DNA of 64,000 nucleotides from Extensimonas vulgaris (GTDB taxonomy: Bacteria; Pseudomonadota; Gammaproteobacteria; Burkholderiales; Burkholderiaceae_C): positions 62,001 through 126,000 of the forward strand of contig NZ_QPJU01000002.1 in NCBI RefSeq assembly GCF_003337425.1, in the 5' to 3' direction. Below, piece after piece: positions 1-64,000 of this stretch. Position 1 is the stretch's first letter. Each line of letters starts with the position of its first letter. The notes below the pieces were generated by a model. That model did no database searches. It was not told the origin of the DNA and saw only the letters and a list, made by a program, of their open reading frames with translations. A program made the position numbers and the translations under genes.

Positions 1-66
1 GCGTCAACGGCGGCAGCACCATGCGCGGCTAGCCCACCGAGCGCACGCTCTTTTTTCGCACACACC

Positions 67-825
67 ATGCCCGCCAAGCAAACGCCCGAAATCCCCGCAG
101 CGGCACCCCGCAAGCCACGGGGCACAGCCCAAAAGCCGCGCCGCACGCAGGCGATGCGCAGCGACGAGACGCGCGGGCGCATCCTCGACGCGGCCTTCGC
201 GGTGCTCAAGGAGCGCGGCTTTGCCGGGCTCACGACGCCCGAAGTCGCGCAGCGCGCCGGGGTGTCGCGCGGGGCGCTGGTGCACCACTTCCCGAGCAAG
301 CTCGAACTCGTCGCCGCTGCCATGGAGCACGTGTTTGGCATCGCGCTCGCCGACGGCCTGCGCCTGGCCGAGAGCGCGCGGCATTCGGGCAACCCGGCCG
401 AGGCGCTGCTCAAGGACACGCAGGCGTTTTACTTCAGCGACTGCTTTGCCGTGGGGCTGGACATGCTGCTCGCCGGCGGCAAGGACCCGGCCCTGAAGGA
501 CACCGCCGTGGCCGTGGTGCACAACTACCGCCGTCCGGTCGAGCGGCAGTGGCTCGCGGTGATCGAGGAGCTGGGCCTGAGCCCCGAGCTCAGCGAAGAC
601 CTGCTGCTGCTCACCGTGAGCCTGGTGCGCGGCCTGGGTGTGCGCCACTTGTGGGCGCCAGACCCCGCGCAGGTGCAGCGCCTGCTGCGCCTGTGGGTGG
701 AGATTCTCGGCAGCTACCTCGCACACCGTCAGCCCACCTCGCGCGCCGCGCAGCCCTGCGGCCCGTCGGAGCCCTCCGCAACCCCGCCCGAACCCCAGCC
801 TGCCCGCAGGCCCCCCGCCGTATGA
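67..825 (+). CDS. TetR/AcrR family transcriptional regulator
   Basis: The 252-residue product has a basic, proline-rich N-terminal tail of about 30 residues and then a classic TetR helix-turn-helix at about residues 38-80 (EVAQRAGVSRGALVHHFPSK). The rest is a helical ligand-binding domain. Family members repress neighbouring genes until a small ligand binds. Its stop overlaps the start of the next gene by ATGA, so it is probably co-transcribed with the aromatic catabolic genes that follow and likely controls them; the ligand would be the aromatic substrate or an intermediate. The C-terminal 30 residues are low-complexity and proline-rich. I see no clear operator in the 66 bases upstream. The family is certain; target and ligand are inferred from position. 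Confidence 0.9.
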   Translation: MPAKQTPEIPAAAPRKPRGTAQKPRRTQAMRSDETRGRILDAAFAVLKERGFAGLTTPEVAQRAGVSRGALVHHFPSKLELVAAAMEHVFGIALADGLRLAESARHSGNPAEALLKDTQAFYFSDCFAVGLDMLLAGGKDPALKDTAVAVVHNYRRPVERQWLAVIEELGLSPELSEDLLLLTVSLVRGLGVRHLWAPDPAQVQRLLRLWVEILGSYLAHRQPTSRAAQPCGPSEPSATPPEPQPARRPPAV

Positions 826-1850
826 GCACTTTTGCAAGCATGGACGTGCACACGCACGTCGTTCCGGCCGAATTCCCGCCCTACCTGGGGCGGCGCCTGG
901 GCGTGCGCTGGCCCAGCATGGCCGATGCCCAGCCCTGCCACAAGCACGTGATGCTGGACGGCAAGGTCTATCGCACCGTGTCGCACCAGTGCTGGGACTG
1001 CCAGGTGCGCCTGGCCGACATGGACGCCATGCAGGTCGGCCAGCAGGTGCTGTCGCCCATGCCCGAGCTGCTGTCGTACTGGCTGGAGGGCGCTGACGCG
1101 CAGGTACTCACGCGCTTTTTGAACGAGCGCATCGCGGCCATGGTGCAGCAGGCGCCGGCGCGCTTCGTCGGCCTGGGCGCCGTGCCCTTGCAGGACGTGG
1201 AGCGCGCGATCGACGAGCTCGACCATGCCGTGCACCAGTGCGGCCTTGCAGGCGTGGAGATCGGCAGCAACATCGACGGCGTGAGCATTGGCGACGCGCG
1301 CTTCGAGCCGTTTTTTGCGGCGGCCGAGCGCTGGGGTGCAGCCATCTTCGTGCACGCGCTGCGCCCTGCGGGCATGGACAGGCTGGTCGGCCCGCCCATC
1401 TTGGAGCAGGCGCTTGCCTTTCCGGGCGAGGTGGGTCTGGCGGCGGCATCGCTATTGACCGGCGGCACGCTCGCGCGCCATCCGCGCCTGCGCATCGCCT
1501 TCAGCCACGGCGGCGGCACGCTCGCGCAACTGCTGCCGCGCCTGCAGCACGCCTGGGAGCAGTTCGCGCCGCTGCAGCAGGCCATGCCCGTGGCGCCGCG
1601 CACGGCGGCGCGCAGCATGTTTTACGACGACCTGGTGTATGACGCGGCCGGCATCGCATTTTTGATCGAGAGTTTTGGCCTGGGCCAGCTCATGCTGGGC
1701 AGCGACTACCCGTTCGCGATCATGGACAAAGACCCGGTGGGCCGCATCGCGGCGCTGCCGCTGGACGCCGCCGCGCAGCAGGCGCTGCGCCTGGGCAACG
1801 CCTTGCGCTGGCTTGGACGCACGCCTGCAGAGGAGCCTAAAAACGGGTAA
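822..1850 (+). CDS. amidohydrolase family protein (ACMSD-like decarboxylase/hydrolase)
   Basis: The 342-residue product belongs to the metal-dependent amidohydrolase-2 (ACMSD) family. Near the N-terminus is the metal-binding HxH motif (DVHTH, His10 and His12); later come a strand-end histidine (FVHALRP), FSHGGG and the C-terminal GSDYPF aspartate motif. Members decarboxylate or hydrolyse aromatic or semialdehyde carboxylates, for example aminocarboxymuconate semialdehyde, gamma-resorcylate or 5-carboxyvanillate. I chose the ATG at 822 because it overlaps the TetR stop as ATGA and puts the HxH motif at the usual distance from the start; longer upstream frames run antisense-like through the TetR gene. 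The job is probably removal of a carboxyl group, or ring-fission product processing, in the same pathway as the downstream oxygenases. The exact substrate cannot be read from the sequence. Confidence 0.87.
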   Translation: MSTFASMDVHTHVVPAEFPPYLGRRLGVRWPSMADAQPCHKHVMLDGKVYRTVSHQCWDCQVRLADMDAMQVGQQVLSPMPELLSYWLEGADAQVLTRFLNERIAAMVQQAPARFVGLGAVPLQDVERAIDELDHAVHQCGLAGVEIGSNIDGVSIGDARFEPFFAAAERWGAAIFVHALRPAGMDRLVGPPILEQALAFPGEVGLAAASLLTGGTLARHPRLRIAFSHGGGTLAQLLPRLQHAWEQFAPLQQAMPVAPRTAARSMFYDDLVYDAAGIAFLIESFGLGQLMLGSDYPFAIMDKDPVGRIAALPLDAAAQQALRLGNALRWLGRTPAEEPKNG

Positions 1851-1868
1851 TTTTTGCAATCAAAAAAA

Positions 1869-1913
1869 GAGCTTCTCGCGCTTTCCATTAAAGCGCAAGA
1901 TGCCAAATTGACC
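1869..1913 (+). repeat. dispersed 45-bp repeat, copy A (intergenic)
   Basis: This stretch has an internal inverted repeat GCGCTTT-ccatt-AAAGCGC (1878-1896) and ends with GCCAAATTG. It shares the layout AGCT(T/G)C...GCGC...GCGC...GCCAA(A)TTTG with copies at 15994-16037 and 18381-18427. It lies between the amidohydrolase and the dehydrogenase gene and could act as a hairpin attenuator or a simple intergenic repeat. Confidence 0.5.
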
Positions 1914-2004
1914 ACCTATTTTTTGCAATGAATTCAATAGCAAACGCCACGCCGCTGAAGCATGCGTTTTTGTTCTTTTGCTGTACCGACTTTTGGAGAT
2001 TGCC

Positions 2005-3000
2005 GTGATTTCTGCCAACCAAGCCGCTGAGCTACCGCGCGTAGGCGTCATGATCGGCGACCCTTGCGGCGTGGGCCCCGAGGTGCTGCTCAAATCCTGG
2101 GCAAGCGGCCGGCTGCAGGCGGTGTGCCAACCCGTCGCCATCGGCAGCGCCGCGGTGCTGCAGCAGACTGCGGCGCAGCTCGGCTTGCGCGTGCCCGTGC
2201 GCACCGTCGCTGCGCCCGAAGAAGTGCGCGGCGGCGCCGACGCGCTCGAAGTGCTCGACTCGGGCGCGCTCGACCCGGCGCTGGTCACGCCCGGGCGCGA
2301 CAACGAAGCCTGCGGGCGCGCCTCGGCAGTCTGGCTCGACGAGGCCGACGCCTTTGCGCGCGCGGGCCGGCTGCAGGCCACCGTCATGGCGCCCATCAGT
2401 TCGGTGGCCATGGACATGGCGGGCGTACTCGACCGCGTGGTGCAGGCCAAGCCGGGCGAAAGCTACCTGCTGCTGGTCTCGGGGCCGCTGCGCGTGGCGC
2501 ACCTCACCGACCACGTGCTGCTGCGCGACGTGTCCGGGCTCATCACGGCCGAGCTCATCGAGTCCGCCGTGCACACGCTGCACGAGGTGCTGCGCCGCTG
2601 GGGCCTCGCGCACCCGCGCATCGCGGTGGCGGGCTTCAACCCGCACGCCAAGGGCCCCGAAGAAGAGCGCATGCTGCCCGGCATCGTGCGCGCGCAGGCC
2701 GCGGGCCTGGACGTGAGCGGCCCGATCAGCCCCGACACCGTGTTTCGCCACTGCATCGAGGGGCGCTACGACATCGTGCTCGCGATGTACCACGACCAGG
2801 GCCACATCGCGATCAAGACTGCGGCCTTCGCGGGCAACGTGGCGGTGGTCGTGGGCCCGCCCTACCCGCACGTGACGGTGGCGCACGGCACGGCCTACGA
2901 CATCGTGGGCCGCGGCGTGGCCGACCACTCGATGTTGCTCAACGCCATCCTCACCGCCGCCTCGCTCGCCGCGGGGCGCGGCTTTCCGGCGCTTGTGTGA
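2005..3000 (+). CDS. PdxA/TphB-type 4-hydroxythreonine-4-phosphate dehydrogenase family protein
   Basis: The product (331 residues from the GTG at 2005) belongs to the PdxA family: N-terminal GVMIGDPCGVGPE, then metal-ligand histidines in HLTDHVLL, NPHAKGPEEE and MYHDQGHIA. PdxA makes pyridoxine precursors, but paralogues next to Rieske dioxygenases (TphB of terephthalate degradation) oxidise and decarboxylate carboxylated cis-dihydrodiols to catechols or protocatechuate. Being sandwiched between an amidohydrolase and a TphA-like oxygenase makes that second role far likelier than vitamin B6 synthesis. I chose GTG 2005 because GGAGA stands five bases upstream; a TTG at 1978 is in frame but lacks a ribosome site. 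The enzyme would use NAD and a divalent metal in the cytoplasm. Confidence 0.85.
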   Translation: MISANQAAELPRVGVMIGDPCGVGPEVLLKSWASGRLQAVCQPVAIGSAAVLQQTAAQLGLRVPVRTVAAPEEVRGGADALEVLDSGALDPALVTPGRDNEACGRASAVWLDEADAFARAGRLQATVMAPISSVAMDMAGVLDRVVQAKPGESYLLLVSGPLRVAHLTDHVLLRDVSGLITAELIESAVHTLHEVLRRWGLAHPRIAVAGFNPHAKGPEEERMLPGIVRAQAAGLDVSGPISPDTVFRHCIEGRYDIVLAMYHDQGHIAIKTAAFAGNVAVVVGPPYPHVTVAHGTAYDIVGRGVADHSMLLNAILTAASLAAGRGFPALV

Positions 3001-3032
3001 GCGCGTCGGCCATTTTTTGCCATGGAGAAGAT

Positions 3033-3521
3033 ATGCGATTGAATGAGTTGAGCGATGAAAGCCTGCATTTTCGCGTGCAGCAACTGCTGGCCGAATACGT
3101 CGAGGTGATCGACGACGACCGGCTCGAGCAATGGCCCGAGCTGTTCGTGGACGACGCGCGCTACGAGGTCGTGCCGCGCGAAAACAGCGACCGCGGCCTG
3201 CCGCTGGCGGCGATGTTCTGCGACAGCAAGGGCATGCTGATCGACCGGGTGGTGTCTCTGCGCCAGGCCAACATCTACGCCTTGCACTACCACCGGCATG
3301 TGCTCAGCAATCTGCGCATCACCCAGCGCAGCGACGCCGAAGTGCAGGCGCAGTGCAATTTCGTGGTGTTCCAGACGCGCGTGCAGGGCGAAACCGCCAT
3401 CTACAGTGCGGGCAAGTACCAGGATCGCATCGTCGCCACCGATGGCGGGCTGCGCTTCAAGGAAAAGCGCGTGATCTTCGACACCTACCGCATCGACAGC
3501 CTGATGGTGCGGCCGCTCTGA
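3033..3521 (+). CDS. aromatic-ring-hydroxylating dioxygenase beta subunit (TphA3-like)
   Basis: The 162-residue product has the snoaL-like fold of ring-hydroxylating dioxygenase small subunits: DDDRLEQWPELFVDDARYEV near the N-terminus, then ANIYALHYHRHVLSN and a terminal DSLMVRPL. The pattern matches the terephthalate dioxygenase small subunit (TphA3) and related anthranilate/salicylate enzymes more than the benzoate type. It would form the alpha3-beta3 oxygenase with the next gene. A GGAGAAG ribosome site stands just before the ATG. The beta gene precedes its alpha gene here, which is the reverse of the ben operon order. It has no catalytic metal of its own. Confidence 0.87.
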   Translation: MRLNELSDESLHFRVQQLLAEYVEVIDDDRLEQWPELFVDDARYEVVPRENSDRGLPLAAMFCDSKGMLIDRVVSLRQANIYALHYHRHVLSNLRITQRSDAEVQAQCNFVVFQTRVQGETAIYSAGKYQDRIVATDGGLRFKEKRVIFDTYRIDSLMVRPL

Positions 3522-3542
3522 GCAGACCAAGGAACCACGAAG

Positions 3543-4814
3543 ATGCCAACTTCAACCCCCCACTCTGCCGCGACGGCAGCCAAGCCCCAGGACAGCGGCT
3601 GCCGCGTGCCTTATGCGGTCTTCACTGATCCGGCGTTTTATGCGCGCGAGCAGGAACAAATCTTTCGCGGCGCACATTGGTCTTTCGTGGCGCTCGAAGC
3701 CGAAATCCCCAACGCCGGTGACTACAAGACCACCTTCGTCGGCGACACCCCGGTGATCGTCACGCGCGCCGCCGACGGCCAGGTGCACACCGTGGTCAAC
3801 CGCTGCGCACACCGCGGCGCCCTGCTCGCGCGCGACCTGCGCGGCAACCGGCAGACGCTCGAATGCGTGTACCACCAGTGGTGCTTCTCGCTCGACGGTG
3901 CCCTGGTAGGCCTGCCGTTTCGGCGCGGCATCCGGGGGCAGGGCGGCATGCCGGCCGATTTCGACATGCGCCAGCACGATCTGCAGCGCCTGCGCGTCGA
4001 GCTGCTGCACGGGCTCGTCTTTGCGACCTTCTCGCCCGAGACGCCGCCGCTGGCCGAATACCTCGGCCCCATGGTGATCGAGTCGATCGCGCGGATCTTC
4101 CGCAAGCCCGTGCGCCCGCTCGGCGACTTGCGCCAGTACGTGCACGGCAACTGGAAGCTCTACGCCGAAAACATCCGCGACCCCTACCACGCAAGCCTGC
4201 TGCACCTGTTCCACACCACCTTCGGTACCTACCGCTCCTCGCAGCAGGGCGGCGTGAAGCTCGACGCGCAGCACAGGCATTCGATGCTGCATGCGCGCTC
4301 GGGCAGCAACGACGCGCAGCGCGACCAGGAGGTGTACAAGGACATGCGCACCTTCAATGCGCAGTTTCGTCTGCAGGATCCGTCGCTGCTGGCCGGGCGG
4401 CCAGAGTTCGACGACGGCATCACGCTGGTGATCCTGTCGGTGTTCCCGAACCTGGTGGTGCAGCAGATCGCCAACACCCTGGCCGTGCGCCAGATCGTGC
4501 CCTATGCGCCCGACGCCTTCGAGCTCGTCTGGACCGAATTCGGCTACGCCGACGACGACGCGGAAATGACCCGCATCCGCCTCAAGCAAAGCAACCTGAT
4601 CGGCCCGGCAGGGTTGATCTCCATGGAAGACGGGGAGGCCGTCGAGATCGTCCAGCGCGCCGTGGTGCGCGATCAGGACAAGACCTCCTTCATCGCCATG
4701 GGCGGAGCCGAGGCGCGCGACGCAGACCATTTGGTCACCGAGTCCTCGATCATCGGCTTTTGGGAGTATTACGCCAAAGTCGTTGGCTTCGACCACCCGA
4801 AAACCGCCGGTTGA
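3543..4814 (+). CDS. Rieske aromatic dioxygenase alpha subunit (TphA2-like)
   Basis: The 423-residue catalytic subunit carries a Rieske [2Fe-2S] site at Cys88, His90, Cys108 and His111 (CAHRG ... CVYHQW) and a mononuclear iron site at Asp213, His216 and His221 (DPYHASLLH). The overall sequence (AGDYKTTFVGDTPVIV, RLKQSNLIGPAGLISMEDGE) closely follows terephthalate 1,2-dioxygenase TphA2 and relatives acting on anthranilate or salicylate. It should add O2 to a carboxylated ring, giving a cis-dihydrodiol for the PdxA/TphB-type enzyme upstream. AAGGA lies eight bases before the ATG. No ferredoxin or reductase gene is in the window, so electrons must come from elsewhere. The precise substrate is unknown; terephthalate itself is only one option. 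Confidence 0.88.
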   Translation: MPTSTPHSAATAAKPQDSGCRVPYAVFTDPAFYAREQEQIFRGAHWSFVALEAEIPNAGDYKTTFVGDTPVIVTRAADGQVHTVVNRCAHRGALLARDLRGNRQTLECVYHQWCFSLDGALVGLPFRRGIRGQGGMPADFDMRQHDLQRLRVELLHGLVFATFSPETPPLAEYLGPMVIESIARIFRKPVRPLGDLRQYVHGNWKLYAENIRDPYHASLLHLFHTTFGTYRSSQQGGVKLDAQHRHSMLHARSGSNDAQRDQEVYKDMRTFNAQFRLQDPSLLAGRPEFDDGITLVILSVFPNLVVQQIANTLAVRQIVPYAPDAFELVWTEFGYADDDAEMTRIRLKQSNLIGPAGLISMEDGEAVEIVQRAVVRDQDKTSFIAMGGAEARDADHLVTESSIIGFWEYYAKVVGFDHPKTAG

Positions 4815-4851
4815 TTTTCACCCACTCACCTGCCACCAAAGGAGACATGCC

Positions 4852-6171
4852 ATGGACGCCGCCCCCCAAACCCTACTCGACGAATGCATACACCACGAGC
4901 GCGACGCGCTGCGCGCGGTCGATCGGCGCATCTTCGTCGATGAAGAACTGTTCGAGCTCGAACACAAAAAAATCTGGCAAAAAATCTGGGTCTATGTAGC
5001 CCACGAAAGCCAGCTGCCCAAGCCCAAGGACTACCTGACCACCTGGATAGGGCGCACGCCCATCGTCGTGAACCGCGACAAGAACGGCGAGCTCAACGCC
5101 TTCGTGAACATCTGCTCGCACCGCGGTGCCACGCTGGCGCGCACCTCCAGGGGTAGTGCGAACAACTTCGTGTGCTCGTTCCACGGCTGGGCCTTCAACG
5201 CCAAGGGCGACCTGCTGTCGGTGATGAACGAGGAAGGCGCCGGCTACCCGAGCGACTTCGACAAAGCCAAGCGCGGCCTCGTCAAGGTGCGCCTGCAAAG
5301 CTACCGCGGCTTTCTGTTCGCCACGCTCAACCCCGACGCCGAGCCGCTCGAAGACCACCTGGCCGAGAGCAAAACCTTCATCGACCTGGTGGTCGACCAA
5401 TCGCCGCAAGGGATAGAAGTGCTCAAGGGCCGCTCGGTTTACACCTACAACGGCAACTGGAAGCTGCAGGTCGAAAACGGTGTCGATGGCTACCACGTGG
5501 ATACGGTACATGCCAATTACGTGCAGATGATCAAAAACCGCGCCCGCATCAACGCCGAAAGCAAGGGCATGAAAGTGCTCGCGGTGGGTGACTTCACGCG
5601 CAACCGCGGCGGCTACTACGACCTGAAAAACGGCCACACGGTGATCTGGACCGAAATCACCAACCCGCAGGACAGGCCCGTCTACGCCGCGCGCGAAGAC
5701 ATCGAGGCGCGCCTGGGCCCGGAAAAAGCCAAGTGGGCCGTGTACCGCTCGCGCAACCTGCTCGTCTATCCCAACATGTTTCTCATGGACCAGATGGGCA
5801 CGCAGATCCGCGTGTTTCGCCCGATCTCCGTGGACAAGACCGAGGTCACGATTTACTGCTTCGGCCCCGTGGGCGAGGCACCCGCCGAGCGCGCCAAGCG
5901 CATCCGCCAGTACGAGGACTTCTTCAACGCCTCGGGCATGGCCACGCCCGACGACCTGACCGAGTTCAACGCCTCGCAGATCGGCTGCAAGAACTACGAC
6001 GTGATGCGCTGGAGCGACATGACGCGCGGCGCCGCGCACGAAGTCGTGGGCGCCGACGCCGACGCCGCAGCGCTGGGCATACACCCGGGCAGCAGCGGCG
6101 CGCGCGTCTCGGATGAGGGTATTTTCGTGGCCCAGCACCAGCGCTGGCTCGAGTTGATGCAGGCCGAATGA
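4852..6171 (+). CDS. Rieske aromatic dioxygenase alpha subunit (benzoate/toluate/halobenzoate type)
   Basis: The 439-residue subunit has its Rieske ligands at Cys88, His90, Cys108 and His111 (CSHRG ... CSFHGW) and the mononuclear iron site at Asp212, His215 and His220 (DGYHVDTVH). It resembles BenA/XylX/CbdA of benzoate, toluate and 2-halobenzoate 1,2-dioxygenases, including RIRQYEDFFNASGMATPDDL near the C-terminus. It is clearly a different subfamily from the alpha subunit just upstream. AAAGGAGA six bases before ATG 4852 decides the start. The four-base ATGA overlap with the following frame suggests coupled translation with its beta subunit. It should dihydroxylate a benzoate-like ring. BenC-type reductase and BenD-type diol dehydrogenase genes are missing here. 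Confidence 0.88.
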   Translation: MDAAPQTLLDECIHHERDALRAVDRRIFVDEELFELEHKKIWQKIWVYVAHESQLPKPKDYLTTWIGRTPIVVNRDKNGELNAFVNICSHRGATLARTSRGSANNFVCSFHGWAFNAKGDLLSVMNEEGAGYPSDFDKAKRGLVKVRLQSYRGFLFATLNPDAEPLEDHLAESKTFIDLVVDQSPQGIEVLKGRSVYTYNGNWKLQVENGVDGYHVDTVHANYVQMIKNRARINAESKGMKVLAVGDFTRNRGGYYDLKNGHTVIWTEITNPQDRPVYAAREDIEARLGPEKAKWAVYRSRNLLVYPNMFLMDQMGTQIRVFRPISVDKTEVTIYCFGPVGEAPAERAKRIRQYEDFFNASGMATPDDLTEFNASQIGCKNYDVMRWSDMTRGAAHEVVGADADAAALGIHPGSSGARVSDEGIFVAQHQRWLELMQAE

Positions 6172-6206
6172 GCACCAACAAGAACACCCTGGAGAGCAAA
6201 AACACC

Positions 6207-6701
6207 ATGAACGCCACAGACCTGCAACAAAGCGTCAGCGCCTTTTTGTACCGCGAAGCCGAGTGCGTCGATGAGCGCCGCTGGGACGACTGGCTCGCCT
6301 TGTTCGACGCCCAGGCCGAATACTGGATTCCGTCGTGGGATTCGGAATACGAGCTCGTGAGCAATCCGCAGAGCGAAGTTTCGCTGATGTATTACCCCAG
6401 CCGCGCGGGCCTCGAAGACCGCGTGTTCCGCCTGCGCACCGGACGCTCGGCCGCCTCGACGCCGCTGCCGCGCACCTGCCACACGGTGAGCAACGTGCGG
6501 CCCGTGCTGCAGGCCGACGGCAGCTGCAGCGTGAAGGCGAACTTCCTCACGCACCTGTTTCGCAACGATGCGACGCAGCTTTTTTACGGTCACTACGAGT
6601 ATTTGCTCACGCCGCACGAGGGCAGCTGGCTGATCCGCAAGAAGAAGGTCATTGTGCTCAATGACCTGATCGACACCGTGCTCGATATCTACAGCGTCTG
6701 A
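6207..6701 (+). CDS. aromatic-ring-hydroxylating dioxygenase beta subunit (BenB-like)
   Basis: The product (164 residues from ATG 6207) matches benzoate dioxygenase small subunits: MNATDLQQSVSAFLYREAE, the Trp/Asp-rich DDWLALFDAQAEYWIPSW and the tail KKKVIVLNDLIDTVLDIYSV. It pairs with the BenA-like subunit upstream. An in-frame ATG at 6168 overlaps the alpha stop as ATGA, but homologues begin where the 6207 start begins, and GGAGAG lies at 6191-6196; the 13-residue longer form is possible. The last 13 bases overlap the 3' end of the convergent ackA gene. It closes the catabolic operon. Confidence 0.86.
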   Translation: MNATDLQQSVSAFLYREAECVDERRWDDWLALFDAQAEYWIPSWDSEYELVSNPQSEVSLMYYPSRAGLEDRVFRLRTGRSAASTPLPRTCHTVSNVRPVLQADGSCSVKANFLTHLFRNDATQLFYGHYEYLLTPHEGSWLIRKKKVIVLNDLIDTVLDIYSV

Positions 6702-7915
6702 GCCGCGCGTGCGCCTTGCAAAAGGCGCGCCGCGTGCCAGGCCGCGATCCACTCCTCGTTGGTGGGCTCGACGGCCACGCGCACGCGGCTGGCGGCGCTC
6801 GAGATGCACGGCGCGTGGCGCGCGTTGGCCTCGGCGTCTATGGCCACGCCCAAAAAGGCGAGCCCATCGCACACGCGCGCACGCAGGGTGTCGTTGTGCT
6901 CGCCTATGCCTGCGGTGAACACCAGCATGTCCAGGCCACCGAGCACGGCGCAGAGCGCGCCGATCTCGCGCACGATGCGCCGCACGTACAGCGCGAGCGC
7001 CGCCTGCACACGCGCGTTGCCGGCTTCGAGCGGCAGCAGCTCGCGCGGGTCGGCCGACACGCCCGAGAGGCCCAGCAGGCCGCACTCGTGGTAGAGCATG
7101 TGGCCGACTTCTTCCAGCGTGCGCTTTTCGATTTCCATCAGGTACAGCAGCGCGCCGGGGTCGAGCGCGCCGCAGCGCGTGCCCATCATGAGCCCGTCGA
7201 GCGCCGAAAAGCCCATGGTCGTGGCCACGCTGCGCAAGTCCTGCATCGCGCACAGGCTCGCGCCGCTGCCCAGGTGCGCGACGATGGTGCGCCCGCGCGC
7301 GGCCGCGCCGTAGCGCTCGGCGAGCGCGAGCGCCATGTATTCATACGACAGGCCATGAAAACCATAGCGGCGCACGCCGCGCTCCCAGGCCGAATAGGGC
7401 AGGGGCAGCAATTTTTCGACCTCGGGCAGCGTGTGGTGGAAGGCCGTGTCGAACACCGCGACCTGCGGCAGTTCGGGGCGCGACTCGAGCAGCACCGCGA
7501 TCGCCTCGAGCGCGAACGGCTGGTGCAGCGGCGCGAGCGGGATGTAGCTGCGTAGGTCGGCGAGCACGGCTGCGTCCATGCGCACGGGCGCAAAGTATTT
7601 GCTGCCACCGTGCACCACGCGGTGCGCGATGGCTGCGATGCCGCGGCCTGCACAGTGCTGCGCCACGAAAGCGCGCACGCGCGCGCGGATGTGTTCGAGC
7701 GCCGCGTGGTACGGCGCTTTGGCGTCCAGCGCCAAAGGCTGCGGCGCCTGGCCGCTTTCGCTCCACTGCGGGTGCACTCCGGTGATGCCATCGACCTTGC
7801 CACCCCATGCAGGCCGGCGTGGCAGCGGCTGCACGGCGGCATCGTAGAGCGCGAATTTGATGCTCGACGAGCCGCAGTTGAGCACCAGGATGAGGTCGTT
7901 CTTTGCGGCGCTCAT
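6689..7915 (-). CDS. ackA: acetate/propionate kinase
   Basis: The 408-residue product is an acetokinase: N-terminal phosphate motif LVLNCGSSSIKFAL, then RYGFHGLSYEY, the HLGSGASL loop and FTAGIGEH near the C-terminus. It interconverts acetate (or propionate/butyrate) + ATP with the acyl phosphate + ADP in the cytoplasm. Its ATG overlaps the stop of the preceding phosphate acyltransferase gene as ATGA, so the two form the usual acyl-CoA/acyl-phosphate/acid branch. The start MSAAKNDLILV gives normal family length. Its 3' end overlaps that of the convergent oxygenase beta gene by 13 bases. Confidence 0.93.
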   Translation of the reverse strand: MSAAKNDLILVLNCGSSSIKFALYDAAVQPLPRRPAWGGKVDGITGVHPQWSESGQAPQPLALDAKAPYHAALEHIRARVRAFVAQHCAGRGIAAIAHRVVHGGSKYFAPVRMDAAVLADLRSYIPLAPLHQPFALEAIAVLLESRPELPQVAVFDTAFHHTLPEVEKLLPLPYSAWERGVRRYGFHGLSYEYMALALAERYGAAARGRTIVAHLGSGASLCAMQDLRSVATTMGFSALDGLMMGTRCGALDPGALLYLMEIEKRTLEEVGHMLYHECGLLGLSGVSADPRELLPLEAGNARVQAALALYVRRIVREIGALCAVLGGLDMLVFTAGIGEHNDTLRARVCDGLAFLGVAIDAEANARHAPCISSAASRVRVAVEPTNEEWIAAWHAARLLQGARAAQTL

Positions 7916-9363
7916 GGGGGCGACACCTGGTAATGCTGGGCCAGCAGCAGCGCGAGGGCGCACGAGGCGATGCGCGTCTCGCGCGTGTCGGCGCGGCTCG
8001 TGAGCACGATGGGCACGCGCGCACCGAGCACGATGCCCGCGCTCGCGGCGCCACCAAGGTATTCGAGCTGCTTGGCGAGCATGTTGCCGCTCTCGAGGTC
8101 GGGCACCACCAGAATGTCGGCCTGGCCCGCAACGGCGGACTGGATGCCCTTGATGCGCGCGGCGGCGATCGACACGGCGTTGTCGAACGCCAGCGGCCCA
8201 TCGAGGATGCCGCCGCTGATCTGGCCGCGGTCGGCCATCTTGCACAGCGCGGCGGCGTCGAGCGTCGCGGGCATGTCGGGGTTCACGGTCTCGACCGCGG
8301 CGAGGATCGCCACGCGCGGCTGCGCGACGCCGATCGCTTGCGCGAGCTCGATCGCGTTGCGCACGATGTCGGCTTTTTCTTCGAGCGTGGGCGCGATGTT
8401 GACGGCCGCGTCGGTGACGATGAAGGGGCGCGGGTAGGCGGGCGACTGCATCAGGTAGCAGTGGCTGATGCGGCGCTTGGTGCGCAGCCCCGAATCGTGC
8501 GCGACCACCGCGCCCATGAGCTCGTCGGTGTGCAGGCTGCCTTTCATGAGCGCCTGCACCTTGCTTTGCGCGGCGAGCTGCACGGCACGCGCGGCGGCGG
8601 CGTGGCTGTGCGGCACGTCTTCGATGGCGAAGCCGGAAATATCCAGCCCGGCGGACTGCGCCACGGCTTGCAGGCGCGCGCGCGGCGCCACGAGCACGGG
8701 CTCGATCAGCCCGGCCGCGTGCGCATCGAGCGCACCTTGCAGGCTGATTTCGTCGCATGGGTGCACCACGGCCACACGCAGCGGCCCGAGCGGGCGCGCA
8801 TGGTCGAGCAGGCGCGTGAGGCCTGCTTCGCCCATGGTCAGGCGCACTTCGGGCAGCGTGCTGCGCGGGCGCTCTATGCGCTCGGTGGGCGCGAGCACCT
8901 CGGCCACGCCGGTGATCGTGGTCACGCCGTCCTGGTTCACGCAGCTGCAGTCGAGCTGCAGGCGTTTTTTGGCCTCGTCGCGCGCAATCACGCGCACGCT
9001 CACGCGCAGGCGGTCGCCCACGCGCACGGGCGCGAGGAATTTGAGTGTCTGCGCCAGGTAGATCGTGCCGGGGCCGGGCAAGCGCGTGCCGAGCACGGCC
9101 GAAATCAGCGCGCCGCCGAGCATGCCGTGCGCGATCACGCCATGAAAGCGCGTGGAGGCGGCAAACTCCGGATCGAGGTGCTGCGGATTCACGTCGCCCG
9201 AGAGGATCGCGAACAGCTGGATGTCCTCGGCCGTGAGCGTGCGCTCTAGGCTGGCGGTGTCGCCGATCGCGATCTCATCGAAGGTGCGGTTGCGCACCAC
9301 GCGCAAGTCCGAGGCGCTGGCGTCGGCGGGGCGGGCAGGTGCGGGCAAGGCGGTTTCTGGCAT
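7912..9363 (-). CDS. bifunctional MaoC-domain / phosphate acetyl(butyryl)transferase
   Basis: The 483-residue fusion has an N-terminal MaoC hot-dog dehydratase domain (about residues 20-160: FAILSGDVNPQHLDPEFA, FHGVIAHGMLGGAL) and a C-terminal PTA/PTB phosphotransacylase domain (about 175-480: KGSLHTDELMGAVV, RISHCYLM, DGPLAFDNAVS). The second domain exchanges CoA and phosphate on acetyl- or butyryl-CoA; the first may hydrate enoyl-CoA or bind acyl-CoA. This MaoC-Pta fusion next to ackA is a common proteobacterial arrangement and may link fatty/PHB acyl-CoA pools to acetate. ATG 9363 gives MPETALP. It follows the ABC-2 permease gene by 40 bases and may be read from the same transcript. Confidence 0.9.
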   Translation of the reverse strand: MPETALPAPARPADASASDLRVVRNRTFDEIAIGDTASLERTLTAEDIQLFAILSGDVNPQHLDPEFAASTRFHGVIAHGMLGGALISAVLGTRLPGPGTIYLAQTLKFLAPVRVGDRLRVSVRVIARDEAKKRLQLDCSCVNQDGVTTITGVAEVLAPTERIERPRSTLPEVRLTMGEAGLTRLLDHARPLGPLRVAVVHPCDEISLQGALDAHAAGLIEPVLVAPRARLQAVAQSAGLDISGFAIEDVPHSHAAAARAVQLAAQSKVQALMKGSLHTDELMGAVVAHDSGLRTKRRISHCYLMQSPAYPRPFIVTDAAVNIAPTLEEKADIVRNAIELAQAIGVAQPRVAILAAVETVNPDMPATLDAAALCKMADRGQISGGILDGPLAFDNAVSIAAARIKGIQSAVAGQADILVVPDLESGNMLAKQLEYLGGAASAGIVLGARVPIVLTSRADTRETRIASCALALLLAQHYQVSPP

Positions 9364-9403
9364 GGGGGTGCGAAGGGAGTGGGAAAACGGTGTGCTCAGC
9401 CTC

Positions 9404-10546
9404 TCAGGCCATGCGCGTGATGCTCTTGCGGAAGTACGCGAGCGAGCCGATGAAGAACGCCGCACCGATGAGGCACAGCGCCACGATCTGCGGCCAGACC
9501 ACGGAAAAGCCCCCACCACGGTAGAGGATGGCCTGCGACGCCGCGACGAAGTGCGTGGTGGGTGCGAATTCCATGATGTCCTGCGCGAGCTTGGGCATGC
9601 TCTCGCGCGGCGTGGAGCCGCCCGAGAGCATCTGCATGGGCAGAAGCACCAGCATCATCAAGAGGCCGAACTGCGGCATGCTGCGCGCGATCGTGCCCAT
9701 GAAAATGCCCATCGAGGTGGTGACGAACAGGTGCAGCGCGGCAATTGCCAGAAACAGCGTCACCGAACCTTCGATCGGCACCTGCAGCGCCCCCTGCACG
9801 ATGAAGTGCAGCGAGAACGCCGTTGCAAGCAACACCACCACGCCCATGGACCATATCTTGCCCAGCATGATCTCCGAGGGTGTCACGGGCATGACCAAGA
9901 GGTGCTCGACGGTGCCATGTTCGCGCTCGCGGATCAGCGCTGCGCCCGCGAGCACGATGGACAGCATGGTGACGTTGTTGATGATTTCCATGAGCGCGCC
10001 GAACCAGGATTGCGTCAGGGCCGGGTTGAAGCGCATGCGCAGCGCGAGATCGACGGGCAGCTGCGGCACGCTGCGGTAGCGCTGCACGAATTCATTGACT
10101 TCGCCCAGGATGACCTGCTGTGCATATGCGCTGCCCGTGAACGCCTGCCCCATGCGCGTGGCGTCGACGTTGAGCTGCACGGCCGGAGAGCGCCCCGCGA
10201 GCACGTCGCGCTGGAAGTTCGGCGGGATGTCGATCGAGAAGGTGAAGAGACCGTCGTCGAGGCCGGCATCGACCTCGTTCAGCGTGACGCGCTGCGGCGG
10301 CAGGAATTCCGGCGGTTGCAGCGCCGAGACGATGCGCCCCGACAGCGCCGAGTCGTCCTCATCGACGACGGCGACCGGTATCCGGCTGATGCGGTCGGGG
10401 ATGCCGGTGGCCGCGACATACACCTGGAAGCTGAAGGCGTAGGCGATCAACACCAGCATGATGGGGTCGCGGATCAGGCTCCAGAACTCTTTGATGCCCA
10501 GCCGGTAGATGTTGGCGAGATAGCTCGATCGCTTGGCCATGCTCAC
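9404..10546 (-). CDS. ABC-2 type transporter permease (YhhJ-like)
   Basis: The 380-residue membrane protein has one N-terminal membrane helix (about residues 27-48), a large periplasmic domain (about 50-190), then five hydrophobic helices with [21 protein letters not shown] in a cytoplasmic loop, the signature of ABC-2 permeases of the YhhJ/YbhR type. It is the last gene of an exporter operon, and its ATG overlaps the stop of the RbbA-like gene as ATGA. It probably pairs with the membrane part of that protein to form the channel. Substrates of such systems include drugs, hydrophobic cations or unknown metabolites; none can be assigned here. Confidence 0.88.
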
Positions 10547-13332
10547 TTTTCCTGTTTTTGGAGCAGTACGATGGACAGTGCCACGATGAGCAGCGCCGCG
10601 ATCACCATGGGCGGGAACATCGCGTGCAGGTCGGAAAACGTGAGCGCCTTGTTGAACACGCCGCGACTGATGATGACGTATTTCGCGAGCGGATAGACCT
10701 CACCGATCATGCGCCCCGCACCTTCGAGCGAAGACACGGGATGGATGAGGCCCGAGAACTGCATCGCCGGCAGCATCGAGCCGACCATGGTGAAGAACAT
10801 CGCCGCGACCTGGCTGCGCGTGAAAATCGACGCAAACAGACCGAACCCCGTCGAAAAACCGATGAAAATTACCGAAGCCAGCAACAAAGTCGGAAAGCTG
10901 CCTTTCACAGGCACGTCGAACAGCGTGACGGCGAGCAGCGTGAGCACGAGGAAGTTGAATACGCCCAGCACGATGTAGGGCAACTGCTTGCCGAGCAAGA
11001 ATTCGGCGCGCGTCACCGGCGTGACGTAGAGGTTGATGATGGAGCCCAGCTCTTTTTCGCGCACCACCGACAGCGCCGTGAGGATGGACGGAATCATCAT
11101 CAGCAGCAGCGGAATCACGGCCGGCACCATGGCGGGCAGGCTTTTCACGTCGGGGTTGTAGCGAAAGCGCGTCTCCACGGTCGCGGCGCCCTTGGAGATG
11201 TCCGCGCCGAGCTGCGTGCGCGCCACGTCTTCGAGCCATTTCTGGTGGATGCCTTGCACGTAGCCCTGGATGGTGTCGGCGCGCATGGGCATGGCGCCGT
11301 CCACCCAGGCGCCAATCTCCACCGCCTGGCCGCGCAACACATCCCGCTCGAAACCTGGAGGGATTTCGATGGCGAGCGTAATCTCGCCCTTGCGCATGCG
11401 CCGGTCGAGGTCTTCGTAGTCGGTGATCGGCGCGTGCTCGATGAAGTAGCGCGAGCCCGAGAGATTGAGCGCGTAGTTCTGGCTCAGCGGGCTGTGGTCG
11501 CGGTCGAGCACGGCGTAGCTGAGGTCGTTCACGTCCATGGTGATGCCGTAGCCCATGATGAGCATCAAGACCACCGTGCCGAACAGCGCCATCACCAGGC
11601 GCACCGGGTCGTGGCGCAGCTCGCGCGCCTCGCGCAAGGTGTAGCTCAAGGCGCGTCCAGGGCTGAACAGGCGCGGGCGTGGATGCGGTCGGGCATGGGG
11701 CTTGGGTGCCGTGGGTGCTGGCGCCGCGCCGCCAGCCGCGGCGGCTTCGGTCGGCGCGGCGTCCTTGAGGTAGGCGATGAAGGCTTCTTCGAGCGTGGCC
11801 GCGCCGCGCTTGGCAATGATGGCTTTGGGCGTGTCGCTGACCAGCACCTTGCCCTGGTGCATGAGCGAGATGCGGTCGCAGCGCTCGGCCTCGTTCATGA
11901 AATGGGTCGAGATGAAGATCGTGACCTTGTCCTTGCGCGAGAGCTCGACCAGAAACTGCCAGAACGCATCGCGCGCCACCGGATCGACGCCCGAGGTGGG
12001 CTCATCGAGAATCAACAGCTCCGGCCCGTGCACCAGCGCCACGGCCAGCGACAGGCGCTGGCGCACGCCCAGGGGCAGCTTGTCGGGCAGATCCCGGGGG
12101 TGCTCGGCGAGGCCGAAGCGCTCCATCAGCGCCTGCACGCGCGCCGGAATCTGCGCCTCGGGCACGCCAAACAGGCGCGCGTGCAGCACGAGGTTTTGCT
12201 CGACGTTGAGCTCGGAATACAGCGAGAACGCTTGCGACATGTAGCCCACGCGCCGGCGCGTGGCGATGTCGTGCGCATCGACCTCTTGCCCGAACAGCCA
12301 GGCTTGCCCCTCGGTGGGCGGCAGCAGGCCGGTGAGCATCTTCATGGTGGTGGTTTTGCCGCAGCCGTTGCTGCCCAGAAAGCCGAAGATCTCGCCGCGG
12401 CGGATGCGGAAATTGACGTGATCGACCGCAGTGAAGTCGCCAAAGCGCATAGTGAGATCCTGCGCCTCGATGGCGATCTCTTCGCCATCGACGAAGGGCG
12501 GCACGACCACGGCCTGGTGGCCGCGCTTTTTTTCCTCGGGCAGCAGCGCGATGAAGGCTTGTTCGAGCGTCTGCGTGCCCGTGCGCGCGTGCAGCTCCTG
12601 CGGCGTGCCGGTGGCGAGAATGTGGCCCGCATCCATGGCCACGAGCCAGTCGAAGCGTTCGGCTTCTTCCATGTAGGCCGTGGCCACCATCACGCTCATG
12701 CCGGGGCGTTCGCGCCGGATGTCGCCGATCAGGCTCCAGAACTGGCTGCGCGAGAGCGGATCGACCCCTGTGGTGGGCTCGTCGAGGATCAGCAGGTCCG
12801 GGTCGTGGATCAGCGCGCAGCACAGCCCGAGCTTTTGCTTCATGCCGCCCGAGAGCTTGCCCGCGGGACGCGAAAGGAACGGGTACAGGCCCGTGGCGCG
12901 CGTGAGCTCGTCGATGCGCCGGCGCCGCTCGGCCGCGTCGTGGCCGAACAGGCGTGCGAAGAACTGCAGGTTGTCCTCGATCGACAGCGAGGGGTAGAGG
13001 TTTTTGCCCAGGCCCTGCGGCATGTAGGCGATGGCTGGGCAGACGCGGTCGCGGTGGCGCTTGGAGCGCATGTCGCCGCCGAGCACTTCGACGCTGCCCT
13101 CCTGTATGGCACGTGCGCCAGCGATCAGCGCAAGCAGGCTGGATTTGCCCACGCCGTCGGGGCCCAGCAACCCCACCATGCAACCCGCAGGGATTTCGAG
13201 GCTGACGCCATCGAGCGCGCGCGTCTTGCCGTAGCGCAGGCCCACGCCGGCGAGGCGCGCGACGGTGCCACCCGCTGTGGCGCCGGACAGGCTGGCGCCT
13301 GCAGCGCCCGAACTGCTGGATGGCAGCGTCAT
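10543..13332 (-). CDS. rbbA: RbbA-like ABC transporter: two ATPase domains fused to an ABC-2 permease
   Basis: The 929-residue product has two ABC ATPase domains followed by a membrane domain. The first NBD has Walker [10 protein letters not shown], signature LSGGMKQ and [13 protein letters not shown]; the second has GSNGCGKTT, a degenerate signature LPLGVRQ and [14 protein letters not shown] low-complexity Ala/Pro linker (about residues 535-560) leads to an ABC-2 permease half with an N-terminal helix, a periplasmic region and several C-terminal helices. This is the layout of E. coli RbbA/YhiH, named as a ribosome-associated ATPase but encoded with exporter partners. It overlaps both neighbours by ATGA, so subunits are probably made in fixed ratio. 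The efflux role is inferred from the operon. Confidence 0.9.
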
Positions 13333-14408
13333 TCAGGCACCTTCGCGGTCAGGTTTTGCGGCCAGGGCGCCTGCGCGTCGATCTTGACCCAGGCCATGCC
13401 GGGCAGACCCGTCTTGACCTGCTGGAGGTGCTTGCGCAGCAGCTCGGGGTCTATGCGCGCCTTGACGCGAAACATGAGCTTTTGCCGTTCGACGGCGGTT
13501 TCGACCGTTTTGGGCGTGAACTGCGCGACGCTGGAGACGTAGGACACCTTGGCGGGGATCACGTAGCCCGGCAGGGCGTCGAGCACGATGCGCGCTTCGG
13601 TGCCCAGCGGTACGCGGCCCACGATGGTCTCGGGCAGGAAAAAGGTCATGTAAACGTCGCTCAAATCGACCATGTTGAGCACCTTGCCGCCCGCGCCCAG
13701 CACCTCGCCGGGCTGCGCGACGCGGTACTGCACGCGGCCGTCGCGCGGCGCCTTGAGTTTGCTGTCGGCGATGTCCACGTCGATGCGCGCGATCGTGGCC
13801 GTCAGCGCTTCCACGGTGGCCTGCGCGCCCGTGACTTGCGCCTTGGCTGCGGCGACGGCCGACTCGGCGGCCTTGACCTGCGCTTGCGCGGCAGCCAGCG
13901 CGGCCTCGCCGTTGCGCACGGCAGCGCGGTCGTCGTCGAGCTGCTGGATCGAGGTCGCGCCCTCGGTCGAGAGCGTTTGCGAGCGCGCGAGGCGCCGGCG
14001 CGCGTTGTCGAGCTCGCTCGCGCGCTGCACGACCACGGCCTGCGCAGCCGCAAGATCGCTCTCGCGCATTTTGACCTGGGCCTGGGCGCTTGCGACGTTG
14101 GTCATCGCCTGCTGCTTTTGCGCCACGGCTTCGTCGCGCTGGGCCTTCAGCGTGTCGACCTGCATCTGCGCGAGCACCTGGCCGGCGCTGACGAAGTCGC
14201 CCTCGTTGGCAAACACGTCGACCACGCGGCCCGCGAATTTGGTGGCCACGTCGATCTCGGTCGCCTCGATGCGGCCGTTGCCGCCGACCACGGCCTGCTC
14301 GCTACCGTCGCTGTGCAGCTTTTTCCAGCCGAACCAGGCAAGCAGCGCGACGACCAGAACGATGGCGACGGCGGGGATGATTTTTTTTCTTGGCAGGGGA
14401 GCAGGCAT
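13329..14408 (-). CDS. HlyD-family periplasmic adaptor (YhiI-like)
   Basis: The 359-residue membrane-fusion protein has one N-terminal membrane anchor (about residues 9-26), a biotinyl-lipoyl half ([18 protein letters not shown]), a long alanine-rich coiled-coil hairpin (about 90-215) and the second lipoyl half ([20 protein letters not shown]) before a beta-barrel domain. It would bridge the inner-membrane ABC components encoded downstream to the outer-membrane lipoprotein encoded upstream. It overlaps rbbA by ATGA and follows the outer-membrane gene by 21 bases. Confidence 0.9.
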
Positions 14409-14429
14409 GGCAGGACTCGTGGCGTGGTT

Positions 14430-15968
14430 TCAGGGGGCGGGCGGTGCTGCAGCGGCCGCTGCGGCAGAGGGCGCGGCAGAGGGCGCGGCAGTGGCGGCGG
14501 TCGTGGCCAAAGCGGGCAGGGCGGCAAATTCATCGCTGCCGCCACCGAGCGCAGCATAGAGGTTGACGCGGCTCGCGAGCAAGGCGCGGCGCGTCTGTAC
14601 CAGCTGCTGTTGGGCGGTAAGCAGCTCGCGCTGTGCGTCGAGCACTTCGAAATAAGGAGCGCTGCCGTTGTCGTAACGCAGTTGCGCGAGGCGCGCGCGC
14701 TCGGCCTGTGCGGCCAGCGTGGCCTGGTCGGCACCGAGCTGCTCGCCGAGCCAGCGGCGCGCGGCAAGCGCGTCGGAGACTTCGCGGAACGCGGACTGGA
14801 TGGTTTTTTCGTAGTCGGACACGGCCAGGTTGCGCCGCACCTGCGCCAGGTCGAGGTTGGCGCTGTTGCGCCCGCCGTCGAAGATCGGCAGCGACAGGCT
14901 GGGCATGAATTGCCAGGCGCTGCTGCCGGAGTCGAACAGGCCGCTGAATTCGGCGCTCGCCGTGCCGTAGGCGCCCGTGAGCGTGACGCGCGGGAAGAAG
15001 GCCGCGCGCGCCGCGCCGATGTTGGCGTTGGCCGCGCGCAGGCGATGCTCGGCGGCGCGGATGTCGGGGCGCTGCAGCAGCAGGTCAGAGGGCAGCCCCG
15101 CGCGCAGGTCTGCCGCCATGGCCTGGTCGTCGAGCGTTCCGGGCTGCGCGAGCGCGGGCAGCGGCGCACCCACGAGCAGGCTGAGCGCGTGCCATTGCGT
15201 GGCGCGCAACTGGCCGAGCTGCGCGACCAGGCTTTGCGCCTGGTGCAGCAGGGTTTCGACCTGCACGAGGTCGGTGCGTGCGATCGCGCCGACCTCGAAG
15301 CGGCGCGTGAAGATGCGCACCGATTCCTGCCGGTTGGTGACGGTCTGCCGGGCGAGCGCGAGGCGCTCGTCGAGCTCGCGCAGCGCAAGGTAGGCGCTGG
15401 CCACCTGCGTGACCAGGCTCACGCTCGCGGCGCGGCGCGCCTCGTCGGTGGCAAGGTAATTTTCGAGTGCGGCGTCGCGCAGGCTGCGCACGCGGCCCCA
15501 GAAGTCGAGCTCCCAGCTTGCAAGGCCCAGACCCACCTGGTACTGGCTTGCCGTGACGGCGCGGCCCGTGGGGCTCAGGTCGGCCGGTGTGCGCCCGCGT
15601 GCGCCGTCGGCCGTGGCCGCAATGGTCGGGAACAGGTCGGCGCGTTGGATGCCCAAAAGCGCCTGCGCCTCGGCCACGCGCAGGGTGGCGCTGCGCAAGT
15701 CGCGGCTGTTGTCGAGCGCCTGGGCTATGAGCTGCTGCAGCAGCGGCTCGGTGAAGTAGCTGCGCCAGGCCAGCGCGGCCGCCGCTACGCTGCCATCGGC
15801 GCCGCCGAGGTCTTCGGCCGCGTAGTGCTGGGCCACGGGCGCCGGCGGTGGTGCGTAGGGCGGCGCGAGCGACATGCAGCCGCCGAGCGCCAGCGCCGCC
15901 GCACCTGCGCACAGGGCCGGCCAGCGCGGGTGTGGCGGGCGGAGGGAAAGGGCAAAGGGTGCAGTCAT
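14430..15968 (-). CDS. NodT-family outer-membrane efflux lipoprotein
   Basis: The 512-residue product has a signal peptide ending in the lipobox LALGGC, then two repeated TolC/OMF halves of long helices and beta strands (for example ELDFWGRVRSLRDAALENYL and SLSLPIFDGGRNSANLDLAQ). It forms the outer-membrane duct of the exporter with the HlyD and ABC genes downstream. The C-terminal 40 residues are Ala/Pro low complexity. I chose ATG 15968 over an in-frame TTG at 15977; neither has a strong ribosome site. Upstream, between this gene and phaC, lies one copy of the dispersed repeat, so the promoter must sit within or beyond about 115 bases. Confidence 0.88.
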   Translation of the reverse strand: MTAPFALSLRPPHPRWPALCAGAAALALGGCMSLAPPYAPPPAPVAQHYAAEDLGGADGSVAAAALAWRSYFTEPLLQQLIAQALDNSRDLRSATLRVAEAQALLGIQRADLFPTIAATADGARGRTPADLSPTGRAVTASQYQVGLGLASWELDFWGRVRSLRDAALENYLATDEARRAASVSLVTQVASAYLALRELDERLALARQTVTNRQESVRIFTRRFEVGAIARTDLVQVETLLHQAQSLVAQLGQLRATQWHALSLLVGAPLPALAQPGTLDDQAMAADLRAGLPSDLLLQRPDIRAAEHRLRAANANIGAARAAFFPRVTLTGAYGTASAEFSGLFDSGSSAWQFMPSLSLPIFDGGRNSANLDLAQVRRNLAVSDYEKTIQSAFREVSDALAARRWLGEQLGADQATLAAQAERARLAQLRYDNGSAPYFEVLDAQRELLTAQQQLVQTRRALLASRVNLYAALGGGSDEFAALPALATTAATAAPSAAPSAAAAAAAPPAP

Positions 15969-15993
15969 TGCGCGCAAAAATTTATTTTTATGA

Positions 15994-16037
15994 ACAAATT
16001 GGCCGTTTGCGAAGAAGTATCAAGCGCAGGCAGCTAT
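15994..16037 (-). repeat. dispersed 45-bp repeat, copy B (upstream of the efflux operon)
   Basis: Read on the minus strand it runs ATAGCTGCCTGCGCTTGATA ... GGCCAATTTG, the same ends and spacing as the copy inside thiL (18381-18427). It sits 26 bases before the NodT gene start, in the gap after phaC. Confidence 0.5.
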
Positions 16038-16083
16038 TTTTTCAGGAGTAAATCGGTGGCCGAACCCAACGTGGAGCGGTCTT

Positions 16084-17934
16084 TCATTTTTGCAGCACAT
16101 ACGTGCCGGGTGCGTCGGCGAGCGGCGGATACGCCTGGCTGCCCATGGCCGGCGGTGCGACCGGGGCGCCCGAGTGCGCTTCGAGCCATGCCAGCCATGA
16201 CGGCCACCAGGAGTCGGGCCGCAGCTCGGCCAGCGCGAGCCAGTCGTCGGGATCGACGTAATTGCCGCCCGCGGGCCGCGTGAGGATGCGGTGGTGGCGG
16301 CGCGGGTTGCCCGGCGGGTTCACGATGCCGGCGTTGTGTCCGCCATTGGTGAGCACGAAGGTGATCTCGGCCGGGCTCAGGTAGTGCAGCTTGTGCACCG
16401 AGCGCCAGGGCGCGACGTGGTCGGTCTCGGTGCCGACCATGAAGGTGGGCAGCGTGATGCGGCCCAGGCTCACGGGTTTGCCATCGACGTGGTAGCGGCC
16501 CTCGCTGAGGTCGTCGTCGAGGAACAGGCGGCGCAGGTACTGCGCGTGCATGGTCGCGGGCATGCGCGTGCCGTCGGCGTTCCAGGCCATGAGGTCGTTC
16601 ATGGGGGTGCGTTCGCCGAGCAGGTAGTCGTTGACCATGCGCGACCACAGCAGGTCATACGAGCGCAGCATCTGGAACGCGCCGGCCATCTGTTCGGCGC
16701 GCAAATAGCCGCGCATCGCCATCTGCGCTTCGAGCAGGCTGAGCTGGCTTTCGTCGATGAAGAGCGCGAGCTCGCCGGGCTCGGTGAAGTCGGTCTGCGC
16801 GGCGAACAGCGTCATGCTGGCGAGGCGTTCGTCGCCGTCGCGCGCCATCGCGGCCGTGGCGATGGCCAGCAGCGTGCCGCCCAGGCAGTAGCCCACGGCA
16901 TGCACCTTGCGCTCGGGCACGATGGCGTTCACGGCGGCCAGCGCAGCGCGAAAACCCAGATCCAGGTAGTCGTCCATGCTCAGGTCGCGATCTTCGGCCG
17001 TGGGGTTTTTCCAGGAAATGCAAAACACCGTGAAGCCGTGATCGACCAGGTACTTGACCAGCGAGTTGTGCGGCGAAAGGTCGAGGATGTAGTACTTCAT
17101 GATCCACGCCGGCGTGATCAGGATGGGTTCGGGGTGCACGGTCTCGGTCGTCGGCGCGTACTGGATCAGCTCGATCAGGCGGTTTCTCAGCACCACCTTG
17201 CCGGGCGTGATGGCGAGGTTCTGGCCCACGGCAAAGTTTTCGGTGCCGGCGGGCGGCGCGCCCGTGAGCGCGCGGCGCCAGTCGTCGAGCGCATGGAAGG
17301 CGCCGCGCACGAGGTTCATGCCGCCTTCCTTGGCGGTGCGCTGCAGCGCCACGGGGTTGGTGAGCAGCTGGTTGCCCGGCGAGAACACGTCAAGGATCTG
17401 CCGCGCCGCGAAGGCGACGATGTCTTCGTGGTGCTTGTCCACGCCCCAGACGCCGCGCGTGGCGGCCTCCCACCATTCTTCGGTGAGCGAAAACGATTGC
17501 TGCAGCACGTTGAATGGCCACTGCTGCCATTCGGGCGCGGCAAAGCGCCGGTCTTGCGCCGGAGGCTTGGCGCTGGGATGGCGCGGCGGCAGCGCCATGG
17601 GTGCTGCAGCCGCGCTCTTGGGCGCTTTTTCGCTCTCGTCGGGCCTGGATTTTTCTTCGGGCGTGGCTGCCGGGGATTGCAGCTGGGCGATGGCTTCTTC
17701 GGCGGCGTAGCGCAGCAGGGCGTCGCTCTTTTGCTGCGCGAGGCGCAGCAAGTCCAGGCATTTGCCGGGCGAGGCGGCAAGGTGCATGGCCCAGTCGCCC
17801 GCGGACAGCACGCCCGCCATCGGCGAGAGCGAAGCCGTGGCGCGCGCGAGCGCAGCGCGAAACACCGGGTCGAGCTCGTCCGCCAAGGGATTGGGCAAGG
17901 TGCTGGACGGAGGGTTGGAAGCAGAACGGGGCAT
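16084..17934 (-). CDS. phaC: poly(3-hydroxyalkanoate) synthase, class I type
   Basis: The 616-residue product polymerises 3-hydroxyacyl-CoA into storage polyester on granules. The catalytic triad is visible: nucleophile Cys350 in the modified lipase box GYCLGG, Asp505 in [10 protein letters not shown] and His533 in [10 protein letters not shown]. The PhaC N-terminal domain contains [16 protein letters not shown] and [21 protein letters not shown] low-complexity Pro/Lys/Ala segment at about residues 88-128 makes it slightly longer than typical class I enzymes. AAGGAC about seven bases before ATG 17934 supports the start; in-frame codons upstream have no ribosome site. No phaA/phaB/phaP genes are adjacent. 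The stop lies near the end of the gap holding repeat copy B. Confidence 0.93.
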
Positions 17935-18099
17935 GGACGTGTCCTTTCGTGCGGCTCCACCGTAGGTTGAGCGCAGACTGTAGACGGCATCTCGGCGGCA
18001 GGTCTTGACGCATGTCAACGCAGCCAATGCGCCGTGGTGAGGGCTCAGGATAAACCCTGAAGGAGAAGCGTTCGTGCAAAGGCGCAGCGCCCGACTCGC

Positions 18100-19176
18100 C
18101 TATTCGGGTTTTTCGGCCTTGGTGCAGGCGTGCGGCGCAAAGTGGTCAAACGAGGCATAGCGCGCCGCCACGGGCTGGCCTTGGGCATCGATCAGGCGCA
18201 GGCCCGGCTGCGCCTCTATGCGCCCTATTCGCGTGACCGGCGTGGCGCTGGACAGCGCCGCGGCGGCGACGGCGACGCGCTGGGCGGGCGCGGCGGTGAA
18301 GAGCAGCTCGTAATCGTCACCGCCTGCGAGTGTGTAGCGGCGCAGGAATTCGCCGTCGGTTGCAGGGTCGAATTCAGAGCCAAATTGGCCTCTAACGCTT
18401 GATAGTTCTGCGTAAGCAGCTATCAATGGCGTAGTCACCGAACAGTCTATGCAAGCGCCCACGCCCGAGGCCCGCAGGATATGGCCGAGGTCGCCGAGCA
18501 GGCCGTCGCTGACGTCGATCGCGCTGCTGGCCACGCCGCGCAGCGCCAGGCCCAGCGCGACGCGCGGCGTGGGCAGCTCCAGGCGCGCGCGCGCCGCGGC
18601 GAGCACGGCGCCCGGCAGGCGCCAGTGCGCGGGCAATCGCCCCTGCAGCGCGGCGAGCGCCAGGGCAGCGTCGCCGAGCGTGCCGCTCACGTACACGTCG
18701 TCGCCGGGCCGGGCGCCGCTGCGCAGCAGGGCCTGGCCTGCGGGCACCTCGCCCAGCACCGTGATGCACAAGTTGCGCGGCCCCTGCGTGGTGTCGCCGC
18801 CCACGAGCGCGCAGCCGTGCGCGTCGGCCAGCGCGAACAGGCCGCGCGCAAAGCCCGCGAGCCAGTCTTCGTCTGCCTCGGGCAGCGCGAGTGCCAGCGT
18901 GAACGCGAGCGGCCGCGCGCCGCACGCGGCGAGGTCGGACAGGTTCACCGCGAGCGCCTTGTGCCCGAGCCGCTCGGGCGCGACGTCGGCAAAAAAATGC
19001 CGGCCCTCGACCAGCATGTCGCTCGAGACCGCCAGCTGCATGCCCGGCGCGGGCGCGAGCAGCGCGCAGTCGTCGCCCACGCCCAGCACCACACGGCCGG
19101 CCGTGCCCGGCGCGTCCGGCGCGGTTGCCGGCACGGGACGCGTGAAATAGCGCGCGATCAGCTCGAACTCTCCCAT
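18100..19176 (-). CDS. thiL: thiamine-monophosphate kinase
   Basis: The 358-residue product starts MGEFELIARYF and has the AIR-synthase-like ATP/metal motifs GVGDDCALL, VSSDMLVEGRHF, GGDTTQGP, DVSDGLLGDL and AGGDDYELLFTA, all diagnostic of ThiL. It phosphorylates thiamine phosphate to thiamine diphosphate. GAGGAG seven bases before the ATG sets the start, 25 bases after ybdK. Oddly, about 25 residues between SVTTPL and LAGGDDYELLF (including AYAELSSVRGQFGSEFD) are encoded by a copy of the dispersed repeat at 18381-18427, lengthening a loop before the last conserved motif while keeping the frame open. The catalytic motifs are intact, so the enzyme is probably active. Confidence 0.93.
   Translation of the reverse strand: MGEFELIARYFTRPVPATAPDAPGTAGRVVLGVGDDCALLAPAPGMQLAVSSDMLVEGRHFFADVAPERLGHKALAVNLSDLAACGARPLAFTLALALPEADEDWLAGFARGLFALADAHGCALVGGDTTQGPRNLCITVLGEVPAGQALLRSGARPGDDVYVSGTLGDAALALAALQGRLPAHWRLPGAVLAAARARLELPTPRVALGLALRGVASSAIDVSDGLLGDLGHILRASGVGACIDCSVTTPLIAAYAELSSVRGQFGSEFDPATDGEFLRRYTLAGGDDYELLFTAAPAQRVAVAAAALSSATPVTRIGRIEAQPGLRLIDAQGQPVAARYASFDHFAPHACTKAEKPE
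18381..18427 (-). repeat. dispersed 45-bp repeat, copy C (inside thiL, in frame)
   Basis: On the minus strand this reads ATTGATAGCTGCTTACGCAG ... GAGGCCAATTTG. It shares its two ends (AGCTGC near one side, GGCCAATTTG at the other) with the intergenic copy at 15994-16037. It is translated as part of ThiL. Confidence 0.55.
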
Positions 19177-19201
19177 GTGCGGGCTCCTCGATGGCTGGTT
19201 C

Positions 19202-20332
19202 TTACACCGCCGCGCCGCGAAAGCGCAGCGCCGCCTGGCGGCTGACTTCGGCGAGCAGCTGCTCGCGCTGCTGGCATTCGCGCAGCCAGCGCGCGTCGTT
19301 GTGGCCGGCCTCGACCTGGCTGCGCAGCAGCTGCAGCGCGGGCGTCGCACCGCGCGCCGCGGCGTGGCCGGCGATGCGCTCCATGGTCAGCAGCAGGTGT
19401 TCGCGCAGCGGCAGGTGTGCGCCGCTGGCCGGATCGACATAGACCGCGTCGAGCCCGAAGCGGCAGGCCTGGAAGCGGTTGTAGGTATAGACGAGGTAGT
19501 CGTCCTCGGCGGGCATGAAAGGCTGCTCGGCGAGGAACCACGCGCCCAGCGCCTGCACGAAGCCCGCGAGCGCGGCGGCGCGCTCTATGGTCAGCGGCGT
19601 GTCGAACACGCGAATTTCTACCGTGCCGTATTCGGGCTTGGGCCGGATGTCCCAGTAAAAATCCTTCATGCTCTTGACCACGCCGGTGCGCGTCATCTTG
19701 TCGAAATACTTCCCGAATTCATCCCAGGTCAGCACGAAGGGCGCGCGCCCCGAGAGCGGGAAGGCAAACACCGAATTGAGCCGCGCCGAGTCGAAGGCCG
19801 TGTCGTGCCCCTGCACATAGGGGCTGGACGCCGACAGCGCGATGAAGTGCGGGATGTAGCGCGACAGCCGGTGCAGCATGAGCAGCGCGGCGTCCGCGTC
19901 GGGGCAGCCGATGTGCACGTGCTGGCCGAAGATCGTGAACTGTTTGGATAGGTAGCCGTAGAGCTCGGAGAGCTCGCGAAAGCGCGGCTTGTCGTAGATG
20001 CGCCGCTCGTGCCACTGCTGGAACGGGTGCGTGCCGCCGCCGACCACGGCGATGTTGAGCTTGTCGGCGCTTTGCACGAGCGCGTTGCGGATCTGCCCGA
20101 GCTGGCCCAGCACCTCGCCGGCCGTATGGCATACGCCCGTGGAAATCTCGATCATGCTGCTCGTCATCTCGGGCACCACACTGCCGGGCAGCGCGGTCTT
20201 GTGCACCAGGCGCAGCATGTCTTCGGCGTAGGGCGCGAGGTCGTAGTCGTGCGTGTTCACGAGCTGCAGCTCCAGCTCCACGCCCAGCGTCAGCGGCTCG
20301 GAATGCGAAAAAGGCTCAAGCGGCATGGTCAT
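19202..20332 (-). CDS. ybdK: YbdK-type carboxylate-amine ligase (glutamate-cysteine ligase family 2)
   Basis: The 376-residue product belongs to the GCS2 family: [13 protein letters not shown] near the N-terminus (metal/ATP-binding glutamates), [31 protein letters not shown] and [15 protein letters not shown]. coli YbdK has weak gamma-glutamylcysteine synthetase activity; the physiological substrate is unsettled. The start overlaps the end of the antiporter gene by 17 bases and thiL follows by 25, so the three genes look co-transcribed. An ATG two codons downstream is an alternative start. Confidence 0.9.
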
Positions 20333-21617
20333 CTCCCGTGTTGTCGCGAGCTGCGTTGCCCGGCACGCGCCGCAAGAGCGGGCTCAACGGCGCCAAGCGC
20401 GCCAGAGGCCGGGGGCTCTCACCCGCACGGTACAGCGCCACCGTGGCGATCATCGCACCCAGCAGCTCCATGAGCAAAATCGCCGGCAGCGCCACGCGCG
20501 CGATCTGCGCGCCCGTGCCCGGCGCGGCGCTCGCAAACTGCGACACCAGCAGCAGCGCCACGGCAGACATGGGCGTGAGCGCACCGCCCATCCAGAACGC
20601 CTGCTTCCAGCTCGCACCGCTGCCCACCGTGCCCAGTGCCACGCCCACGATCTTCGCGAACAGGCGCACGGCCACGAGCGTAAGCGCGAGCTGGGTCACA
20701 GCCGCATCCCAATCGGCCTGCGCGGCCACGGCCGAGACCAGCACGAACATCAGCATGCCCAGCAGCGAAGCCGCGCTGCCCGGCTGGCGCGGCCAGGCCC
20801 AGGGGCGCGGGTAGATCTGCTTGAGCAGCATGCCCGCGAGCAGCGCCGCGAGCGGCGCCGAGCCCCCCAGGTGCGCGGCCACGGCCGCCGCCGCGGCGAT
20901 CAGCGCGAGCAGCAGCACGGCGGTGTTCTCGCCCGTGGGGCTCATCCAGCGCAGCGCCAGGCGCAGCGCAAGCGCAAGCAGCGCCGCCACCACGATGGAC
21001 ACGCCCAGCACCACGAGCACGGGAAACACCGTGCCCAGCAAGCCCTCGCTCGGGCGGTTCATCTGCCCGGCACGCGCCGAGCCCAGCGCCAATGCCCACA
21101 GCGAGGAGAGCGTGGCGAGCACCGTGGCGCGGTCGGTCACCGGGCCCGTGGCGCGCGTGTCGGCCACCACGCGCACGAGCACCGCGGGCGAGGCCGCGAT
21201 CGCCACGAGCGCGAGCGGCCTGGCCACCTGCGCTGGCACCTCCAGCCAGCGCAGCGCCGCATAGACGGCAAAGTAGGTCAGCGCCGATTCGAGCAGGCTT
21301 TGCACGAGCACCATGGGGTTGTGGCGAAACCAGCGCAGCGGAATGCGCCCGCCACATTCGAACAGCACCACGGCCAGGCTCAATTCGAGCAGGAACAGCG
21401 CTATGCCCTGCAGCGGCCAGACCGCGCCGTTGAAGCCCGCGAGCCCCGCGAGCGTGCCGGCCGCGGCGTAGCCCAGCACTTGCGGCAGCCCGAGGGCACG
21501 CTGGCACCACGAGCCCGCCACTGCAGCGACGGCCAGCAGCAGCGACCACTGCACCACCGGCAGCCCGGCAGAAGGGCGCAGCCACTGCGCCCAGAAATCC
21601 ACGATGGCGTTCATCAT
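20316..21617 (-). CDS. cation:proton antiporter (CPA2/KefB-like membrane domain)
   Basis: The 433-residue product has about 11-12 hydrophobic helices without a C-terminal TrkA-N domain. Typical segments are [45 protein letters not shown] and a late [16 protein letters not shown]. The family exchanges Na+ or K+ for protons at the inner membrane. AAAGGAG ten bases before ATG 21617 sets the start (a second ATG follows at once). Together with ybdK it forms a pair of a glutathione-type ligase and a Kef-like transporter; Kef channels are glutathione-gated in E. coli, but no regulatory domain is visible here, so that link is only suggestive. Confidence 0.87.
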
Positions 21618-21718
21618 CTTGCGCAAACTCCTTTCTTTTTTCAGCAAGCGCCGGAGCCGCAGTGGCGCCGCCGGGGGCGCATCACGTCGGCCCGAAATGC
21701 CCGCAGCCAAAGGGCCGC

Positions 21719-23782
21719 TCAGGCCGCGCTGCGCGGCGGCAGGAAGAAACTCAGCGGCGCGCGGCGCCAGCGTGCGCGCAGCGCGGCATAAACCCGTGCG
21801 CGCTCCACACCCGTGACGTTGCGCGCGCGCAGCGCCACACGAAAAGCCAGGTAAAAACTCACGCCCACATTGAGCGCGCCGATCAGCGGCAAAGTGGCAA
21901 CGGCCCACCACAAGGCGCTGTGCTGCACCACCTGCCAGCCGAGCGCGGCACAGGCCGCGGCCACCTGGCCCGTGGAGAGTGTGACATGGCGCACGTCCAG
22001 ACCCAAACCAAAAAACCCTGCAAGCGCGGGCACCAAACCGAGCATGAAGCCCAACGACACGTTCGCCGCGAGGCCCGAGACGTTGTGGCGCAAGAACTGC
22101 GCCCAGCGCGCCGCACGTGCGGCGCCCAGGCGCGCCGTGATGCCAGGGTGGAAGCGCAGCGCCGAGTCGAGCCGGTAGAGCACGAAAGCGTTTTCCGCCC
22201 AGCCCGCGACGATGCTCGAGGCAAAGAGCAGCACGCCCGTCAATGCCGCAAACCCCAGCGAGGGCCCGAGCAGGTGCAGCGACTCCAGCACATGCTTTGC
22301 CTGCGCGGTGCTGATGACTGGCGCCCCCGTGACCCAGGCGAGCAGCGCCGCGAGCGCCAGCACCGCCGGAAACACCACGAGCACGTTGCCCAGCACCGCC
22401 GCCACCTGCGAACGCACGAGGTGCGTGACTTCATCGACGAACGATTCCACCGCCTCCCCGGCCCCCAGCTCGTCCAATTTGGCGGCCATCGCCGGCGCCG
22501 TCATCGCGGGCTGTTTGGTGGCGACGGTGCAGTGCAGCAGCTGGATCAGCACGAAGCTCAGCGCGTAATTCATGCCCGCCCAGAAGCCGCCCCAGAACGG
22601 CGACAAGGCAAGCGCGTAGATGCCGAACTTCAGCAGCGTGGTCGGCGCCATGAGCGCGCCGCCGCCTGCGGCCATGCGCAGCATGGCGCGGTATTCGTGC
22701 GGCGTGCGCGTGATGTAGTGCTCGCCCGTCTCGGCGCTGCGCTCGGCAATGCGCGCGGACAGCAGCGAGGCATTGGTGGCAAATAGCGCGCGCAGGCTGC
22801 GCCGCTGCTGTTGCACCTGCACGAGCTGCGCCAGCAGGCGCGCTGCGGCCTGCGCGGGCTGTGGCGCGAGCAGGCAGTCGAGCAGGGCACGCACGCGCAC
22901 GATGCGCTCGCGCAGCTGGCGCAGGCGAAACACCAGCCCCACCGAAATGCCCTCGTCCTCGAAGTGTGCGTACACCGTGGCCGCCGCGGCGCGGCAGGCT
23001 TCGAGGCGTGCGCGCAGCTGCTGCGCCGTGGCCTGCAGGCGCTCGGGCGTGCGCAGCGGGTGCAGCACTTCCACGCGCAGGCTCTCCACCTCGCGGATCA
23101 GCGCATGAAAAGGCTGGTCGGCACGTGCCTGCGCGCTCATGCGCAGGCGCAGCTCGGGCGCGAAGCCGGTCGCCAGAATCTGCCCCGCGCAGTAGGTCAT
23201 GGCGTCGAGCAGCGTGCGCTGCCACAGCGTGGGGCCGGCGGCGTCCTGTGCGCTCTCGGTCTGCGCGCCCTCGGGCGTTGCTTCAGTGATTGGCGTCAGC
23301 AGCGCCTGCAAGCGCGCGAGCAAATCTACCTCCAGCGCCTGCAGCCACTGCGCATCGAAGGGGCCTGGCAGCGCGAGCGCGAACAGCTCGGCCGCGTCTA
23401 TGGTCTCGGGGCTGTGCGGCAGCAGGCGCTCGCGCAGGCGCGCGCCGAGCTCGCTGAGCAGCGCCGTGCGCGGCGCAAAGCCGAAGTCGGCCAGCAGCGT
23501 GGTCACGTCCACGGTTTCGAGCAGCAAGGCCCAGCAGGCTTGCAGGCGCGCGCGCAGCGGCGGGCGGGCTTGCACGGCATCGATGAACAAGCCCAGCCGG
23601 TCGAGCGCAGCGGGCACCGAATCCTGCGCGCCGCGCACCCACGCGAGCAGCCCGAGCAGCCAGAGGTGGCGCGCGACCAGGCCGGCTTGCGGCTGCAGCA
23701 AGGTGTCGGGCTGCGGCGGCGCGGGAGGCTCCAGCGCCGCGAGCAGCGCGGCCAGATCGGGAGTGGGGCGGCGCTTCGTCAA
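21719..23782 (-). CDS. site-specific recombinase (Gcr) family membrane protein
   Basis: The 687-residue product matches the family annotated as site-specific recombinase Gcr (named from Neisseria). The N-terminal 400 residues are helical and Leu/Ala/Gln-rich; after that come several membrane helices (LLKFGIYALALSPFWGGFWAG, VLGNVLVVFPAVLALAALLAW, VSLGFMLGLVPALAGFFGLG). There is no tyrosine or serine recombinase catalytic motif, and the helices argue for an inner-membrane protein, so the family name should be treated with caution. Its ATG overlaps the apaG stop as ATGA. A gap of 101 bases separates it from the antiporter. Confidence 0.85.
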   Translation of the reverse strand: MTKRRPTPDLAALLAALEPPAPPQPDTLLQPQAGLVARHLWLLGLLAWVRGAQDSVPAALDRLGLFIDAVQARPPLRARLQACWALLLETVDVTTLLADFGFAPRTALLSELGARLRERLLPHSPETIDAAELFALALPGPFDAQWLQALEVDLLARLQALLTPITEATPEGAQTESAQDAAGPTLWQRTLLDAMTYCAGQILATGFAPELRLRMSAQARADQPFHALIREVESLRVEVLHPLRTPERLQATAQQLRARLEACRAAAATVYAHFEDEGISVGLVFRLRQLRERIVRVRALLDCLLAPQPAQAAARLLAQLVQVQQQRRSLRALFATNASLLSARIAERSAETGEHYITRTPHEYRAMLRMAAGGGALMAPTTLLKFGIYALALSPFWGGFWAGMNYALSFVLIQLLHCTVATKQPAMTAPAMAAKLDELGAGEAVESFVDEVTHLVRSQVAAVLGNVLVVFPAVLALAALLAWVTGAPVISTAQAKHVLESLHLLGPSLGFAALTGVLLFASSIVAGWAENAFVLYRLDSALRFHPGITARLGAARAARWAQFLRHNVSGLAANVSLGFMLGLVPALAGFFGLGLDVRHVTLSTGQVAAACAALGWQVVQHSALWWAVATLPLIGALNVGVSFYLAFRVALRARNVTGVERARVYAALRARWRRAPLSFFLPPRSAA

Positions 23783-24213
23783 TGCAATACCCGTCCCTTG
23801 GAGCTTGCGCCCGGTGCGTCGGGGTCGGCGGCTTCGAGCACGAACAGGGGAATCTCGCAGTCGAACGGCGTGCCGTCCTCGCCCACGCAGAAGTAGTGGC
23901 CGTGCATGGTGCCGCTCGCGGTGCGCAGGCTGCAGCCGCTCGTGTACTGGAAGGATTCGCCCGGCTGCAGCAGCGGCTGCTGGCCGACCACGCCCAGGCC
24001 TTTGACCTCTTCGGTGTGGCCGTGCGCGTCGCAGATGACCCAGCGCCGCGCGATCAACTGCGCGGGCGCCGTGCCGGTGTTCGTGATGGTGATGGTGTAG
24101 GCGAAGCGGAATATGCCCGCGCCGGGCGCGGACTCTTCGGGCAGGTATTCAGGCTCGGCCGCGACGGCGAAGCGGTACGTGGGCTGGGGATGTTTGGACG
24201 CTGGCTTGGACAT
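23779..24213 (-). CDS. apaG: ApaG domain protein (Co2+/Mg2+ efflux-associated)
   Basis: The 144-residue product has the ApaG immunoglobulin-like fold: YRFAVAAEPEYLPEES, FRFAYTITITNTGTAPAQLIARRW, GVVGQQPLLQPGESFQYTSG and the conserved GTMHGHYFCVGEDGTPF. ApaG mutants in enterobacteria show altered divalent cation resistance; the biochemical role is unclear. A roughly 20-residue C-terminal tail extends past the usual 124-residue length. ATG 24213 starts MSKPASK; no strong ribosome site is present. The stop overlaps the recombinase-family gene by ATGA. Confidence 0.92.
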   Translation of the reverse strand: MSKPASKHPQPTYRFAVAAEPEYLPEESAPGAGIFRFAYTITITNTGTAPAQLIARRWVICDAHGHTEEVKGLGVVGQQPLLQPGESFQYTSGCSLRTASGTMHGHYFCVGEDGTPFDCEIPLFVLEAADPDAPGASSKGRVLH

Positions 24214-24260
24214 GCGGCGATGGTAACGGCGCAGGCCGGAGGCTTGCACGGCCTGCCGGC

Positions 24261-24281
24261 ATTACCCATTACCCATTACCC
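24261..24281. repeat. three tandem 7-bp units at the end of the GMC gene
   Basis: The unit ATTACCC occurs three times in a row on the plus strand. The stop codon of the oxidoreductase gene falls inside the third copy, so slippage here would change only the extreme C-terminus and stop position. Confidence 0.6.
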
Positions 24282-25946
24282 GCGCGCCGCAAGAATCCAC
24301 TCGGCCGCCTTTTCGGCCAGCATGAGCGTGGGCGAGTTGGTGTTGCCGCTCGTGATGGTGGGCATGGCGCCCGCATCGACCACGCGCAGGCCGGCCACGC
24401 CGCGCACGCGCAGCTCAGGGTCGAGCACGGCCATGGGGTCGTCCGCGCGCCCCATTTTGGTCGTGCCCACGGGGTGGAAGATGGTGGTGGCGATGTCGCC
24501 CGCGAGGCGCGCGAGCTCCTCGTCGCTCTGGTACTGCGGGCCGGGCTTCCATTCCTGCGGCTGGTACTTTTGCAGCGCGGGCTGGGCGACGATGCGGCGC
24601 GTCACGCGCAGGCTGTCGGCCGCCACCTGGCGGTCTTCGGGCGTGCTCAGGTAGCACGGCGCGATCGCGGGCGCGTCGGTGAATTGCGCGCTGCGGATCT
24701 GCACCGTGCCGCGGCTCGTGGGGTTGAGGTTGCACACGCTCGCCGTGAAGGCGGGAAAGCGGTGCAGCGGCTCGCCGAAGGCGTCGAGCGAGAGCGGCTG
24801 CACGTGGTATTCGAGGTTGGGGTGCGCCAGCTCGGGGCGGCTGCGCGTGAACGCGCCGAGCTGCGAGGGCGCCATGCTCATGGGGCCGCTGCGCCACAGC
24901 GCGTATTCGAGGCCGATGCGCGCCTTGCCCCAGAGCGAGTGAACCAGCGTGTTGAGCGTGCGCGCGCCCTGCACCTTGAAGACGGCGCGGATTTGCAAGT
25001 GATCCTGCAGATTCGCGCCCACGCCGGGCAGATCGTGCAGCACCGCGATGCCGTGGCGCTGCAGCAGCGCGCCCGGGCCTATGCCCGAGAGCTGCAAAAG
25101 CTGCGGCGAGTTGACCGCGCCCGCGCTCAGGATGAGCTCGCGCGCGGCGTGCGCCGTGACCATCTCCTGGCCCGTCCAGACCTGCACGCCGCTACAGCGC
25201 AGGCTGCCGTCGGGCTGGCGCTGCACGAGCAGGCGGCTGGCCTGCGCGCCCGTCCACATCTCGAAGTTCGGCCGGCCGTAGCACGCGGGGCGCAGGAAGG
25301 CCTTGGCGGTGTTCCAGCGCCAGCCGTCTTTTTGGTTGACCTCGAAGTAGCCCACGCCCTCGTTGTCGCCGCGGTTGAAGTCGTCGGTCGCGCGGATGCC
25401 GGCCTGCTGCGCGGCCTGCGCGAAGGCGTCGAGGATGTCCCAGCGCAGGCGCTGCTTTTCGACGCGCCACTCGCCCGTGCTGCCCAGGCGCCGGTGGCCG
25501 TGCAGGCGCGCGAAGTCTTCGCTCGCGGTCTCGGGGCGGTCGAGCCGCCAGTGGTCTTCGTGGCGGCGAAAGTAGGGCAGCACCGCGTCCCAGCGCCAGC
25601 GTGCATCGCCGGTGAGCGCGGCCCACTGGTCGTAGTCGCGCGCCTGGCCGCGCATGTAGATCATGCCGTTGATGCTGCTGCAGCCACCCAGCACCTTGCC
25701 GCGCGGGTAGCGCAGCTGGCGGCCATTGAGTCCGGGGTCGGGCTCGGTCTGGTAGAGCCAGTCGGTGCGCGGGTTGCCTATGCAGTAGAGGTAGCCCACG
25801 GGGATGTGAATCCAGGGGTAGTCGTCCTTGCGGCCGGCCTCGATCAGCAGCACGCGGCTGCGCCCGTCGGCGCTCAGGCGGTTGCACAGCAGGGCACCGG
25901 CAGTGCCGCCGCCGATGACGATGTAGTCGAAGGTGGTGTCGCTCAT
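24276..25946 (-). CDS. GMC-family FAD-dependent oxidoreductase (alcohol/choline dehydrogenase type)
   Basis: The 556-residue product has the FAD-binding GGGTAGALLCNRL near the N-terminus, GMC signature 1 (GKVLGGCSSINGMIYMRG), signature 2 (GAVNSPQLLQLSGIGP) and the C-terminal GTTKMG ... GNTNSPTLMLAEKAA region with its active-site His/Asn. Such enzymes oxidise primary alcohols, choline or polyethylene glycol using flavin. It starts MSDTTFDYIVIGG at ATG 25946; longer frames run into the divergent promoter region shared with mlaE. No aldehyde dehydrogenase partner is adjacent, so the substrate remains open. Confidence 0.9.
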   Translation of the reverse strand: MSDTTFDYIVIGGGTAGALLCNRLSADGRSRVLLIEAGRKDDYPWIHIPVGYLYCIGNPRTDWLYQTEPDPGLNGRQLRYPRGKVLGGCSSINGMIYMRGQARDYDQWAALTGDARWRWDAVLPYFRRHEDHWRLDRPETASEDFARLHGHRRLGSTGEWRVEKQRLRWDILDAFAQAAQQAGIRATDDFNRGDNEGVGYFEVNQKDGWRWNTAKAFLRPACYGRPNFEMWTGAQASRLLVQRQPDGSLRCSGVQVWTGQEMVTAHAARELILSAGAVNSPQLLQLSGIGPGALLQRHGIAVLHDLPGVGANLQDHLQIRAVFKVQGARTLNTLVHSLWGKARIGLEYALWRSGPMSMAPSQLGAFTRSRPELAHPNLEYHVQPLSLDAFGEPLHRFPAFTASVCNLNPTSRGTVQIRSAQFTDAPAIAPCYLSTPEDRQVAADSLRVTRRIVAQPALQKYQPQEWKPGPQYQSDEELARLAGDIATTIFHPVGTTKMGRADDPMAVLDPELRVRGVAGLRVVDAGAMPTITSGNTNSPTLMLAEKAAEWILAARG

Positions 25947-26154
25947 GGCAAAGAGAGGGTAGAAGGTCTGCAAGATGGTAGCGCCACGCCGGCCATACTT
26001 CCTTGCTGCTTCCTTGATTCCGCCGAACGCTATCGTATATGAAGCTGCCGTGGCAGTATCTACAAGGGCTGGAGGCGAATTTTTCTCAAATTCCTGCGCG
26101 CGCCGAAACCCGCTGCCGCGCTCGGGCACGCAAGTTCGTTACCATGCTTTACCG
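25947..26154. promoter_or_regulatory. divergent intergenic region between the GMC gene and mlaE
   Basis: These 208 bases lie between divergent genes and should hold promoters for both. The best plus-strand candidate is TTGATT (26014-26019), 16 bases, then TATATG (26036-26041), pointing to mlaE. I see no clear operator. Confidence 0.35.
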
Positions 26155-27285
26155 ATGAACGACGCCGCCCCCCGCATCCTTTTGGTCGATACGCCGCAAG
26201 GCCCTTGCGCGCAACTGCTGGGGCGCTGGGGCGCGGCCGAGTTCGGGCAGCGGGCGCAATGGCGTGCGCTGCAGGCCCAGTTGCGCGCCTGCCCGGGGCA
26301 AGGGCCGCAGGCGCCGGGCTGGGACTTGCGCAGCGTGCAATGGCTCGATCACGTCGGCGCGCAGCTGTTGTGGAACCACTGGGGCCGCACTTGGCCGCAG
26401 CGCCTGCAGCTCACCGATGCGCAGCGCGCCATGCTCGAGCGCGTCGCGCGCTTCACGACCGCAGCGCCGCCGCCCGCGCGCTGGAGCGCGGCGGCGCAGA
26501 TCGATGGGCTGGGCGTGCTGGTGCTGCGCGGGCTGGGCCACGCGCTGCAGCTGCTGGAGCTCGTGGGGCAGCTCGCGCTCGACCTGCTGCGCCTGGTGCG
26601 CGCGCCGCGCCGCGCGCCCTGGCGCGACATGTCGGGCCACGTGTACCGCATGGGCGCCACGGCCTTGCCGATCACGGCGCTCGTGGGTTTTTTGATCGGC
26701 GTGGTGCTGGCCTATCTGCTGTCGCTGCAGCTGCGCCAGTTCGGCGCCGAATCGTTCATCGTCAACATCCTGGGGGTTTCGCTGATCCGCGAGCTCGGCC
26801 CCATGCTCGGCGCGATTTTGGTCGCGGGGCGCTCGGGCTCGGCGATCACGGCGCAGATCGGCGTGATGCGCGTGACCGAGGAGCTCGACGCCATGCGCGT
26901 GATGGGCATCCCGCACGGCTTTCGCCTGGTGCTGCCGCGCGCGCTCGCGCTCGCGCTGGCCATGCCGCTCATCAGCGTGTGGACCACGCTCGCGGCGCTG
27001 ACCGGCGGCATGCTCGCGGCCGACGTTTCCATGGGCGTCTCGCCCGCGTACTTCGTGCAGGCGCTGCCCGCCGCGGTGAAGTTCTCGAACCTGACGCTGG
27101 CGCTCGCCAAATCGGTGGTGTTTGGCCTTTTGATCGCGCTCATAGGCTGCCACTGGGGCCTGCGCGTGAAGCCCAACACGCAGAGCCTGGGCGAAGGCAC
27201 GACGGCCTCGGTCGTGACCTCGGTCACCATGGTGATCCTCGTCGATGCGCTGTTCGCCGTGGCGTTCAAGAACATAGGAATTTGA
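26155..27285 (+). CDS. mlaE: MlaE-family ABC transporter permease with N-terminal STAS-like domain
   Basis: The 376-residue product has an N-terminal soluble domain of about 110 residues resembling a degenerate STAS (MlaB-like) domain, followed by an MlaE permease with about five helices. Conserved permease motifs include GFLIGVVLAYLLSLQLRQFG, LIRELGPMLGAILVAGRSGS and EELDAMRVMGIPHGFRLVLP. It forms the inner-membrane core of a Mla/MCE lipid transporter with the ATPase and MCE protein downstream. The fusion explains why no separate mlaB gene is seen. Its stop overlaps the mlaF start (TGATG). The start at ATG 26155 has no strong ribosome site but gives a normal STAS N-terminus. Confidence 0.92.
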   Translation: MNDAAPRILLVDTPQGPCAQLLGRWGAAEFGQRAQWRALQAQLRACPGQGPQAPGWDLRSVQWLDHVGAQLLWNHWGRTWPQRLQLTDAQRAMLERVARFTTAAPPPARWSAAAQIDGLGVLVLRGLGHALQLLELVGQLALDLLRLVRAPRRAPWRDMSGHVYRMGATALPITALVGFLIGVVLAYLLSLQLRQFGAESFIVNILGVSLIRELGPMLGAILVAGRSGSAITAQIGVMRVTEELDAMRVMGIPHGFRLVLPRALALALAMPLISVWTTLAALTGGMLAADVSMGVSPAYFVQALPAAVKFSNLTLALAKSVVFGLLIALIGCHWGLRVKPNTQSLGEGTTASVVTSVTMVILVDALFAVAFKNIGI

Positions 27286-28181
27286 TGCCAAGCCCCAGTC
27301 AGACACTCAGCGCGCCGGCCGCAGCGGCTTTGCCCGCCGCGCCCGCTGCCAGCCCGGTTTCGAGCCCGTCGGCCGAGCCCGTGGTCGAGGTGCGCGGCCT
27401 GTGGACGGTGTTCGGCAAAGGGAAAGACGCCTTCGTCGTGCACCAGGATCTGGATCTCACGGTGCAGCGCGGCGAGATTTTGGCGCTCGTGGGCGGCTCG
27501 GGCACGGGCAAGACGGTGCTGCTGCGCCAGATGCTGGGCCTGGCCCAGCCCACGCGCGGCAGCGTCACGGTGCTGGGCCGCCCCGCCGCCGAGATGGGGC
27601 GCGAGGGCGCGGCGAGCCGCGTGGGCATGCTGTTCCAGCACGGCGCGCTGTTTTCGGCTTTCGACGTGCTCGGCAACGTGGGCTTGGCGCTGCAGGAGCT
27701 GGGCACGCTGCCCGCCGCGCTGGTGCGCGACGCGGCCCTGGTCAAGCTGCAGATGGTGGGCCTGCAGCCCGCGCACGCCACGCGCATGCCGGCCGACCTC
27801 TCGGGCGGCATGGTCAAGCGTGTGGCGCTCGCGCGCGCCCTGGTCATGGACCCGCCGCTGTTGCTGCTCGACGAGCCCACGGCGGGGCTGGACCCGGGCA
27901 GCTCGGACGAGTTTTGCGCCTTGCTGCGCGCACTGCACCAGTCACTCGGGCTCACCGTGGTCATGGTCACGCACGACCTGGACACGCTGTTTGCGCTGAG
28001 CACGCGCGTGGCCGTGCTGGCCGACAAAAAGGTCGTCGTCAGCGGCGCGCCGCGCGAGGTGGTGCATTTTGCGCATCCGTTCGTGCGCGAGTTTTTCGGC
28101 GGCGAACGCGGGCGCCGCGCCCTGCTCGCGCTGCCGCCCCAGGCGCCCGCCGCTGCGTTTGCGGCTTCTCAGGAGGTGTGA
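27285..28181 (+). CDS. mlaF: MlaF-family ABC transporter ATP-binding protein
   Basis: The 298-residue ATPase has Walker A GGSGTGKTVLL, Q-loop FQHGALF, signature LSGGMVKRVALARAL and Walker B LLLLDEPTAGLDP; the helix after the Q-loop and signature are typical for MlaF/MKL importers-exporters of lipids. It begins with a 30-residue Ala/Pro/Ser tail absent from most homologues. The gene overlaps mlaE by one base and its stop overlaps the mlaD start, which has AGGAGG four bases upstream, so translation is tightly coupled. Confidence 0.92.
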   Translation: MPSPSQTLSAPAAAALPAAPAASPVSSPSAEPVVEVRGLWTVFGKGKDAFVVHQDLDLTVQRGEILALVGGSGTGKTVLLRQMLGLAQPTRGSVTVLGRPAAEMGREGAASRVGMLFQHGALFSAFDVLGNVGLALQELGTLPAALVRDAALVKLQMVGLQPAHATRMPADLSGGMVKRVALARALVMDPPLLLLDEPTAGLDPGSSDEFCALLRALHQSLGLTVVMVTHDLDTLFALSTRVAVLADKKVVVSGAPREVVHFAHPFVREFFGGERGRRALLALPPQAPAAAFAASQEV

Positions 28182-29149
28182 TGGAAAACAAATCGCATGC
28201 CATCGCTGCCGGCGTGTTCGTGCTCGTGATGCTGGCCATGCTCGCGGGACTGGTGCTCTGGCTCACGCGCGACAGCGCGAACTACAAGGAATACGAGCTC
28301 TCCACCCCCGACGGCGTGAGCGGCCTGCAGCCGCAGGCGGCCGTGCGCTACAAGGGCGTGGCCGTGGGCAAAGTCACGCGCATAGGGTTCGACCCGAAGG
28401 TCCAGGGCAACGTGCTGATCCGCATCGCCGTGAACGAACAGACGCCCGTCAGCGCAAAAACCTTCGCCATGCTCAACTACCAGGGCGTGACCGGCCTTGC
28501 GCACGTCCTGCTCGACGACGCCGACAAGCCCCTGCCGCCGCTGCCGCCGGGCCCGAGCGGTTTGCCGCGCCTGCCGCTGCGCAGCTCGCCCGTGGCCCAG
28601 ATTGCCGAGCAGGTGCCCCTCATCCTGCACCAGATCGAAGAAAACACGCGCCGCCTGAACCAGTTGCTCGGCGACGAAAACCAGCAATTGATCCGCACCG
28701 CCATCGACCAGATCGGCCAGACCGCAGGCAGCCTGCGCACCTTGACCACGCACGTCGACGGCATCCTGATGCAGCGCATAGACCCGGCGCTCGCGGGCCT
28801 GCCCGCCACCTTGAGCGCCGTGCAGCAGGCCGGCAACGGTGTGGCGGCGCTCGCGCAGCAGGCGCGCCAGACCACCGAACGCCTGAACGCCGCGGGTGGT
28901 GCCATAGACCAGATCACGCAGGGCACGCAAGCCTTCGCGCATGCGGCCGAGCAGTTCGCCAGCAGTACCCTGCCGCGCATCAACCGCGCCACCGAGGAAA
29001 GCGCCCGCACCGCGCGCCAGCTCGGGCGCGTGGCGGGCAACATCTCCGACAACCCGCAGGTGCTGCTCTTCGGCCCCGGCCGCGCGCCGCCAGGGCCGGG
29101 CGAGCCCGGCTTCACCATCCCGCCCCAAGCCGTGGGAGCCCAGCCATGA
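28181..29149 (+). CDS. mlaD: MlaD-family MCE domain lipid-binding protein
   Basis: The 322-residue product has one N-terminal membrane anchor (about residues 8-28), then an MCE domain (TPDGVSGLQPQAAVRYKGVAVGKVTRIGF) and a long helical C-terminal region rich in Gln/Thr/Ala that may form an oligomeric tunnel or coiled coil. MCE proteins form hexameric rings that shuttle phospholipids between membranes across the periplasm. It is longer than E. coli MlaD (183 residues) and closer to PqiB/YrbD-type MCE proteins of other bacteria. A lipoprotein gene follows with ATGA overlap. Confidence 0.9.
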   Translation: MENKSHAIAAGVFVLVMLAMLAGLVLWLTRDSANYKEYELSTPDGVSGLQPQAAVRYKGVAVGKVTRIGFDPKVQGNVLIRIAVNEQTPVSAKTFAMLNYQGVTGLAHVLLDDADKPLPPLPPGPSGLPRLPLRSSPVAQIAEQVPLILHQIEENTRRLNQLLGDENQQLIRTAIDQIGQTAGSLRTLTTHVDGILMQRIDPALAGLPATLSAVQQAGNGVAALAQQARQTTERLNAAGGAIDQITQGTQAFAHAAEQFASSTLPRINRATEESARTARQLGRVAGNISDNPQVLLFGPGRAPPGPGEPGFTIPPQAVGAQP

Positions 29150-29859
29150 GAAACACTATTGATTCAGTAGTTGCTTGTGCCCGTCAATGGGGCGCCACAG
29201 GCCTATTTCATGCCTTTTTTCTGGGCACTGCGCTCACCGCCTGCACGGGACTGCCCGCGCCCGCGCAGCGCCCCTTGATGTACGACTTCGGCCCCGCGGC
29301 GCCTGCTGCAGCCCCGAGCGCTGCGCCTGCCATCGCCCGGGCGCCGGCTTCCGCGCCAGGCGCCGCCCCGGCGCTGCCAGCGCTGGCGCTCGCCGAGGTG
29401 CAAGCCGGCGGCCTGACCGACGGCAGCAGCGCCGTGCTCTACCGCCTGGCTTACGCCAACGCCCAGCAGCTGCGCCCCTACACGCTCGCGCGCTGGAGCC
29501 AGCCGCCCGCACAACTCGTGCAGCAGCGCCTGCGCGCCGAACTCGGCCGCCACCGCGCGCTGCTCGACGCCAACGACGCCGCCGCACTGAGCGATCCACG
29601 TCCCGCCGTGCTGCGCGTGGAGCTCGAGGAATTCAGCCAGGTCTTTCAGACTCCCAGTGACAGCGTGGGCCTTTTGCGCCTGCGCGCCACCCTGGTCGAG
29701 CCACGCCCGCAAGGCGTCAAGCTGCTGGGCCAGCGCGTCTTCAGCATCGAGCGCCCCGCCAGAAGCCCCGACGCCGCCGGCGGCACCCAAGCCCTCGCCG
29801 AAGCCACGCAGCAGGCCGCGCAAGAACTCGACGCCTGGCTGCGTCAGTGGGGGCGGTGA
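29146..29859 (+). CDS. PqiC-like ABC-type transport auxiliary lipoprotein
   Basis: The 237-residue product carries a hydrophobic segment ending in a lipobox-like LTAC (about residue 33), then an Ala/Pro linker and a PqiC/ABC_trans_aux domain (RPLMYDFGPA ... SAVLYRLAYANAQQLRPYTLARWSQPP ... LRVELEEFSQVF). PqiC-type lipoproteins sit in the outer membrane and dock MCE tunnels. Unusually about 20 residues precede the signal hydrophobic core; this stretch is encoded by a possible divergent copy of the dispersed repeat. Overlap with mlaD by ATGA supports this ATG. The stop is the last host gene end before the prophage. Confidence 0.85.
   Translation: MRNTIDSVVACARQWGATGLFHAFFLGTALTACTGLPAPAQRPLMYDFGPAAPAAAPSAAPAIARAPASAPGAAPALPALALAEVQAGGLTDGSSAVLYRLAYANAQQLRPYTLARWSQPPAQLVQQRLRAELGRHRALLDANDAAALSDPRPAVLRVELEEFSQVFQTPSDSVGLLRLRATLVEPRPQGVKLLGQRVFSIERPARSPDAAGGTQALAEATQQAAQELDAWLRQWGR
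29158..29213 (+). repeat. possible divergent copy D of the dispersed repeat
   Basis: The run from AGTAGTTGCTTGTGCCCG to GGCGCCACAGGCCTATTTC resembles the dispersed element in order and spacing (AGCTGCTTGCGC ... AGAGGCCAATTTG), but matches less well than the other three copies. It codes for the N-terminal end of the lipoprotein. Confidence 0.3.
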
Positions 29860-29862
29860 TCG

Positions 29863-29899
29863 GGAAATTGGGGTCAGATTCGGAAATTGGGGTCAGATT
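29863..29899. repeat. tandem 18-bp direct repeat at the host/prophage border
   Basis: GGAAATTGGGGTCAGATT occurs at 29863-29880 and 29882-29899. The GGGGTCAGA core is familiar from repeats near REP-associated (Y1/RAYT) transposase genes in proteobacteria, but no such gene is in this window. The second copy ends exactly where the phage terminus seems to begin. Confidence 0.7.
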
Positions 29900-29945
29900 G
29901 AAGCGCGGCGCGATAAATGCAGATCAAATGATGCGATAAATTGAG
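29899..29945. repeat. candidate left phage terminus with transposase-binding repeats
   Basis: After the TG at 29899-29900 the 9-mer GCGATAAAT occurs at 29910-29918 and 29933-29941, 23 bases apart, about two helical turns. Mu-like ends carry such spaced transposase-binding sites. The matching right end is outside the window, so this cannot be tested here. Confidence 0.45.
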
Positions 29946-29990
29946 CGTGCAGAAGTTGCATGCAGAGAAACATAATTGTGCAGCATGAAA

Positions 29991-30212
29991 CTAAACGACG
30001 AAGGAGACGAGCGTAATGGACGGCGCCTCGCCCTCGATCACGCCGTCGCGCACAAACACCTGCTGCCCTACGGCGGCATTGCCGCGGGCCTGCAGCTGCG
30101 GGCCGCCGGGGAGTTGCACGGTGTAGATAGGGCCGTCCACCGCAATCACGGTGCCGGTCTGCAGGGGCGCCTCGGGGATCAGGTCGCGGAACGCTTTGTA
30201 GAGATTACGCAT
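29991..30212 (-). CDS. small phage baseplate-domain protein (split C-terminal domain of the tail hub)
   Basis: The 73-residue product (TGTVIAVDGPIYTVQLPGG ... GNAAVGQQVFVRDGVIEGE) reads like a small beta-barrel domain. The same domain is found fused at the C-terminus of the 736-residue tail protein encoded at 32494-34704 (ADGTASIQYPGGG ... AAGSTVYVRGDKIDG). Its start overlaps the end of the neighbouring 661-residue hub gene by eight bases. It is the last phage gene before the left terminus. Function is unknown beyond a baseplate/tail-tip position. Confidence 0.72.
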   Translation of the reverse strand: MRNLYKAFRDLIPEAPLQTGTVIAVDGPIYTVQLPGGPQLQARGNAAVGQQVFVRDGVIEGEAPSITLVSFVV

Positions 30213-32190
30213 TTACTTCGACCCCGATGGTTTGCAGCACGCTCACCTGGCCCGACACCTGCACGGACACAGACCGCACGAGGCCCTTGCGGGTGGTGGC
30301 GCCGTCTGCGTACTGCACGCACGTGCCGGGCTGGATGACGCCGGTGGCGGGCAGCACGGGCAGGCTCAGGCTTACATCGAGGCTGCGGCCCGTGGCGCCA
30401 AAAATCGATATGGCGCGCTGGCGCGCTGCGGCAATGTCGGTGATGAGCGCATCCGTCACCATGGGCGCGAGCACGTCGCCCGCGGTGCCGGCGCGCGTGA
30501 CCTGCGCGAGCACGCCCTGGTTCTGCCCGCGCACGAACACGCGGTTGTACGCGGGCCTGTCAATCCACGCCACGGACTCGCGCGTGAGCACGTCGGGCGG
30601 CAGGATGATGTCTGGCGTGGCGCTGTCTGGCGGCCAGGCGGGGTACAGCGGCATCACGGCAAAGGCAAGATCGCTAGTGTGCGGGCGCAGGTACGCGCCC
30701 GCCGCCTGCGCCAGCGACGACAGCGCGTCGATGTACGTGCCCTGCACGCTCCACACGCCCGCGGGCACCAGCCAGTCCTGCAGCCGGTAATCGATGGCGT
30801 AGCCCATGGGCACGCCATTGACGGTCAGCACGTCGGCAAAGAGCTGCTGGTGCGTGCGATCCGCGGCGTTGCCAAAAACCTGCGTGGGCGCGTAGGGCGC
30901 GTCGAGCTCGGCATTGCGGCCCCGCCCGCTCACGCGCAGGGCGGCCTTGCCAAAAACCCGCTCGCGCGATACGCGCTCTGCCAATACGGTAAACGTGGTG
31001 CCGTTGACCAGCGCCTGCAGCTCCACCGGGCTGCTGCTGTCTGGCTGCACCATGTCCAGCGCGGCGGCGGGCAGCGTGGCGTCAAAGCCCCAAGTCCAGC
31101 TCGATGAGTCCAGCGCCAGCGACATGCCGATGCACGGCACCTCGGCGTTGTCGCTCGCGCGGCGCAAAATGATGTCATTGCTCACGATATACACCCGCAA
31201 GGTTGGGATGACGATGGGCTCGCCCGGCCCTGGGCCTGGCGGCTCGGTGCCGGTGTGGCGCTCGCACACAAACACCAGGTGCGCGGGCAGGCTACTAGCG
31301 GCAAGGCCGGCAAACAGCAAGTGCGCTGGCAGCGTGGGCAGGTAGCACGGCGGCGGCGCTGGTGGTGGCGGGCGCACGTACATGCCGGCGGGCGGGCGCA
31401 TGGCGTTTTGGTGGCGGCCGCCGAAGCCGACGATCAGCCATTGCGCTGGGCCTTGGCCGCTGGTGCTGCCTATGGGCGGCTGCGGGCGGGCAACTTGCCA
31501 GCCGGTGCGCAGCCACGCTCTGCGGTCGCGCATGGCGTCCTGGTGGCGCTGGGATAGCAGCGGGGTTTGCGCGCGCTCTGCGTTGGCAAAGGCAGTGCGC
31601 AGCAGGTTGCGCACGTCGCGCGTGGCGTCCTGGTACAGGGCCACGGCCTGGGTGGCGTATGGCACGCCGTTGGAGTAGGCCGCGCCTATGGCCGCAGGGG
31701 TGCGCACTGCGTTGACTGTGCGCGGCGATGAGCTTGCAGCGGATTGCACGGCGCGTTGCCAGAGCGTGCTGGTGCCCGATGTGGTGGCCACGGTGGACTG
31801 CATGCGGCCCTGGGTGCCAGCCTGGGCAAAGTCTGCAAGCTGCCACGGATTGGCGGCCTGGGCCACGGTGGGGCGGGCGGTGTTGCTCAAGTACGCTGCC
31901 TGCAAGTCGGCAGGCAATGCGGGCTGCGGCATGAGGATGGCCGTGGCCGCCGTGTATATCTGCCGCACGTCGAGCAAGGCGCTGAGCGTGGGCTGCGGCA
32001 GCGTGGCGATGATGCTGGCATCAACAACGGGGCCGCCAATCAGCGTGCCATGCAGCTCTGGCTGCGCCAGCGTGCCTTGCAGCGTGGCGATTACCGTGGC
32101 GGGGGTGCTTGCATCATCCGCGCCAAAGATGAGGTCAACCGGCTGCCCCGTGATGGGCAACGGCCCAAACAGCAGATCGACCTGCGCCAC
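30205..32190 (-). CDS. phage tail hub/baseplate-like protein, copy 2 (no C-terminal domain)
   Basis: The 661-residue product has a variable N-terminal half (about residues 1-320, with a proline run PPPPAPPP) and a conserved C-terminal half that is paralogous to the 736-residue protein upstream: PTLRVYIVSNDIILRRASDN, SWTWGFDATLP, DWLVPAGVWSVQGTYIDALS, RTRAGTAGDVLAPMV-like segments line up one to one. The repeated DWLVPAG and the strand-rich layout suggest a tail-tip hub like those of siphophages. GTG 32190 is the start; only three bases separate it from the preceding gene. The product is host-recognition or injection related by position only. Confidence 0.75.
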   Translation of the reverse strand: MAQVDLLFGPLPITGQPVDLIFGADDASTPATVIATLQGTLAQPELHGTLIGGPVVDASIIATLPQPTLSALLDVRQIYTAATAILMPQPALPADLQAAYLSNTARPTVAQAANPWQLADFAQAGTQGRMQSTVATTSGTSTLWQRAVQSAASSSPRTVNAVRTPAAIGAAYSNGVPYATQAVALYQDATRDVRNLLRTAFANAERAQTPLLSQRHQDAMRDRRAWLRTGWQVARPQPPIGSTSGQGPAQWLIVGFGGRHQNAMRPPAGMYVRPPPPAPPPCYLPTLPAHLLFAGLAASSLPAHLVFVCERHTGTEPPGPGPGEPIVIPTLRVYIVSNDIILRRASDNAEVPCIGMSLALDSSSWTWGFDATLPAAALDMVQPDSSSPVELQALVNGTTFTVLAERVSRERVFGKAALRVSGRGRNAELDAPYAPTQVFGNAADRTHQQLFADVLTVNGVPMGYAIDYRLQDWLVPAGVWSVQGTYIDALSSLAQAAGAYLRPHTSDLAFAVMPLYPAWPPDSATPDIILPPDVLTRESVAWIDRPAYNRVFVRGQNQGVLAQVTRAGTAGDVLAPMVTDALITDIAAARQRAISIFGATGRSLDVSLSLPVLPATGVIQPGTCVQYADGATTRKGLVRSVSVQVSGQVSVLQTIGVEVNA

Positions 32191-32193
32191 GGA

Positions 32194-32484
32194 TTACCCC
32201 AGCACGCCAGACGCCAGGCGCACCGAGCCGCCCGCGTAGAGCTGCGTGGTGGCCAGGCGGATGGTGGCGGGGCCTGCGGTGTCGGCATCGGAGGCGGCCT
32301 TGCGCTCGTAACTGGTGAGGTGGTCTTCGAGCCGGTCGCCAATCTCTCGTGTGAGGCGCGTGTTGTCGGTGAGGGTGCTGGCGATTTTTGCCAGCACGAG
32401 CAGCATGGCGCGGTTGCGCGGGTCTTGCTCGCTGCGGATGAGGTCGTCAATCTCGGATTGGGCGATGTCGGTGGGGTTGTTCAT
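32194..32484 (-). CDS. small conserved phage protein between the duplicated hub genes
   Basis: The 96-residue product starts MNNPTDIAQSEIDDLIRSEQ and has a helical, charged N-terminal two thirds followed by SVRLASGVLG. I do not recognise it. It sits nine bases after the longer hub gene and three before the shorter one, in one operon, and shows no membrane helix. Confidence 0.7.
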   Translation of the reverse strand: MNNPTDIAQSEIDDLIRSEQDPRNRAMLLVLAKIASTLTDNTRLTREIGDRLEDHLTSYERKAASDADTAGPATIRLATTQLYAGGSVRLASGVLG

Positions 32485-32493
32485 AGGCGCGCC

Positions 32494-34704
32494 TTAAACG
32501 GTGATGTCGATAGGTGTCATGGCCGGCGCGGGGCCGTCGATCTTGTCGCCGCGCACGTACACGGTGCTGCCTGCGGCGATGCCTGCGGGGTTGCGCACGC
32601 GCTGCGTGCCGCCGCCGGGGTATTGGATGGAGGCGGTGCCATCGGCAAAGGCGGCCTGCACGGTGGCGATGCGCAACGCGTCTTTGGGCACCAGGCGGGC
32701 GAAGCCTGCCCACACGTTGGGCGTGTCCTCGCCCAGGGTGAGCGTTTGGCGCACGGTTACGGTGCGTTGGTTGGTGGCGGCGCTGATCTGCACGGCGTTG
32801 ACGATTCCGCGCGTGACGGCGCCGCCTATGGTGGCCTGTAGCAGCTTGCCGGGCGTGCCCAGCGCAATGGCGCCTCCTAGCGGCATGGTGATGCTGCGCA
32901 CGTCGGGCTGCTGGTGCTGGCCGGCCAGCAGGCGCGCGCCAAGCAGGCGGGCGGCGTCGGTGTGGGTGATGAGCGGGTGCTGCACCTGCGCCAGCGCCAT
33001 GTCGCCCGCGCTGTCGCTGCGGTACACGCGGGCCAGCACGCCGCCGATGTTGCCGCCAGACACCATAGCGGCGTTGGCCTGGCTGGGCGGCGCGTTGCGG
33101 CGCTGCAGCGCGGTGATGGCGGCATCGGGCACGGTGATGAGCGGCGTGGCCCCGTCAAACGCCCACGGCAGCACGGGGTAGCGCGGCTGCACGGTCAGGG
33201 TTTGCGCCAGGGTGTCCGGCAGCAGCACCAGCCCCGCGCCGGATGCGGCAGCCTGCATGGCCGCCAGCGGGCTTTGGTCTGCCCATGACCACGCGCCCGC
33301 AGGCACGAGCCAGTCTGGCGTGCCCGTGGCCCACACGATCGTCCAGCCGCTGCCGATGGGCAGGTGCGCGTTGAGCACCTGCTGCATGGTCATGTCGCTG
33401 GTGGTGCTGCCGCTGGTGGGGAGCTGATACGGCTGCGAGAGCAGTGCCGATGTGCCGCGGCCCCTGCACTGCACGGCGCGCTGGCCGAATGAGCGATCCT
33501 CGCTCCAGTCCTCCACCACAAGGCGCCACACATTGCCGTCGATGGCGGCCTGCAGGATGACGGGGTTGCCCGAGGCATCGGCGCGCACGGCGTCAACGGC
33601 GTCGGGGCCGAGCAGCGTGGCCGAAAACGTCCAGGACGGAGTGTCCACGTCGAGTGCGAGCTGCAGGCCGCGCACGGGGATGGCGATGCCATCAGACACG
33701 CGGGTGACGGAGATGTCGTGGAGCATGATGTAGGCCCGCAGGATGGGGATGATGATGGGCTCGTCGCCCTGCGGGCCTGGCACGCCGGGGCTGATGACCA
33801 CGGCCCAGCCGGAGTCCAGCGGGCGGCGCGCGCCGCTGGGCATGCGCATGGGCAGGTTGCTTGGGCGGTTGCGGCCCCAGGGCATGCGCTCGGGCGTTTG
33901 CAGGTGCGTGGCATAGGTGAGCCACGGCGCGCGCTCGGCCGCGTCTGCGCGGCGCAGGTGCAGCCATGGCATGCGCTGCGGAGTTTGCGCGTGCGTGGCG
34001 TATTGGCCCCAAGGCAGACGTTCTGCGCCGTCGTTGCGGCGCGTTGCCACCCAGCGCAGGTGCTCCTCAGTTTGCAGCGCTGTGGGGCGGATGATCTGCA
34101 CGGTGCGCTGCGGCGCATAGACGATGGGTGCCACGCCAAAGCGCGCCATGCCAAAGCGGCCTGCGGCACCTGCGCGCCGCACTGCTGCTTGGGTATGCAC
34201 GCTCACGATGGTGGCGCCGTGCTGCCCGGCCCATGGCAGCGCGCGCTGCGCATCGAGCGCATGCGTTTGGCCCCAGCCTGCGCTGGATGCGTAGGGCAGC
34301 GCCTGCGCCTTGGCGGTGCGCATGCGCACGTCGGCAAACGCTGGCGTGATGCGGGCCCACGGCGCGGCGACGGGCACGTCCTGCGCCTGCGCTGGCGGCA
34401 TCCATGCGCCTGTGGTGGCAACGGCCAGCGGGCGCTTGCGCACCACCACGCGCCGCCCGCGTGCGCACGGGCCGCCGAAACGCGCGAGCATGGGGTAGGC
34501 CATGCCGATGGTGGCTGGGGTGGGGTGGGCGTTGGAGTATGTCCAGACGGTAGGCCGCGCCTTGGCCGCGCCCATGCGCACGGCGCCGAAACGGCCCATG
34601 CCAATGGTGGCGGATGTGGGGCGGGCGTTGGAGTAGGTTCTGCCCGCCGCCTTGTGCGGGAGGCCGGCGATCGTGGCGAGCCCAACCCTTGCCATCAAAG
34701 GCAT
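32494..34704 (-). CDS. phage tail hub/baseplate-like protein, copy 1 (fused C-terminal domain)
   Basis: The 736-residue product has an N-terminal third of repeated motifs: TYSNA(R/H)PT(S/P)ATIGM occurs twice (about residues 23-70) and (Y)ATH(A/L)QTP(Q/E)RMPW twice (about 240-290). The C-terminal half matches the neighbouring 661-residue protein, and the last 75 residues match the separately encoded 73-residue protein. The pattern indicates a tandem duplication in which the last domain was fused or split. Likely role: tail tip or fibre, contacting the cell surface. The start at 34704 overlaps the preceding gene by ten bases. Confidence 0.75.
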   Translation of the reverse strand: MPLMARVGLATIAGLPHKAAGRTYSNARPTSATIGMGRFGAVRMGAAKARPTVWTYSNAHPTPATIGMAYPMLARFGGPCARGRRVVVRKRPLAVATTGAWMPPAQAQDVPVAAPWARITPAFADVRMRTAKAQALPYASSAGWGQTHALDAQRALPWAGQHGATIVSVHTQAAVRRAGAAGRFGMARFGVAPIVYAPQRTVQIIRPTALQTEEHLRWVATRRNDGAERLPWGQYATHAQTPQRMPWLHLRRADAAERAPWLTYATHLQTPERMPWGRNRPSNLPMRMPSGARRPLDSGWAVVISPGVPGPQGDEPIIIPILRAYIMLHDISVTRVSDGIAIPVRGLQLALDVDTPSWTFSATLLGPDAVDAVRADASGNPVILQAAIDGNVWRLVVEDWSEDRSFGQRAVQCRGRGTSALLSQPYQLPTSGSTTSDMTMQQVLNAHLPIGSGWTIVWATGTPDWLVPAGAWSWADQSPLAAMQAAASGAGLVLLPDTLAQTLTVQPRYPVLPWAFDGATPLITVPDAAITALQRRNAPPSQANAAMVSGGNIGGVLARVYRSDSAGDMALAQVQHPLITHTDAARLLGARLLAGQHQQPDVRSITMPLGGAIALGTPGKLLQATIGGAVTRGIVNAVQISAATNQRTVTVRQTLTLGEDTPNVWAGFARLVPKDALRIATVQAAFADGTASIQYPGGGTQRVRNPAGIAAGSTVYVRGDKIDGPAPAMTPIDITV

Positions 34705-35405
34705 TGCATCCCCATTTGGTAGTGACGCATCGCCATTTCTGGCGTCATGGCAAAGTTATAAATTGCAGGACATGCGAGCAGACCGTTTAACCAAGGGCTC
34801 ACATATCCACTCCAAGTGCTCGCATATACGTAGCCGAATACAGGATACTTCCCTGAATCAGAGCTAACATAGTTTATGGTTTTTTCTGTTGCTCCATCAA
34901 TATATAAAGTTGTTGAGTTGTTGGAAAACGATAGAACGACATGATGATGTTCATTATCACAAACATTAGTTATTGACGTGTCAGACCTTTTTCCTCCGGA
35001 ATAGACGCCAAAAACTATATTTCCTGCTGAATTTAAGTAGCAGTGCTTATCGTAAGCTGTTGGTGTTTGATTGTTTCCACTATTGTTTGCTCCAAAAATT
35101 CCGCCATATTTTGATGATGTTTTTATCCATTCCTCTATAGAGCAGTTGGTGTTGTTTATGAGCGGCTGATTTATACCTGCGCATTGACTGGAGCCGTTCA
35201 GCATCAGCGCCTTGGTGTCTCCAGTAAAAGGCTGCGCAGATGGTGATCCAAACACATTAAGCGCAACACCTCCTACGGTCGGCACGGTCGGCGCGGCTGT
35301 CGCTGCGGGCTGATCATTAAAATCCCAAAAATACGCCGCACCGTCCGCGATAATCATATCGCGGTAAGATTTATTGCATGCCATTGCCATTCCGTGCGCT
35401 AGCAT
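34695..35405 (-). CDS. phage LamG/concanavalin-like domain protein (candidate receptor binding)
   Basis: The 236-residue product contains a LamG-type jelly-roll: YFWDFNDQPAATA, a middle SIEEWIKTSSKYGGIFGAN, DNEHHHVVLSFSNNSTTLYIDG and a closing AIYNFAMTPEMAMRHYQMG. Such lectin-like folds bind sugars and occur at tail tips and fibres. The coding region from about 34740 to 35330 is visibly AT-rich compared with its neighbours, a sign of recent acquisition. ATG 35405 overlaps the stop of the upstream gene by one base; a longer in-frame start exists but extends into that gene. Confidence 0.72.
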   Translation of the reverse strand: MLAHGMAMACNKSYRDMIIADGAAYFWDFNDQPAATAAPTVPTVGGVALNVFGSPSAQPFTGDTKALMLNGSSQCAGINQPLINNTNCSIEEWIKTSSKYGGIFGANNSGNNQTPTAYDKHCYLNSAGNIVFGVYSGGKRSDTSITNVCDNEHHHVVLSFSNNSTTLYIDGATEKTINYVSSDSGKYPVFGYVYASTWSGYVSPWLNGLLACPAIYNFAMTPEMAMRHYQMGMQCL

Positions 35406-36100
35406 TACGACACCTTTTTCCCAACGGTGAAAACACGCCAATTTGTAAGCAGCGGGGGCTTGACCAACTCAAACCAATCTTCCGCGTTGGCCGTTGTGGA
35501 TAGCGTTGGCACGCTTCCGCCTGGGAATTTTGTGCCACCAGGAAACGTCAACGTCCGCCCGCCCGTCGCGTCCTGCGTGCAGATCAGCGTGATTGCTACC
35601 ACGCCATTGCTGGGTACATTGGCAAACGCGAGCGTGGTGTTGGCCTGCATTGCCAGGCTGATGACGCGCGCCTTGGTGGAGGCCAGGTCTATGGTGGTAG
35701 TGGCGCCGGTGACGGTGATGCTGGCCGTGTCGTCGGTGTAGTTGCTGATGGCGGTGCCGCCAAAATCAGCCGGAGGCACGCCTACGCCGTCCAGCATGCC
35801 GGCGGTGACGCGCATGTCGATCAGGTTGCCGATGGGCCATGGTTTGGCGATGGTGCCTTCCGCGCCGCGCGTGACGGTGAGCGCGCCGGTGCTGGTGTTG
35901 TAGGCGGTGACCTCGACAATCTCCCAGTCTGTCTCGGCCCCGCTTCCGTCGGTGACGGGTAGCACCAGGCGCGTGGTGTTGCCAGCCGATAGCGCGGGCA
36001 GGTTGGCCGCGTCGCCCGTGGGGATGTAGAGGGTGGTGTCGGTGGCGGTGGCCGCGACGCTGAGCGCGGACACCCAAAAGTTTTTGTTTTTGATGGCCAT
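35405..36100 (-). CDS. phage tail-tip/fibre-like structural protein
   Basis: The 231-residue product (DTTLYIPTGDAANLPALSAG, VTRGAEGTIAKPWPIGN, then a Thr-rich beta segment DDTASITVTGATTTIDLAST) looks like the strand-rich tail proteins found before lectin-type genes in many phages. I cannot name the family. It lies between the 1191-residue protein and the LamG protein in the same operon, with one-base overlap downstream. Confidence 0.68.
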   Translation of the reverse strand: MAIKNKNFWVSALSVAATATDTTLYIPTGDAANLPALSAGNTTRLVLPVTDGSGAETDWEIVEVTAYNTSTGALTVTRGAEGTIAKPWPIGNLIDMRVTAGMLDGVGVPPADFGGTAISNYTDDTASITVTGATTTIDLASTKARVISLAMQANTTLAFANVPSNGVVAITLICTQDATGGRTLTFPGGTKFPGGSVPTLSTTANAEDWFELVKPPLLTNWRVFTVGKKVS

Positions 36101-36124
36101 GAGTAAGAACCTTGGTTTGGTAAA

Positions 36125-39100
36125 TCAGTCAACGTCGCCGCGGCGCTCGACCACGAACGCATCGCCGGTGACTGCGGCGCCTGAGAGGATGGTGCGCGCG
36201 GCCCATACGCTGCCGGTGGCGCCCAGGGTGTTGAACCGCAGTTGGTTGCCCGCGGCCCAGCCTAGGCCCCAGCCTGCGGCGCGCAGCACGAAATACGGCT
36301 TTCCGGTCAGGTTGTTGATGACGGCAATGTCGGTGCTGGTGTTGCCGGTGGCGATGATGCCGAGGTGTTCGCCGGTGATGTTGAACGCCGTGGCGCTGGT
36401 GAAGTCGATGCGCCAGCGCTCGTTGACGGTGCCGTTGTTGAGCACCTCGATGGGGTGATTGAGGTCATCGTAGGTGGCGCTTGCGGCGTTGCCTATCAGT
36501 GTGTCGCTCCACACGCCCGTCCATGTTTGCTGGTCGAACAGGTTGGTGTAGCGCGCCTGCAGGTCGCCAAACACGAGCGCGCTGCTCACGTAGCTGGTGG
36601 CGTCGTGCGCGTAGGTGAGCGGGCGCGACAGCTCCAGCGTGCCGTCGATCTGCGTGCGGGAGACGAGGTTTTCTTCCTCGATGCGGTGGCGCACGGTGTA
36701 GGGCGCGGTGTAGCCGGTCAGGTCTAGCGGCGTGGCCATGGTGAGCGTGCCGGCGTCGAGGTCTGCGGTGTATAGGGATGGGTTGAGCTTTTTGCCGGCG
36801 GCGTCGATCACCATGACTACATCGACCGGAGAGCGGCTGAGCGTGACCACCTGGCCGGCGCTGAGTGTGGGCACGGCGTCGGTTTTGGTGTTGTGCACCA
36901 CCACCACGTCGGCCGGGCGGTATATGGGCACGCGCCCGTCACGCGGCAGGCGCACGGGGTCTAGGCCCAGCAGGGCGGGGTCTAGCGGCAGCTGGGTGAG
37001 CACCACGCACGAGTAGCGGAGCGTCTCGGGCATGCACCTGGTGGGGCGCCAGATATGGCCTGTGCCGTCCACGTTGGCGGGGTTGTACCAGGGTTCGGCT
37101 TTTTCGGCGTCGGTCAGGCTGCTGTCGAGCACGGTGGCGCCAAAGCGCACGTTGACCACGCCCACCTCTTGCTGCACCTGGCCGTCCATTTCGGGGCCGG
37201 TGATTTTGCCGTTTTGGTCTGCGCTGCCGGCCAGCAGGCGCCCGTCTGCGCTGGACACCTGCACGTAGAGGCTGGCGGGGCGCAACGGCGAGCCGGGCAC
37301 GCGCCAGCTGCTGTCATAGACCCAGTAGTCGCCTTTTTTGACCAAGCCGGCCTTGAGCGTAAATGCCGGGCTGCTGGCGGCTACCCACTCGGTGAGCGTG
37401 GCCACGCCGGCGGCGTAGTCGATGCTGCCGGCGGGGTGACCGCTGCCCGTCGAAAAATCGAACTGGTTGTAGAGCGTGCCCTGCTTGTCGTAGTACGTGC
37501 GCCCGCAGGCGTCGAAAAGCAGGCTGGCGGGCACTACGGGGTTTGCGGTGTAGGGCGTGAGGTCTATCTGCAGCTGGGTGATGGTGGTGGAGTCGGTGGC
37601 GGCGCTGGCTGCGTCAGATGTGAGCGAAAAATAACAGGTGGCAGTGTTGGATGCCCATGTGGCGGTGAAAAACTGCTGCTGCCACGCCGTCCCATCCCAA
37701 TAGAGCGCGTAGCCTGTGGATGGGTAGATGACCGCGTTGCCGGTGACGTAATCGATGGTGCCTGCGGGGTTTGGCCCGTAGCTTTGCGGTAGTCTGTAAA
37801 ACGGGTTGGAAACTGCACTGCTCAGCGGTTGCGCGATGAGCTTGCCATTGCCGTCGTCGCAAAAAACCACCGTGGCTGTGATGGACTGCGGAAACGCCGC
37901 AAGCGCCTCGATGCGCACAGAGCCCTGCTTGAGGCTGCCGCCGCCGATGCCGTTGAGCTGCAAATTGCCCTGCGTGCTGGCCGCTGTGACGATTTGCGGG
38001 CTGGTGGCGTTGGGCGGCACCTGGTTATAGGCCCACTGCACCACGGTATTTGGCGCGGGCAGCGCTGCAAACTGCAGGCGCACCTCGCGCGTGGCGTAGT
38101 TGATGCTGCCGCTGCCTGCGCTGCCGGTGAGCGCACCTTTGCCATTGTCTGTCACGCTCAAGCCGCTGCCCCAGGTGGCGGTGACCGTGCCGGGCGCTAC
38201 CACATTGGCTGCATCGGAGGCCGCGAGCGTTTGGCGCACTGTGGGCGGGGTGATGGTGGGCGACACGTTGCTGAGCAAGTCGTAGTGCACAAACGAGCCC
38301 CACGAGAGCAAGATGCTGCTGCCAACATCCGGTAGCGCGCCCAGCGTTACGAGCAACGATCCGTCGATAAACGACAGCTTGCCGGAGCCCAGCGCCGTGT
38401 TGCCATCGGCATCGGCAACGGCGCCGGTGCCGTCGTCCACCAGCCGGTACCAGCGGCCGTTGCTGCGGTAGTCGAGGATGAGCGATCCGGGCGCTGGGAT
38501 GGGCATGCACACCAGGCTTTGCACCAGGCCCTGCGTGCCTAGCGTGACGGGGATGGCGTGGGTGTGGGCGGGTTGGGCGACTGGTACTGCAGGATTTTTG
38601 AAATACCAGTTATAGGCGTAATTGAGCCAAGTTCCACCGTTCTGATATTCGATATGCAGCGGTGTTGTTTCGATGATTTTATAATAGACGTCATTGACTG
38701 TGAAAATATTGTCTTTTCTTGTCAGGTCAACCGTTATTCTTGACGGGTCAACCTGTAATGTTGTTGCATGCTTGTCAATGCCAATCGGAAAATATCTTGA
38801 ATTTTGCCTTGTGGGTGGAGTAAAAACTATCTCATTTCCAGGCGATGCGCATGGAACAATAATTGAAGCCCCCGACGCAGACGCCAGCCCGATCGCCGTC
38901 TCGCGGCTCGTGCTGGGCACCAGGGGGGCGAACATGCTCGCGGCCTTGATGGTCATGGCGCCGGGCGTGTAGCTGCCGGTGAGCGGCTGGATGCCGTAGT
39001 AGCGCGCCGTGTCGGCCACGTTGGTTTCGCGCACGATGGTGGGCGAGCCGGTATCCTCTAGGTATGTGACCTCGGCGCCAGGGAAGGTCTGCTTGAGCGG

Positions 39101-39700
39101 GTTGGTAAGGCCAAGCGTAATGATGCGGCGGGTGAAGGTGGTTTCGCCGCCGCCACCAACGCCTACTGTGAACTCGCGGTCTTCGTACTTGAGGTCGGTG
39201 ATGCGGATGTATTGCTCGGCGGGCGTGTAGCCGGATTTTTCGACGCTGAGCAGATAGGTTTCGCCAATCTCGGGAAGCGGCTCGGTGGTTTTTTGGTACA
39301 CCAGGATGGCTTTTTGGCCGATGATCTGGTCGCCAAAGAGTTTCATGCGGCTTTTGACGCCCTTGATGACGTAGCCCTCGACGCGGTTTTGCGCGTCTGA
39401 GCGGGTGTCAAAGTCAGAGCCGGTCGTAAACAGGGTGATGTTGACATTGGGGTTTGCGGGGGGCGCAAAAACGCCGATGTGCGCGCCGGCATAGACGTCC
39501 AGGTTTTGCGTCTGCACGGCCATGTAAAACTTGCGCAGGTTGACGCGGCCGTACACGGAGTCGATGCGCGAAATTTTGGGGAACAGGTTGCCTGCCACGT
39601 TGTCGGGTATTTCGCGGCTGGTCATGCGGCCACCGCCGTCGGTGGTGTCCGTCATGCGCTGCGATTCGAGCAGCTTGATGTCGGTGGGTAGGATGGCCAT
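36125..39700 (-). CDS. large phage tail protein (1191 aa), function unknown
   Basis: The product is 1191 residues, beta-rich, without a transmembrane helix. The N-terminal 270 residues (AILPTDIKLLESQRMTDTTD, IDSVYGRVNLRKFYMAVQTQ) look conserved and structural. In the middle, the bases about 38590-38880 are clearly AT-rich, unlike the rest. The gene follows a small tail protein by six bases and precedes the fibre-like genes, a place often held by baseplate or tail-tip proteins in Mu-like siphophages. I recognise it as a type seen in related prophages but know no tested function. Confidence 0.72.
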   Translation of the reverse strand: MAILPTDIKLLESQRMTDTTDGGGRMTSREIPDNVAGNLFPKISRIDSVYGRVNLRKFYMAVQTQNLDVYAGAHIGVFAPPANPNVNITLFTTGSDFDTRSDAQNRVEGYVIKGVKSRMKLFGDQIIGQKAILVYQKTTEPLPEIGETYLLSVEKSGYTPAEQYIRITDLKYEDREFTVGVGGGGETTFTRRIITLGLTNPLKQTFPGAEVTYLEDTGSPTIVRETNVADTARYYGIQPLTGSYTPGAMTIKAASMFAPLVPSTSRETAIGLASASGASIIVPCASPGNEIVFTPPTRQNSRYFPIGIDKHATTLQVDPSRITVDLTRKDNIFTVNDVYYKIIETTPLHIEYQNGGTWLNYAYNWYFKNPAVPVAQPAHTHAIPVTLGTQGLVQSLVCMPIPAPGSLILDYRSNGRWYRLVDDGTGAVADADGNTALGSGKLSFIDGSLLVTLGALPDVGSSILLSWGSFVHYDLLSNVSPTITPPTVRQTLAASDAANVVAPGTVTATWGSGLSVTDNGKGALTGSAGSGSINYATREVRLQFAALPAPNTVVQWAYNQVPPNATSPQIVTAASTQGNLQLNGIGGGSLKQGSVRIEALAAFPQSITATVVFCDDGNGKLIAQPLSSAVSNPFYRLPQSYGPNPAGTIDYVTGNAVIYPSTGYALYWDGTAWQQQFFTATWASNTATCYFSLTSDAASAATDSTTITQLQIDLTPYTANPVVPASLLFDACGRTYYDKQGTLYNQFDFSTGSGHPAGSIDYAAGVATLTEWVAASSPAFTLKAGLVKKGDYWVYDSSWRVPGSPLRPASLYVQVSSADGRLLAGSADQNGKITGPEMDGQVQQEVGVVNVRFGATVLDSSLTDAEKAEPWYNPANVDGTGHIWRPTRCMPETLRYSCVVLTQLPLDPALLGLDPVRLPRDGRVPIYRPADVVVVHNTKTDAVPTLSAGQVVTLSRSPVDVVMVIDAAGKKLNPSLYTADLDAGTLTMATPLDLTGYTAPYTVRHRIEEENLVSRTQIDGTLELSRPLTYAHDATSYVSSALVFGDLQARYTNLFDQQTWTGVWSDTLIGNAASATYDDLNHPIEVLNNGTVNERWRIDFTSATAFNITGEHLGIIATGNTSTDIAVINNLTGKPYFVLRAAGWGLGWAAGNQLRFNTLGATGSVWAARTILSGAAVTGDAFVVERRGDVD

Positions 39701-39706
39701 GGGGGG

Positions 39707-40108
39707 CTAGACCTCTAGGAGTTTGATGGCGGTGACGGCCCACCAGTCGCCGGGCAGGTTGGCGTCGTCGATGTAGGCCACGGGCGCGGCGGCGATGGCT
39801 GAGCCTGAGCGGGCGTCGAACACCACGCTGCGCGTGCTGCCGCGCAGGGTGAGCTGTAGCGTTTTGCCGGCCTCACTGGCCCACGATTGCAGTTGCTGCA
39901 CGTCGGCGTAGGTGATCCAGGCGCGGTCATCGGCGCCGGCGAGCGTGATGGGGCGGCCGCCCTGCAGTTGGTAGGGCTCTATGACTACCGCGCCGCTGAG
40001 GGTGTAGTCGATGGACTGCGATACGGGCTGCCAGCCAAACTCATCGACCCACTGCACATCGTCGCGCAGGGTGATGGTGCGGGCGCCGTCTGAGAGGGTG
40101 ATGGGCAT
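39707..40108 (-). CDS. small phage tail protein after the tape measure
   Basis: The 133-residue, strand-rich product (MPITLSDGARTITLRDDVQW ... DNLPGDWWAVTAIKLLEV-like end) lies directly between the tape-measure gene and the 1191-residue gene. By position it could be a distal-tail or tail-tip protein. I do not recognise the family. No signal peptide or membrane helix is visible. Its ATG abuts the tape-measure stop with no gap. Confidence 0.7.
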   Translation of the reverse strand: MPITLSDGARTITLRDDVQWVDEFGWQPVSQSIDYTLSGAVVIEPYQLQGGRPITLAGADDRAWITYADVQQLQSWASEAGKTLQLTLRGSTRSVVFDARSGSAIAAAPVAYIDDANLPGDWWAVTAIKLLEV

Positions 40109-43100
40109 TTATGCGAGCGCCTGGCTGCGGCTGGTTTGGAGGGTGTCCACGATGTCGCTGGCCATGCGCTGCAGCGCGGCCTGGCCCGTGGCGTTGGTGG
40201 GGATGCCGTAGGGGTTGTTGTAGGGGCCTATGTAGAGGTTGACCACGCGGTCTATGGCCTCGAGTGGGGTCAATGAAGACGTGCTCGCATTACCACTGCC
40301 CTTCATGGCGTTGCGCAGCTTCATGGCGTCCACCTCTTTTTGCCACTCAAACTCTGTCATGGCTACGCCGAATGCACCCAACTGCCCCATCGTATTGGTG
40401 CTGAATGGGTTGTCCCGCAAATACTGCCGCTTCCACTCAGCCATCCATGCATCTGCCTGTTGCTGGGTCTCGAACGATGGCACGGCATCCACGTTGCTGA
40501 TGGTTCCAGCCTTGCGCTTGGCATCCTGCAACTGCAGGTCACGGGTGGCAAGCTCGTTGGCCTTTTCCTGCGCTGCAATTGCGCGTTCCTGCTCTGCGTT
40601 CTGGCGTTCCAGGGCGCTTGTATGGGTATCCACTGCTCCTGCAGCACGCTTTTGCGCATCGGCATGCATGTTCGTACTATCGACGAGCGTCAACGTGGCC
40701 TTGCCGGACTTGTCCACCTCCACCTGGTAGCCGCGCATGGCGGCCTGCGCCTCGACCCATCCAGGCGCAATGCCATTGTTTGCTGCAATCGCAGCCTCGG
40801 CGGCCTTTTTGAACGCATCACCCATTTCGCGCGCGCTGGCCTCACCGCTGCTGGCCATGGTGTCATAGGCGTCTTTGGCTGTCGCTGCAGTTTTCTTGAG
40901 GGTTTCGTCGCTGGTGATGCCCAGCGTTTTCATGGCCTCACGCACGCTGTTGATTCCCGGCAGGGCCTTGTCCATCGCATCCTTGAGCGCATCGGCTTTG
41001 TCTTTGGCCTGGTCGAGCAGGCCGTCCGCAACCTTGTTTCCGAGCTGGGCGCGTACCTGCTCAATTTTTGCGCTGATGACCTCGAGCGCTTTCTCGCTGT
41101 CTGCGGTATCAATGGCCTTGGACAAACTGGCGGTGAGCGCGCGTCCAGTATCAACGCCCTGCTGCTTGAGCTTATCCATCCCGCCGATCAGTGCATCCAC
41201 ATCATTGATGGCGCTGCGTGACGCTGCACCAATCTTTCCCTGCAGCACATCAAAATCAAGGCCGGTGCGCCTTACAGCCTCGCGCAGCACGGAATCCATC
41301 ATCTGGGCTACGCGCTCCCCTTCGCGGGCCGAGCCTGCAAACGCCGCACGCGCCGTCACCTCGAACTGCGCCAGGTCTTTGCCGTTCAGGGCCTGCGACC
41401 ATGCATTCTGCAACTCGGTTGCCGAGATTTTTCCATCCGCCGCGAGCTTGTCCAGCACGGCAGAAAAATCCTTGATGCCCTGAACCTTGCTCAAGTCGAA
41501 CGAGTCGGTGACTTTCTTGATGGCTTCCGCAGAACTCATGCCCTGCTTGGTCAGATTGTCGAACTCTGTACCACTCGCTCGCGCTGCCTTCGACAGCTCA
41601 AACTGCTTGTCTATGGCGGCCTGGATGGATGCCGCGAGCCGATCTCGATCGGCCGCATTTTGCTTGGCTATCTCAGCCTGCAGCTTCTCTGCACGGGCAA
41701 GCTCTTCCGTCTGGTCCTTGTAGCCTGCCAATTTGGCTGCGGTCTCACCGATCCATGTGCCTATATCCTTGAAATTGGCAACGATGCCCACCAGTGTGAA
41801 CGTGCGCAGGCTGGCCATGATCGTGGCAAAACGGCTGGCGCCAGCTGCTGCAGCGGCTGCTGCCTGGCCCGTGGCCACAAGCTGTGCATTGCTCGCGGCC
41901 ACTGCTGCAGCCGCGCTTTGTGCTGCAGCGCCAATGCCGAGAAAGTGCTGCGCCAGCCTTAACGCGGTGAATGCCAACGCAGCCTGTCCGGCGTCGATGA
42001 GCAGTCCCGCAATGGTTTGCAGGTTATCGGCCAGCGCATTGATCGCTGCTGCCGCCATCGTGCTGGCGCCGGAAGCCTTGTCGGCCTCTGCCACGTACAA
42101 AGTCCACTGGGTTGACAGGTCCTGCAGCGCTCGGCCTACCGTAGGCGGCAATTTAGCGAATTCAGAGGCCACGGCCTCACTCTGCCCCTTCAGCGCCTTG
42201 ATGACCGCATCGCTGGTAAGCGCACCCGCCTCTGCCATCTTGCGCAGCTCACCCGTGCTGACCCCAAGGCCATCTGCCAATGCCCTCGCCAGCCTGGGTG
42301 ATTGCTCCATCACGCTGTTGAACTCATCACCGCGAAGCACGCCGCTCTGAAGTCCCTGCACCAACTGCGTAATGGCCGCGCTGGATGCCTCCGCACTGGC
42401 GCCGCTCAGCGCAATGGTCTGTCCGATCGTCTCCGTCAGAGCCAGCGCCTGGGCGCTCGCAGCAGCCGTGGAAAGGCCTGCGTCCTTTCCGGCCTGTGCC
42501 AGGCGCGTGAATAGATCTCCAGTTTCCTGCAGTGCGCCATGGGTGCGAAGCGCCACCTCGGTGACGCCCTGCCATGTCTGCCTGAAATTCTCTCCCTCCC
42601 CTGTCACCAGCTTGATGCGGCTTTGCAGGTTGTTGACCTGGTCTGCCGTGGCGGCAAGGTCTTCCGCCATGGACTTGAGGCCTGAAATTCCCACGAACCC
42701 GGCGTAAAAACTCTGCAGTCTGGCCAGCTGCTGGCTGATCGACTCCACTCCTGAGCCGATCTTGCGGTGCGTTCCTTCCATCGCATTGCCAGCATTCTGG
42801 GCGCCTGCTGCAGCATTCTGGTACGCCGGCACTAGCCCCTGCACTGATTCGCGCACCTGCGCCACTTCCTGGCGCAGGCGCTGCTGCGCCGCCGCGGTGT
42901 TCTGAGCGGATATGCCATAGCGCTGCAACTCTGCCTGCGAGCTGGCTAGGGCCTGCTGCTGCGCTGTGAATGTGGTGCGCGCGCCTTCAGCCGCTGCCTG
43001 CAGCCGCTGGAGTGCAGCGGCCTCCTGCGCCGTGGGTGGCCCCATGGCAGATATCTGCTTGCCGTAGTTCGCCGCTTCTGTCTCGGCAGCTTTGAGAGCG

Positions 43101-43321
43101 CGGCCCGCATCGCGCACTTCAGCCTGTAGTCTGGTGAAACCGGTGATTGCGGCGTCTTGCGTTGCCAGCTCGCGCAAGCGCGCAGCCGCAGACTGCGCTT
43201 GCGGGGCAAGCTCGCCGCTCAAAACCTTGGAGACTTCATCCAGGTCGTTGGCGAGTCCGATGATGGACTCGCGCCCCTGCACATCGGTACGTATTTCATA
43301 CGTGACTTGCTTGTCTGCCAC
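40109..43321 (-). CDS. phage tail tape measure protein
   Basis: The 1070-residue product has the tape-measure N-terminal domain (residues about 190-400: LQSRIKLVTGEGENFRQTWQ, LFTRLAQAGKDAGLSTAAAS, GDEFNSVMEQSPRLARALAD, GVSTGELRKMAEAGALTSDA), long alanine-rich coiled coils before it (about 30-180) and after it (about 530-960), and a hydrophobic patch in the middle (LRLAQHFLGIGAAAQSAAAA, FATIMASLRTFTLVG). It sets tail length and helps DNA entry. At 1070 residues and about 1.5 angstrom per residue the tail would be roughly 160 nm, an inference from known scaling. No tail chaperone gene is seen before it on this strand. Confidence 0.9.
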   Translation of the reverse strand: MADKQVTYEIRTDVQGRESIIGLANDLDEVSKVLSGELAPQAQSAAARLRELATQDAAITGFTRLQAEVRDAGRALKAAETEAANYGKQISAMGPPTAQEAAALQRLQAAAEGARTTFTAQQQALASSQAELQRYGISAQNTAAAQQRLRQEVAQVRESVQGLVPAYQNAAAGAQNAGNAMEGTHRKIGSGVESISQQLARLQSFYAGFVGISGLKSMAEDLAATADQVNNLQSRIKLVTGEGENFRQTWQGVTEVALRTHGALQETGDLFTRLAQAGKDAGLSTAAASAQALALTETIGQTIALSGASAEASSAAITQLVQGLQSGVLRGDEFNSVMEQSPRLARALADGLGVSTGELRKMAEAGALTSDAVIKALKGQSEAVASEFAKLPPTVGRALQDLSTQWTLYVAEADKASGASTMAAAAINALADNLQTIAGLLIDAGQAALAFTALRLAQHFLGIGAAAQSAAAAVAASNAQLVATGQAAAAAAAGASRFATIMASLRTFTLVGIVANFKDIGTWIGETAAKLAGYKDQTEELARAEKLQAEIAKQNAADRDRLAASIQAAIDKQFELSKAARASGTEFDNLTKQGMSSAEAIKKVTDSFDLSKVQGIKDFSAVLDKLAADGKISATELQNAWSQALNGKDLAQFEVTARAAFAGSAREGERVAQMMDSVLREAVRRTGLDFDVLQGKIGAASRSAINDVDALIGGMDKLKQQGVDTGRALTASLSKAIDTADSEKALEVISAKIEQVRAQLGNKVADGLLDQAKDKADALKDAMDKALPGINSVREAMKTLGITSDETLKKTAATAKDAYDTMASSGEASAREMGDAFKKAAEAAIAANNGIAPGWVEAQAAMRGYQVEVDKSGKATLTLVDSTNMHADAQKRAAGAVDTHTSALERQNAEQERAIAAQEKANELATRDLQLQDAKRKAGTISNVDAVPSFETQQQADAWMAEWKRQYLRDNPFSTNTMGQLGAFGVAMTEFEWQKEVDAMKLRNAMKGSGNASTSSLTPLEAIDRVVNLYIGPYNNPYGIPTNATGQAALQRMASDIVDTLQTSRSQALA

Positions 43322-43336
43322 TGCGGTTCCTACAAT
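43307..43336 (+). promoter_or_regulatory. candidate sigma70 promoter for the antisense moron
   Basis: TTGCTT at 43307-43312 and TACAAT at 43331-43336 are 18 bases apart. The predicted start point coincides with the ATG at 43343. Confidence 0.4.
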
Positions 43337-43342
43337 GCGGGC

Positions 43343-43501
43343 ATGCCGCGCCTGATTGCATTCATGTTCTGCATCGCCTTCCTGGTCGGTGCCGGCGCAT
43401 CGGTGCGCCTTGGGATGGCGATAGCTGCCGTAGCAGTGTTGGGCTTGGTCGGCTACCTTTTCTGGTGCTTGGTACGCATGTTTTTTGGCCCAGAGCGATA
43501 G
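43343..43501 (+). CDS. 52-aa two-helix membrane protein, opposite strand within the tail operon
   Basis: The product has two likely membrane helices (about residues 4-20 and 24-45) and a basic end (RMFFGPER). It lies on the opposite strand between the tape-measure and tail-tube genes. A good promoter, TTGCTT (43307-43312), 18 bases, TACAAT (43331-43336), would start transcription at about the ATG itself, giving a leaderless mRNA; I see no ribosome site. It may be a moron expressed from the prophage, such as an exclusion or membrane protein. A pinholin role is conceivable because the endolysin is of the SAR type, but this is speculation. Confidence 0.5.
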   Translation: MPRLIAFMFCIAFLVGAGASVRLGMAIAAVAVLGLVGYLFWCLVRMFFGPER

Positions 43502-43594
43502 TCCCCTTCCGTCCCGTAAGCCTCATGTTGCGAGCGGGCCATGGCGGCATGAGTGTTTCAGCGCCATGGCGCCAGGTTGACGATGCCGTGCCGC

Positions 43595-44338
43595 TTACTG
43601 CATGCGCACGCGGAAAAACGGGCTCACTCCGATGCCCGTTTTCGTCGGGTCAGACAACACCTCGCCCTCGATTTCTAGCAGGCCAAAATCCTTATCGATC
43701 AGACCCACTTTTTTCGCCGCGCCCAGCTGCACGCGGAAAATCTCCACCGTGCTCGCACTGCCACTGTCCGCCTCATTGACGCCGGCGTAATACATCTCGA
43801 GGATGGGCGCCGTCGTTGTCAGGGCCTCTATCAGGTCATGGCCTGTATGCGTGTAGCCGATGATGAGTGCATCGCCATCGGTGATCCCCGTCGCATCGGG
43901 CAGCACATAGATGCCCTCGGGCCGCACCTCGTAATTGCCCGCCATGGTTACAGTGTCTGCTGCGATCTTCACCGTGACCGACGTGGGCACGATATTGGCC
44001 AGCGGGATGATGCCTCCGCGGTAGGCCGTGTGTGTCTCATTGCTCACCGTGCCGCCAGTCACAGACGTGGCCGTGCCAAACACCGCGCGCGCCAGGTTGG
44101 CAGCGTTTACGTCTTGCAGGCTGGCGCTCATCGTTACGCCCGTCACGCGCTTGACCTGCGCGCGCGTGCCGCCACCGCCACGGGTGTAGTCGGTCTGCTT
44201 TTTGGTGTCCTCGGCAATGGCCAGCTCGAGCACCTCGATGCCGCCAATGCTTTCCATGGGTGCAGCCGATCCGGCCAGGCGCGCGTACACCACGCCAGCG
44301 TTCAGCACGGGCCGGAAGGTGCGGGTAGAAATAGCCAT
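43595..44338 (-). CDS. phage major tail tube protein
   Basis: The 247-residue product (MAISTRTFRPVLNAGVVYARLAG, IEVLELAIAEDTKKQTDYTRGGGG, ITDGDALIIGYTHTG, VEIFRVQLGAAKKVGLIDKD) is typical of tail tube proteins of long-tailed phages: two beta-sandwich halves with a long N-terminal arm. It assembles as stacked hexamers along the tape measure. GAGAGGAA eight bases before ATG 44338 supports the start. The position right before the tape-measure gene agrees. Confidence 0.82.
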   Translation of the reverse strand: MAISTRTFRPVLNAGVVYARLAGSAAPMESIGGIEVLELAIAEDTKKQTDYTRGGGGTRAQVKRVTGVTMSASLQDVNAANLARAVFGTATSVTGGTVSNETHTAYRGGIIPLANIVPTSVTVKIAADTVTMAGNYEVRPEGIYVLPDATGITDGDALIIGYTHTGHDLIEALTTTAPILEMYYAGVNEADSGSASTVEIFRVQLGAAKKVGLIDKDFGLLEIEGEVLSDPTKTGIGVSPFFRVRMQ

Positions 44339-44370
44339 GATGTGATTCCTCTCTACAGTTCAGTTGGGTA

Positions 44371-44820
44371 TCAGTTGTGGGTCGTTCTGCAGATCAACTC
44401 AGCCGTGAACGCCAGCGGCACGTATTGGTAACCGGCGCTGTAGCCTGCATTGGGTGCGCTTGCCAGCTGCAGCGGCTTGGTGGCGTCAGCGGGTTGCCAC
44501 CCCTGCAGTGCCAGCAGCACCTGCTGGGCCAGCGCGCCCGCCTCGGCGCGGGCAGCTGCGCCGCTTTGCACCGCGCGCGCATTGCGCACCGCCACCACGG
44601 CGAGCCAGGTTTGCTCGATACGCACCGCGCGCCCATCGGCGCGCGATTCGGTGGGCGTGTAGCCCTGATAGATCACATGCACCGCAGGGCAAAGCTGCTT
44701 TTCCTCGGTCACGTCGGCAAGGTCTGCCGCCGTGAGCACGTGCACCGCTGGGCGCAGCGGCGCCAGGCGCTGCTGCAGGCGCTGCACCAGCTCGGCTTCG
44801 ATGGCCAACAGGTTGTCCAT
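44371..44820 (-). CDS. phage tail terminator-like protein (Mu gp37-type, DUF1834)
   Basis: The 149-residue product begins MDNLLAIEAELVQRLQQRLA and contains VTEEKQLCPAVHVIYQGYTP and an alanine-rich helix before LICRTTHN. The layout fits the gp37/DUF1834 group, located between the gp36-like head-tail gene and the tail tube gene as in Mu-like phages. It probably caps the tail or joins it to the head. ATG 44820 follows the upstream stop directly; a GTG at 44832 is an alternative. Confidence 0.72.
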   Translation of the reverse strand: MDNLLAIEAELVQRLQQRLAPLRPAVHVLTAADLADVTEEKQLCPAVHVIYQGYTPTESRADGRAVRIEQTWLAVVAVRNARAVQSGAAARAEAGALAQQVLLALQGWQPADATKPLQLASAPNAGYSAGYQYVPLAFTAELICRTTHN

Positions 44821-44821
44821 G

Positions 44822-45334
44822 TCAGTAGCCACTCCAGTCGATCGCCTTGGGCTGCGTGCGCACCATGGTGGCCCCTGCGGGCTGCGCCACGGCAGTGTCC
44901 GCAGCGCCCAGGCTCACCGTGCCTTTGGCCAGTGCAGCCAGGTAGTCGTCCGCCCATTGGGTGCCGCGGCGCAGCTCCTCGGGCACGCTGGCGCCATACA
45001 GGCGCTTCACGGCAATCGCGGCCACCACGCCAGGCAGGTCAGAGCCCGCCACCAGTTCGGGCGCCAGCGGCATCACCTGTCGATACCGCGGGAACAGGTA
45101 CGTATCCGCATGGCGGCTCGCACGCTCCAGCGCATCCTGCAGGCGTGCCAGCGCATCGATGGCGGCCTGCTCGGCCTCAGCGCTCCATGCGCTCAGGTCT
45201 GCCTGCGCCTCCACGGCCTGCAGCAGCGCACCATCCACCAGTGCCGCGGCACTGCCGGTGGCGGCACGCTGCGCCAGCTCGTCCCAGCCGCCGGTTGCGG
45301 CGCGGGCCATGTCGGCTATGGAGGCGTAGGTCAT
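44822..45334 (-). CDS. phage gp36-like head-tail connector (DUF1320)
   Basis: The 170-residue product (MTYASIADMARAATGGWDEL, IDALARLQDALERASRHADTYLFPRY, LPGVVAAIAVKRLYG) is an all-helical Mu gp36/DUF1320-type protein that likely sits at the portal-tail junction. It is found in the usual order capsid, decoration, gp36, gp37, tail tube. The stop immediately precedes the next start. Confidence 0.82.
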   Translation of the reverse strand: MTYASIADMARAATGGWDELAQRAATGSAAALVDGALLQAVEAQADLSAWSAEAEQAAIDALARLQDALERASRHADTYLFPRYRQVMPLAPELVAGSDLPGVVAAIAVKRLYGASVPEELRRGTQWADDYLAALAKGTVSLGAADTAVAQPAGATMVRTQPKAIDWSGY

Positions 45335-45365
45335 GGTTCAGCCAGGTATAGGTCTGCGGGGTGGA

Positions 45366-45692
45366 TCAGCGCAGCACGCGGATCACGTCGCCCGCGGCGC
45401 CAGCGGCATCCAGTGCCACGCCGTTGGAGACGCCAGTGCTCTTCGTGATGGCGCGGCCACTGGCGTCGCTTTCCACCTCGGCACCGGCAGCAATGGCTGC
45501 GCCGGCCTCCACCAGGATGGCTCCGTGCGTGGCCACGCCTGCCATTTCGCCAGCGTCGTAAGACGCATTGGCCACGCCTATGGAGCGCTCGCCGGCGCTT
45601 GCCATGTTGCCCGTTACGTCAACAAAACGTTTCGGGGTGAGCGCCGCGGCAGCAGGCACCGTCAGCGTGAGCAGGATTTTCTCGGTTTGCAT
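45366..45692 (-). CDS. capsid decoration/stabilising protein (DUF2190 family)
   Basis: The 108-residue product (TPKRFVDVTGNMASAGERSIGVA, GAAIAAGAEVESDASGRAITKST, GVALDAAGAAGDVIRVLR) matches DUF2190 small beta-barrel proteins that decorate capsids of many prophages. Three bases separate it from the 74-residue gene upstream. Confidence 0.82.
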   Translation of the reverse strand: MQTEKILLTLTVPAAAALTPKRFVDVTGNMASAGERSIGVANASYDAGEMAGVATHGAILVEAGAAIAAGAEVESDASGRAITKSTGVSNGVALDAAGAAGDVIRVLR

Positions 45693-45695
45693 GGT

Positions 45696-45920
45696 TTACT
45701 CCTGTGCAATCTGTGTTTCTGTGGCATCGCATGCCGCAGGCGTGAGGCCCAGGCGCTGCGCCGCTTTGGCATCAATGGTGATCGTCTGGCCAGGTGCATA
45801 CAGCACGCCGTCGTGCAGCACGTGGCTGTGCACGGCGACGAACTTGCCCAGCGCATCGGACGCTGCCTGGGCGTCCTGCATGGCATAGGGCGGCGCAACT
45901 TTGGCGTGTCGTGTGGCCAT
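45696..45920 (-). CDS. small phage protein after the capsid gene (Mu gp35-like)
   Basis: The 74-residue product ends with VLHDGVLYAPGQTITIDAKAAQRLGL, a motif shared with the short proteins (gp35-like) that follow the major capsid gene in Mu-like phages. It is probably structural. I cannot say more. Confidence 0.65.
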   Translation of the reverse strand: MATRHAKVAPPYAMQDAQAASDALGKFVAVHSHVLHDGVLYAPGQTITIDAKAAQRLGLTPAACDATETQIAQE

Positions 45921-45930
45921 GGCTTATCGA

Positions 45931-46854
45931 TCAGGCGTTGGTGTTGCTGATGAGGTAGCCCGCGTCCGCGCCCAGCAGATAGGGGCGGAAAATGTCGGTG
46001 TTGCGGATCAACTCGATCTTGCCGTCCTCGGTGCGCGTGTCCACCACGGGCTGCCCGCGGCGGCGCAGCGTGTAGCCATAGCTGGGCTCATACGGGCTGC
46101 GCTGGGCCATGTCGGTCTGCGGCACATAGGCCAGCACGATGTTGTCGCCCCACACGTCGCTCACCACGCCCGCATCGTTCGCGGTCACGGCACGCCCCAC
46201 GTAGATATTGGGGATTTCAAAGATGTCGCGCAGGTCGTTGAGCTGCAGCACACGCTGGCGCGTATCGCTCAGGATGGCGCGCAGCTTGGGGTGCTTTTTG
46301 AGCGCCATCCAGGCCGCATAGCCGATCACCATCGTATTGGGCTCGCGTACGATTTTCGCGCGCACGGCAGCCTTGGCATCGGTGATGACCCCTTCAGGGT
46401 CGGAGTTGGCAACATCCGTGAACTGGCTGGTTCCAGACAGTGCGATCTTGTTGCCCGTGGGGTAGCTTGCCGGATTCTGCGCCAGCGTGGCCACCATGAC
46501 CTCGTGGCGCAGGCGTATGCCTTCCGTCACCACGGCCGTGGCGCGGGCCTGCAACGGGAATGCAGATTCCGCGTCCTCGCGATAGTCGATCGGGTATTCG
46601 AGGTCATGCTCATCGAGCGCAATATCGATGGCGCCGATGTCCTCGGGCGCAATGCGGTTGCTTTTGGCGCGCAGCGCCCGCTCGGTGGCGTAGAGCTTGA
46701 AATGCTCCTTTCCAAAGACGGGAATCTTGCCGCCCTCCTTGTCCACCAGCACGAACGGCATCAGCGCATCGCCCACGAACTGGTCGTTGCTGTAGCCAAT
46801 GGCCAGGTTGGTCAATACCGGATCGACGATCCGCAGTTTGCTCAAACGTCCCAT
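45931..46854 (-). CDS. phage major capsid protein
   Basis: The 307-residue product shows features of HK97-fold capsid proteins of the Mu-like/DUF5309-type group: VLTNLAIGYSNDQFVGDALM, VFGKEHFKLYATERALRAKS, EYPIDYREDAESAFPLQARA and a final TDIFRPYLLGADAGYLISNT. It forms the icosahedral shell. Its gene follows the protease/scaffold gene by 29 bases, the standard order. No N-terminal delta domain is fused, consistent with a separate scaffold. Confidence 0.85.
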   Translation of the reverse strand: MGRLSKLRIVDPVLTNLAIGYSNDQFVGDALMPFVLVDKEGGKIPVFGKEHFKLYATERALRAKSNRIAPEDIGAIDIALDEHDLEYPIDYREDAESAFPLQARATAVVTEGIRLRHEVMVATLAQNPASYPTGNKIALSGTSQFTDVANSDPEGVITDAKAAVRAKIVREPNTMVIGYAAWMALKKHPKLRAILSDTRQRVLQLNDLRDIFEIPNIYVGRAVTANDAGVVSDVWGDNIVLAYVPQTDMAQRSPYEPSYGYTLRRRGQPVVDTRTEDGKIELIRNTDIFRPYLLGADAGYLISNTNA

Positions 46855-46883
46855 GGTGCGTACTCCTTATGCGTGGGCGTGGG

Positions 46884-47345
46884 TCAGCGCAGCACGGCCG
46901 CAGCGGCCGTGGCGTAGTCGGTTTTGTGCTCGGCCATGTAGGCCAGCACCTGTTTGTGTTGCGCCAGGCGCTGCGGATCGGACTCGGCAAACGCGGCACC
47001 ATCAGCAGCTGCGCCCATGGCCACCTCAGGCGCCACGGCGTCGCGCGTGGCATGCTCGCCAAACTGCACCATGGCAGGCTGCGCCTGCAATGCAGTTTTC
47101 AGCGCCGTCAGCAGCGGTGCCTTGGCGTCGCCCTCGCCAAACTCCACGGGCGCATCCTGCGCAGCCAGGTAGTCCAGCGTCGCCACCAGCACGTCGCGCG
47201 CGGCGGGCAGCATGCGCCCCTGCGCCACCAGCTCATCGCAAAATGCCACGTTGTCGGCATGCAGCCGCGCGGCCTTGGCCTGGGCCAGCTCGGCACTCAG
47301 GCGCTCGTTGTCTGCGCGCAAACGCGCGGCTTCCTCTTCGGTCAC
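46884..47345 (-). CDS. scaffold protein from an internal start in the protease gene
   Basis: On the minus strand a GTG at 47345-47343 is preceded by GAGGAG (47357-47352) with six bases between, an excellent ribosome site inside the protease gene and in frame (protease codon 239). The product would be 153 residues: a coiled coil (TEEEAARLRADNERLSAEL) and a C-terminal capsid-binding part ending TDYATAAAAVLR. This mirrors Mu I/Z. The site is seen; its use is inferred. Confidence 0.6.
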   Translation of the reverse strand: MTEEEAARLRADNERLSAELAQAKAARLHADNVAFCDELVAQGRMLPAARDVLVATLDYLAAQDAPVEFGEGDAKAPLLTALKTALQAQPAMVQFGEHATRDAVAPEVAMGAAADGAAFAESDPQRLAQHKQVLAYMAEHKTDYATAAAAVLR

Positions 47346-48059
47346 TGTGGGCTCCTCGTGGATGGTTGAGGGTTGGGAAAAGCTCGCCTGCAGCGGCTGC
47401 AGGTCCTGCGTGGCTTGTGCATCCTGCGCGGCAGCCTGTTGCTCCAGCTGGTCACGCACCAGTTCGGTTTGTGCGCTGGCCTCGAGGCTCTGCACCTGGA
47501 AGCTCGGCACCACGCGATCGGCCTCATCCTGGCCAAACTTGCCGATGATCCAGTCGCGCAGGCTGCGCCACAGGCTGGCGTTGGTCACGTCATCCCATTC
47601 GCCATATTCCATCGTCAGGATGCCTGCCTCATCGTCGGCAAACTGTGGATTGCGCAGCCCCTTCACGGCGGGCGGTTGCGCCCCCAAAAAACCCACATGG
47701 CGCAGGTAATACACACCTGGCACGGGGTTGTTCGGCGCGGTGGGGCCGTAAAACGACGCGGAGATTTTTTTGAACGCCCCTGCGGCCAGCATGTCGGCAA
47801 AATCGGGGTTCACCTGCGCAGGCAGCGCATACAGTCCGCCGCCATCCTTCCCGTTGCCATCGGCATAGCGCAGGCTCTGCACCCAGCCATACGCGGGCAG
47901 GTCGTGCCGCGGGTGACCAATCACCAGCGGCGCTTCGTGTTTCGCGGGGTCATAGGCGGCCACGGTGGCCTGCAGGTCAGACTCGGCAAACGAGATCGTT
48001 TGCCCGCCCATAGCGGTGTGCCGCCCGACCCGGAAGATATGCAGCTCTTTGGTGTCCAT
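46884..48059 (-). CDS. phage prohead protease (Mu I-like) with C-terminal scaffold
   Basis: The 391-residue product has an N-terminal Mu gpI/head-maturation protease domain (MDTKELHIFRVGRHTA, LVIGHPRHDLPAYGWVQSLR, FKKISASFYGPTAPN) up to about residue 200, then a Gln/Ala-rich linker and a coiled-coil scaffold region (EEAARLRADNERLSAELAQA). In Mu the scaffold Z is made from an internal start in frame inside I; the same is likely here (see the feature at 46884-47345). ATG 48059 gives the usual length; the longer frame upstream is unsupported. It lies 66 bases after mor and starts the head-tail operon. Confidence 0.85.
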   Translation of the reverse strand: MDTKELHIFRVGRHTAMGGQTISFAESDLQATVAAYDPAKHEAPLVIGHPRHDLPAYGWVQSLRYADGNGKDGGGLYALPAQVNPDFADMLAAGAFKKISASFYGPTAPNNPVPGVYYLRHVGFLGAQPPAVKGLRNPQFADDEAGILTMEYGEWDDVTNASLWRSLRDWIIGKFGQDEADRVVPSFQVQSLEASAQTELVRDQLEQQAAAQDAQATQDLQPLQASFSQPSTIHEEPTVTEEEAARLRADNERLSAELAQAKAARLHADNVAFCDELVAQGRMLPAARDVLVATLDYLAAQDAPVEFGEGDAKAPLLTALKTALQAQPAMVQFGEHATRDAVAPEVAMGAAADGAAFAESDPQRLAQHKQVLAYMAEHKTDYATAAAAVLR

Positions 48060-48125
48060 GCCCTGCAATGTGCTGCAGGGCGTGCGCCTGGGCGAACGCA
48101 AGCGCTTTAGTATTTTTGGCCGCGC

Positions 48126-48560
48126 TCAGGCGGCGTCCATGCCAGGAAGGTCAGACTGGCGCCGCAGAAAGCGCTCGCGCTGATAGGTGTCCACGATCTG
48201 CCGCACGCGCACTTCGGTCAGACCATACTCGCGTGCCAGTGTACGGTAGTCGCCCCGGAATTTGGCACACATTTCGCGGTCGCGCAGGCTCAGGCGCACC
48301 GCCACGCCCTTGGGCAAATACACCTGCCCGCCACCTTTTTGCTCGCACAGGTGCAGCAGCTGCGCCATGCACTGCGCCGCCATGGCGCGCAGCTTTTGTC
48401 CCCACTCCCCCGTGGGTGCTGCGCACCCGGCGCGCTCGTCCTGCAACACCAGTGCCTCGTACAGGCAATGCGCTATGTCGCGCATGTCCTCGGTCATGCC
48501 ATCGAGGTACAGCGCCTCCAAAATGGCCAATTCGGCGGCGCTCAGGTGCCTGTCACTCAT
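48126..48560 (-). CDS. mor: Mor-family transcription activator
   Basis: The 144-residue product fits the Mor/C activator family: an N-terminal helical dimerisation region and a C-terminal helix-turn-helix (YRTLAREYGLTEVRVRQIVDTYQRERF), preceded by QVYLPKGVAVRLSLRDREMCAKFRGD. In Mu, Mor switches on the middle promoter leading to late gene expression. Here it lies at the end of the early genes, directly before the protease/capsid operon. It overlaps the gemA stop by eight bases. Confidence 0.87.
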   Translation of the reverse strand: MSDRHLSAAELAILEALYLDGMTEDMRDIAHCLYEALVLQDERAGCAAPTGEWGQKLRAMAAQCMAQLLHLCEQKGGGQVYLPKGVAVRLSLRDREMCAKFRGDYRTLAREYGLTEVRVRQIVDTYQRERFLRRQSDLPGMDAA

Positions 48561-49023
48561 GGCGTTCCCCTTGCGCGTTGCGCGGCGCCGGCCCGCGCTT
48601 GACCCACTCCTTCAGCGCCTCGATGCAGGTATCCAGCTGGGCGCTGTTGCAAAAACGCAGTGCGCTCACATGCACCGTGCGCTCCACCCACGCATCGAGC
48701 GCGGCGCGGCTTGGGTTGTTGACCAGGCCGTCCTGGTGCAGCTGGTGCCACAGTGCCCACACCTTGCGCTCGCGCGGGCTGGCGGAGGCCTTTGCCTGCG
48801 CAAAGCGCTCTTGCGTCAGCGGGTGGCGGCGCGTGGTCTGTGCCAGGCCCATACGCACCGTCAGGCCCTGCAGGTGCTCGCGCACCGTGCGGCGCTGCGC
48901 CTGCGTCATGTCCTTGCTGCTGGCCTTGCCCGTCAGGTGCAGCAGCAACGCGCGGTAGTCGTCGTCGCTCATGCCCAGTTTGGCCTTGAGCACATGGATT
49001 GCTGCAGTGTGGTTTGCGGCCAT
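48553..49023 (-). CDS. gemA: GemA-like regulatory protein (Mu gp16, DUF1018)
   Basis: The 156-residue product contains the DUF1018 hallmark LKAKLGMSDDDYRALLLHLTGKASSKDMTQ (seen here in two halves) and KVWALWHQLHQDGLVNN. In Mu, GemA (E16) alters host gene expression and DNA relaxation. GTGAGG six bases before ATG 49023 sets the start. It overlaps mor downstream. Confidence 0.87.
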   Translation of the reverse strand: MAANHTAAIHVLKAKLGMSDDDYRALLLHLTGKASSKDMTQAQRRTVREHLQGLTVRMGLAQTTRRHPLTQERFAQAKASASPRERKVWALWHQLHQDGLVNNPSRAALDAWVERTVHVSALRFCNSAQLDTCIEALKEWVKRGPAPRNAQGERHE

Positions 49024-49030
49024 GATCGCC

Positions 49031-49531
49031 TCACCGGCCCTTGTCTGCAGCATGCAGCGCAAACAATGTGAACCGCTGCGCAGGCAATTCCAGGGTTTGC
49101 GCCACCAGATCGTGGCCCATGCGCGCCACGGCCACCATCTGCCCGGTGCAGCTCGTCAGGTAAGGCGCGCCGAACTCAGCCCCGGCATGGCGCACGACAC
49201 CGCCGGCGCGCACACGGCGCAGGAACCACGACGTCACCACCGCCTTTTCCGCCTTGTAGCATGCCCATGCAGACAAAATGTTGCCCGCGTCCCTGGGCCA
49301 ATAGCCATTGCGCAGGCGCCGGATCGTCCAGCGCGTGAGATTGAGTGCGCGAGCGGCTTCCGACAGCGGCTTCGCATGGACAAAATCCGTCAAATCAGGC
49401 GGACACGATAAAACGCCGCAGGACGCGCGCAACGCATCCGTGGCTACCTTCGTATTGCCACACACGTTTTCAGCGCTCCCAGGCGCGTGCAAATCGTGCG
49501 TTGAGGCATTCGCTGCATGGTCATACATCAT
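49031..49531 (-). CDS. phage early protein with helix-turn-helix, unknown function
   Basis: The 166-residue product has a likely helix-turn-helix at about residues 60-95 (KPLSEAARALNLTRWTIRRL) followed by GYWPRDAGNILSAW. The C-terminal half is mixed. It may be a regulatory protein of the early operon. Two adjacent ATGs (49531 and 49528) follow GGAGG by three and six bases; the second has the better spacing. I do not recognise a family. Confidence 0.62.
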   Translation of the reverse strand: MMYDHAANASTHDLHAPGSAENVCGNTKVATDALRASCGVLSCPPDLTDFVHAKPLSEAARALNLTRWTIRRLRNGYWPRDAGNILSAWACYKAEKAVVTSWFLRRVRAGGVVRHAGAEFGAPYLTSCTGQMVAVARMGHDLVAQTLELPAQRFTLFALHAADKGR

Positions 49532-49628
49532 CAACCTCCAAAAATTCGAGATCCGGTGTTCTCGGACACCGGAAACCGGGCTTTGCTGCACCGGCCGTTG
49601 CCGGCCTGGAGACTGCGGCGCGCAAGGG

Positions 49629-49748
49629 TCAACGCGGCGCATTGGTGCACGTGCCTGCAGCGGTTGCGGGGCTGAAGCCACCCCAGGGCACCCACTGCCT
49701 GCCCTGCCGGCCTGTCGCGCCCCTCGGCGGCCGGCGCGCGTTACGCAT
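49629..49748 (-). CDS. possible 39-aa early phage ORF
   Basis: An ATG overlapping the stop of the 80-residue gene (ATGA), with GGAGG ten bases upstream, opens a 39-codon frame rich in Arg/Gly/Pro. Coupled tiny genes are common in early operons, but composition alone gives no support. The bases 49532-49628 hold nothing I can identify. Confidence 0.25.
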   Translation of the reverse strand: MRNARRPPRGATGRQGRQWVPWGGFSPATAAGTCTNAPR

Positions 49749-49990
49749 CAGCGGTAATCCTCCGGCGTCGCCGGCGGGCGCGGCTTTGGTTCGTGCCGTG
49801 CGCAGGTGGCGTAGGGCGTGACGAAAAACGCCCCCACGTTGCACACCATGCCGCGCTCTTCGCGCCAGTAGCACACGGCCACGGCACCCTCAGAGCCCGC
49901 CACGGCCGAATGCGCGCAATTGCCGCAGCTGGGGCGCGCCTGTAGCGGCTTGTAGCCCATGTCCAACTGCCGCATCTTGATGCTGCCCAT
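49748..49990 (-). CDS. cysteine-rich small early phage protein
   Basis: The 80-residue product has five cysteines in two groups (CGNCAH near residue 22; CYW, MVCN and ATCARHE further on), a pattern that could bind zinc or an iron-sulphur cluster. The start codon lies three bases after the gam stop. I know no function. Confidence 0.62.
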   Translation of the reverse strand: MGSIKMRQLDMGYKPLQARPSCGNCAHSAVAGSEGAVAVCYWREERGMVCNVGAFFVTPYATCARHEPKPRPPATPEDYR

Positions 49991-49993
49991 GGA

Positions 49994-50521
49994 TCAACCC
50001 TCCACCGTGGCGGCAGCCTCGAAGGGCACGATCACGAAATCCTCCACCCCCGTCACGATGTTGATGCCGGCAATGCCGCGCACCGCATCGGGCTCGTTGA
50101 GCATTGCCTCCTTGTTGGGCTCGTACCGGGTACGCACGAAACGGCCCAGGCCCATGCGCAGCAGGGTTTCGATCACGGCGTCCGCACCGCGTATGGCAAC
50201 GCTGGGGGGGCGCAGACGCCAGCTCACCTCGCCCGTCACCAGGTTGGCCGTTTTGCCGCGCTTGTCGGCCTCGCCACACAGCTCGACACGGTGCGCCTCG
50301 CACCAGGCCTGCACACCGGCCTGCAGCGCCTCGATGCGCTGCTGCCGATCGGCCAGCAATGGCTGGAACGCCTGCGTGATGGTGGCAATCTGGTCGTTCA
50401 TGTCCGAGCGCAGGCGCTCGAAGTCGCGCTGCAGCTCGCCAATCTGGCGAATGTGCTGCGCGCATTCGTTGCGATCCTGCGGTACGTGCGCGTGGGTTTT
50501 GTTTTTGATGCGTGTGGCCAT
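49994..50521 (-). CDS. gam: host-nuclease inhibitor protein Gam
   Basis: The 175-residue product matches Mu Gam: a long N-terminal helix (QIGELQRDFERLRSDMNDQI), then TGEVSWRLRPPSVAIRGADAV and TRYEPNKEAMLNEPDAVRGIAGINI. Gam dimers bind double-strand DNA ends and block RecBCD, protecting phage DNA. It lies in the early operon. Confidence 0.9.
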   Translation of the reverse strand: MATRIKNKTHAHVPQDRNECAQHIRQIGELQRDFERLRSDMNDQIATITQAFQPLLADRQQRIEALQAGVQAWCEAHRVELCGEADKRGKTANLVTGEVSWRLRPPSVAIRGADAVIETLLRMGLGRFVRTRYEPNKEAMLNEPDAVRGIAGINIVTGVEDFVIVPFEAAATVEG

Positions 50522-50555
50522 GATGTTTCTCTACAGGTTGGTTGAAATGACTTTT

Positions 50556-50912
50556 TCAGCGGTGCACCAGTGCACCGAAGAACAGACTCGGGCAGCGCTT
50601 GAAGTCCAGCGCCCCTTCGCGCGCAGGCTCATCGCGCGGCGGCACATAGACGGGGGCATGCATGCGGTCAAACTGCGGTGCCTGGGGTATGGCAAGGCGG
50701 GTATCCACGGCGCCCCACAGCATGTAGCAGCGTGAATTGCCCTCACGCCCCAGCCGCTCGATGTAACCGAGGTCTGCCATGCGCTTGAGGCGGTTATTGA
50801 TATGGCGCACGCTCAGGTGCGGCGTCACCACGCGCATGTCCTGCGCGGTGGCCGGCCCCTGCTCGCGCAGAAACTCGAGCAGCTGCAGGGCCTCGTAGCT
50901 CAGTCCTTTCAT
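50556..50912 (-). CDS. winged-helix phage protein
   Basis: The 118-residue product has a MarR/IclR-like winged helix at residues about 5-60 (ALQLLEFLREQGPATAQDMR ... RHINNRLKRMADLGYIERLG) and a tail PRDEPAREGALDF. Probably a DNA-binding early regulator. The start overlaps the stop of the zinc-finger-like gene (ATGA). Confidence 0.68.
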   Translation of the reverse strand: MKGLSYEALQLLEFLREQGPATAQDMRVVTPHLSVRHINNRLKRMADLGYIERLGREGNSRCYMLWGAVDTRLAIPQAPQFDRMHAPVYVPPRDEPAREGALDFKRCPSLFFGALVHR

Positions 50913-51535
50913 GGCGTCTCTCCTTTGCGTTTTGCGATGGCCTCGCGCATGGCGCGCACGGTGGGCGATGTGCCCGCGGGCGCTGCAGCAGGCGCGGGCC
51001 TGGGCGCTGGCATGGGCGCGGTTGATCCAGGTCGCGCAATGGGCGTCGCCCCGCCCGTGAAAAGCGCGCCCACATGCGTGGGTGCGTCACTGGAGTGCGC
51101 ACGGCCAGCGCTGCGGCGTTCGGCCTCGCGCGTTTGCTCGGCGGCGGCCTCGTGCCTGTCCGCCATGCCGCTCAAAATGGCGTACAGGTATCCGTGCCCC
51201 TTCATGGGCAACTCCAGGCGCTGCAGGTCGCGCGCGGCCAGCATCTGGTCAATGGCCTGCGCCCATGCGGACAGCGGAGCGGGCCAGTCACGCCCCTTCC
51301 AGGTAATGGCCTGGCGCTCCAGGTCGGGCAGCAGCTGCAGGATCAGCTTGATCTTTTTGCTCGCAGTCAGGCGCTGCTTCGGCGGTGTGAACAGGGCCAC
51401 GTACTGCAACACACGCGCCCCCAGCGGAATGCTCACCGTGGCCAGCCTGCTGAGCGCGCGGTGATCCATCTCGCAGGCAAACAGGCTGCTCATGTCCAGC
51501 TCGGTGCCGCATACGGGGCAGGAAAGATCTGCCAT
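50909..51535 (-). CDS. phage early protein with an N-terminal zinc-ribbon-like motif
   Basis: The 208-residue product begins MADLSCPVCGTELDMSSLFAC, a CxxC-type half site, followed by a helical middle and an Ala/Pro-rich tail (TAPMPAPRPAPAAAPAGTSP). Found in early regions of related Mu-like prophages; function unknown. It overlaps its neighbours on both sides. Confidence 0.68.
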   Translation of the reverse strand: MADLSCPVCGTELDMSSLFACEMDHRALSRLATVSIPLGARVLQYVALFTPPKQRLTASKKIKLILQLLPDLERQAITWKGRDWPAPLSAWAQAIDQMLAARDLQRLELPMKGHGYLYAILSGMADRHEAAAEQTREAERRSAGRAHSSDAPTHVGALFTGGATPIARPGSTAPMPAPRPAPAAAPAGTSPTVRAMREAIAKRKGETP

Positions 51536-51825
51536 CAGTGCCACGCCTTTCCTGCCGCCAGCAGCAGCAGCGCGCCAAGCTCGATGCACAGCACCGCCAG
51601 CAGCACCGCCGTGGTGCGTCGCATGGGCACCATCTGGCCGGCCGTGCGCCGCGCGCGGCGTGGCATGTGCTCTATCGCCCCCGGCGCAAAATAAAAGCCG
51701 CCCGCCGGCAGGGCGCCTGTGTCATGGCGTACAGCCATGCGGGGTTCCTCGCGGCAGCTGCAGGAGCCCTTGGTGCCGGCATTGCATACGCCAAGCTCCG
51801 CACACGTATATCCTCGGATCGTCAT
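51535..51825 (-). CDS. small cysteine-rich early phage protein with a C-terminal membrane helix
   Basis: The 96-residue product has a Cys-rich N-terminus (YTCAELGVCNAGTKGSCSCR) and a C-terminal hydrophobic helix (AVLLAVLCIELGALLLLAAG). AAGGAG six bases before ATG 51825 fixes the start. It could be a tail-anchored membrane protein. Function unknown. Confidence 0.65.
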   Translation of the reverse strand: MTIRGYTCAELGVCNAGTKGSCSCREEPRMAVRHDTGALPAGGFYFAPGAIEHMPRRARRTAGQMVPMRRTTAVLLAVLCIELGALLLLAAGKAWH

Positions 51826-51980
51826 GGTTTGCTCCTTTGGATGCAGATTGCGCTCACACTGCGCGCCTGCGGGTAGTCGGCCATGGTTTGCAGCACGGCC
51901 TCGATGCCGCACGCGAACAGGCCGGTATAGCGACGGGCGCTGCCGTCTTGCATGGTGATGCGGATGCTGTAAATGGTCAT
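51822..51980 (-). CDS. 52-aa early phage protein
   Basis: This short frame starts MTIYSIRITMQDGSARRYTG and ends QRSKP; its stop overlaps the next ATG as ATGA, and it carries the ribosome site of that gene. It looks like a small alpha/beta protein (ITMQDGSARRYTGLFACGIE) and occurs where Mu-like phages have tiny early genes. It lies four bases after the MuB stop. Confidence 0.62.
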   Translation of the reverse strand: MTIYSIRITMQDGSARRYTGLFACGIEAVLQTMADYPQARSVSAICIQRSKP

Positions 51981-51983
51981 GGC

Positions 51984-52892
51984 TCAGCACCCCGCAATCA
52001 CGTGCGCATCGATCTTCGGGTAGCCCACCAGCGCCGCCGCGTTGAGCGCGCGGCACACCAGGTTGTTCACCACCAACGGGTAGCACACGCTCACCGCAGC
52101 GCTGGCATGGCCTGTGCGCGCGCCGCGCGGCGTGGCAATCAGGCGGGCGCGAATCGCATCCATGGCATCGGCCTCGAACAGGTCTGCCACCCTGGCGCCG
52201 GCACGCTCGAGTTTGTGCGTCAGGTAGCCCTCAAGGTCGTTGTCCAGCGGTTCCATGGCGATCAGTTCGCAGCGCTGCACAATCTCGCGCACCTCGGGGT
52301 TTTGTTCGCTCAGCAGCGTGCGCAGCTCGGGCTGGCCAATCAGCGCCACGCCCAGCAAGCGGCGCAGGCCGTCCTTAAGCTCCATAAAATTCTTCAGGTG
52401 TTTGAGCGTGGGTAGCGGCATGCGGTGCGCCTCTTCAATCAGTACCAGGTGCGTATAGCCCGCCGATCGGCTGCTTTTGAGCAGCTCATGCACCTGGCGG
52501 TAGCGCCCCTCGGGGCTGCTCTTGAGCTGCACATTCGGCGCCAGCGCATGCACGATGGACTCTGCAATCTGGCCCACGCGCATCGGCTTGCCGCGCGCCT
52601 CGCTGGGCTCCATGCCCAGCACATAGGGCTTGATCAGGATGATGGGCCGCGCCTCCTCGCGGATGCGCTCTTCCAGCTCCTCGCGCAGCGTGGTTTTGCC
52701 GCTGCCGGACTCGCCCACGATGGCCACAAAGCCGTTGTTGGTGGCCGCGTCCAGCAGCGCGGCACGCACGTAACGCCCGTGCTGCGTCACAAACACGTCC
52801 TCGCGCGCCTGTATGTCATCGACAAAGGGATTGCGCGCCAGGCCAAAGTGGCGTTTTGCCGCGGGCGAAAGGCTCTCATTGCGTAGTAACAT
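51984..52892 (-). CDS. MuB-type transposition ATPase
   Basis: The 302-residue product is an AAA+ ATPase of the MuB/TniB/ExeA type: FGLARNPFVDDIQAREDVFV, Walker A GESGSGKTT (about residues 61-69), Walker B THLVLIEEAH and sensor GVALIGQPEL. It would bind target DNA and stimulate the transposase. AGGAGG eight bases before ATG 52892 supports this start and homologues begin with the same MLLR motif; a second in-frame ATG at 53006 overlaps the transposase stop as ATGA and would add 38 low-complexity residues. Confidence 0.88.
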   Translation of the reverse strand: MLLRNESLSPAAKRHFGLARNPFVDDIQAREDVFVTQHGRYVRAALLDAATNNGFVAIVGESGSGKTTLREELEERIREEARPIILIKPYVLGMEPSEARGKPMRVGQIAESIVHALAPNVQLKSSPEGRYRQVHELLKSSRSAGYTHLVLIEEAHRMPLPTLKHLKNFMELKDGLRRLLGVALIGQPELRTLLSEQNPEVREIVQRCELIAMEPLDNDLEGYLTHKLERAGARVADLFEADAMDAIRARLIATPRGARTGHASAAVSVCYPLVVNNLVCRALNAAALVGYPKIDAHVIAGC

Positions 52893-53002
52893 CGTCGGTA
52901 CCTCCTGGTGTTCCGTTGGTTTGGTTTCTGGGGGGTTCATTGGCCCCTGGGTTGCACAGCCCATGGGGCCTTCTTTTTGCCCGTATGCGGCGGCGGCATC
53001 GC

Positions 53003-54784
53003 TCATGCGTCACCCCCCACCACGCGCAGGCCTGCGCGCACCGTCAGGCGTGCGGCAATCTCCGGCAGCTTGTCTTCTGGCACCCCCTCCGGGTATTGCT
53101 GGCGCAGCGTGGCCAGCAGCGCCGGCGTCATGGCCACGCCCTGCGCCACCAGCGCGCGCGCTGCCGCAAAATGCGTGAGCGGCGGCACGGAATCCTGCTG
53201 CGCCAGCCTTGCGCCCGCCTCGAGCGCGGTGCCGCGCCGCGGCAAAAAGACGCGCTCTGGCGCCTGCTCGATGACCTTGTACGGGTCTATGCGCCCGCCA
53301 AACGGCAGCGCCTTGGCCTTGCGCGCGGCCTCGGCCTCGGCATCGGTCTGCGCGTCCATGGCCACGCGCTCGAGCTCCTTGCGCGTGGCATCGAGCTGCG
53401 TGTCCTGCGGGCGCGCCCAGTCCTCACCGATCACATTGGCATCGGTGCGGAACCCCGCCCCATCGCGCGCCACCATGGGCACGCTGTGCAGCAGCTCATT
53501 GCCATCGGCATCGGTCAGCACGATGGTGGCGGCGTCCTGCGCATAGGGGTTGATGGCCACGGAGAGTTTCTCGCCCACCATCACGCCGGGCACATCGCGC
53601 ACGTCGTACTCTGCGCCACCAAAACTCACCGTCTGCGTCACGCTCACCTTGCGCAGCTCGGGGTGGTGCGTCAGCAGTGCCTGGCACACCTGCACCGACG
53701 GCGCAATGCGCAGCTGATCCTCGCGGATGCTCATCCAGGCGTCATACCGCGTTTTGCCATGGCGCGTGTGCACGCGATGGCCGTTGAACCACTGCGCCCA
53801 GCGCTGCGCCTGGTGGTTCAGCTCCTGCAGGTCGCGCACCGGGCGCAGGCGCAGTCCGCTCTCGAAGCTCTTTTCGATCAGGTCGCGCGCCTTTTCCACC
53901 TGGCCGGTGGCGCGCGCATTGCCTGGAGCGTGCGCAATCAGCCTGACCTGCAGGCGCCGTGCCAGATTGGCAAACAGCCCGCTGGTATTGGCGCTGCCCA
54001 TATCCATCATCAGGATGTAGGGCACGCCGTGCATGGGGTCGCCATCGCACTTTTGGATGAACTCTATGAAGCACTCCGCCAGGTTGGCGCCGCTCTCTGC
54101 CCCCATCACGTAGCGCAACTTGATCGCACCGCTATAGTGGTCTGTGGCCTCGTATGACCACACGCGGTCGGCCTCGATGCGCCTTAGGTTGCTGGGCTTG
54201 TTTTTGTAGAAAACGCTGTGCTGCATCACCTGCAGCCCGGTCTCGCGCTCGGTGTTCGCATGCAGGTAATACAGCACGCACAGACTCGCGTCTATCTGCC
54301 ACACATGGTTGGGGTGCAGGCTGCGCAGCTCCACCGCCGGTGCCGGCCGGTTGATCTGCTCGGGGTGCATGCCATAGGCGCGCAGCGCACGCGCGATGGC
54401 GCTGTCCGACAGCGGCACCAGCTCGCCCGTGGCGGCGTCCAGGCGCTGCGCGCGGATTTCGCCGTTGGCGCGCAAAATCTGCACTGCCTGGCCAACCGAC
54501 ATCAGGCGCTTGGAGTTTTTGCGGTGGCTTTCCATCAACATGGCGCTGATGGCTATCGCCTCGGTGCGCGGCAGGCACACTGCGCCGGCATCGTCGCGGC
54601 GCTTGCGCTGCGGGCGCGGCGCCACTTTAGCCAGGTGGCGGTGCAGCGTAGCCAGGCTCATACCCAGCTCTGCGCAGGCCGCGGCGTACAGCGCGCCGCG
54701 CTGCCCGGCGGGCAGCTCCTGCACCTGCTGCGCCAGCTGCGCCAGCCGCTGCGTGCGCACGGGGTTCAGGGTGTGGTGGTGCAT
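53003..54784 (-). CDS. Mu-like phage transposase (DDE integrase core, DD35E)
   Basis: The 593-residue product has N-terminal helix-turn-helix DNA-binding regions (GMSLATLHRHLAKVAP; DSAIARALRAYGMHPEQI), then an rve-type catalytic core with Asp165 (HVWQIDAS), Asp261 (MMDMGSANTS) and Glu297 (GQVEKARDLIE), exactly 35 residues apart for the last two, then a Mu-C-like beta domain (VSFGGAEYDVRDVPGVMVG). It replicates the phage by transposition. ATG 54784 is preferred; a GTG at 54832 overlapping the upstream gene is possible. The spacing DD35E resembles IS481/retroviral integrases and phages such as BcepMu rather than Mu itself. Confidence 0.9.
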   Translation of the reverse strand: MHHHTLNPVRTQRLAQLAQQVQELPAGQRGALYAAACAELGMSLATLHRHLAKVAPRPQRKRRDDAGAVCLPRTEAIAISAMLMESHRKNSKRLMSVGQAVQILRANGEIRAQRLDAATGELVPLSDSAIARALRAYGMHPEQINRPAPAVELRSLHPNHVWQIDASLCVLYYLHANTERETGLQVMQHSVFYKNKPSNLRRIEADRVWSYEATDHYSGAIKLRYVMGAESGANLAECFIEFIQKCDGDPMHGVPYILMMDMGSANTSGLFANLARRLQVRLIAHAPGNARATGQVEKARDLIEKSFESGLRLRPVRDLQELNHQAQRWAQWFNGHRVHTRHGKTRYDAWMSIREDQLRIAPSVQVCQALLTHHPELRKVSVTQTVSFGGAEYDVRDVPGVMVGEKLSVAINPYAQDAATIVLTDADGNELLHSVPMVARDGAGFRTDANVIGEDWARPQDTQLDATRKELERVAMDAQTDAEAEAARKAKALPFGGRIDPYKVIEQAPERVFLPRRGTALEAGARLAQQDSVPPLTHFAAARALVAQGVAMTPALLATLRQQYPEGVPEDKLPEIAARLTVRAGLRVVGGDA

Positions 54785-54819
54785 GGTGGCGAGCCCTATG
54801 CGGTGTGCGTGCAGCCCGA

Positions 54820-55743
54820 TCAATCTGCCCACTGCTCCACCTCGGCGGCCAGCTCGAGCTCGGCGGCATTGCTCACGTCGGGCAGCCGGAACTCCTCGCG
54901 CAGCAGCTGCAGCTCGTGCGCCAGCTGGCCCACCAGGCCGGCGCAGAACACATCGTCGCGCGTGCTGCCATCGCCGTGTGCGCGCAGCTTGATGAGCGCC
55001 TGCCGCACGCCCCCGCGTATGGCCCCCAGCGCATCTTGCATGATGGCCGTGGCCTCTTTTTGCAGCTCCAGCTGCACCATGTCTCTGGGCGCTGTCTCGA
55101 TGCGTTTGATCTGCGCGCGCAGCTTGTCCATGGCGGCGTTTTTGTCGGCCAGCACGCGGCGCGTTGCATCGGTTTCGGCGCGCTGCTCACGCAGCGCCGC
55201 GCGCAATTCCTTCACGCTCATGGTGGCCACATCGTCCAGTTTCAGTTCGCCTGTCTGGCCCGTAAGCTCTAGCTCCTCGATCTGTTCATCGTCGAGGATC
55301 AGCAGCTCGAATAATTTGGATTGACTACCAGCTGCGGCCAAAACGTGCGACGTCGCACGTTTTGCGAATTTGGTTGCTGTTTCCATGAAGCGGCGGGCCA
55401 CACTGGCCTCGATCCCAAGCACCTCCAGTCGTGCCATGAAGCTCCCATGCTCACAAGCCTCCTTGAGCACGCGCAGCCCGCGCCCAACTTCCAGGCAGGC
55501 CTCCACGCTGCGGCGCATGTTCGCGGCAATGTCGCGCTGGATCAGATCGGGGTCGGTGGCATCGGCGGGCAGTTGGTAGCCCAGTTGCAGGGCCACGGCG
55601 CGCACACTGGCATCGCGCTGCTGCAGCGCCAGGCCTTCGGCGCGCATGGCCTGCATGGCGCCATCTAGTTTTTGCTCATCGATCTCTTCGTCTCTGATGG
55701 CCGGTGCAGCTGGCACCAGTGTTTTGCGTCCTGCAGTCGTCAT
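54820..55743 (-). CDS. DUF3102-like phage early protein
   Basis: The 307-residue product has a helical central domain (EVGRGLRVLKEACEHGSFMA, GIEASVARRFMETATKFAKR) typical of DUF3102/ParB-like phage proteins, followed by a coiled coil (KELRAALREQRAETDATRRV). It is the gene before the transposase in the early operon. Possible role in DNA binding or replication; not tested. Confidence 0.7.
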   Translation of the reverse strand: MTTAGRKTLVPAAPAIRDEEIDEQKLDGAMQAMRAEGLALQQRDASVRAVALQLGYQLPADATDPDLIQRDIAANMRRSVEACLEVGRGLRVLKEACEHGSFMARLEVLGIEASVARRFMETATKFAKRATSHVLAAAGSQSKLFELLILDDEQIEELELTGQTGELKLDDVATMSVKELRAALREQRAETDATRRVLADKNAAMDKLRAQIKRIETAPRDMVQLELQKEATAIMQDALGAIRGGVRQALIKLRAHGDGSTRDDVFCAGLVGQLAHELQLLREEFRLPDVSNAAELELAAEVEQWAD

Positions 55744-55798
55744 TTTTTGGGCTCCAAGTCTTCAAATTGGGTGGGATAGAGGGCACTGCATGGCGGCT

Positions 55799-56122
55799 CT
55801 AGCCTGGGTTGCGCGTGTAGCGCTGGCGCGCCTCGTCCAGGCGGCGCTGCGCGGTGTCCAGCGCAGCAAACACCTTGATGGACTGCTGCGGCAGGCGTTG
55901 CGTCAGGCGCCATAGGCCGGTGGCCTCGTCGCGCTCGGCCAGGCCTGCGGTGGCCAGGTTGTCGAGGTCGCGCAATATCACGGGCACGCTGCAGCCCACG
56001 GCCTTGGCCAGCGCCGTGGGCGCCATGCCTTGCACCACATCGGCAAACAAGGCCAGCACCACCTGCAGCAGGCGCTGCTGCGCGCGGTTGGTGTAGTCGG
56101 TTTTGCGGGGGCGGGTGGTCAT
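55799..56122 (-). CDS. IclR-like winged-helix phage protein
   Basis: The 107-residue product has a helix-turn-helix (APTALAKAVGCSVPVILRDL) and a wing (NLATAGLAERDEATGLWRLT) like IclR N-terminal domains. It overlaps the CII-like gene by ATGA. It probably acts as an early regulator or transposition accessory protein. Confidence 0.68.
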   Translation of the reverse strand: MTTRPRKTDYTNRAQQRLLQVVLALFADVVQGMAPTALAKAVGCSVPVILRDLDNLATAGLAERDEATGLWRLTQRLPQQSIKVFAALDTAQRRLDEARQRYTRNPG

Positions 56123-56595
56123 GCGTCAAACTCCAGTTGCGGCTGGGCATATGCAGCCACGTTGCGCTCGTGGTAGGCCACGCGCTCCATGTGTTCGCGC
56201 AGCGCTGCCGCCGTTACGCTGGCATCGGTGCGCGCCGGGTCGGCATAAAAGTTGGTCAGCAGTTGCAGCGCCTGGGCAAAGCCGCTGTTGAGCTGCACCA
56301 TGTCTGCGGCATCGGCCTTTTTTCCCGTGGGCATGGCCACCACCATGCGCCCTGCAGACGCCGCCAGCCATTCGCTCACGTAGTGGCAGCCGCAGGCGTG
56401 TTCGTAGGGCGGTATCAGGTTGGCCGGCAGGCGCCCCGTGGCCAGCCACTTGTAGAGGCTGTCGTGCGTCACGCCCATGCGATCGGCGATGCGCTCCACG
56501 CTGAGGTTTGAGCGCTCCTGCGCATAGGCCTTGCACAGACGCAGCGCCTCCACCAGGCTGGCGGCGCGCAGGCGTTTCCAATCGCGGCGGATCAT
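56119..56595 (-). CDS. CII-like phage regulatory protein
   Basis: The 158-residue product has a helix-turn-helix (LSVERIADRMGVTHDSLYKW) followed by GRLPANLIPPYEHACGCHYVSEWLA, matching the phage regulatory protein CII (Phage_CII_2) family. AAGGGG seven bases before ATG 56595 supports the start. Its upstream region is shared with a divergent small gene at 56709. Confidence 0.75.
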   Translation of the reverse strand: MIRRDWKRLRAASLVEALRLCKAYAQERSNLSVERIADRMGVTHDSLYKWLATGRLPANLIPPYEHACGCHYVSEWLAASAGRMVVAMPTGKKADAADMVQLNSGFAQALQLLTNFYADPARTDASVTAAALREHMERVAYHERNVAAYAQPQLEFDA

Positions 56596-56708
56596 TGGAA
56601 GGCCCCTTTGCGCAGCGCTTCCAAAAAGATTCCGTCTTTTGCACTGGTAAAGCGGCTTTCGCAGTGGCAAAGTGCAGGCATGTCACACAACCCCTCGAAA
56701 GGACGAAC
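56596..56708. promoter_or_regulatory. divergent region between the CII-like gene and a small plus-strand gene
   Basis: The region contains two inverted pairs: GGAAG/CTTCC just before the CII-like start and TGCACT (56640-56645)/AGTGCA (56671-56676). They may be operators. No strong -35/-10 pair stands out. Confidence 0.3.
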
Positions 56709-56975
56709 ATGCAACACCATCAAGACCTGCCGGATGTGCTGGATGAGCTGCTGAATCAGGTGCGCGATCTACATGCTGCGCAGACGGTGCAGCGGGCGGC
56801 GTTTGTAGTGCTGGCTCGCCATCTGTCAAAGGCCGGCCATGCGAACCTGCTGCAGCTGGCGCGCGATCTTGAGATGATGGCTGGCACACAGCCTGAGCCA
56901 GCTTGGCAATCCGGGCTTGCAGAACTTGCAGAGGCGCTGTTGCTCGTGCATGCCGGGCCATCAGCAGATCGCTGA
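56709..56975 (+). CDS. 88-aa phage protein encoded against the early operon
   Basis: The helical product (DLPDVLDELLNQVRDLHAAQ, VVLARHLSKAGHANLLQLAR) has no recognised family. An AAAGGAC ribosome site precedes the ATG by about six bases. It is the only plus-strand gene inside the leftward early operon and its stop lies inside a hairpin (see terminator). Probably a separately expressed early or lysogenic gene. Confidence 0.6.
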   Translation: MQHHQDLPDVLDELLNQVRDLHAAQTVQRAAFVVLARHLSKAGHANLLQLARDLEMMAGTQPEPAWQSGLAELAEALLLVHAGPSADR

Positions 56976-56993
56976 GGTGCTTGGCCTCAGCGA
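56969..56993. terminator. hairpin between convergent phage genes
   Basis: TCGCTGAGG and CCTCAGCGA form a perfect nine-base stem with a seven-base loop (TGCTTGG). It sits between the ends of the plus gene and the next minus gene. A T-run is missing, so termination strength is uncertain. Confidence 0.45.
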
Positions 56994-57011
56994 GTGGCAT
57001 GGTGCAGTGGT

Positions 57012-57359
57012 TCATGCGGCCTCCTGCTGCGTGTGGGCTGCGCCGGATTGGACATTGCCAGCCTGACGCCGGGCACGCTGGGCGGCGCTGTTCAGCTGCC
57101 CGCGCGATGCGCACAGGTCTGCGTCGCTGCGGCCAGGCAGTGCGGTGGGCACGCCGCGCTTGATGCCTAGGGCCACGGCAATGTTGTGGCTCATGCCGCG
57201 CCGTCCAGGACGGCCCCGCAGCACAGAGCGCGTGAGTCCGACTGAAAACCCATGCTCTCTCGCCCATTGGGCCACGCTGATGCCGTTGTATTCCAGCCAT
57301 TCGAGCACCTCTTGCGGGGTGCGCGTGCCTTGCGTCGTAGGTTTGCTATGCTTGCTCAT
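57012..57359 (-). CDS. BcepMu gp16-like helix-turn-helix protein
   Basis: The 115-residue product has the BcepMu gp16 family domain: TPQEVLEWLEYNGISVAQWA, REHGFSVGLTRSVLRGRPGR and RGMSHNIAVALGIKRG. This family occurs only in Mu-like phages and is probably a Ner/Cro-type regulator. The C-terminal 45 residues are low-complexity. The start overlaps the stop of the 109-residue gene (ATGA). Confidence 0.8.
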   Translation of the reverse strand: MSKHSKPTTQGTRTPQEVLEWLEYNGISVAQWAREHGFSVGLTRSVLRGRPGRRGMSHNIAVALGIKRGVPTALPGRSDADLCASRGQLNSAAQRARRQAGNVQSGAAHTQQEAA

Positions 57360-57685
57360 TGGTGCACCTTTGTTTCGTTTGTTGCTTGCTTTTCCGCTTG
57401 CTGCGCATCGGTGCAGTCCAGGATCTGGTGCAAGCGCTGCAGATAGCGTGACTCGGCATCCATGCGAGCGATGAGGTCCACGTAGTCCTCGTACACGCGC
57501 GATGCCATGCGCCTGCCGCCTGGTGCGCGGCTGCGTTGCAAAAAGGCCGCCGCAGCAGATGCGGCGTTGTCTAGCGCAATGCTGGCCGAGAGCGCGCTCT
57601 GCGCCACGGTTTGCGCGTGCCAGTCCACGCACTCGTGCGTGATGGGCATGCCAGGGGTCATGGTGATGGAGGCGAGGTGTGTCAT
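57356..57685 (-). CDS. small phage early protein (109 aa), unknown function
   Basis: The product is mostly helical (SALSASIALDNAASAAAAFLQ; SRVYEDYVDLIARMDAESRY). I do not recognise a domain. Position: second gene of the early operon, after the 86-residue gene and with a 45-base gap. Confidence 0.62.
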   Translation of the reverse strand: MTHLASITMTPGMPITHECVDWHAQTVAQSALSASIALDNAASAAAAFLQRSRAPGGRRMASRVYEDYVDLIARMDAESRYLQRLHQILDCTDAQQAEKQATNETKVHQ

Positions 57686-57730
57686 GGTGGTGGCTCCGTT
57701 GGTTTGGTGGAGGTGGTTGGCAAAGGCGCG

Positions 57731-57991
57731 TCAGGCCGCGTTGCGCTCTGCGTCGCGCATGCAGCGCAGTTCCGCGCTGATGGACAGGTCTAAGACCTTG
57801 GTCTCGCAGCGGCGTGCAGCCAGCAGCACCTGGCGGCGCGTTTTGCCTGCCAGGCCCAGGGCGTGGGCATCGGCAGCCAGCGCGAGCAGCTGCTGGCGAC
57901 GCTGCGCATAGCCTTGCGCGGCGGCAAAAAGCTCCGCGTCGCTCATGCGCAGCGGGTCGTTGAAAACAGGGGCTTGAATGGAGTGGTTCAT
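57731..57991 (-). CDS. first leftward early phage gene (86 aa), unknown function
   Basis: The helical product (LRMSDAELFAAAQGYAQRRQQ, ALGLAGKTRRQVLLAARR) is the first gene left of the switch region, the position of ner in Mu, but it does not show a clear Ner helix-turn-helix. Function unknown. Confidence 0.62.
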   Translation of the reverse strand: MNHSIQAPVFNDPLRMSDAELFAAAQGYAQRRQQLLALAADAHALGLAGKTRRQVLLAARRCETKVLDLSISAELRCMRDAERNAA

Positions 57992-58086
57992 GGCTTGCTT
58001 CCGTTGGTCTATCTATGGTTTTGTAGGGTTTGCGGATGTGATTATGGTACGCAAATGAGTACCTTGCAATAACTTGAGTTATCCAA
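57992..58086. promoter_or_regulatory. lysis-lysogeny switch region with two inverted repeats
   Basis: Between the leftward early operon and the repressor lie GGTACgcaaatgaGTACC (58046-58063) and ATAACT-TG-AGTTAT (58069-58082), the latter just before the repressor ATG. These are good operator candidates for the CI-like protein. The sequence is AT-richer than its surroundings. Promoter hexamers are not clear enough to place. Confidence 0.55.
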
Positions 58087-58434
58087 ATGGGTATTGGACA
58101 AAGATTGCGTGAAGAACGCGAGCGATTGCAGATGAGCCAGGAGGAACTTGGCTCTGTTGGAGGCGTGCGCAAGCAAGCCCAGCTGCACTATGAAAAAGAT
58201 GAAAGATCGCCAGACGCTAGGTACTTGTCCGAAATCGCCAAAGTCGGAGTTGATGTTGCATACGTCCTCACCGGCGAGCGCGCGAAGCCCATCGCAGAGC
58301 TGGAGTTGCTTCCCCCGCAGGAGCGCATCCTGTTGGACAATTTCCGCCATGCGCCGCAGGCCGTGCAGGCCGGCGTGCGCACTACGCTAGGTGCGTTCGC
58401 GCCTGCGAATGCCACCAAGAAACGCGCCAGTTGA
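58087..58434 (+). CDS. CI/XRE-family phage repressor
   Basis: The 115-residue product has an XRE helix-turn-helix (IGQRLREERERLQMSQEELG, RKQAQLHYEKDERSPDARYL) and a short tail (LPPQERILLDNFRHAPQAVQ), typical of small phage repressors without a protease domain. The HTH recognition helix sequence resembles repressors of related prophages. It starts a few bases after a palindrome, without a ribosome site. It likely shuts off the early operon and, with the same sites, its own gene. Confidence 0.85.
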   Translation: MGIGQRLREERERLQMSQEELGSVGGVRKQAQLHYEKDERSPDARYLSEIAKVGVDVAYVLTGERAKPIAELELLPPQERILLDNFRHAPQAVQAGVRTTLGAFAPANATKKRAS

Positions 58435-58456
58435 TCCCCACTGAAAGGAGCCTGAA

Positions 58457-58969
58457 ATGCCCGCCATCACCCGCCCGCACTCACTCGCACTGGCACTGGC
58501 ACTGGCCCTGCTCATGCTGCTGTGCACCCCCGCATGGGCCGTGCACAAGTGCTCCGCCGAAGGAGGTCGCGTGGTGTACCAGGACGCGCCCTGCCAAGAT
58601 GGCCGCGGCGCCGTGCTGGACGTGCATGCCAACGGCCCCACGGCGGCGCAGCGCTCAGCCTCCGGAGGCAACGCTCCAGCAGCTGCGGAGGGCGCCTACG
58701 ACGACAAGTGGCACCGGGCTTTCGCCATCAGGCAGTTTGAGCTGCCGCCGTTGCAGCGCCAGCTGGACAATGAGGTGCGCCAGTGCGATGAGCAGCAACG
58801 CACCTTGGCAGCCCGCAAGCTGCGCGCCAACAACAACCTGGCGGGCGCAGTGTGGGAGCAGTCCATATCCTCCGAAATGCAGGCCGCAGCCTCAGCCTGC
58901 GACACCCGTCAGCGCGAACTGCGCACCCGCATCGACGCGCTGCAGCGCGAGCTCGAGGCGCTGCGCTAA
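58457..58969 (+). CDS. secreted DUF4124-domain protein (prophage moron)
   Basis: The 170-residue product has a clear signal peptide (LALALALALLMLLCTPAWA) and a DUF4124 domain right after it (VHKCSAEGGRVVYQDAPCQD, with two cysteines), followed by a charged helical C-terminal half (QRQLDNEVRQCDEQQRTLAA). AAAGGAG six bases before ATG 58457 is strong. DUF4124 proteins are periplasmic in Burkholderiales; the gene is not needed for phage growth as far as known, so it is a candidate lysogen-expressed moron. Confidence 0.85.
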   Translation: MPAITRPHSLALALALALLMLLCTPAWAVHKCSAEGGRVVYQDAPCQDGRGAVLDVHANGPTAAQRSASGGNAPAAAEGAYDDKWHRAFAIRQFELPPLQRQLDNEVRQCDEQQRTLAARKLRANNNLAGAVWEQSISSEMQAAASACDTRQRELRTRIDALQRELEALR

Positions 58970-59037
58970 AAACCACATGATGGCGAAAAAGCCAGCGCGC
59001 AGTGGCCCATGACGACCGACCACAACAAGGAGACATG

Positions 59038-59331
59038 ATGACTCAGGATTCCGTCAAGGTATTGGCCACAGGCGTTGCCACGCTTGGCGAAGCCGTTGAG
59101 GAAGTGAAGGGGGAGCTTGCAGTGGTGGTGTGTGCGCTGGCAGCATTGCTGCGCACGCATCCAGATGGGCAGGCGTTTGCAGCGGAGTTGCGCAGAGCAT
59201 GGCTGCAGATTGGCGCACCGAATCAAGCGCTTGCTGCCGACGATGCCACTGGTCGCCGTATGCGCGAAGTGCTGGTGATTCTGGAAGAATGTTGCTCGAC
59301 CCCGTTGAACATTCTGCCGCCTTCGCGTTAG
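59038..59331 (+). CDS. small phage protein (97 aa), unknown function
   Basis: The product has a mildly hydrophobic middle (LAVVVCALAALLRTHPDGQA) and ends with EECCSTPLNILPPSR. AAGGAG five bases before ATG 59038 sets the start (ATG 59035 is too close). It comes before the lysis genes, but the hydrophobic segment is too short to call a holin. Confidence 0.6.
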   Translation: MTQDSVKVLATGVATLGEAVEEVKGELAVVVCALAALLRTHPDGQAFAAELRRAWLQIGAPNQALAADDATGRRMREVLVILEECCSTPLNILPPSR

Positions 59332-59629
59332 CGGTGGCGGTGTTCATGCCTGAAACCTTAACGGCACCAGCCGCTCGGTCAGCCCAACTTTTGCGCCAGG
59401 CCATGCGCGCGATGAGTGCAATACAAAAAGCGCTGGTGCCAAGTGTCTTCCAGTGGTGCCGTTGCATGATGATGCCTTTTGGGGAGTGAGTGCTGCAGCG
59501 TAGCCTGGGGGTTGCCGTTGCAATAACTAAACCGCTTTCGTTCGCCCGGCTCGCGCGCGCGCGGCACCATGCTGGGCATGACGTCATACCGCGATCTACA
59601 TCCCTACGCCCTCCGTTGCGGAGGCGCGC
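59332..59629. promoter_or_regulatory. region before the lysis genes with a repressor-site-like sequence
   Basis: About 300 bases without a confident gene. An 11-mer, TTGCAATAACT (59518-59528), repeats exactly the sequence at 58064-58074 that includes the left arm of the palindrome before the repressor. A weak 47-codon frame starts at 59346 but lacks a ribosome site. The region probably holds the late (lysis) promoter. Confidence 0.4.
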
Positions 59630-60172
59630 ATGGCGCTTGACTCCCAACGCATAGGCATTGCGGCCCTGGTGCTGTCTGCATCCGGCCTGGTGTATATCGC
59701 CCAGCGCGAGGGCTACAGCGACAAGGCCTACCCCGACCCCGTGCATGGCAAGGCCGTGGCCACGCTGGGATACGGCTCCACGGGTGGTGTCAAGATGGGC
59801 GACACGACCACGCCGGTGCGCGCCCTGGTGCGCCTGCGCGCCGATGCGGCCGAGGTGGAGGTAGCGCTGCGCAAGTGCCTTGCCGTGCCCATGTACCAGC
59901 GCGAGTGGGATGCTTTCGTGGGCCTGGCCTACAACACGGGCGCCACGGCCGTGTGCAAAAACAATGCCCGCACGGGGCCCAGCACCCTGGCGCAGCGCCT
60001 GCAGGCGGGCGACTATGCGGGCGCGTGCGATGCCATCATGCTGTACGACAAGGCTGGCCCCGTGCACAAGCCGCAAGACCGTTGCAGCCACCCCGACAAC
60101 CGCACCTGCCGCGGCGTATGGGCAGACCGCCAGCGCCTGCGCGCGATGTGCCTGGGAGTGCCTGCGCCATGA
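59630..60172 (+). CDS. SAR endolysin (GH24 lysozyme)
   Basis: The 180-residue product has a weakly hydrophobic N-terminal segment (IGIAALVLSASGLVYIA), typical of a signal-anchor-release domain, then the catalytic triad region with Glu27 (REGYSDKAYPDP), Asp36 and Thr45 (ATLGYG). FVGLAYNTG and the C-terminal CRGVWADRQRLR are conserved. It is a muramidase exported by the host Sec system and activated when released from the membrane. Cysteines may form the inactive disulphide. ATGA overlap with the spanin gene. Confidence 0.9.
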   Translation: MALDSQRIGIAALVLSASGLVYIAQREGYSDKAYPDPVHGKAVATLGYGSTGGVKMGDTTTPVRALVRLRADAAEVEVALRKCLAVPMYQREWDAFVGLAYNTGATAVCKNNARTGPSTLAQRLQAGDYAGACDAIMLYDKAGPVHKPQDRCSHPDNRTCRGVWADRQRLRAMCLGVPAP

Positions 60173-60795
60173 CTTTCAGCCCCATCAACCTGGCCACAGA
60201 CCGCACCCGTGCGCTGCTGGTGGCAATAGCCGCATGCGCCGCGCTGGCGCTGTGCGCCTACCTCTACGTTGCAGGCCGCAACGCCGGCATGCGCACCGTG
60301 CAGACGCGCTGGGACGCTGCGGAGGATCGGCGCCGTGCCGACGATGCCCAGGCCGCCATGCAGGCCGCGCAGCGCCAGGCCATCGCAGAGCGCGCGGCCC
60401 GCGAAACCGAGTTGCAACACCAGGCTACCGCCGAAAGGATCGCCCATGACCAAGCCAACCGCGAGGCTGCTTTGCGCGCTGACGCTGAGCGCAGTGCTGC
60501 CCATGCTCGCAGCCTGCTCGACACCATCGCCCAGCTCAACCGGGCTGGGGCTGCGCCCGCTGCCGGACTGCCCACGCCCGCCACGCCTGCCGGCGCCGAT
60601 GCCGGGCCTGATGGAGCCACCACCGCCCGCAACGCACTCGGCGAGTGCAGCCAGCGATATGCAGCTGTGGCAGCAACGGCTGACGGGCTCAGCGCCCAGG
60701 TGACGGGCCTGCAGGCGTGGGCGCGCATGGCTATGGATGGCAATGGCGACGCCGCAACGGGCGCTGCAGAAAACGGGAGTGGAAATGGTCTTTGA
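60169..60795 (+). CDS. Rz-like inner-membrane spanin
   Basis: The 208-residue product has an N-terminal membrane helix (LLVAIAACAALALCAYLYVA) and then a long Ala/Arg/Glu coiled coil (AQAAMQAAQRQAIAERAARE), the i-spanin layout. The o-spanin Rz1 is encoded inside it in another frame. The tail after about residue 135 is Ala/Gly/Pro-rich. It joins the inner and outer membranes at the last step of lysis. Confidence 0.85.
   Translation: MTFSPINLATDRTRALLVAIAACAALALCAYLYVAGRNAGMRTVQTRWDAAEDRRRADDAQAAMQAAQRQAIAERAARETELQHQATAERIAHDQANREAALRADAERSAAHARSLLDTIAQLNRAGAAPAAGLPTPATPAGADAGPDGATTARNALGECSQRYAAVAATADGLSAQVTGLQAWARMAMDGNGDAATGAAENGSGNGL
60446..60703 (+). CDS. Rz1-like outer-membrane spanin lipoprotein, embedded in the Rz gene
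   Basis: In a different frame inside the Rz gene an ATG at 60446, with GAAAGGA before it, opens an 85-residue lipoprotein: TARLLCALTLSAVLPMLAAC with a lipobox cysteine at residue 24, then a proline-rich stretch (DCPRPPRLPAPMPGLMEPPP). This is the classic nested Rz1 arrangement. It contacts Rz in the periplasm. Confidence 0.8.
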   Translation: MTKPTARLLCALTLSAVLPMLAACSTPSPSSTGLGLRPLPDCPRPPRLPAPMPGLMEPPPPATHSASAASDMQLWQQRLTGSAPR

Positions 60796-61141
60796 GCTGA
60801 CGCTGGGAAACGTGATCACCGTACTGGCGCTTGTCGTGGCGGCCTTGTGGGCACTGGCAAAAATGGTCAATGTGCAGTATGAGCGCCGCATTGCCGACAA
60901 GTTCGACGCGCTGGTCAAGCTGCTCGATGGCATCTCCACCGCGCAGGATGGCAATGCCAAGGCCATGCAGGAGCTGGAGCGCCAGTTCATGCGTCTGCAA
61001 GGCGAGCTTCCCCTGAACTACGTGCGCCGCGAGGATTACGTGCGCGGGCAGTCCATCGTGGAGGCCAAGCTAGACGGCCTGGCCACCAAACTTGACAACG
61101 TGCAGCTGCGCGCCGCATTCAGCGACAGGAGCCACCCATGA
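60785..61141 (+). CDS. Mu gp25-like phage protein (DUF2730)
   Basis: The 118-residue product has an N-terminal membrane helix (VITVLALVVAALWALAKMV) and a coiled-coil tail (LNYVRREDYVRGQSIVEAKL), matching DUF2730/Mu gp25. It overlaps the Rz end by 11 bases. A role in lysis or membranes is possible; function unknown. Confidence 0.82.
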   Translation: MVFELTLGNVITVLALVVAALWALAKMVNVQYERRIADKFDALVKLLDGISTAQDGNAKAMQELERQFMRLQGELPLNYVRREDYVRGQSIVEAKLDGLATKLDNVQLRAAFSDRSHP

Positions 61142-61452
61142 CCACCTTGAACGACACGCAACGCATCCGGCGCGAGCACCTGCGCTGGCTGATCCTGCTC
61201 ACGCTCAACAATGCGCGCCCGCTGGGCGCTCCCGAAGGCCCCATTCTGGCCGTGGCGCAGGCCGAGTACCCCGACGCCACACCGCTGGAACTGCGCCGCG
61301 AGCTGGACTACCTGCACGAGCGCGAGCTGATCCGGCTGGATCGCCAGCCCAGCGGACGCTGGCATGCCGAGCTTACGCGCGAGGGCGTTGATCTGGCCGA
61401 ATACACCACGCAGTGCGAGCCCGGCATTGCCCGCCCGCAGAAGTATTGGTAA
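61138..61452 (+). CDS. Mu gp26-like winged-helix phage protein
   Basis: The 104-residue product contains LILLTLNNARPLGAPEGPIL, YPDATPLELRRELDYLHERE and RWHAELTREGVDLAEYTT, like the gp26/VpaChn25_0724 group with a winged helix. It overlaps its neighbour by ATGA and precedes the terminase genes as in Mu. Confidence 0.8.
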   Translation: MTTLNDTQRIRREHLRWLILLTLNNARPLGAPEGPILAVAQAEYPDATPLELRRELDYLHERELIRLDRQPSGRWHAELTREGVDLAEYTTQCEPGIARPQKYW

Positions 61453-61462
61453 GGGGCGCCAC

Positions 61463-62035
61463 ATGGGCAGAAAATCCAGCGTGGCGCGCTTGCCGCAGGA
61501 TGTCAAGGCGTACATCGAGGCCATGCTCGCCACGGGTGCGCAAACCCTCGACGAAATGATTGCCGACCTGCAGGCGCGCTTCCCCGCGCAGGCGCACGAT
61601 GGCGCCTTGCCAAGCCGCTCTGCGCTGCATCGCTATGGCTCCAAGCTAGACCGGCGCCTGTCCGCCATACGCGCCAGCACCGAGGCCGCCAAGCTGATCC
61701 AGGCGCAGGCCGGAGACGACAAGGACGCGCGCAGCGAGGCCCTCACGGCATTGGTGCAGACCGAGCTTTTCGAGGCCATTTTGTGCCTGCAAGAAGCCGA
61801 CGACCCAGACGCAGACCCAGCCGAGCGCGTGGCCCAGCTCAGCGCCGCGGCCAAGAACATTGCCACGCTCACGCGCAGCTCGGTCAACCTCAAAAAATAC
61901 CAGGCCGAGGCCGAAGAGGCCGCGCGCCTCAAGCTGCTGGAAGAGCAGCGCAAGGCGCTCGAATCCATGCCCAACCGCGGCGGCGTGACCGACGAAACCA
62001 AGGCCGCCATCCGCGCCGCGCTGGGGATTGCATGA
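61463..62035 (+). CDS. terminase small subunit (Mu gp27-like, DUF3486)
   Basis: The 190-residue product starts MGRKSSVARLPQDVKAYIEA and has a helical DNA-binding N-terminus (PSRSALHRYGSKLDRRLSAI) typical of DUF3486, then a coiled coil. It would recognise phage DNA ends for packaging. AAGGGG six bases before ATG 61463. It overlaps the large subunit by ATGA. Confidence 0.87.
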   Translation: MGRKSSVARLPQDVKAYIEAMLATGAQTLDEMIADLQARFPAQAHDGALPSRSALHRYGSKLDRRLSAIRASTEAAKLIQAQAGDDKDARSEALTALVQTELFEAILCLQEADDPDADPAERVAQLSAAAKNIATLTRSSVNLKKYQAEAEEAARLKLLEEQRKALESMPNRGGVTDETKAAIRAALGIA

Positions 62036-63465
62036 TGCCTGCCGAGCTCCCTGCGCATCCCACCAAACCACGCGATCGCAAGGGCCGCGCGAAAGTAATC
62101 CCGCGCGATGCGCAAGCCATTTTTCTGCCTTACCAATCGGCATGGATCAAGGATGAGTCGCGCCTTAAATTGATGGAAAAAGGCCGGCAGATTGGCCTCT
62201 CGTGGAGCACGGCCTATGCCTGCGTGGAGCGCACTGCAGCGCAGGGGGCTCGCCATGACCAATGGGTGAGCAGCCGCGACGATCTGCAGGCGCGCCTGTT
62301 CGTCGAGGACTGCAAGCTCTGGGCCGGCATCATGGGCATGGCCGCCAAAGACCTGGGTGAGCTACTGATTGACGATGGCGCGCGCAGCAGCGCCTACGTG
62401 GTGGAGTTTGCGTCCGGCAAACGCATCCACAGCATGAGCAGCAACCCCGACGCGCAGGCCGGCAAACGCGGCTCGCGCGTGCTGGATGAATTCGCCTTGC
62501 ACCCCGACCCACGCAAACTGTGGTCTATTGCCTACCCTGGCATTACCTGGGGCGGCAACCTGGAGGTAATCAGCACGCACCGCGGCAGCCACAATTTTTT
62601 CAACGGCCTGGTGCGCGAGGTGCGCGAGGGCGGAAACCCCAAGGGAATCAGCCTGCACCGCGTGACGCTGCAGGATGCGCTGGATCAGGGATTCCTCTAC
62701 AAACTGCAATCCATGCTGCCCGCAGACGATGAGCGCCAGGCAATGGATGAGGCGCAGTATTTCGACTTCATCCGCGCAGGTTGCGCCGATGAGGAATCGT
62801 TCCAGCAGGAATACTGCTGCGCCCCGGCGGACGATGACGTCGCATTTTTGGAATACGACCTCATTGCTGCCTGCGAATACCCGCAAACCATCGATTGGCG
62901 AACCCGCGAAAACGGCCCGCTTTTTTGCGGCATTGACATCGGCCGCAAGCAGGACTTGACCGTGCTTTGGGTGCTGGAAAAGCTGGGGGACACCTATTAC
63001 ACGCGCCACGTGGAGGCATTGCGCGGCATGCGCAAGTCCGACCAGGAGGCCATCCTATGGCCATGGATAGAGCGCAGCCGCCGCACCTGCATCGATGCGA
63101 CGGGCCTTGGCATTGGCTGGGTCGATGATGCGCAGGACGCATGGGGCCATTACCGGGTGGAGGGCGTGACCTTCACCGGGCCCGTCAAGGAGTCCATGGC
63201 CTATCCAGTGCGCGGCGCCATGGAAGACCGAAAGTTGCGCATCCCTTACGACCAGCGCATCCGCGCTGACCTGCGCTCCGTCACCAAGGTGGTGAGCAGC
63301 GCTGGCAACATCCGTTTTGCGGCAGAGCGCACGCCAGACGGCCACGCTGACCATTTTTGGGCACTGGCATTGGCATTGCACGCAGACAGCGCACCCAGCG
63401 GGCCTCCGAGCGTGGCCAGCCGACCGCGCCGCACCGACCTGCGCCTGCAATTGGAGGGCTATTGA
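62032..63465 (+). CDS. terminase large subunit (Mu gp28-like)
   Basis: The 477-residue product has a Walker A-like motif at residues 49-60 (EKGRQIGLSWST), Walker B (RVLDEFALHPD) and a C-terminal RNaseH-like nuclease with GIDIGRKQDLTVLWVLEKLG and CIDATGLGIGWVDDAQ. It motors DNA into the prohead and cuts it. ATGA overlap with the small subunit fixes the start; two ATGs in tandem are available. Confidence 0.93.
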   Translation: MMPAELPAHPTKPRDRKGRAKVIPRDAQAIFLPYQSAWIKDESRLKLMEKGRQIGLSWSTAYACVERTAAQGARHDQWVSSRDDLQARLFVEDCKLWAGIMGMAAKDLGELLIDDGARSSAYVVEFASGKRIHSMSSNPDAQAGKRGSRVLDEFALHPDPRKLWSIAYPGITWGGNLEVISTHRGSHNFFNGLVREVREGGNPKGISLHRVTLQDALDQGFLYKLQSMLPADDERQAMDEAQYFDFIRAGCADEESFQQEYCCAPADDDVAFLEYDLIAACEYPQTIDWRTRENGPLFCGIDIGRKQDLTVLWVLEKLGDTYYTRHVEALRGMRKSDQEAILWPWIERSRRTCIDATGLGIGWVDDAQDAWGHYRVEGVTFTGPVKESMAYPVRGAMEDRKLRIPYDQRIRADLRSVTKVVSSAGNIRFAAERTPDGHADHFWALALALHADSAPSGPPSVASRPRRTDLRLQLEGY

Positions 63466-63466
63466 T

Positions 63467-64000
63467 ATGACCGCACGCGGCCTTTACGTCACGCCGAGCG
63501 AATTCGTGCATTTTGCAGACCCATCGGCGCAGCGCCCCCTGTCAGAGCAGATTGCCACACGCGACCGCAGCCCTGATTTTGCGGCGCTGAGCCTGTTGCT
63601 GCCAAACCCTGACCCCATCCTCAAAAAACAGGGCCGCGACATTGCCATTTACACCGAGCTGCGCAGCGATGCGCACGTGGGCGGCTGCATTCGGCGGCGC
63701 AAGGCGGGTGTGCTGGCAATGGAATGGCGGCTGCAGCGCGGCAATGCGAGTGCGCGCACGCTCAAAATATGCCAGGCGGCATTCGATGCGCTGGATATGC
63801 GCCGCATCCTGCGCGAAATGCTCGATGCCCCGTTGTTTGGTTGGCAGCCAATGGAGATCGTGTGGAGCAAACCGCTATTCGGTGGCGCAACGGTGCCGCT
63901 GGATGTGCTGGCAAAGCCTGTCACGTGGTTCCAGTTCGACGCCAATGCGCAACTGCGTTTTCGCTCGCGCAATGCGCCGCTGTATGGCGAGGAGTTGCCA
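63467..64000 (+). CDS. portal protein (Mu gp29-like, DUF935), 5' part only
   Basis: The first 178 residues are in the window: TPSEFVHFADPSAQRPLSEQ, DPILKKQGRDIAIYTELRSD, HVGGCIRRRKAGVLAMEWRL, LFGWQPMEIVW. They match the DUF935/gp29 portal family. GGAGG nine bases before ATG 63467 supports the start. The gene runs off the right edge, so C-terminal features cannot be seen. Family members are about 500 residues. Confidence 0.9.
   Translation, partial: MTARGLYVTPSEFVHFADPSAQRPLSEQIATRDRSPDFAALSLLLPNPDPILKKQGRDIAIYTELRSDAHVGGCIRRRKAGVLAMEWRLQRGNASARTLKICQAAFDALDMRRILREMLDAPLFGWQPMEIVWSKPLFGGATVPLDVLAKPVTWFQFDANAQLRFRSRNAPLYGEELP

Follow-up and report, generated by a model that had tools for sequence, protein, structure and literature searches.

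How can a transposable prophage carry its virion genes in two blocks that point away from each other, with the whole early region in between? The order of genes in phages is commonly attributed to a single late series being transcribed in sequence. We present the case of a prophage of Extensimonas vulgaris contained, except for its right end, in the 64,000-nucleotide stretch of DNA analysed here (the window; contig NZ_QPJU01000002.1, positions 62,001 to 126,000). The answer we consider quite probable is that half of the genome is inverted relative to Pseudomonas phage B3, an order that would be kept workable by one Mor-dependent promoter per late arm, with the first late messages predicted to be leaderless.

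The prophage and its two late arms

The prophage is complete and of the B3 type. It spans 37,719 bp (29899-67617 in window coordinates, the right end lying past the window edge), and a blind re-search of its ends returned the same 37,719 bp. Its termini are TG...CA, with the 6-bp target duplication TCAGAT at both ends, which is a trait of B3-like phages in the accessible text of PMC8705779. In two genomes of the same genus (G135 and G222) the left and right flanks are adjacent without a prophage, and host genes (hemerythrin, MarC) lie 3' of the small gene at the right end. The core genes scanned have open reading frames. The same search for TG, CA and a duplication gave no convincing ends for seven other prophages, whose sequence stretches may stop before the ends. 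Further B3-like traits are a transposase with its partner ATPase (phrog_310, 4e-114; phrog_296, 4e-51) and early and lysis operons that diverge with the repressor between them; the prophage departs from the B3-like pattern in lacking one co-directional late series.

Lysis, terminase, portal, F and G genes run rightward and the protease, capsid and tail genes leftward, with the early genes in between (Table 1). Gene calls with PHROG and Pfam matches thus bear out the initial annotation, which had described two divergent blocks of virion genes around the early region and had placed mor directly before the protease operon; 66 bp separate the end of mor from the start codon of I. The seam had been assigned to the boundary between the lys and I operons of Mu. 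That assignment stands, but the seam falls after G and not after the portal gene. The possibility raised at that time of a second capsid and tail set to the right of the portal gene is not borne out, as none is present up to the host genes.

Table 1. Features of the prophage, in window coordinates
Feature	Position	Strand	Basis
Complete B3-type transposable prophage	29899-64000 in window, on to 67617	.	ends, duplication, empty sites
Late arm L2 (protease I, capsid, neck, tail tube, tape measure, tail proteins)	30205-48059	-	PHROG/Pfam
Two tail paralogues	30205-32190, 32494-34704	-	gene calls
Large tail protein	36125-39700	-	gene call
Tape measure	40109-43321	-	gene call
Tail tube	43595-44338	-	phrog_807
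Capsid	45931-46854	-	gene call
Protease I	46884-48059	-	gene call
Mor-type dyad 5' of I	48091-48114	-	axis 44.5 bp from A of I start codon (48059)
mor	48126-48560	-	PF08765, 1.4e-16
Early arm E (gemA, accessory genes, transposition ATPase B, transposase A, DUF3102-like protein)	48553-55743	-	
GemA	48553-49062	-	gene call
Transposition ATPase B	51984-53006	-	gene call
Transposase A	53003-54832	-	gene call
CII-like early regulator	56119-56670	-	phrog_101
HTH_3 repressor-like gene, at divergence point	58087-58434	+	HTH_3 match
Mor-type dyad 5' of lysis operon	59523-59546	+	axis 44.5 bp from ATG at 59578
20-codon ORF, start at or beside predicted +1, overlapping lysozyme start	59578-59640	+	
Late arm L1 in window (lysozyme, further lysis-region genes, TerS, TerL)	59630-63465	+	
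Lysozyme	59630-60172	+	gene call
TerS	61463-62035	+	gene call
TerL	62035-63465	+	gene call
Portal	63467-65035 (window edge 64000)	+	PF06074
Mu F-like	65045-65926, beyond window	+	PF04233
Mu G-like	65951-66406, beyond window	+	PF05069
N6/N4 DNA methylase	66409-67213, beyond window	+	PF01555
Small gene, last prophage gene before host genes	up to 67532, beyond window	+	

Candidate Mor sites before both arms

New here is that both late arms are headed by the same dyad, a candidate Mor site matching that of Mu in size and position. It consists of 16 bp, with 5-bp repeats around a G/C-rich hexamer and an ATG about 44 bp from the axis; the Mor site of Mu has the same make-up and place in the accessible text of PMC4390567. 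By the criteria of a Mu Pm-type promoter, the predicted sites agree in dyad, spacer and distance to the ATG. The pattern, which was derived from these two sites, occurs with up to 3 mismatches in two places in the window and in none of 100 shuffles. A matrix trained without the window ranks the same two sites at the top of the whole prophage (20.9 and 16.7, against a next score of 9.8 and a threshold of 12.3). Mu has a separate C activator for its late promoters (PMC4461284, accessible text); in this prophage mor is the single Mor/C-family HMM match at E<=1, and that search finds no separate late activator C beside it.

The distance between site and start codon is nearly fixed across loci. Of 56 loci, 46 have their best site before I at 43.5 or 44.5 bp from the ATG, and 50 have it between 42.5 and 45.5 bp. 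Sites above threshold are found in 37 of the 56, every one at 42.5-44.5 bp, while a random-ATG control gives 3/550 above threshold and 0 at that spacing. A motif-free test before I has its top dyad axes at 44.5 and 43.5. Before L1, sites above threshold have an ATG at 43.5 or 44.5 bp in 26 of 33 loci (30 of the window's layout and 3 labelled "B?"). The L1 match rate, 30/43 against 1/43 in the control, is not fully blind because the matrix's starting consensus was taken from lists holding sites of both arms; the spacing, and the co-variation with Mor described below, have no such dependence. In loci added later, the best site is at 42.5-45.5 bp in 9/9 mor>I and 2/2 S loci, with only 4/11 above threshold; two of the nine mor>I loci are on contigs already used, and for these nine the motif-free test ranked 75.5 ahead of 44.5. 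The rule has exceptions: 17 of 52 I-regions score below threshold, and the I spacing fails in 3/12 regions of family genomes (G008, G239, G263). The matrix places a site before I in 3/51 co-directional loci, none of them at 44, and the dyad peak is absent there; before L1 in B3-type loci it finds 9/50 against 5/50 in the control.

Mor probably switches on both late arms in trans, because the lysis-arm dyad tracks Mor (r=0.58) and neither transposase A (0.05) nor TerS (-0.01) across 31 loci. With the A and TerS distances partialled out the correlation is 0.60 (0/2000 permutations; same 31 loci, relatedness ignored). The two sites within one genome agree at 12.26 of 22 positions against 9.93 when permuted (0/5000; 42 loci, permutations that ignore relatedness). 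Among the 13 I-sites that have a TAAA/TTTA half, 1 goes with a serine in the recognition helix of Mor, against 23 of the 29 other sites (p=1.8e-5), a contrast that points to a code by which the helix recognises its site.

Our proposal builds on the observed gene order, ends, recurrence, dyads, fixed spacing and co-variation with Mor. Each late arm would have its own Mor-dependent promoter, in which the 16-bp dyad replaces the -35 box and is followed by a weak -10, the ATG lying 43.5-44.5 bp from the axis. Mor, the last product of the early operon, would act in trans on both arms in any orientation. With the geometry of Mu (axis at -43.5), transcription would start at the ATG or one base before it, which predicts leaderless first late messages. 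Mor binding, the start points, the -10 and leaderless translation are what we infer from the sequence. Among the titles and abstract openings of non-subscription papers that were searched, none reports a fixed site-to-ATG spacing or late messages without a leader for Mu-like phages, or the window's layout for B3-like ones.

Recurrence of the layout and the central seam

The window's layout is common to a wide clade. It is found in 56 other non-redundant loci out of 137 A-centred ones (42 with both arms, 14 with mor then I only) and in 9 of 21 mapped regions of family genomes, three of these in one-contig genomes. A comparison with complete Mu-like genomes had been proposed at the outset; the layout proves not to be singular, as many relatives of the prophage and phage KS10 (2008) share it. 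In KS10 (NC_011216; PMC2628397) F, portal, terminase, lysis genes and repressor run one way and, past the early genes, mor directly precedes protease, capsid and tail genes running the other way, with the I start near the centre as in the window prophage. KS10 differs in having its own G homologue in the protease-to-tail arm, where the window's G-like gene is in the lysis arm, and a contractile tail with an annotated sheath, where the window has a phrog_807 tube and no sheath-family match among the 10 left-arm proteins scanned. A search with the window's transposase does not find that of KS10 (no Burkholderia record among 58 matches), and a dyad element shared with KS10 was looked for and not found despite the same layout.

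Pseudomonas phage B3 (NC_006548) and its relatives have transposases 50-52% identical to the window's (50% for B3) and a TerL at 77%. As here, the early operon of B3 lies opposite the lysis operon; B3 differs in that its late genes are all co-directional and mor is at the genome end. It carries its own dyads in front of lysis, I and tape measure, and two of these three have no ATG at the spacing; the I-site axis is 43.5 bp before an ATG, and for gene I another start is suggested (19887 instead of 19857). Escherichia phage Mu (NC_000929) has the same marker-gene order inside each late operon and differs in running one way throughout; the co-directional series stated initially holds for Mu at the seam, and for B3 likewise. 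Microcystis phage Mwe-Yong1112-1 (MZ436628) also has late genes split around the switch, in a swapped version: mor leads into lysis, terminase and portal genes, and capsid and tail genes run the opposite way. Among Leptospira transposable prophages, the accessible text of PMC8705779 has TerS, TerL and portal apart from the other structural genes in group TG1 and other splits in groups NN and TG2; these prophages differ in that gemA is mostly near a genome end, and a Mor/C gene is unreported in that text.

From these gene orders, the best description of the layout is the B3 order carrying a block inversion of one half of the genome, the early operon plus the lysis-to-G operon; the protease-to-tail half starts near the genome centre in both. 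The inversion as an event is read from gene order, and no intermediate appears among the loci compared. A mere rotation of the B3 order is rejected because the tail arm is inverted too. The G/I seam is close to the genome centre, with the I start within about 0.7 kb of it in the window prophage, KS10, B3 and Mu, and the gyrase cut site of the Mu record falls in the same seam. This suggests that the rearrangement seam is connected with the gyrase site at the centre, and gyrase may have caused the inversion.

Weighing the explanations

Could the order be an accident of assembly or of decay? The genome is a 28-contig draft, and an artefact at 48 kb or 58-59 kb was an early concern. We reject it, along with a chimera that joins two prophages there, as extremely improbable: both junctions lie inside a 566-kb contig, the layout recurs in many assemblies, including one-contig genomes, and in the sequenced phage KS10, and one target duplication is common to both ends of an insertion whose empty site is known. 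That the prophage is decayed and functionless, its order scrambled after insertion, is also very unlikely given the open core genes, the intact ends and duplication and the conservation of the layout across a wide clade; KS10, with the same layout, makes plaques according to the accessible text of PMC2628397.

The dyads might instead be targets of a repressor or host protein other than Mor, and the spacing might serve translation and not transcription. Perfect stems of at least 5 bp within 28 bp 5' of the I start codon would be expected in 13.2 of the 56 loci and occur in 38, which indicates that some RNA- or DNA-structural element is present as well. We hold this reading to be unlikely, since variation at the remote L1 site follows Mor rather than the neighbouring TerS, the size, spacer and axis match Mu's Mor site (PMC4390567, accessible text), and the prophage has no second Mor/C gene at E<=1. 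A more serious contender, though less favoured than a single half-genome inversion, is that late units moved one by one. The initial annotation had suggested that transcription units were moved as modules. Because one half-genome inversion converts the B3 order, no separate unit need have moved; the part of that view that survives is that the modules have, on the evidence of their trees, separate histories, because the two main layouts in the same 60 loci require 1 change when mapped on the tree of the transposase and 8 when mapped on that of TerL (L213, labelled "B", was left out, its contig continuing rightward). Here "B" means L1 opposite the early operon and no protease-arm gene for at least 2.5 kb after mor, "B?" a shorter stretch, and four loci first labelled "mixed" are counted with them. 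Movement one by one is also favoured by TerL lineages common to several layouts and by further layouts, including a fourth in which L1 alone is flipped (L098 and L108, so relabelled by hand from maps, as were L117, L120, L137 and L228 to swapped; L138 was left unassigned in the same way). Against it, either layout, the window's or the swapped one, can be reached from B3 and Mu by a single half-inversion, and the I start keeps its central place.

A wider reading, to which we give slightly better than even chances, is that in a large B3-type clade the late half-genomes are self-contained cassettes headed by a Mor site, with transcription starting on the first base of the ATG and leaderless mRNAs. 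Expression would not depend on position or strand, a half could flip about the central gyrase-site seam, and late cassettes would be exchangeable between phages if the site fits the resident Mor. The flipped order would still work because each block seems to carry a copy of the same on-switch. Gene order would then vary while a promoter rule persists, an activator site at a fixed distance from the start codon, and this rule may explain, in concrete and testable terms, how a capsid module can come to be split.

Extent and gene order of the prophage

The prophage lies on a contig of 566 kb, and its right end, beyond the window, was read in the adjoining stretch (L004). It starts with TG, ends with CA and has TCAGAT flanking both sides; a blind search for TG/CA/duplication pairs ranked these same termini top, for a length of 37,719 bp. 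The empty site, its left and right flanks adjacent, is present in two same-genus genomes. The prophage is real and complete. The TCAGAT duplication is part of a repeat, ATTGGGGTCAGATT, which is found on both sides of the prophage, elsewhere in the window's genome and in the two same-genus genomes.

The initial annotation placed the virion genes in two divergent blocks around the lysogeny switch, and named a second complete capsid and tail set to the right of the portal gene as evidence against it. That layout stands, given the gene order in the table and since neither a second capsid nor a second tail set occurs between the rightward arm and the host genes. The proposed seam between a lysis-terminase-portal block and a protease block needs correction: the split exists, but it falls after G, not after portal. 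Within the tail arm, two adjacent proteins represent a duplicated tail gene, and a low-G+C ORF may have been acquired recently in the receptor-binding region.

Table. Features of the prophage and of compared records. Coordinates are those of the window unless another record is named; genes are listed from left to right.
Feature	Coordinates	Direction	Content
Prophage	29899-67617		
Left part		leftward	tail proteins, tape measure, tube, neck, capsid, protease (I)
Duplicated tail gene	30205-32190, 32494-34704		both PHROG 6079
Low-G+C ORF	34695-35441		laminin-G/concanavalin-like domain
Early part		leftward	mor, gemA, accessory genes, B, A
Repressor-like gene		rightward	between A and lysozyme
Right part		rightward	lysozyme, terminase, portal, Mu F-like, Mu G-like, DNA methylase
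Flanking repeat	29860-29905; L004:10100-10220		ATTGGGGTCAGATT
Stem before I	48060-48081		8 bp, GCCCTGCA...TGCAGGGC
I start, window	48059		
I start, phage KS10	18120 of 37635		
I start, phage B3	19887 of 38439		
I start, phage Mu	18056 of 36717		
Gyrase cut site, Mu	17879-17880		within the G-I gap
Fourth layout	L098:2400-17000; L108:1-15100		L1 alone flipped

Layouts among relatives and the G|I seam

The layout is common to many relatives. The protease is present in 26 of the 399 genomes of the family (window's own counted), and the surroundings in 20 of these 26 gave 21 regions. Both arms follow the window's layout in nine regions: G353, one of the two G327 regions, G230, G149, G231, G258, G013, G339 and G006, the last counted with terminase, portal and transposase not found. 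The swapped version, in which mor leads into lysis-terminase-portal with capsid and tail opposite, is seen with all markers in G239, and G228 and G011 fit it without a transposase. The B3 order appears in G263 and in the second G327 region. G314 and G321 are each co-directional with gemA, G164 and G207 have late genes that share one direction and an early arm that was not placed, and three regions were not assigned (G008, G022, G238). Transposase-alignment scans, covering the best 80 of 138 genome loci and the best 80 of at least 576 viral loci, left 137 loci once near-copies were removed, a few being the same prophages as among the 21 regions; 42 show the window's layout with both arms visible, and 14 show mor then protease only. 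A later protease scan of 80 loci found G before I in 59, mor before I in 9 and the switch before I in 2, with 10 unassigned, so the co-directional order prevails in the wider protease family.

Phage KS10 has the window's layout except for the position of G, and its authors described that layout as being, to the best of their knowledge, unique (PMC2628397). The record of phage Mwe-Yong1112-1 has the swapped version, and Leptospira prophages are described, in part of PMC8705779, with late-gene splits of other kinds.

Let E be the early operon, L1 lysis to G, and L2 protease to tail. In B3, E runs left and L1 and L2 right. With E and L1 inverted as a block, L1 would run left and E and L2 right, as they do in the window when it is read in the opposite direction; thus, on gene order, one inversion would be enough. 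The same inversion applied to Mu would give the swapped version. For comparison, a passage in PMC5977238 describes the difference between B3 and Mu as an inversion of the early operon. The breakpoints would be the genome end and the G|I seam. Gene I starts close to the middle of the genome in each of the four records compared, and an excerpt of PMC10052514 relates that the Mu gyrase site was found through centrally located mutations close to G and I. We infer that gyrase could have caused the breaks. In the fourth layout, from two betaproteobacterial metagenome assemblies, portal-F-G lie left of the switch and share the direction of the early operon; rearrangements other than a half-genome inversion therefore also happen.

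On sequence comparison, the parts of the prophage have separate histories. A starred branch of the transposase tree has all 57 rows assigned the window's layout (14 one-sided loci and the window itself among them) on one side, where 2 swapped rows, 2 fourth-layout rows, 1 labelled B (L1 opposite to the early operon, no protease-arm gene seen for at least 2.5 kb after mor) and unassigned rows also lie. Placing the two main layouts on trees of the same 60 loci takes 1 change for the transposase and 8 for the terminase subunit TerL; these are quick trees without a mixture model. The window's TerL is 77% identical to that of B3, and its transposase about 50%.

A shared dyad at the two late arms

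Both arm starts in the window carry the same 21 bases with two differences, each copy pointing into its own arm. The relatives' version of the element is an almost perfect palindrome (consensus ACTAAAGCGCTTTAGT), matched at 13/16 or better 41 times in the 137 loci and twice in shuffled loci. It is built like Mu's Mor site, which a passage of PMC4390567 describes as 16 bp with 5-bp inverted repeats, a G/C-rich hexamer and its axis at -43.5. A weight matrix trained on I-side sites alone, though its starting consensus had already been observed in both arms, detects a site ahead of L1 in 30/43 loci of the window's layout against 1/43 in a control stretch, and in 9/50 B3-type loci against 5/50. Comparing B3 with itself reveals dyads of different sequence before lysis, I and the tape measure; an ATG within the annotated gene stands 43.5 bp from the one before I, and the remaining two lack an ATG at this distance. 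Gene I of B3 (L246:19857-19887) may start at 19887, where the distance to a dyad axis is 43.5 bp, not at the annotated 19857. RNA-seq of the B3-like phage Fc02 gave three late clusters, the first beginning at holin-endolysin, according to part of PMC9936078. In many lysis-arm promoters, those of B3 and the window included, the interval from L1 dyad to ATG contains a run like CGCGCGCGCG, which might be relevant to DNA structure at the promoter.

The spacing from dyad to ATG is nearly fixed. With I start codons chosen from the protein alone, 46/56 loci have their best I site 43.5 or 44.5 bp upstream of the ATG; 26/33 L1 sites have an ATG at these spacings, and both arms of the window have 44.5. 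The I spacing holds in 9/12 regions of family genomes, three of the 12 being also in the training set. In a motif-free test the strongest dyad axes before I are at 44.5 and 43.5; in nine later mor-I loci 44.5 ranked second, after 75.5, and 51 co-directional loci have no axis peak at such spacing before I.

Mor is the candidate activator. The prophage and each of 56 related loci have one Mor/C-family gene. The L1 site, about 11 kb from mor, co-varies with the Mor protein (r 0.58), compared with r 0.05 for the transposase and -0.01 for its neighbour TerS; the partial correlation with Mor is 0.60, reached in 0 of 2000 permutations (31 loci throughout). For the I site, which adjoins mor, it is 0.42 (55 loci). 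The two sites of one genome are more alike than sites from different genomes. Loci with a Ser in the Mor recognition helix tend to lack the TAAA/TTTA half-site, the helix position having been located by text pattern in 42 loci, which as related loci are not independent.

Predicted late transcription

If Mu's geometry holds, late transcription would begin at the ATG or one base before it, so the I message would be leaderless and the lysis message would begin with a 20-codon ORF overlapping the lysozyme start. A stem often precedes the I start codon (38/56 loci, 13.2 expected). That of the window ends right before this codon, and many relatives have stems of other sequence. Our guess is that the stem may silence read-through from mor.

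KS10 had already shown this gene order; what is new is the proposed late promoter rule common to both arms. Such a common rule is probably what allows gene order to vary.
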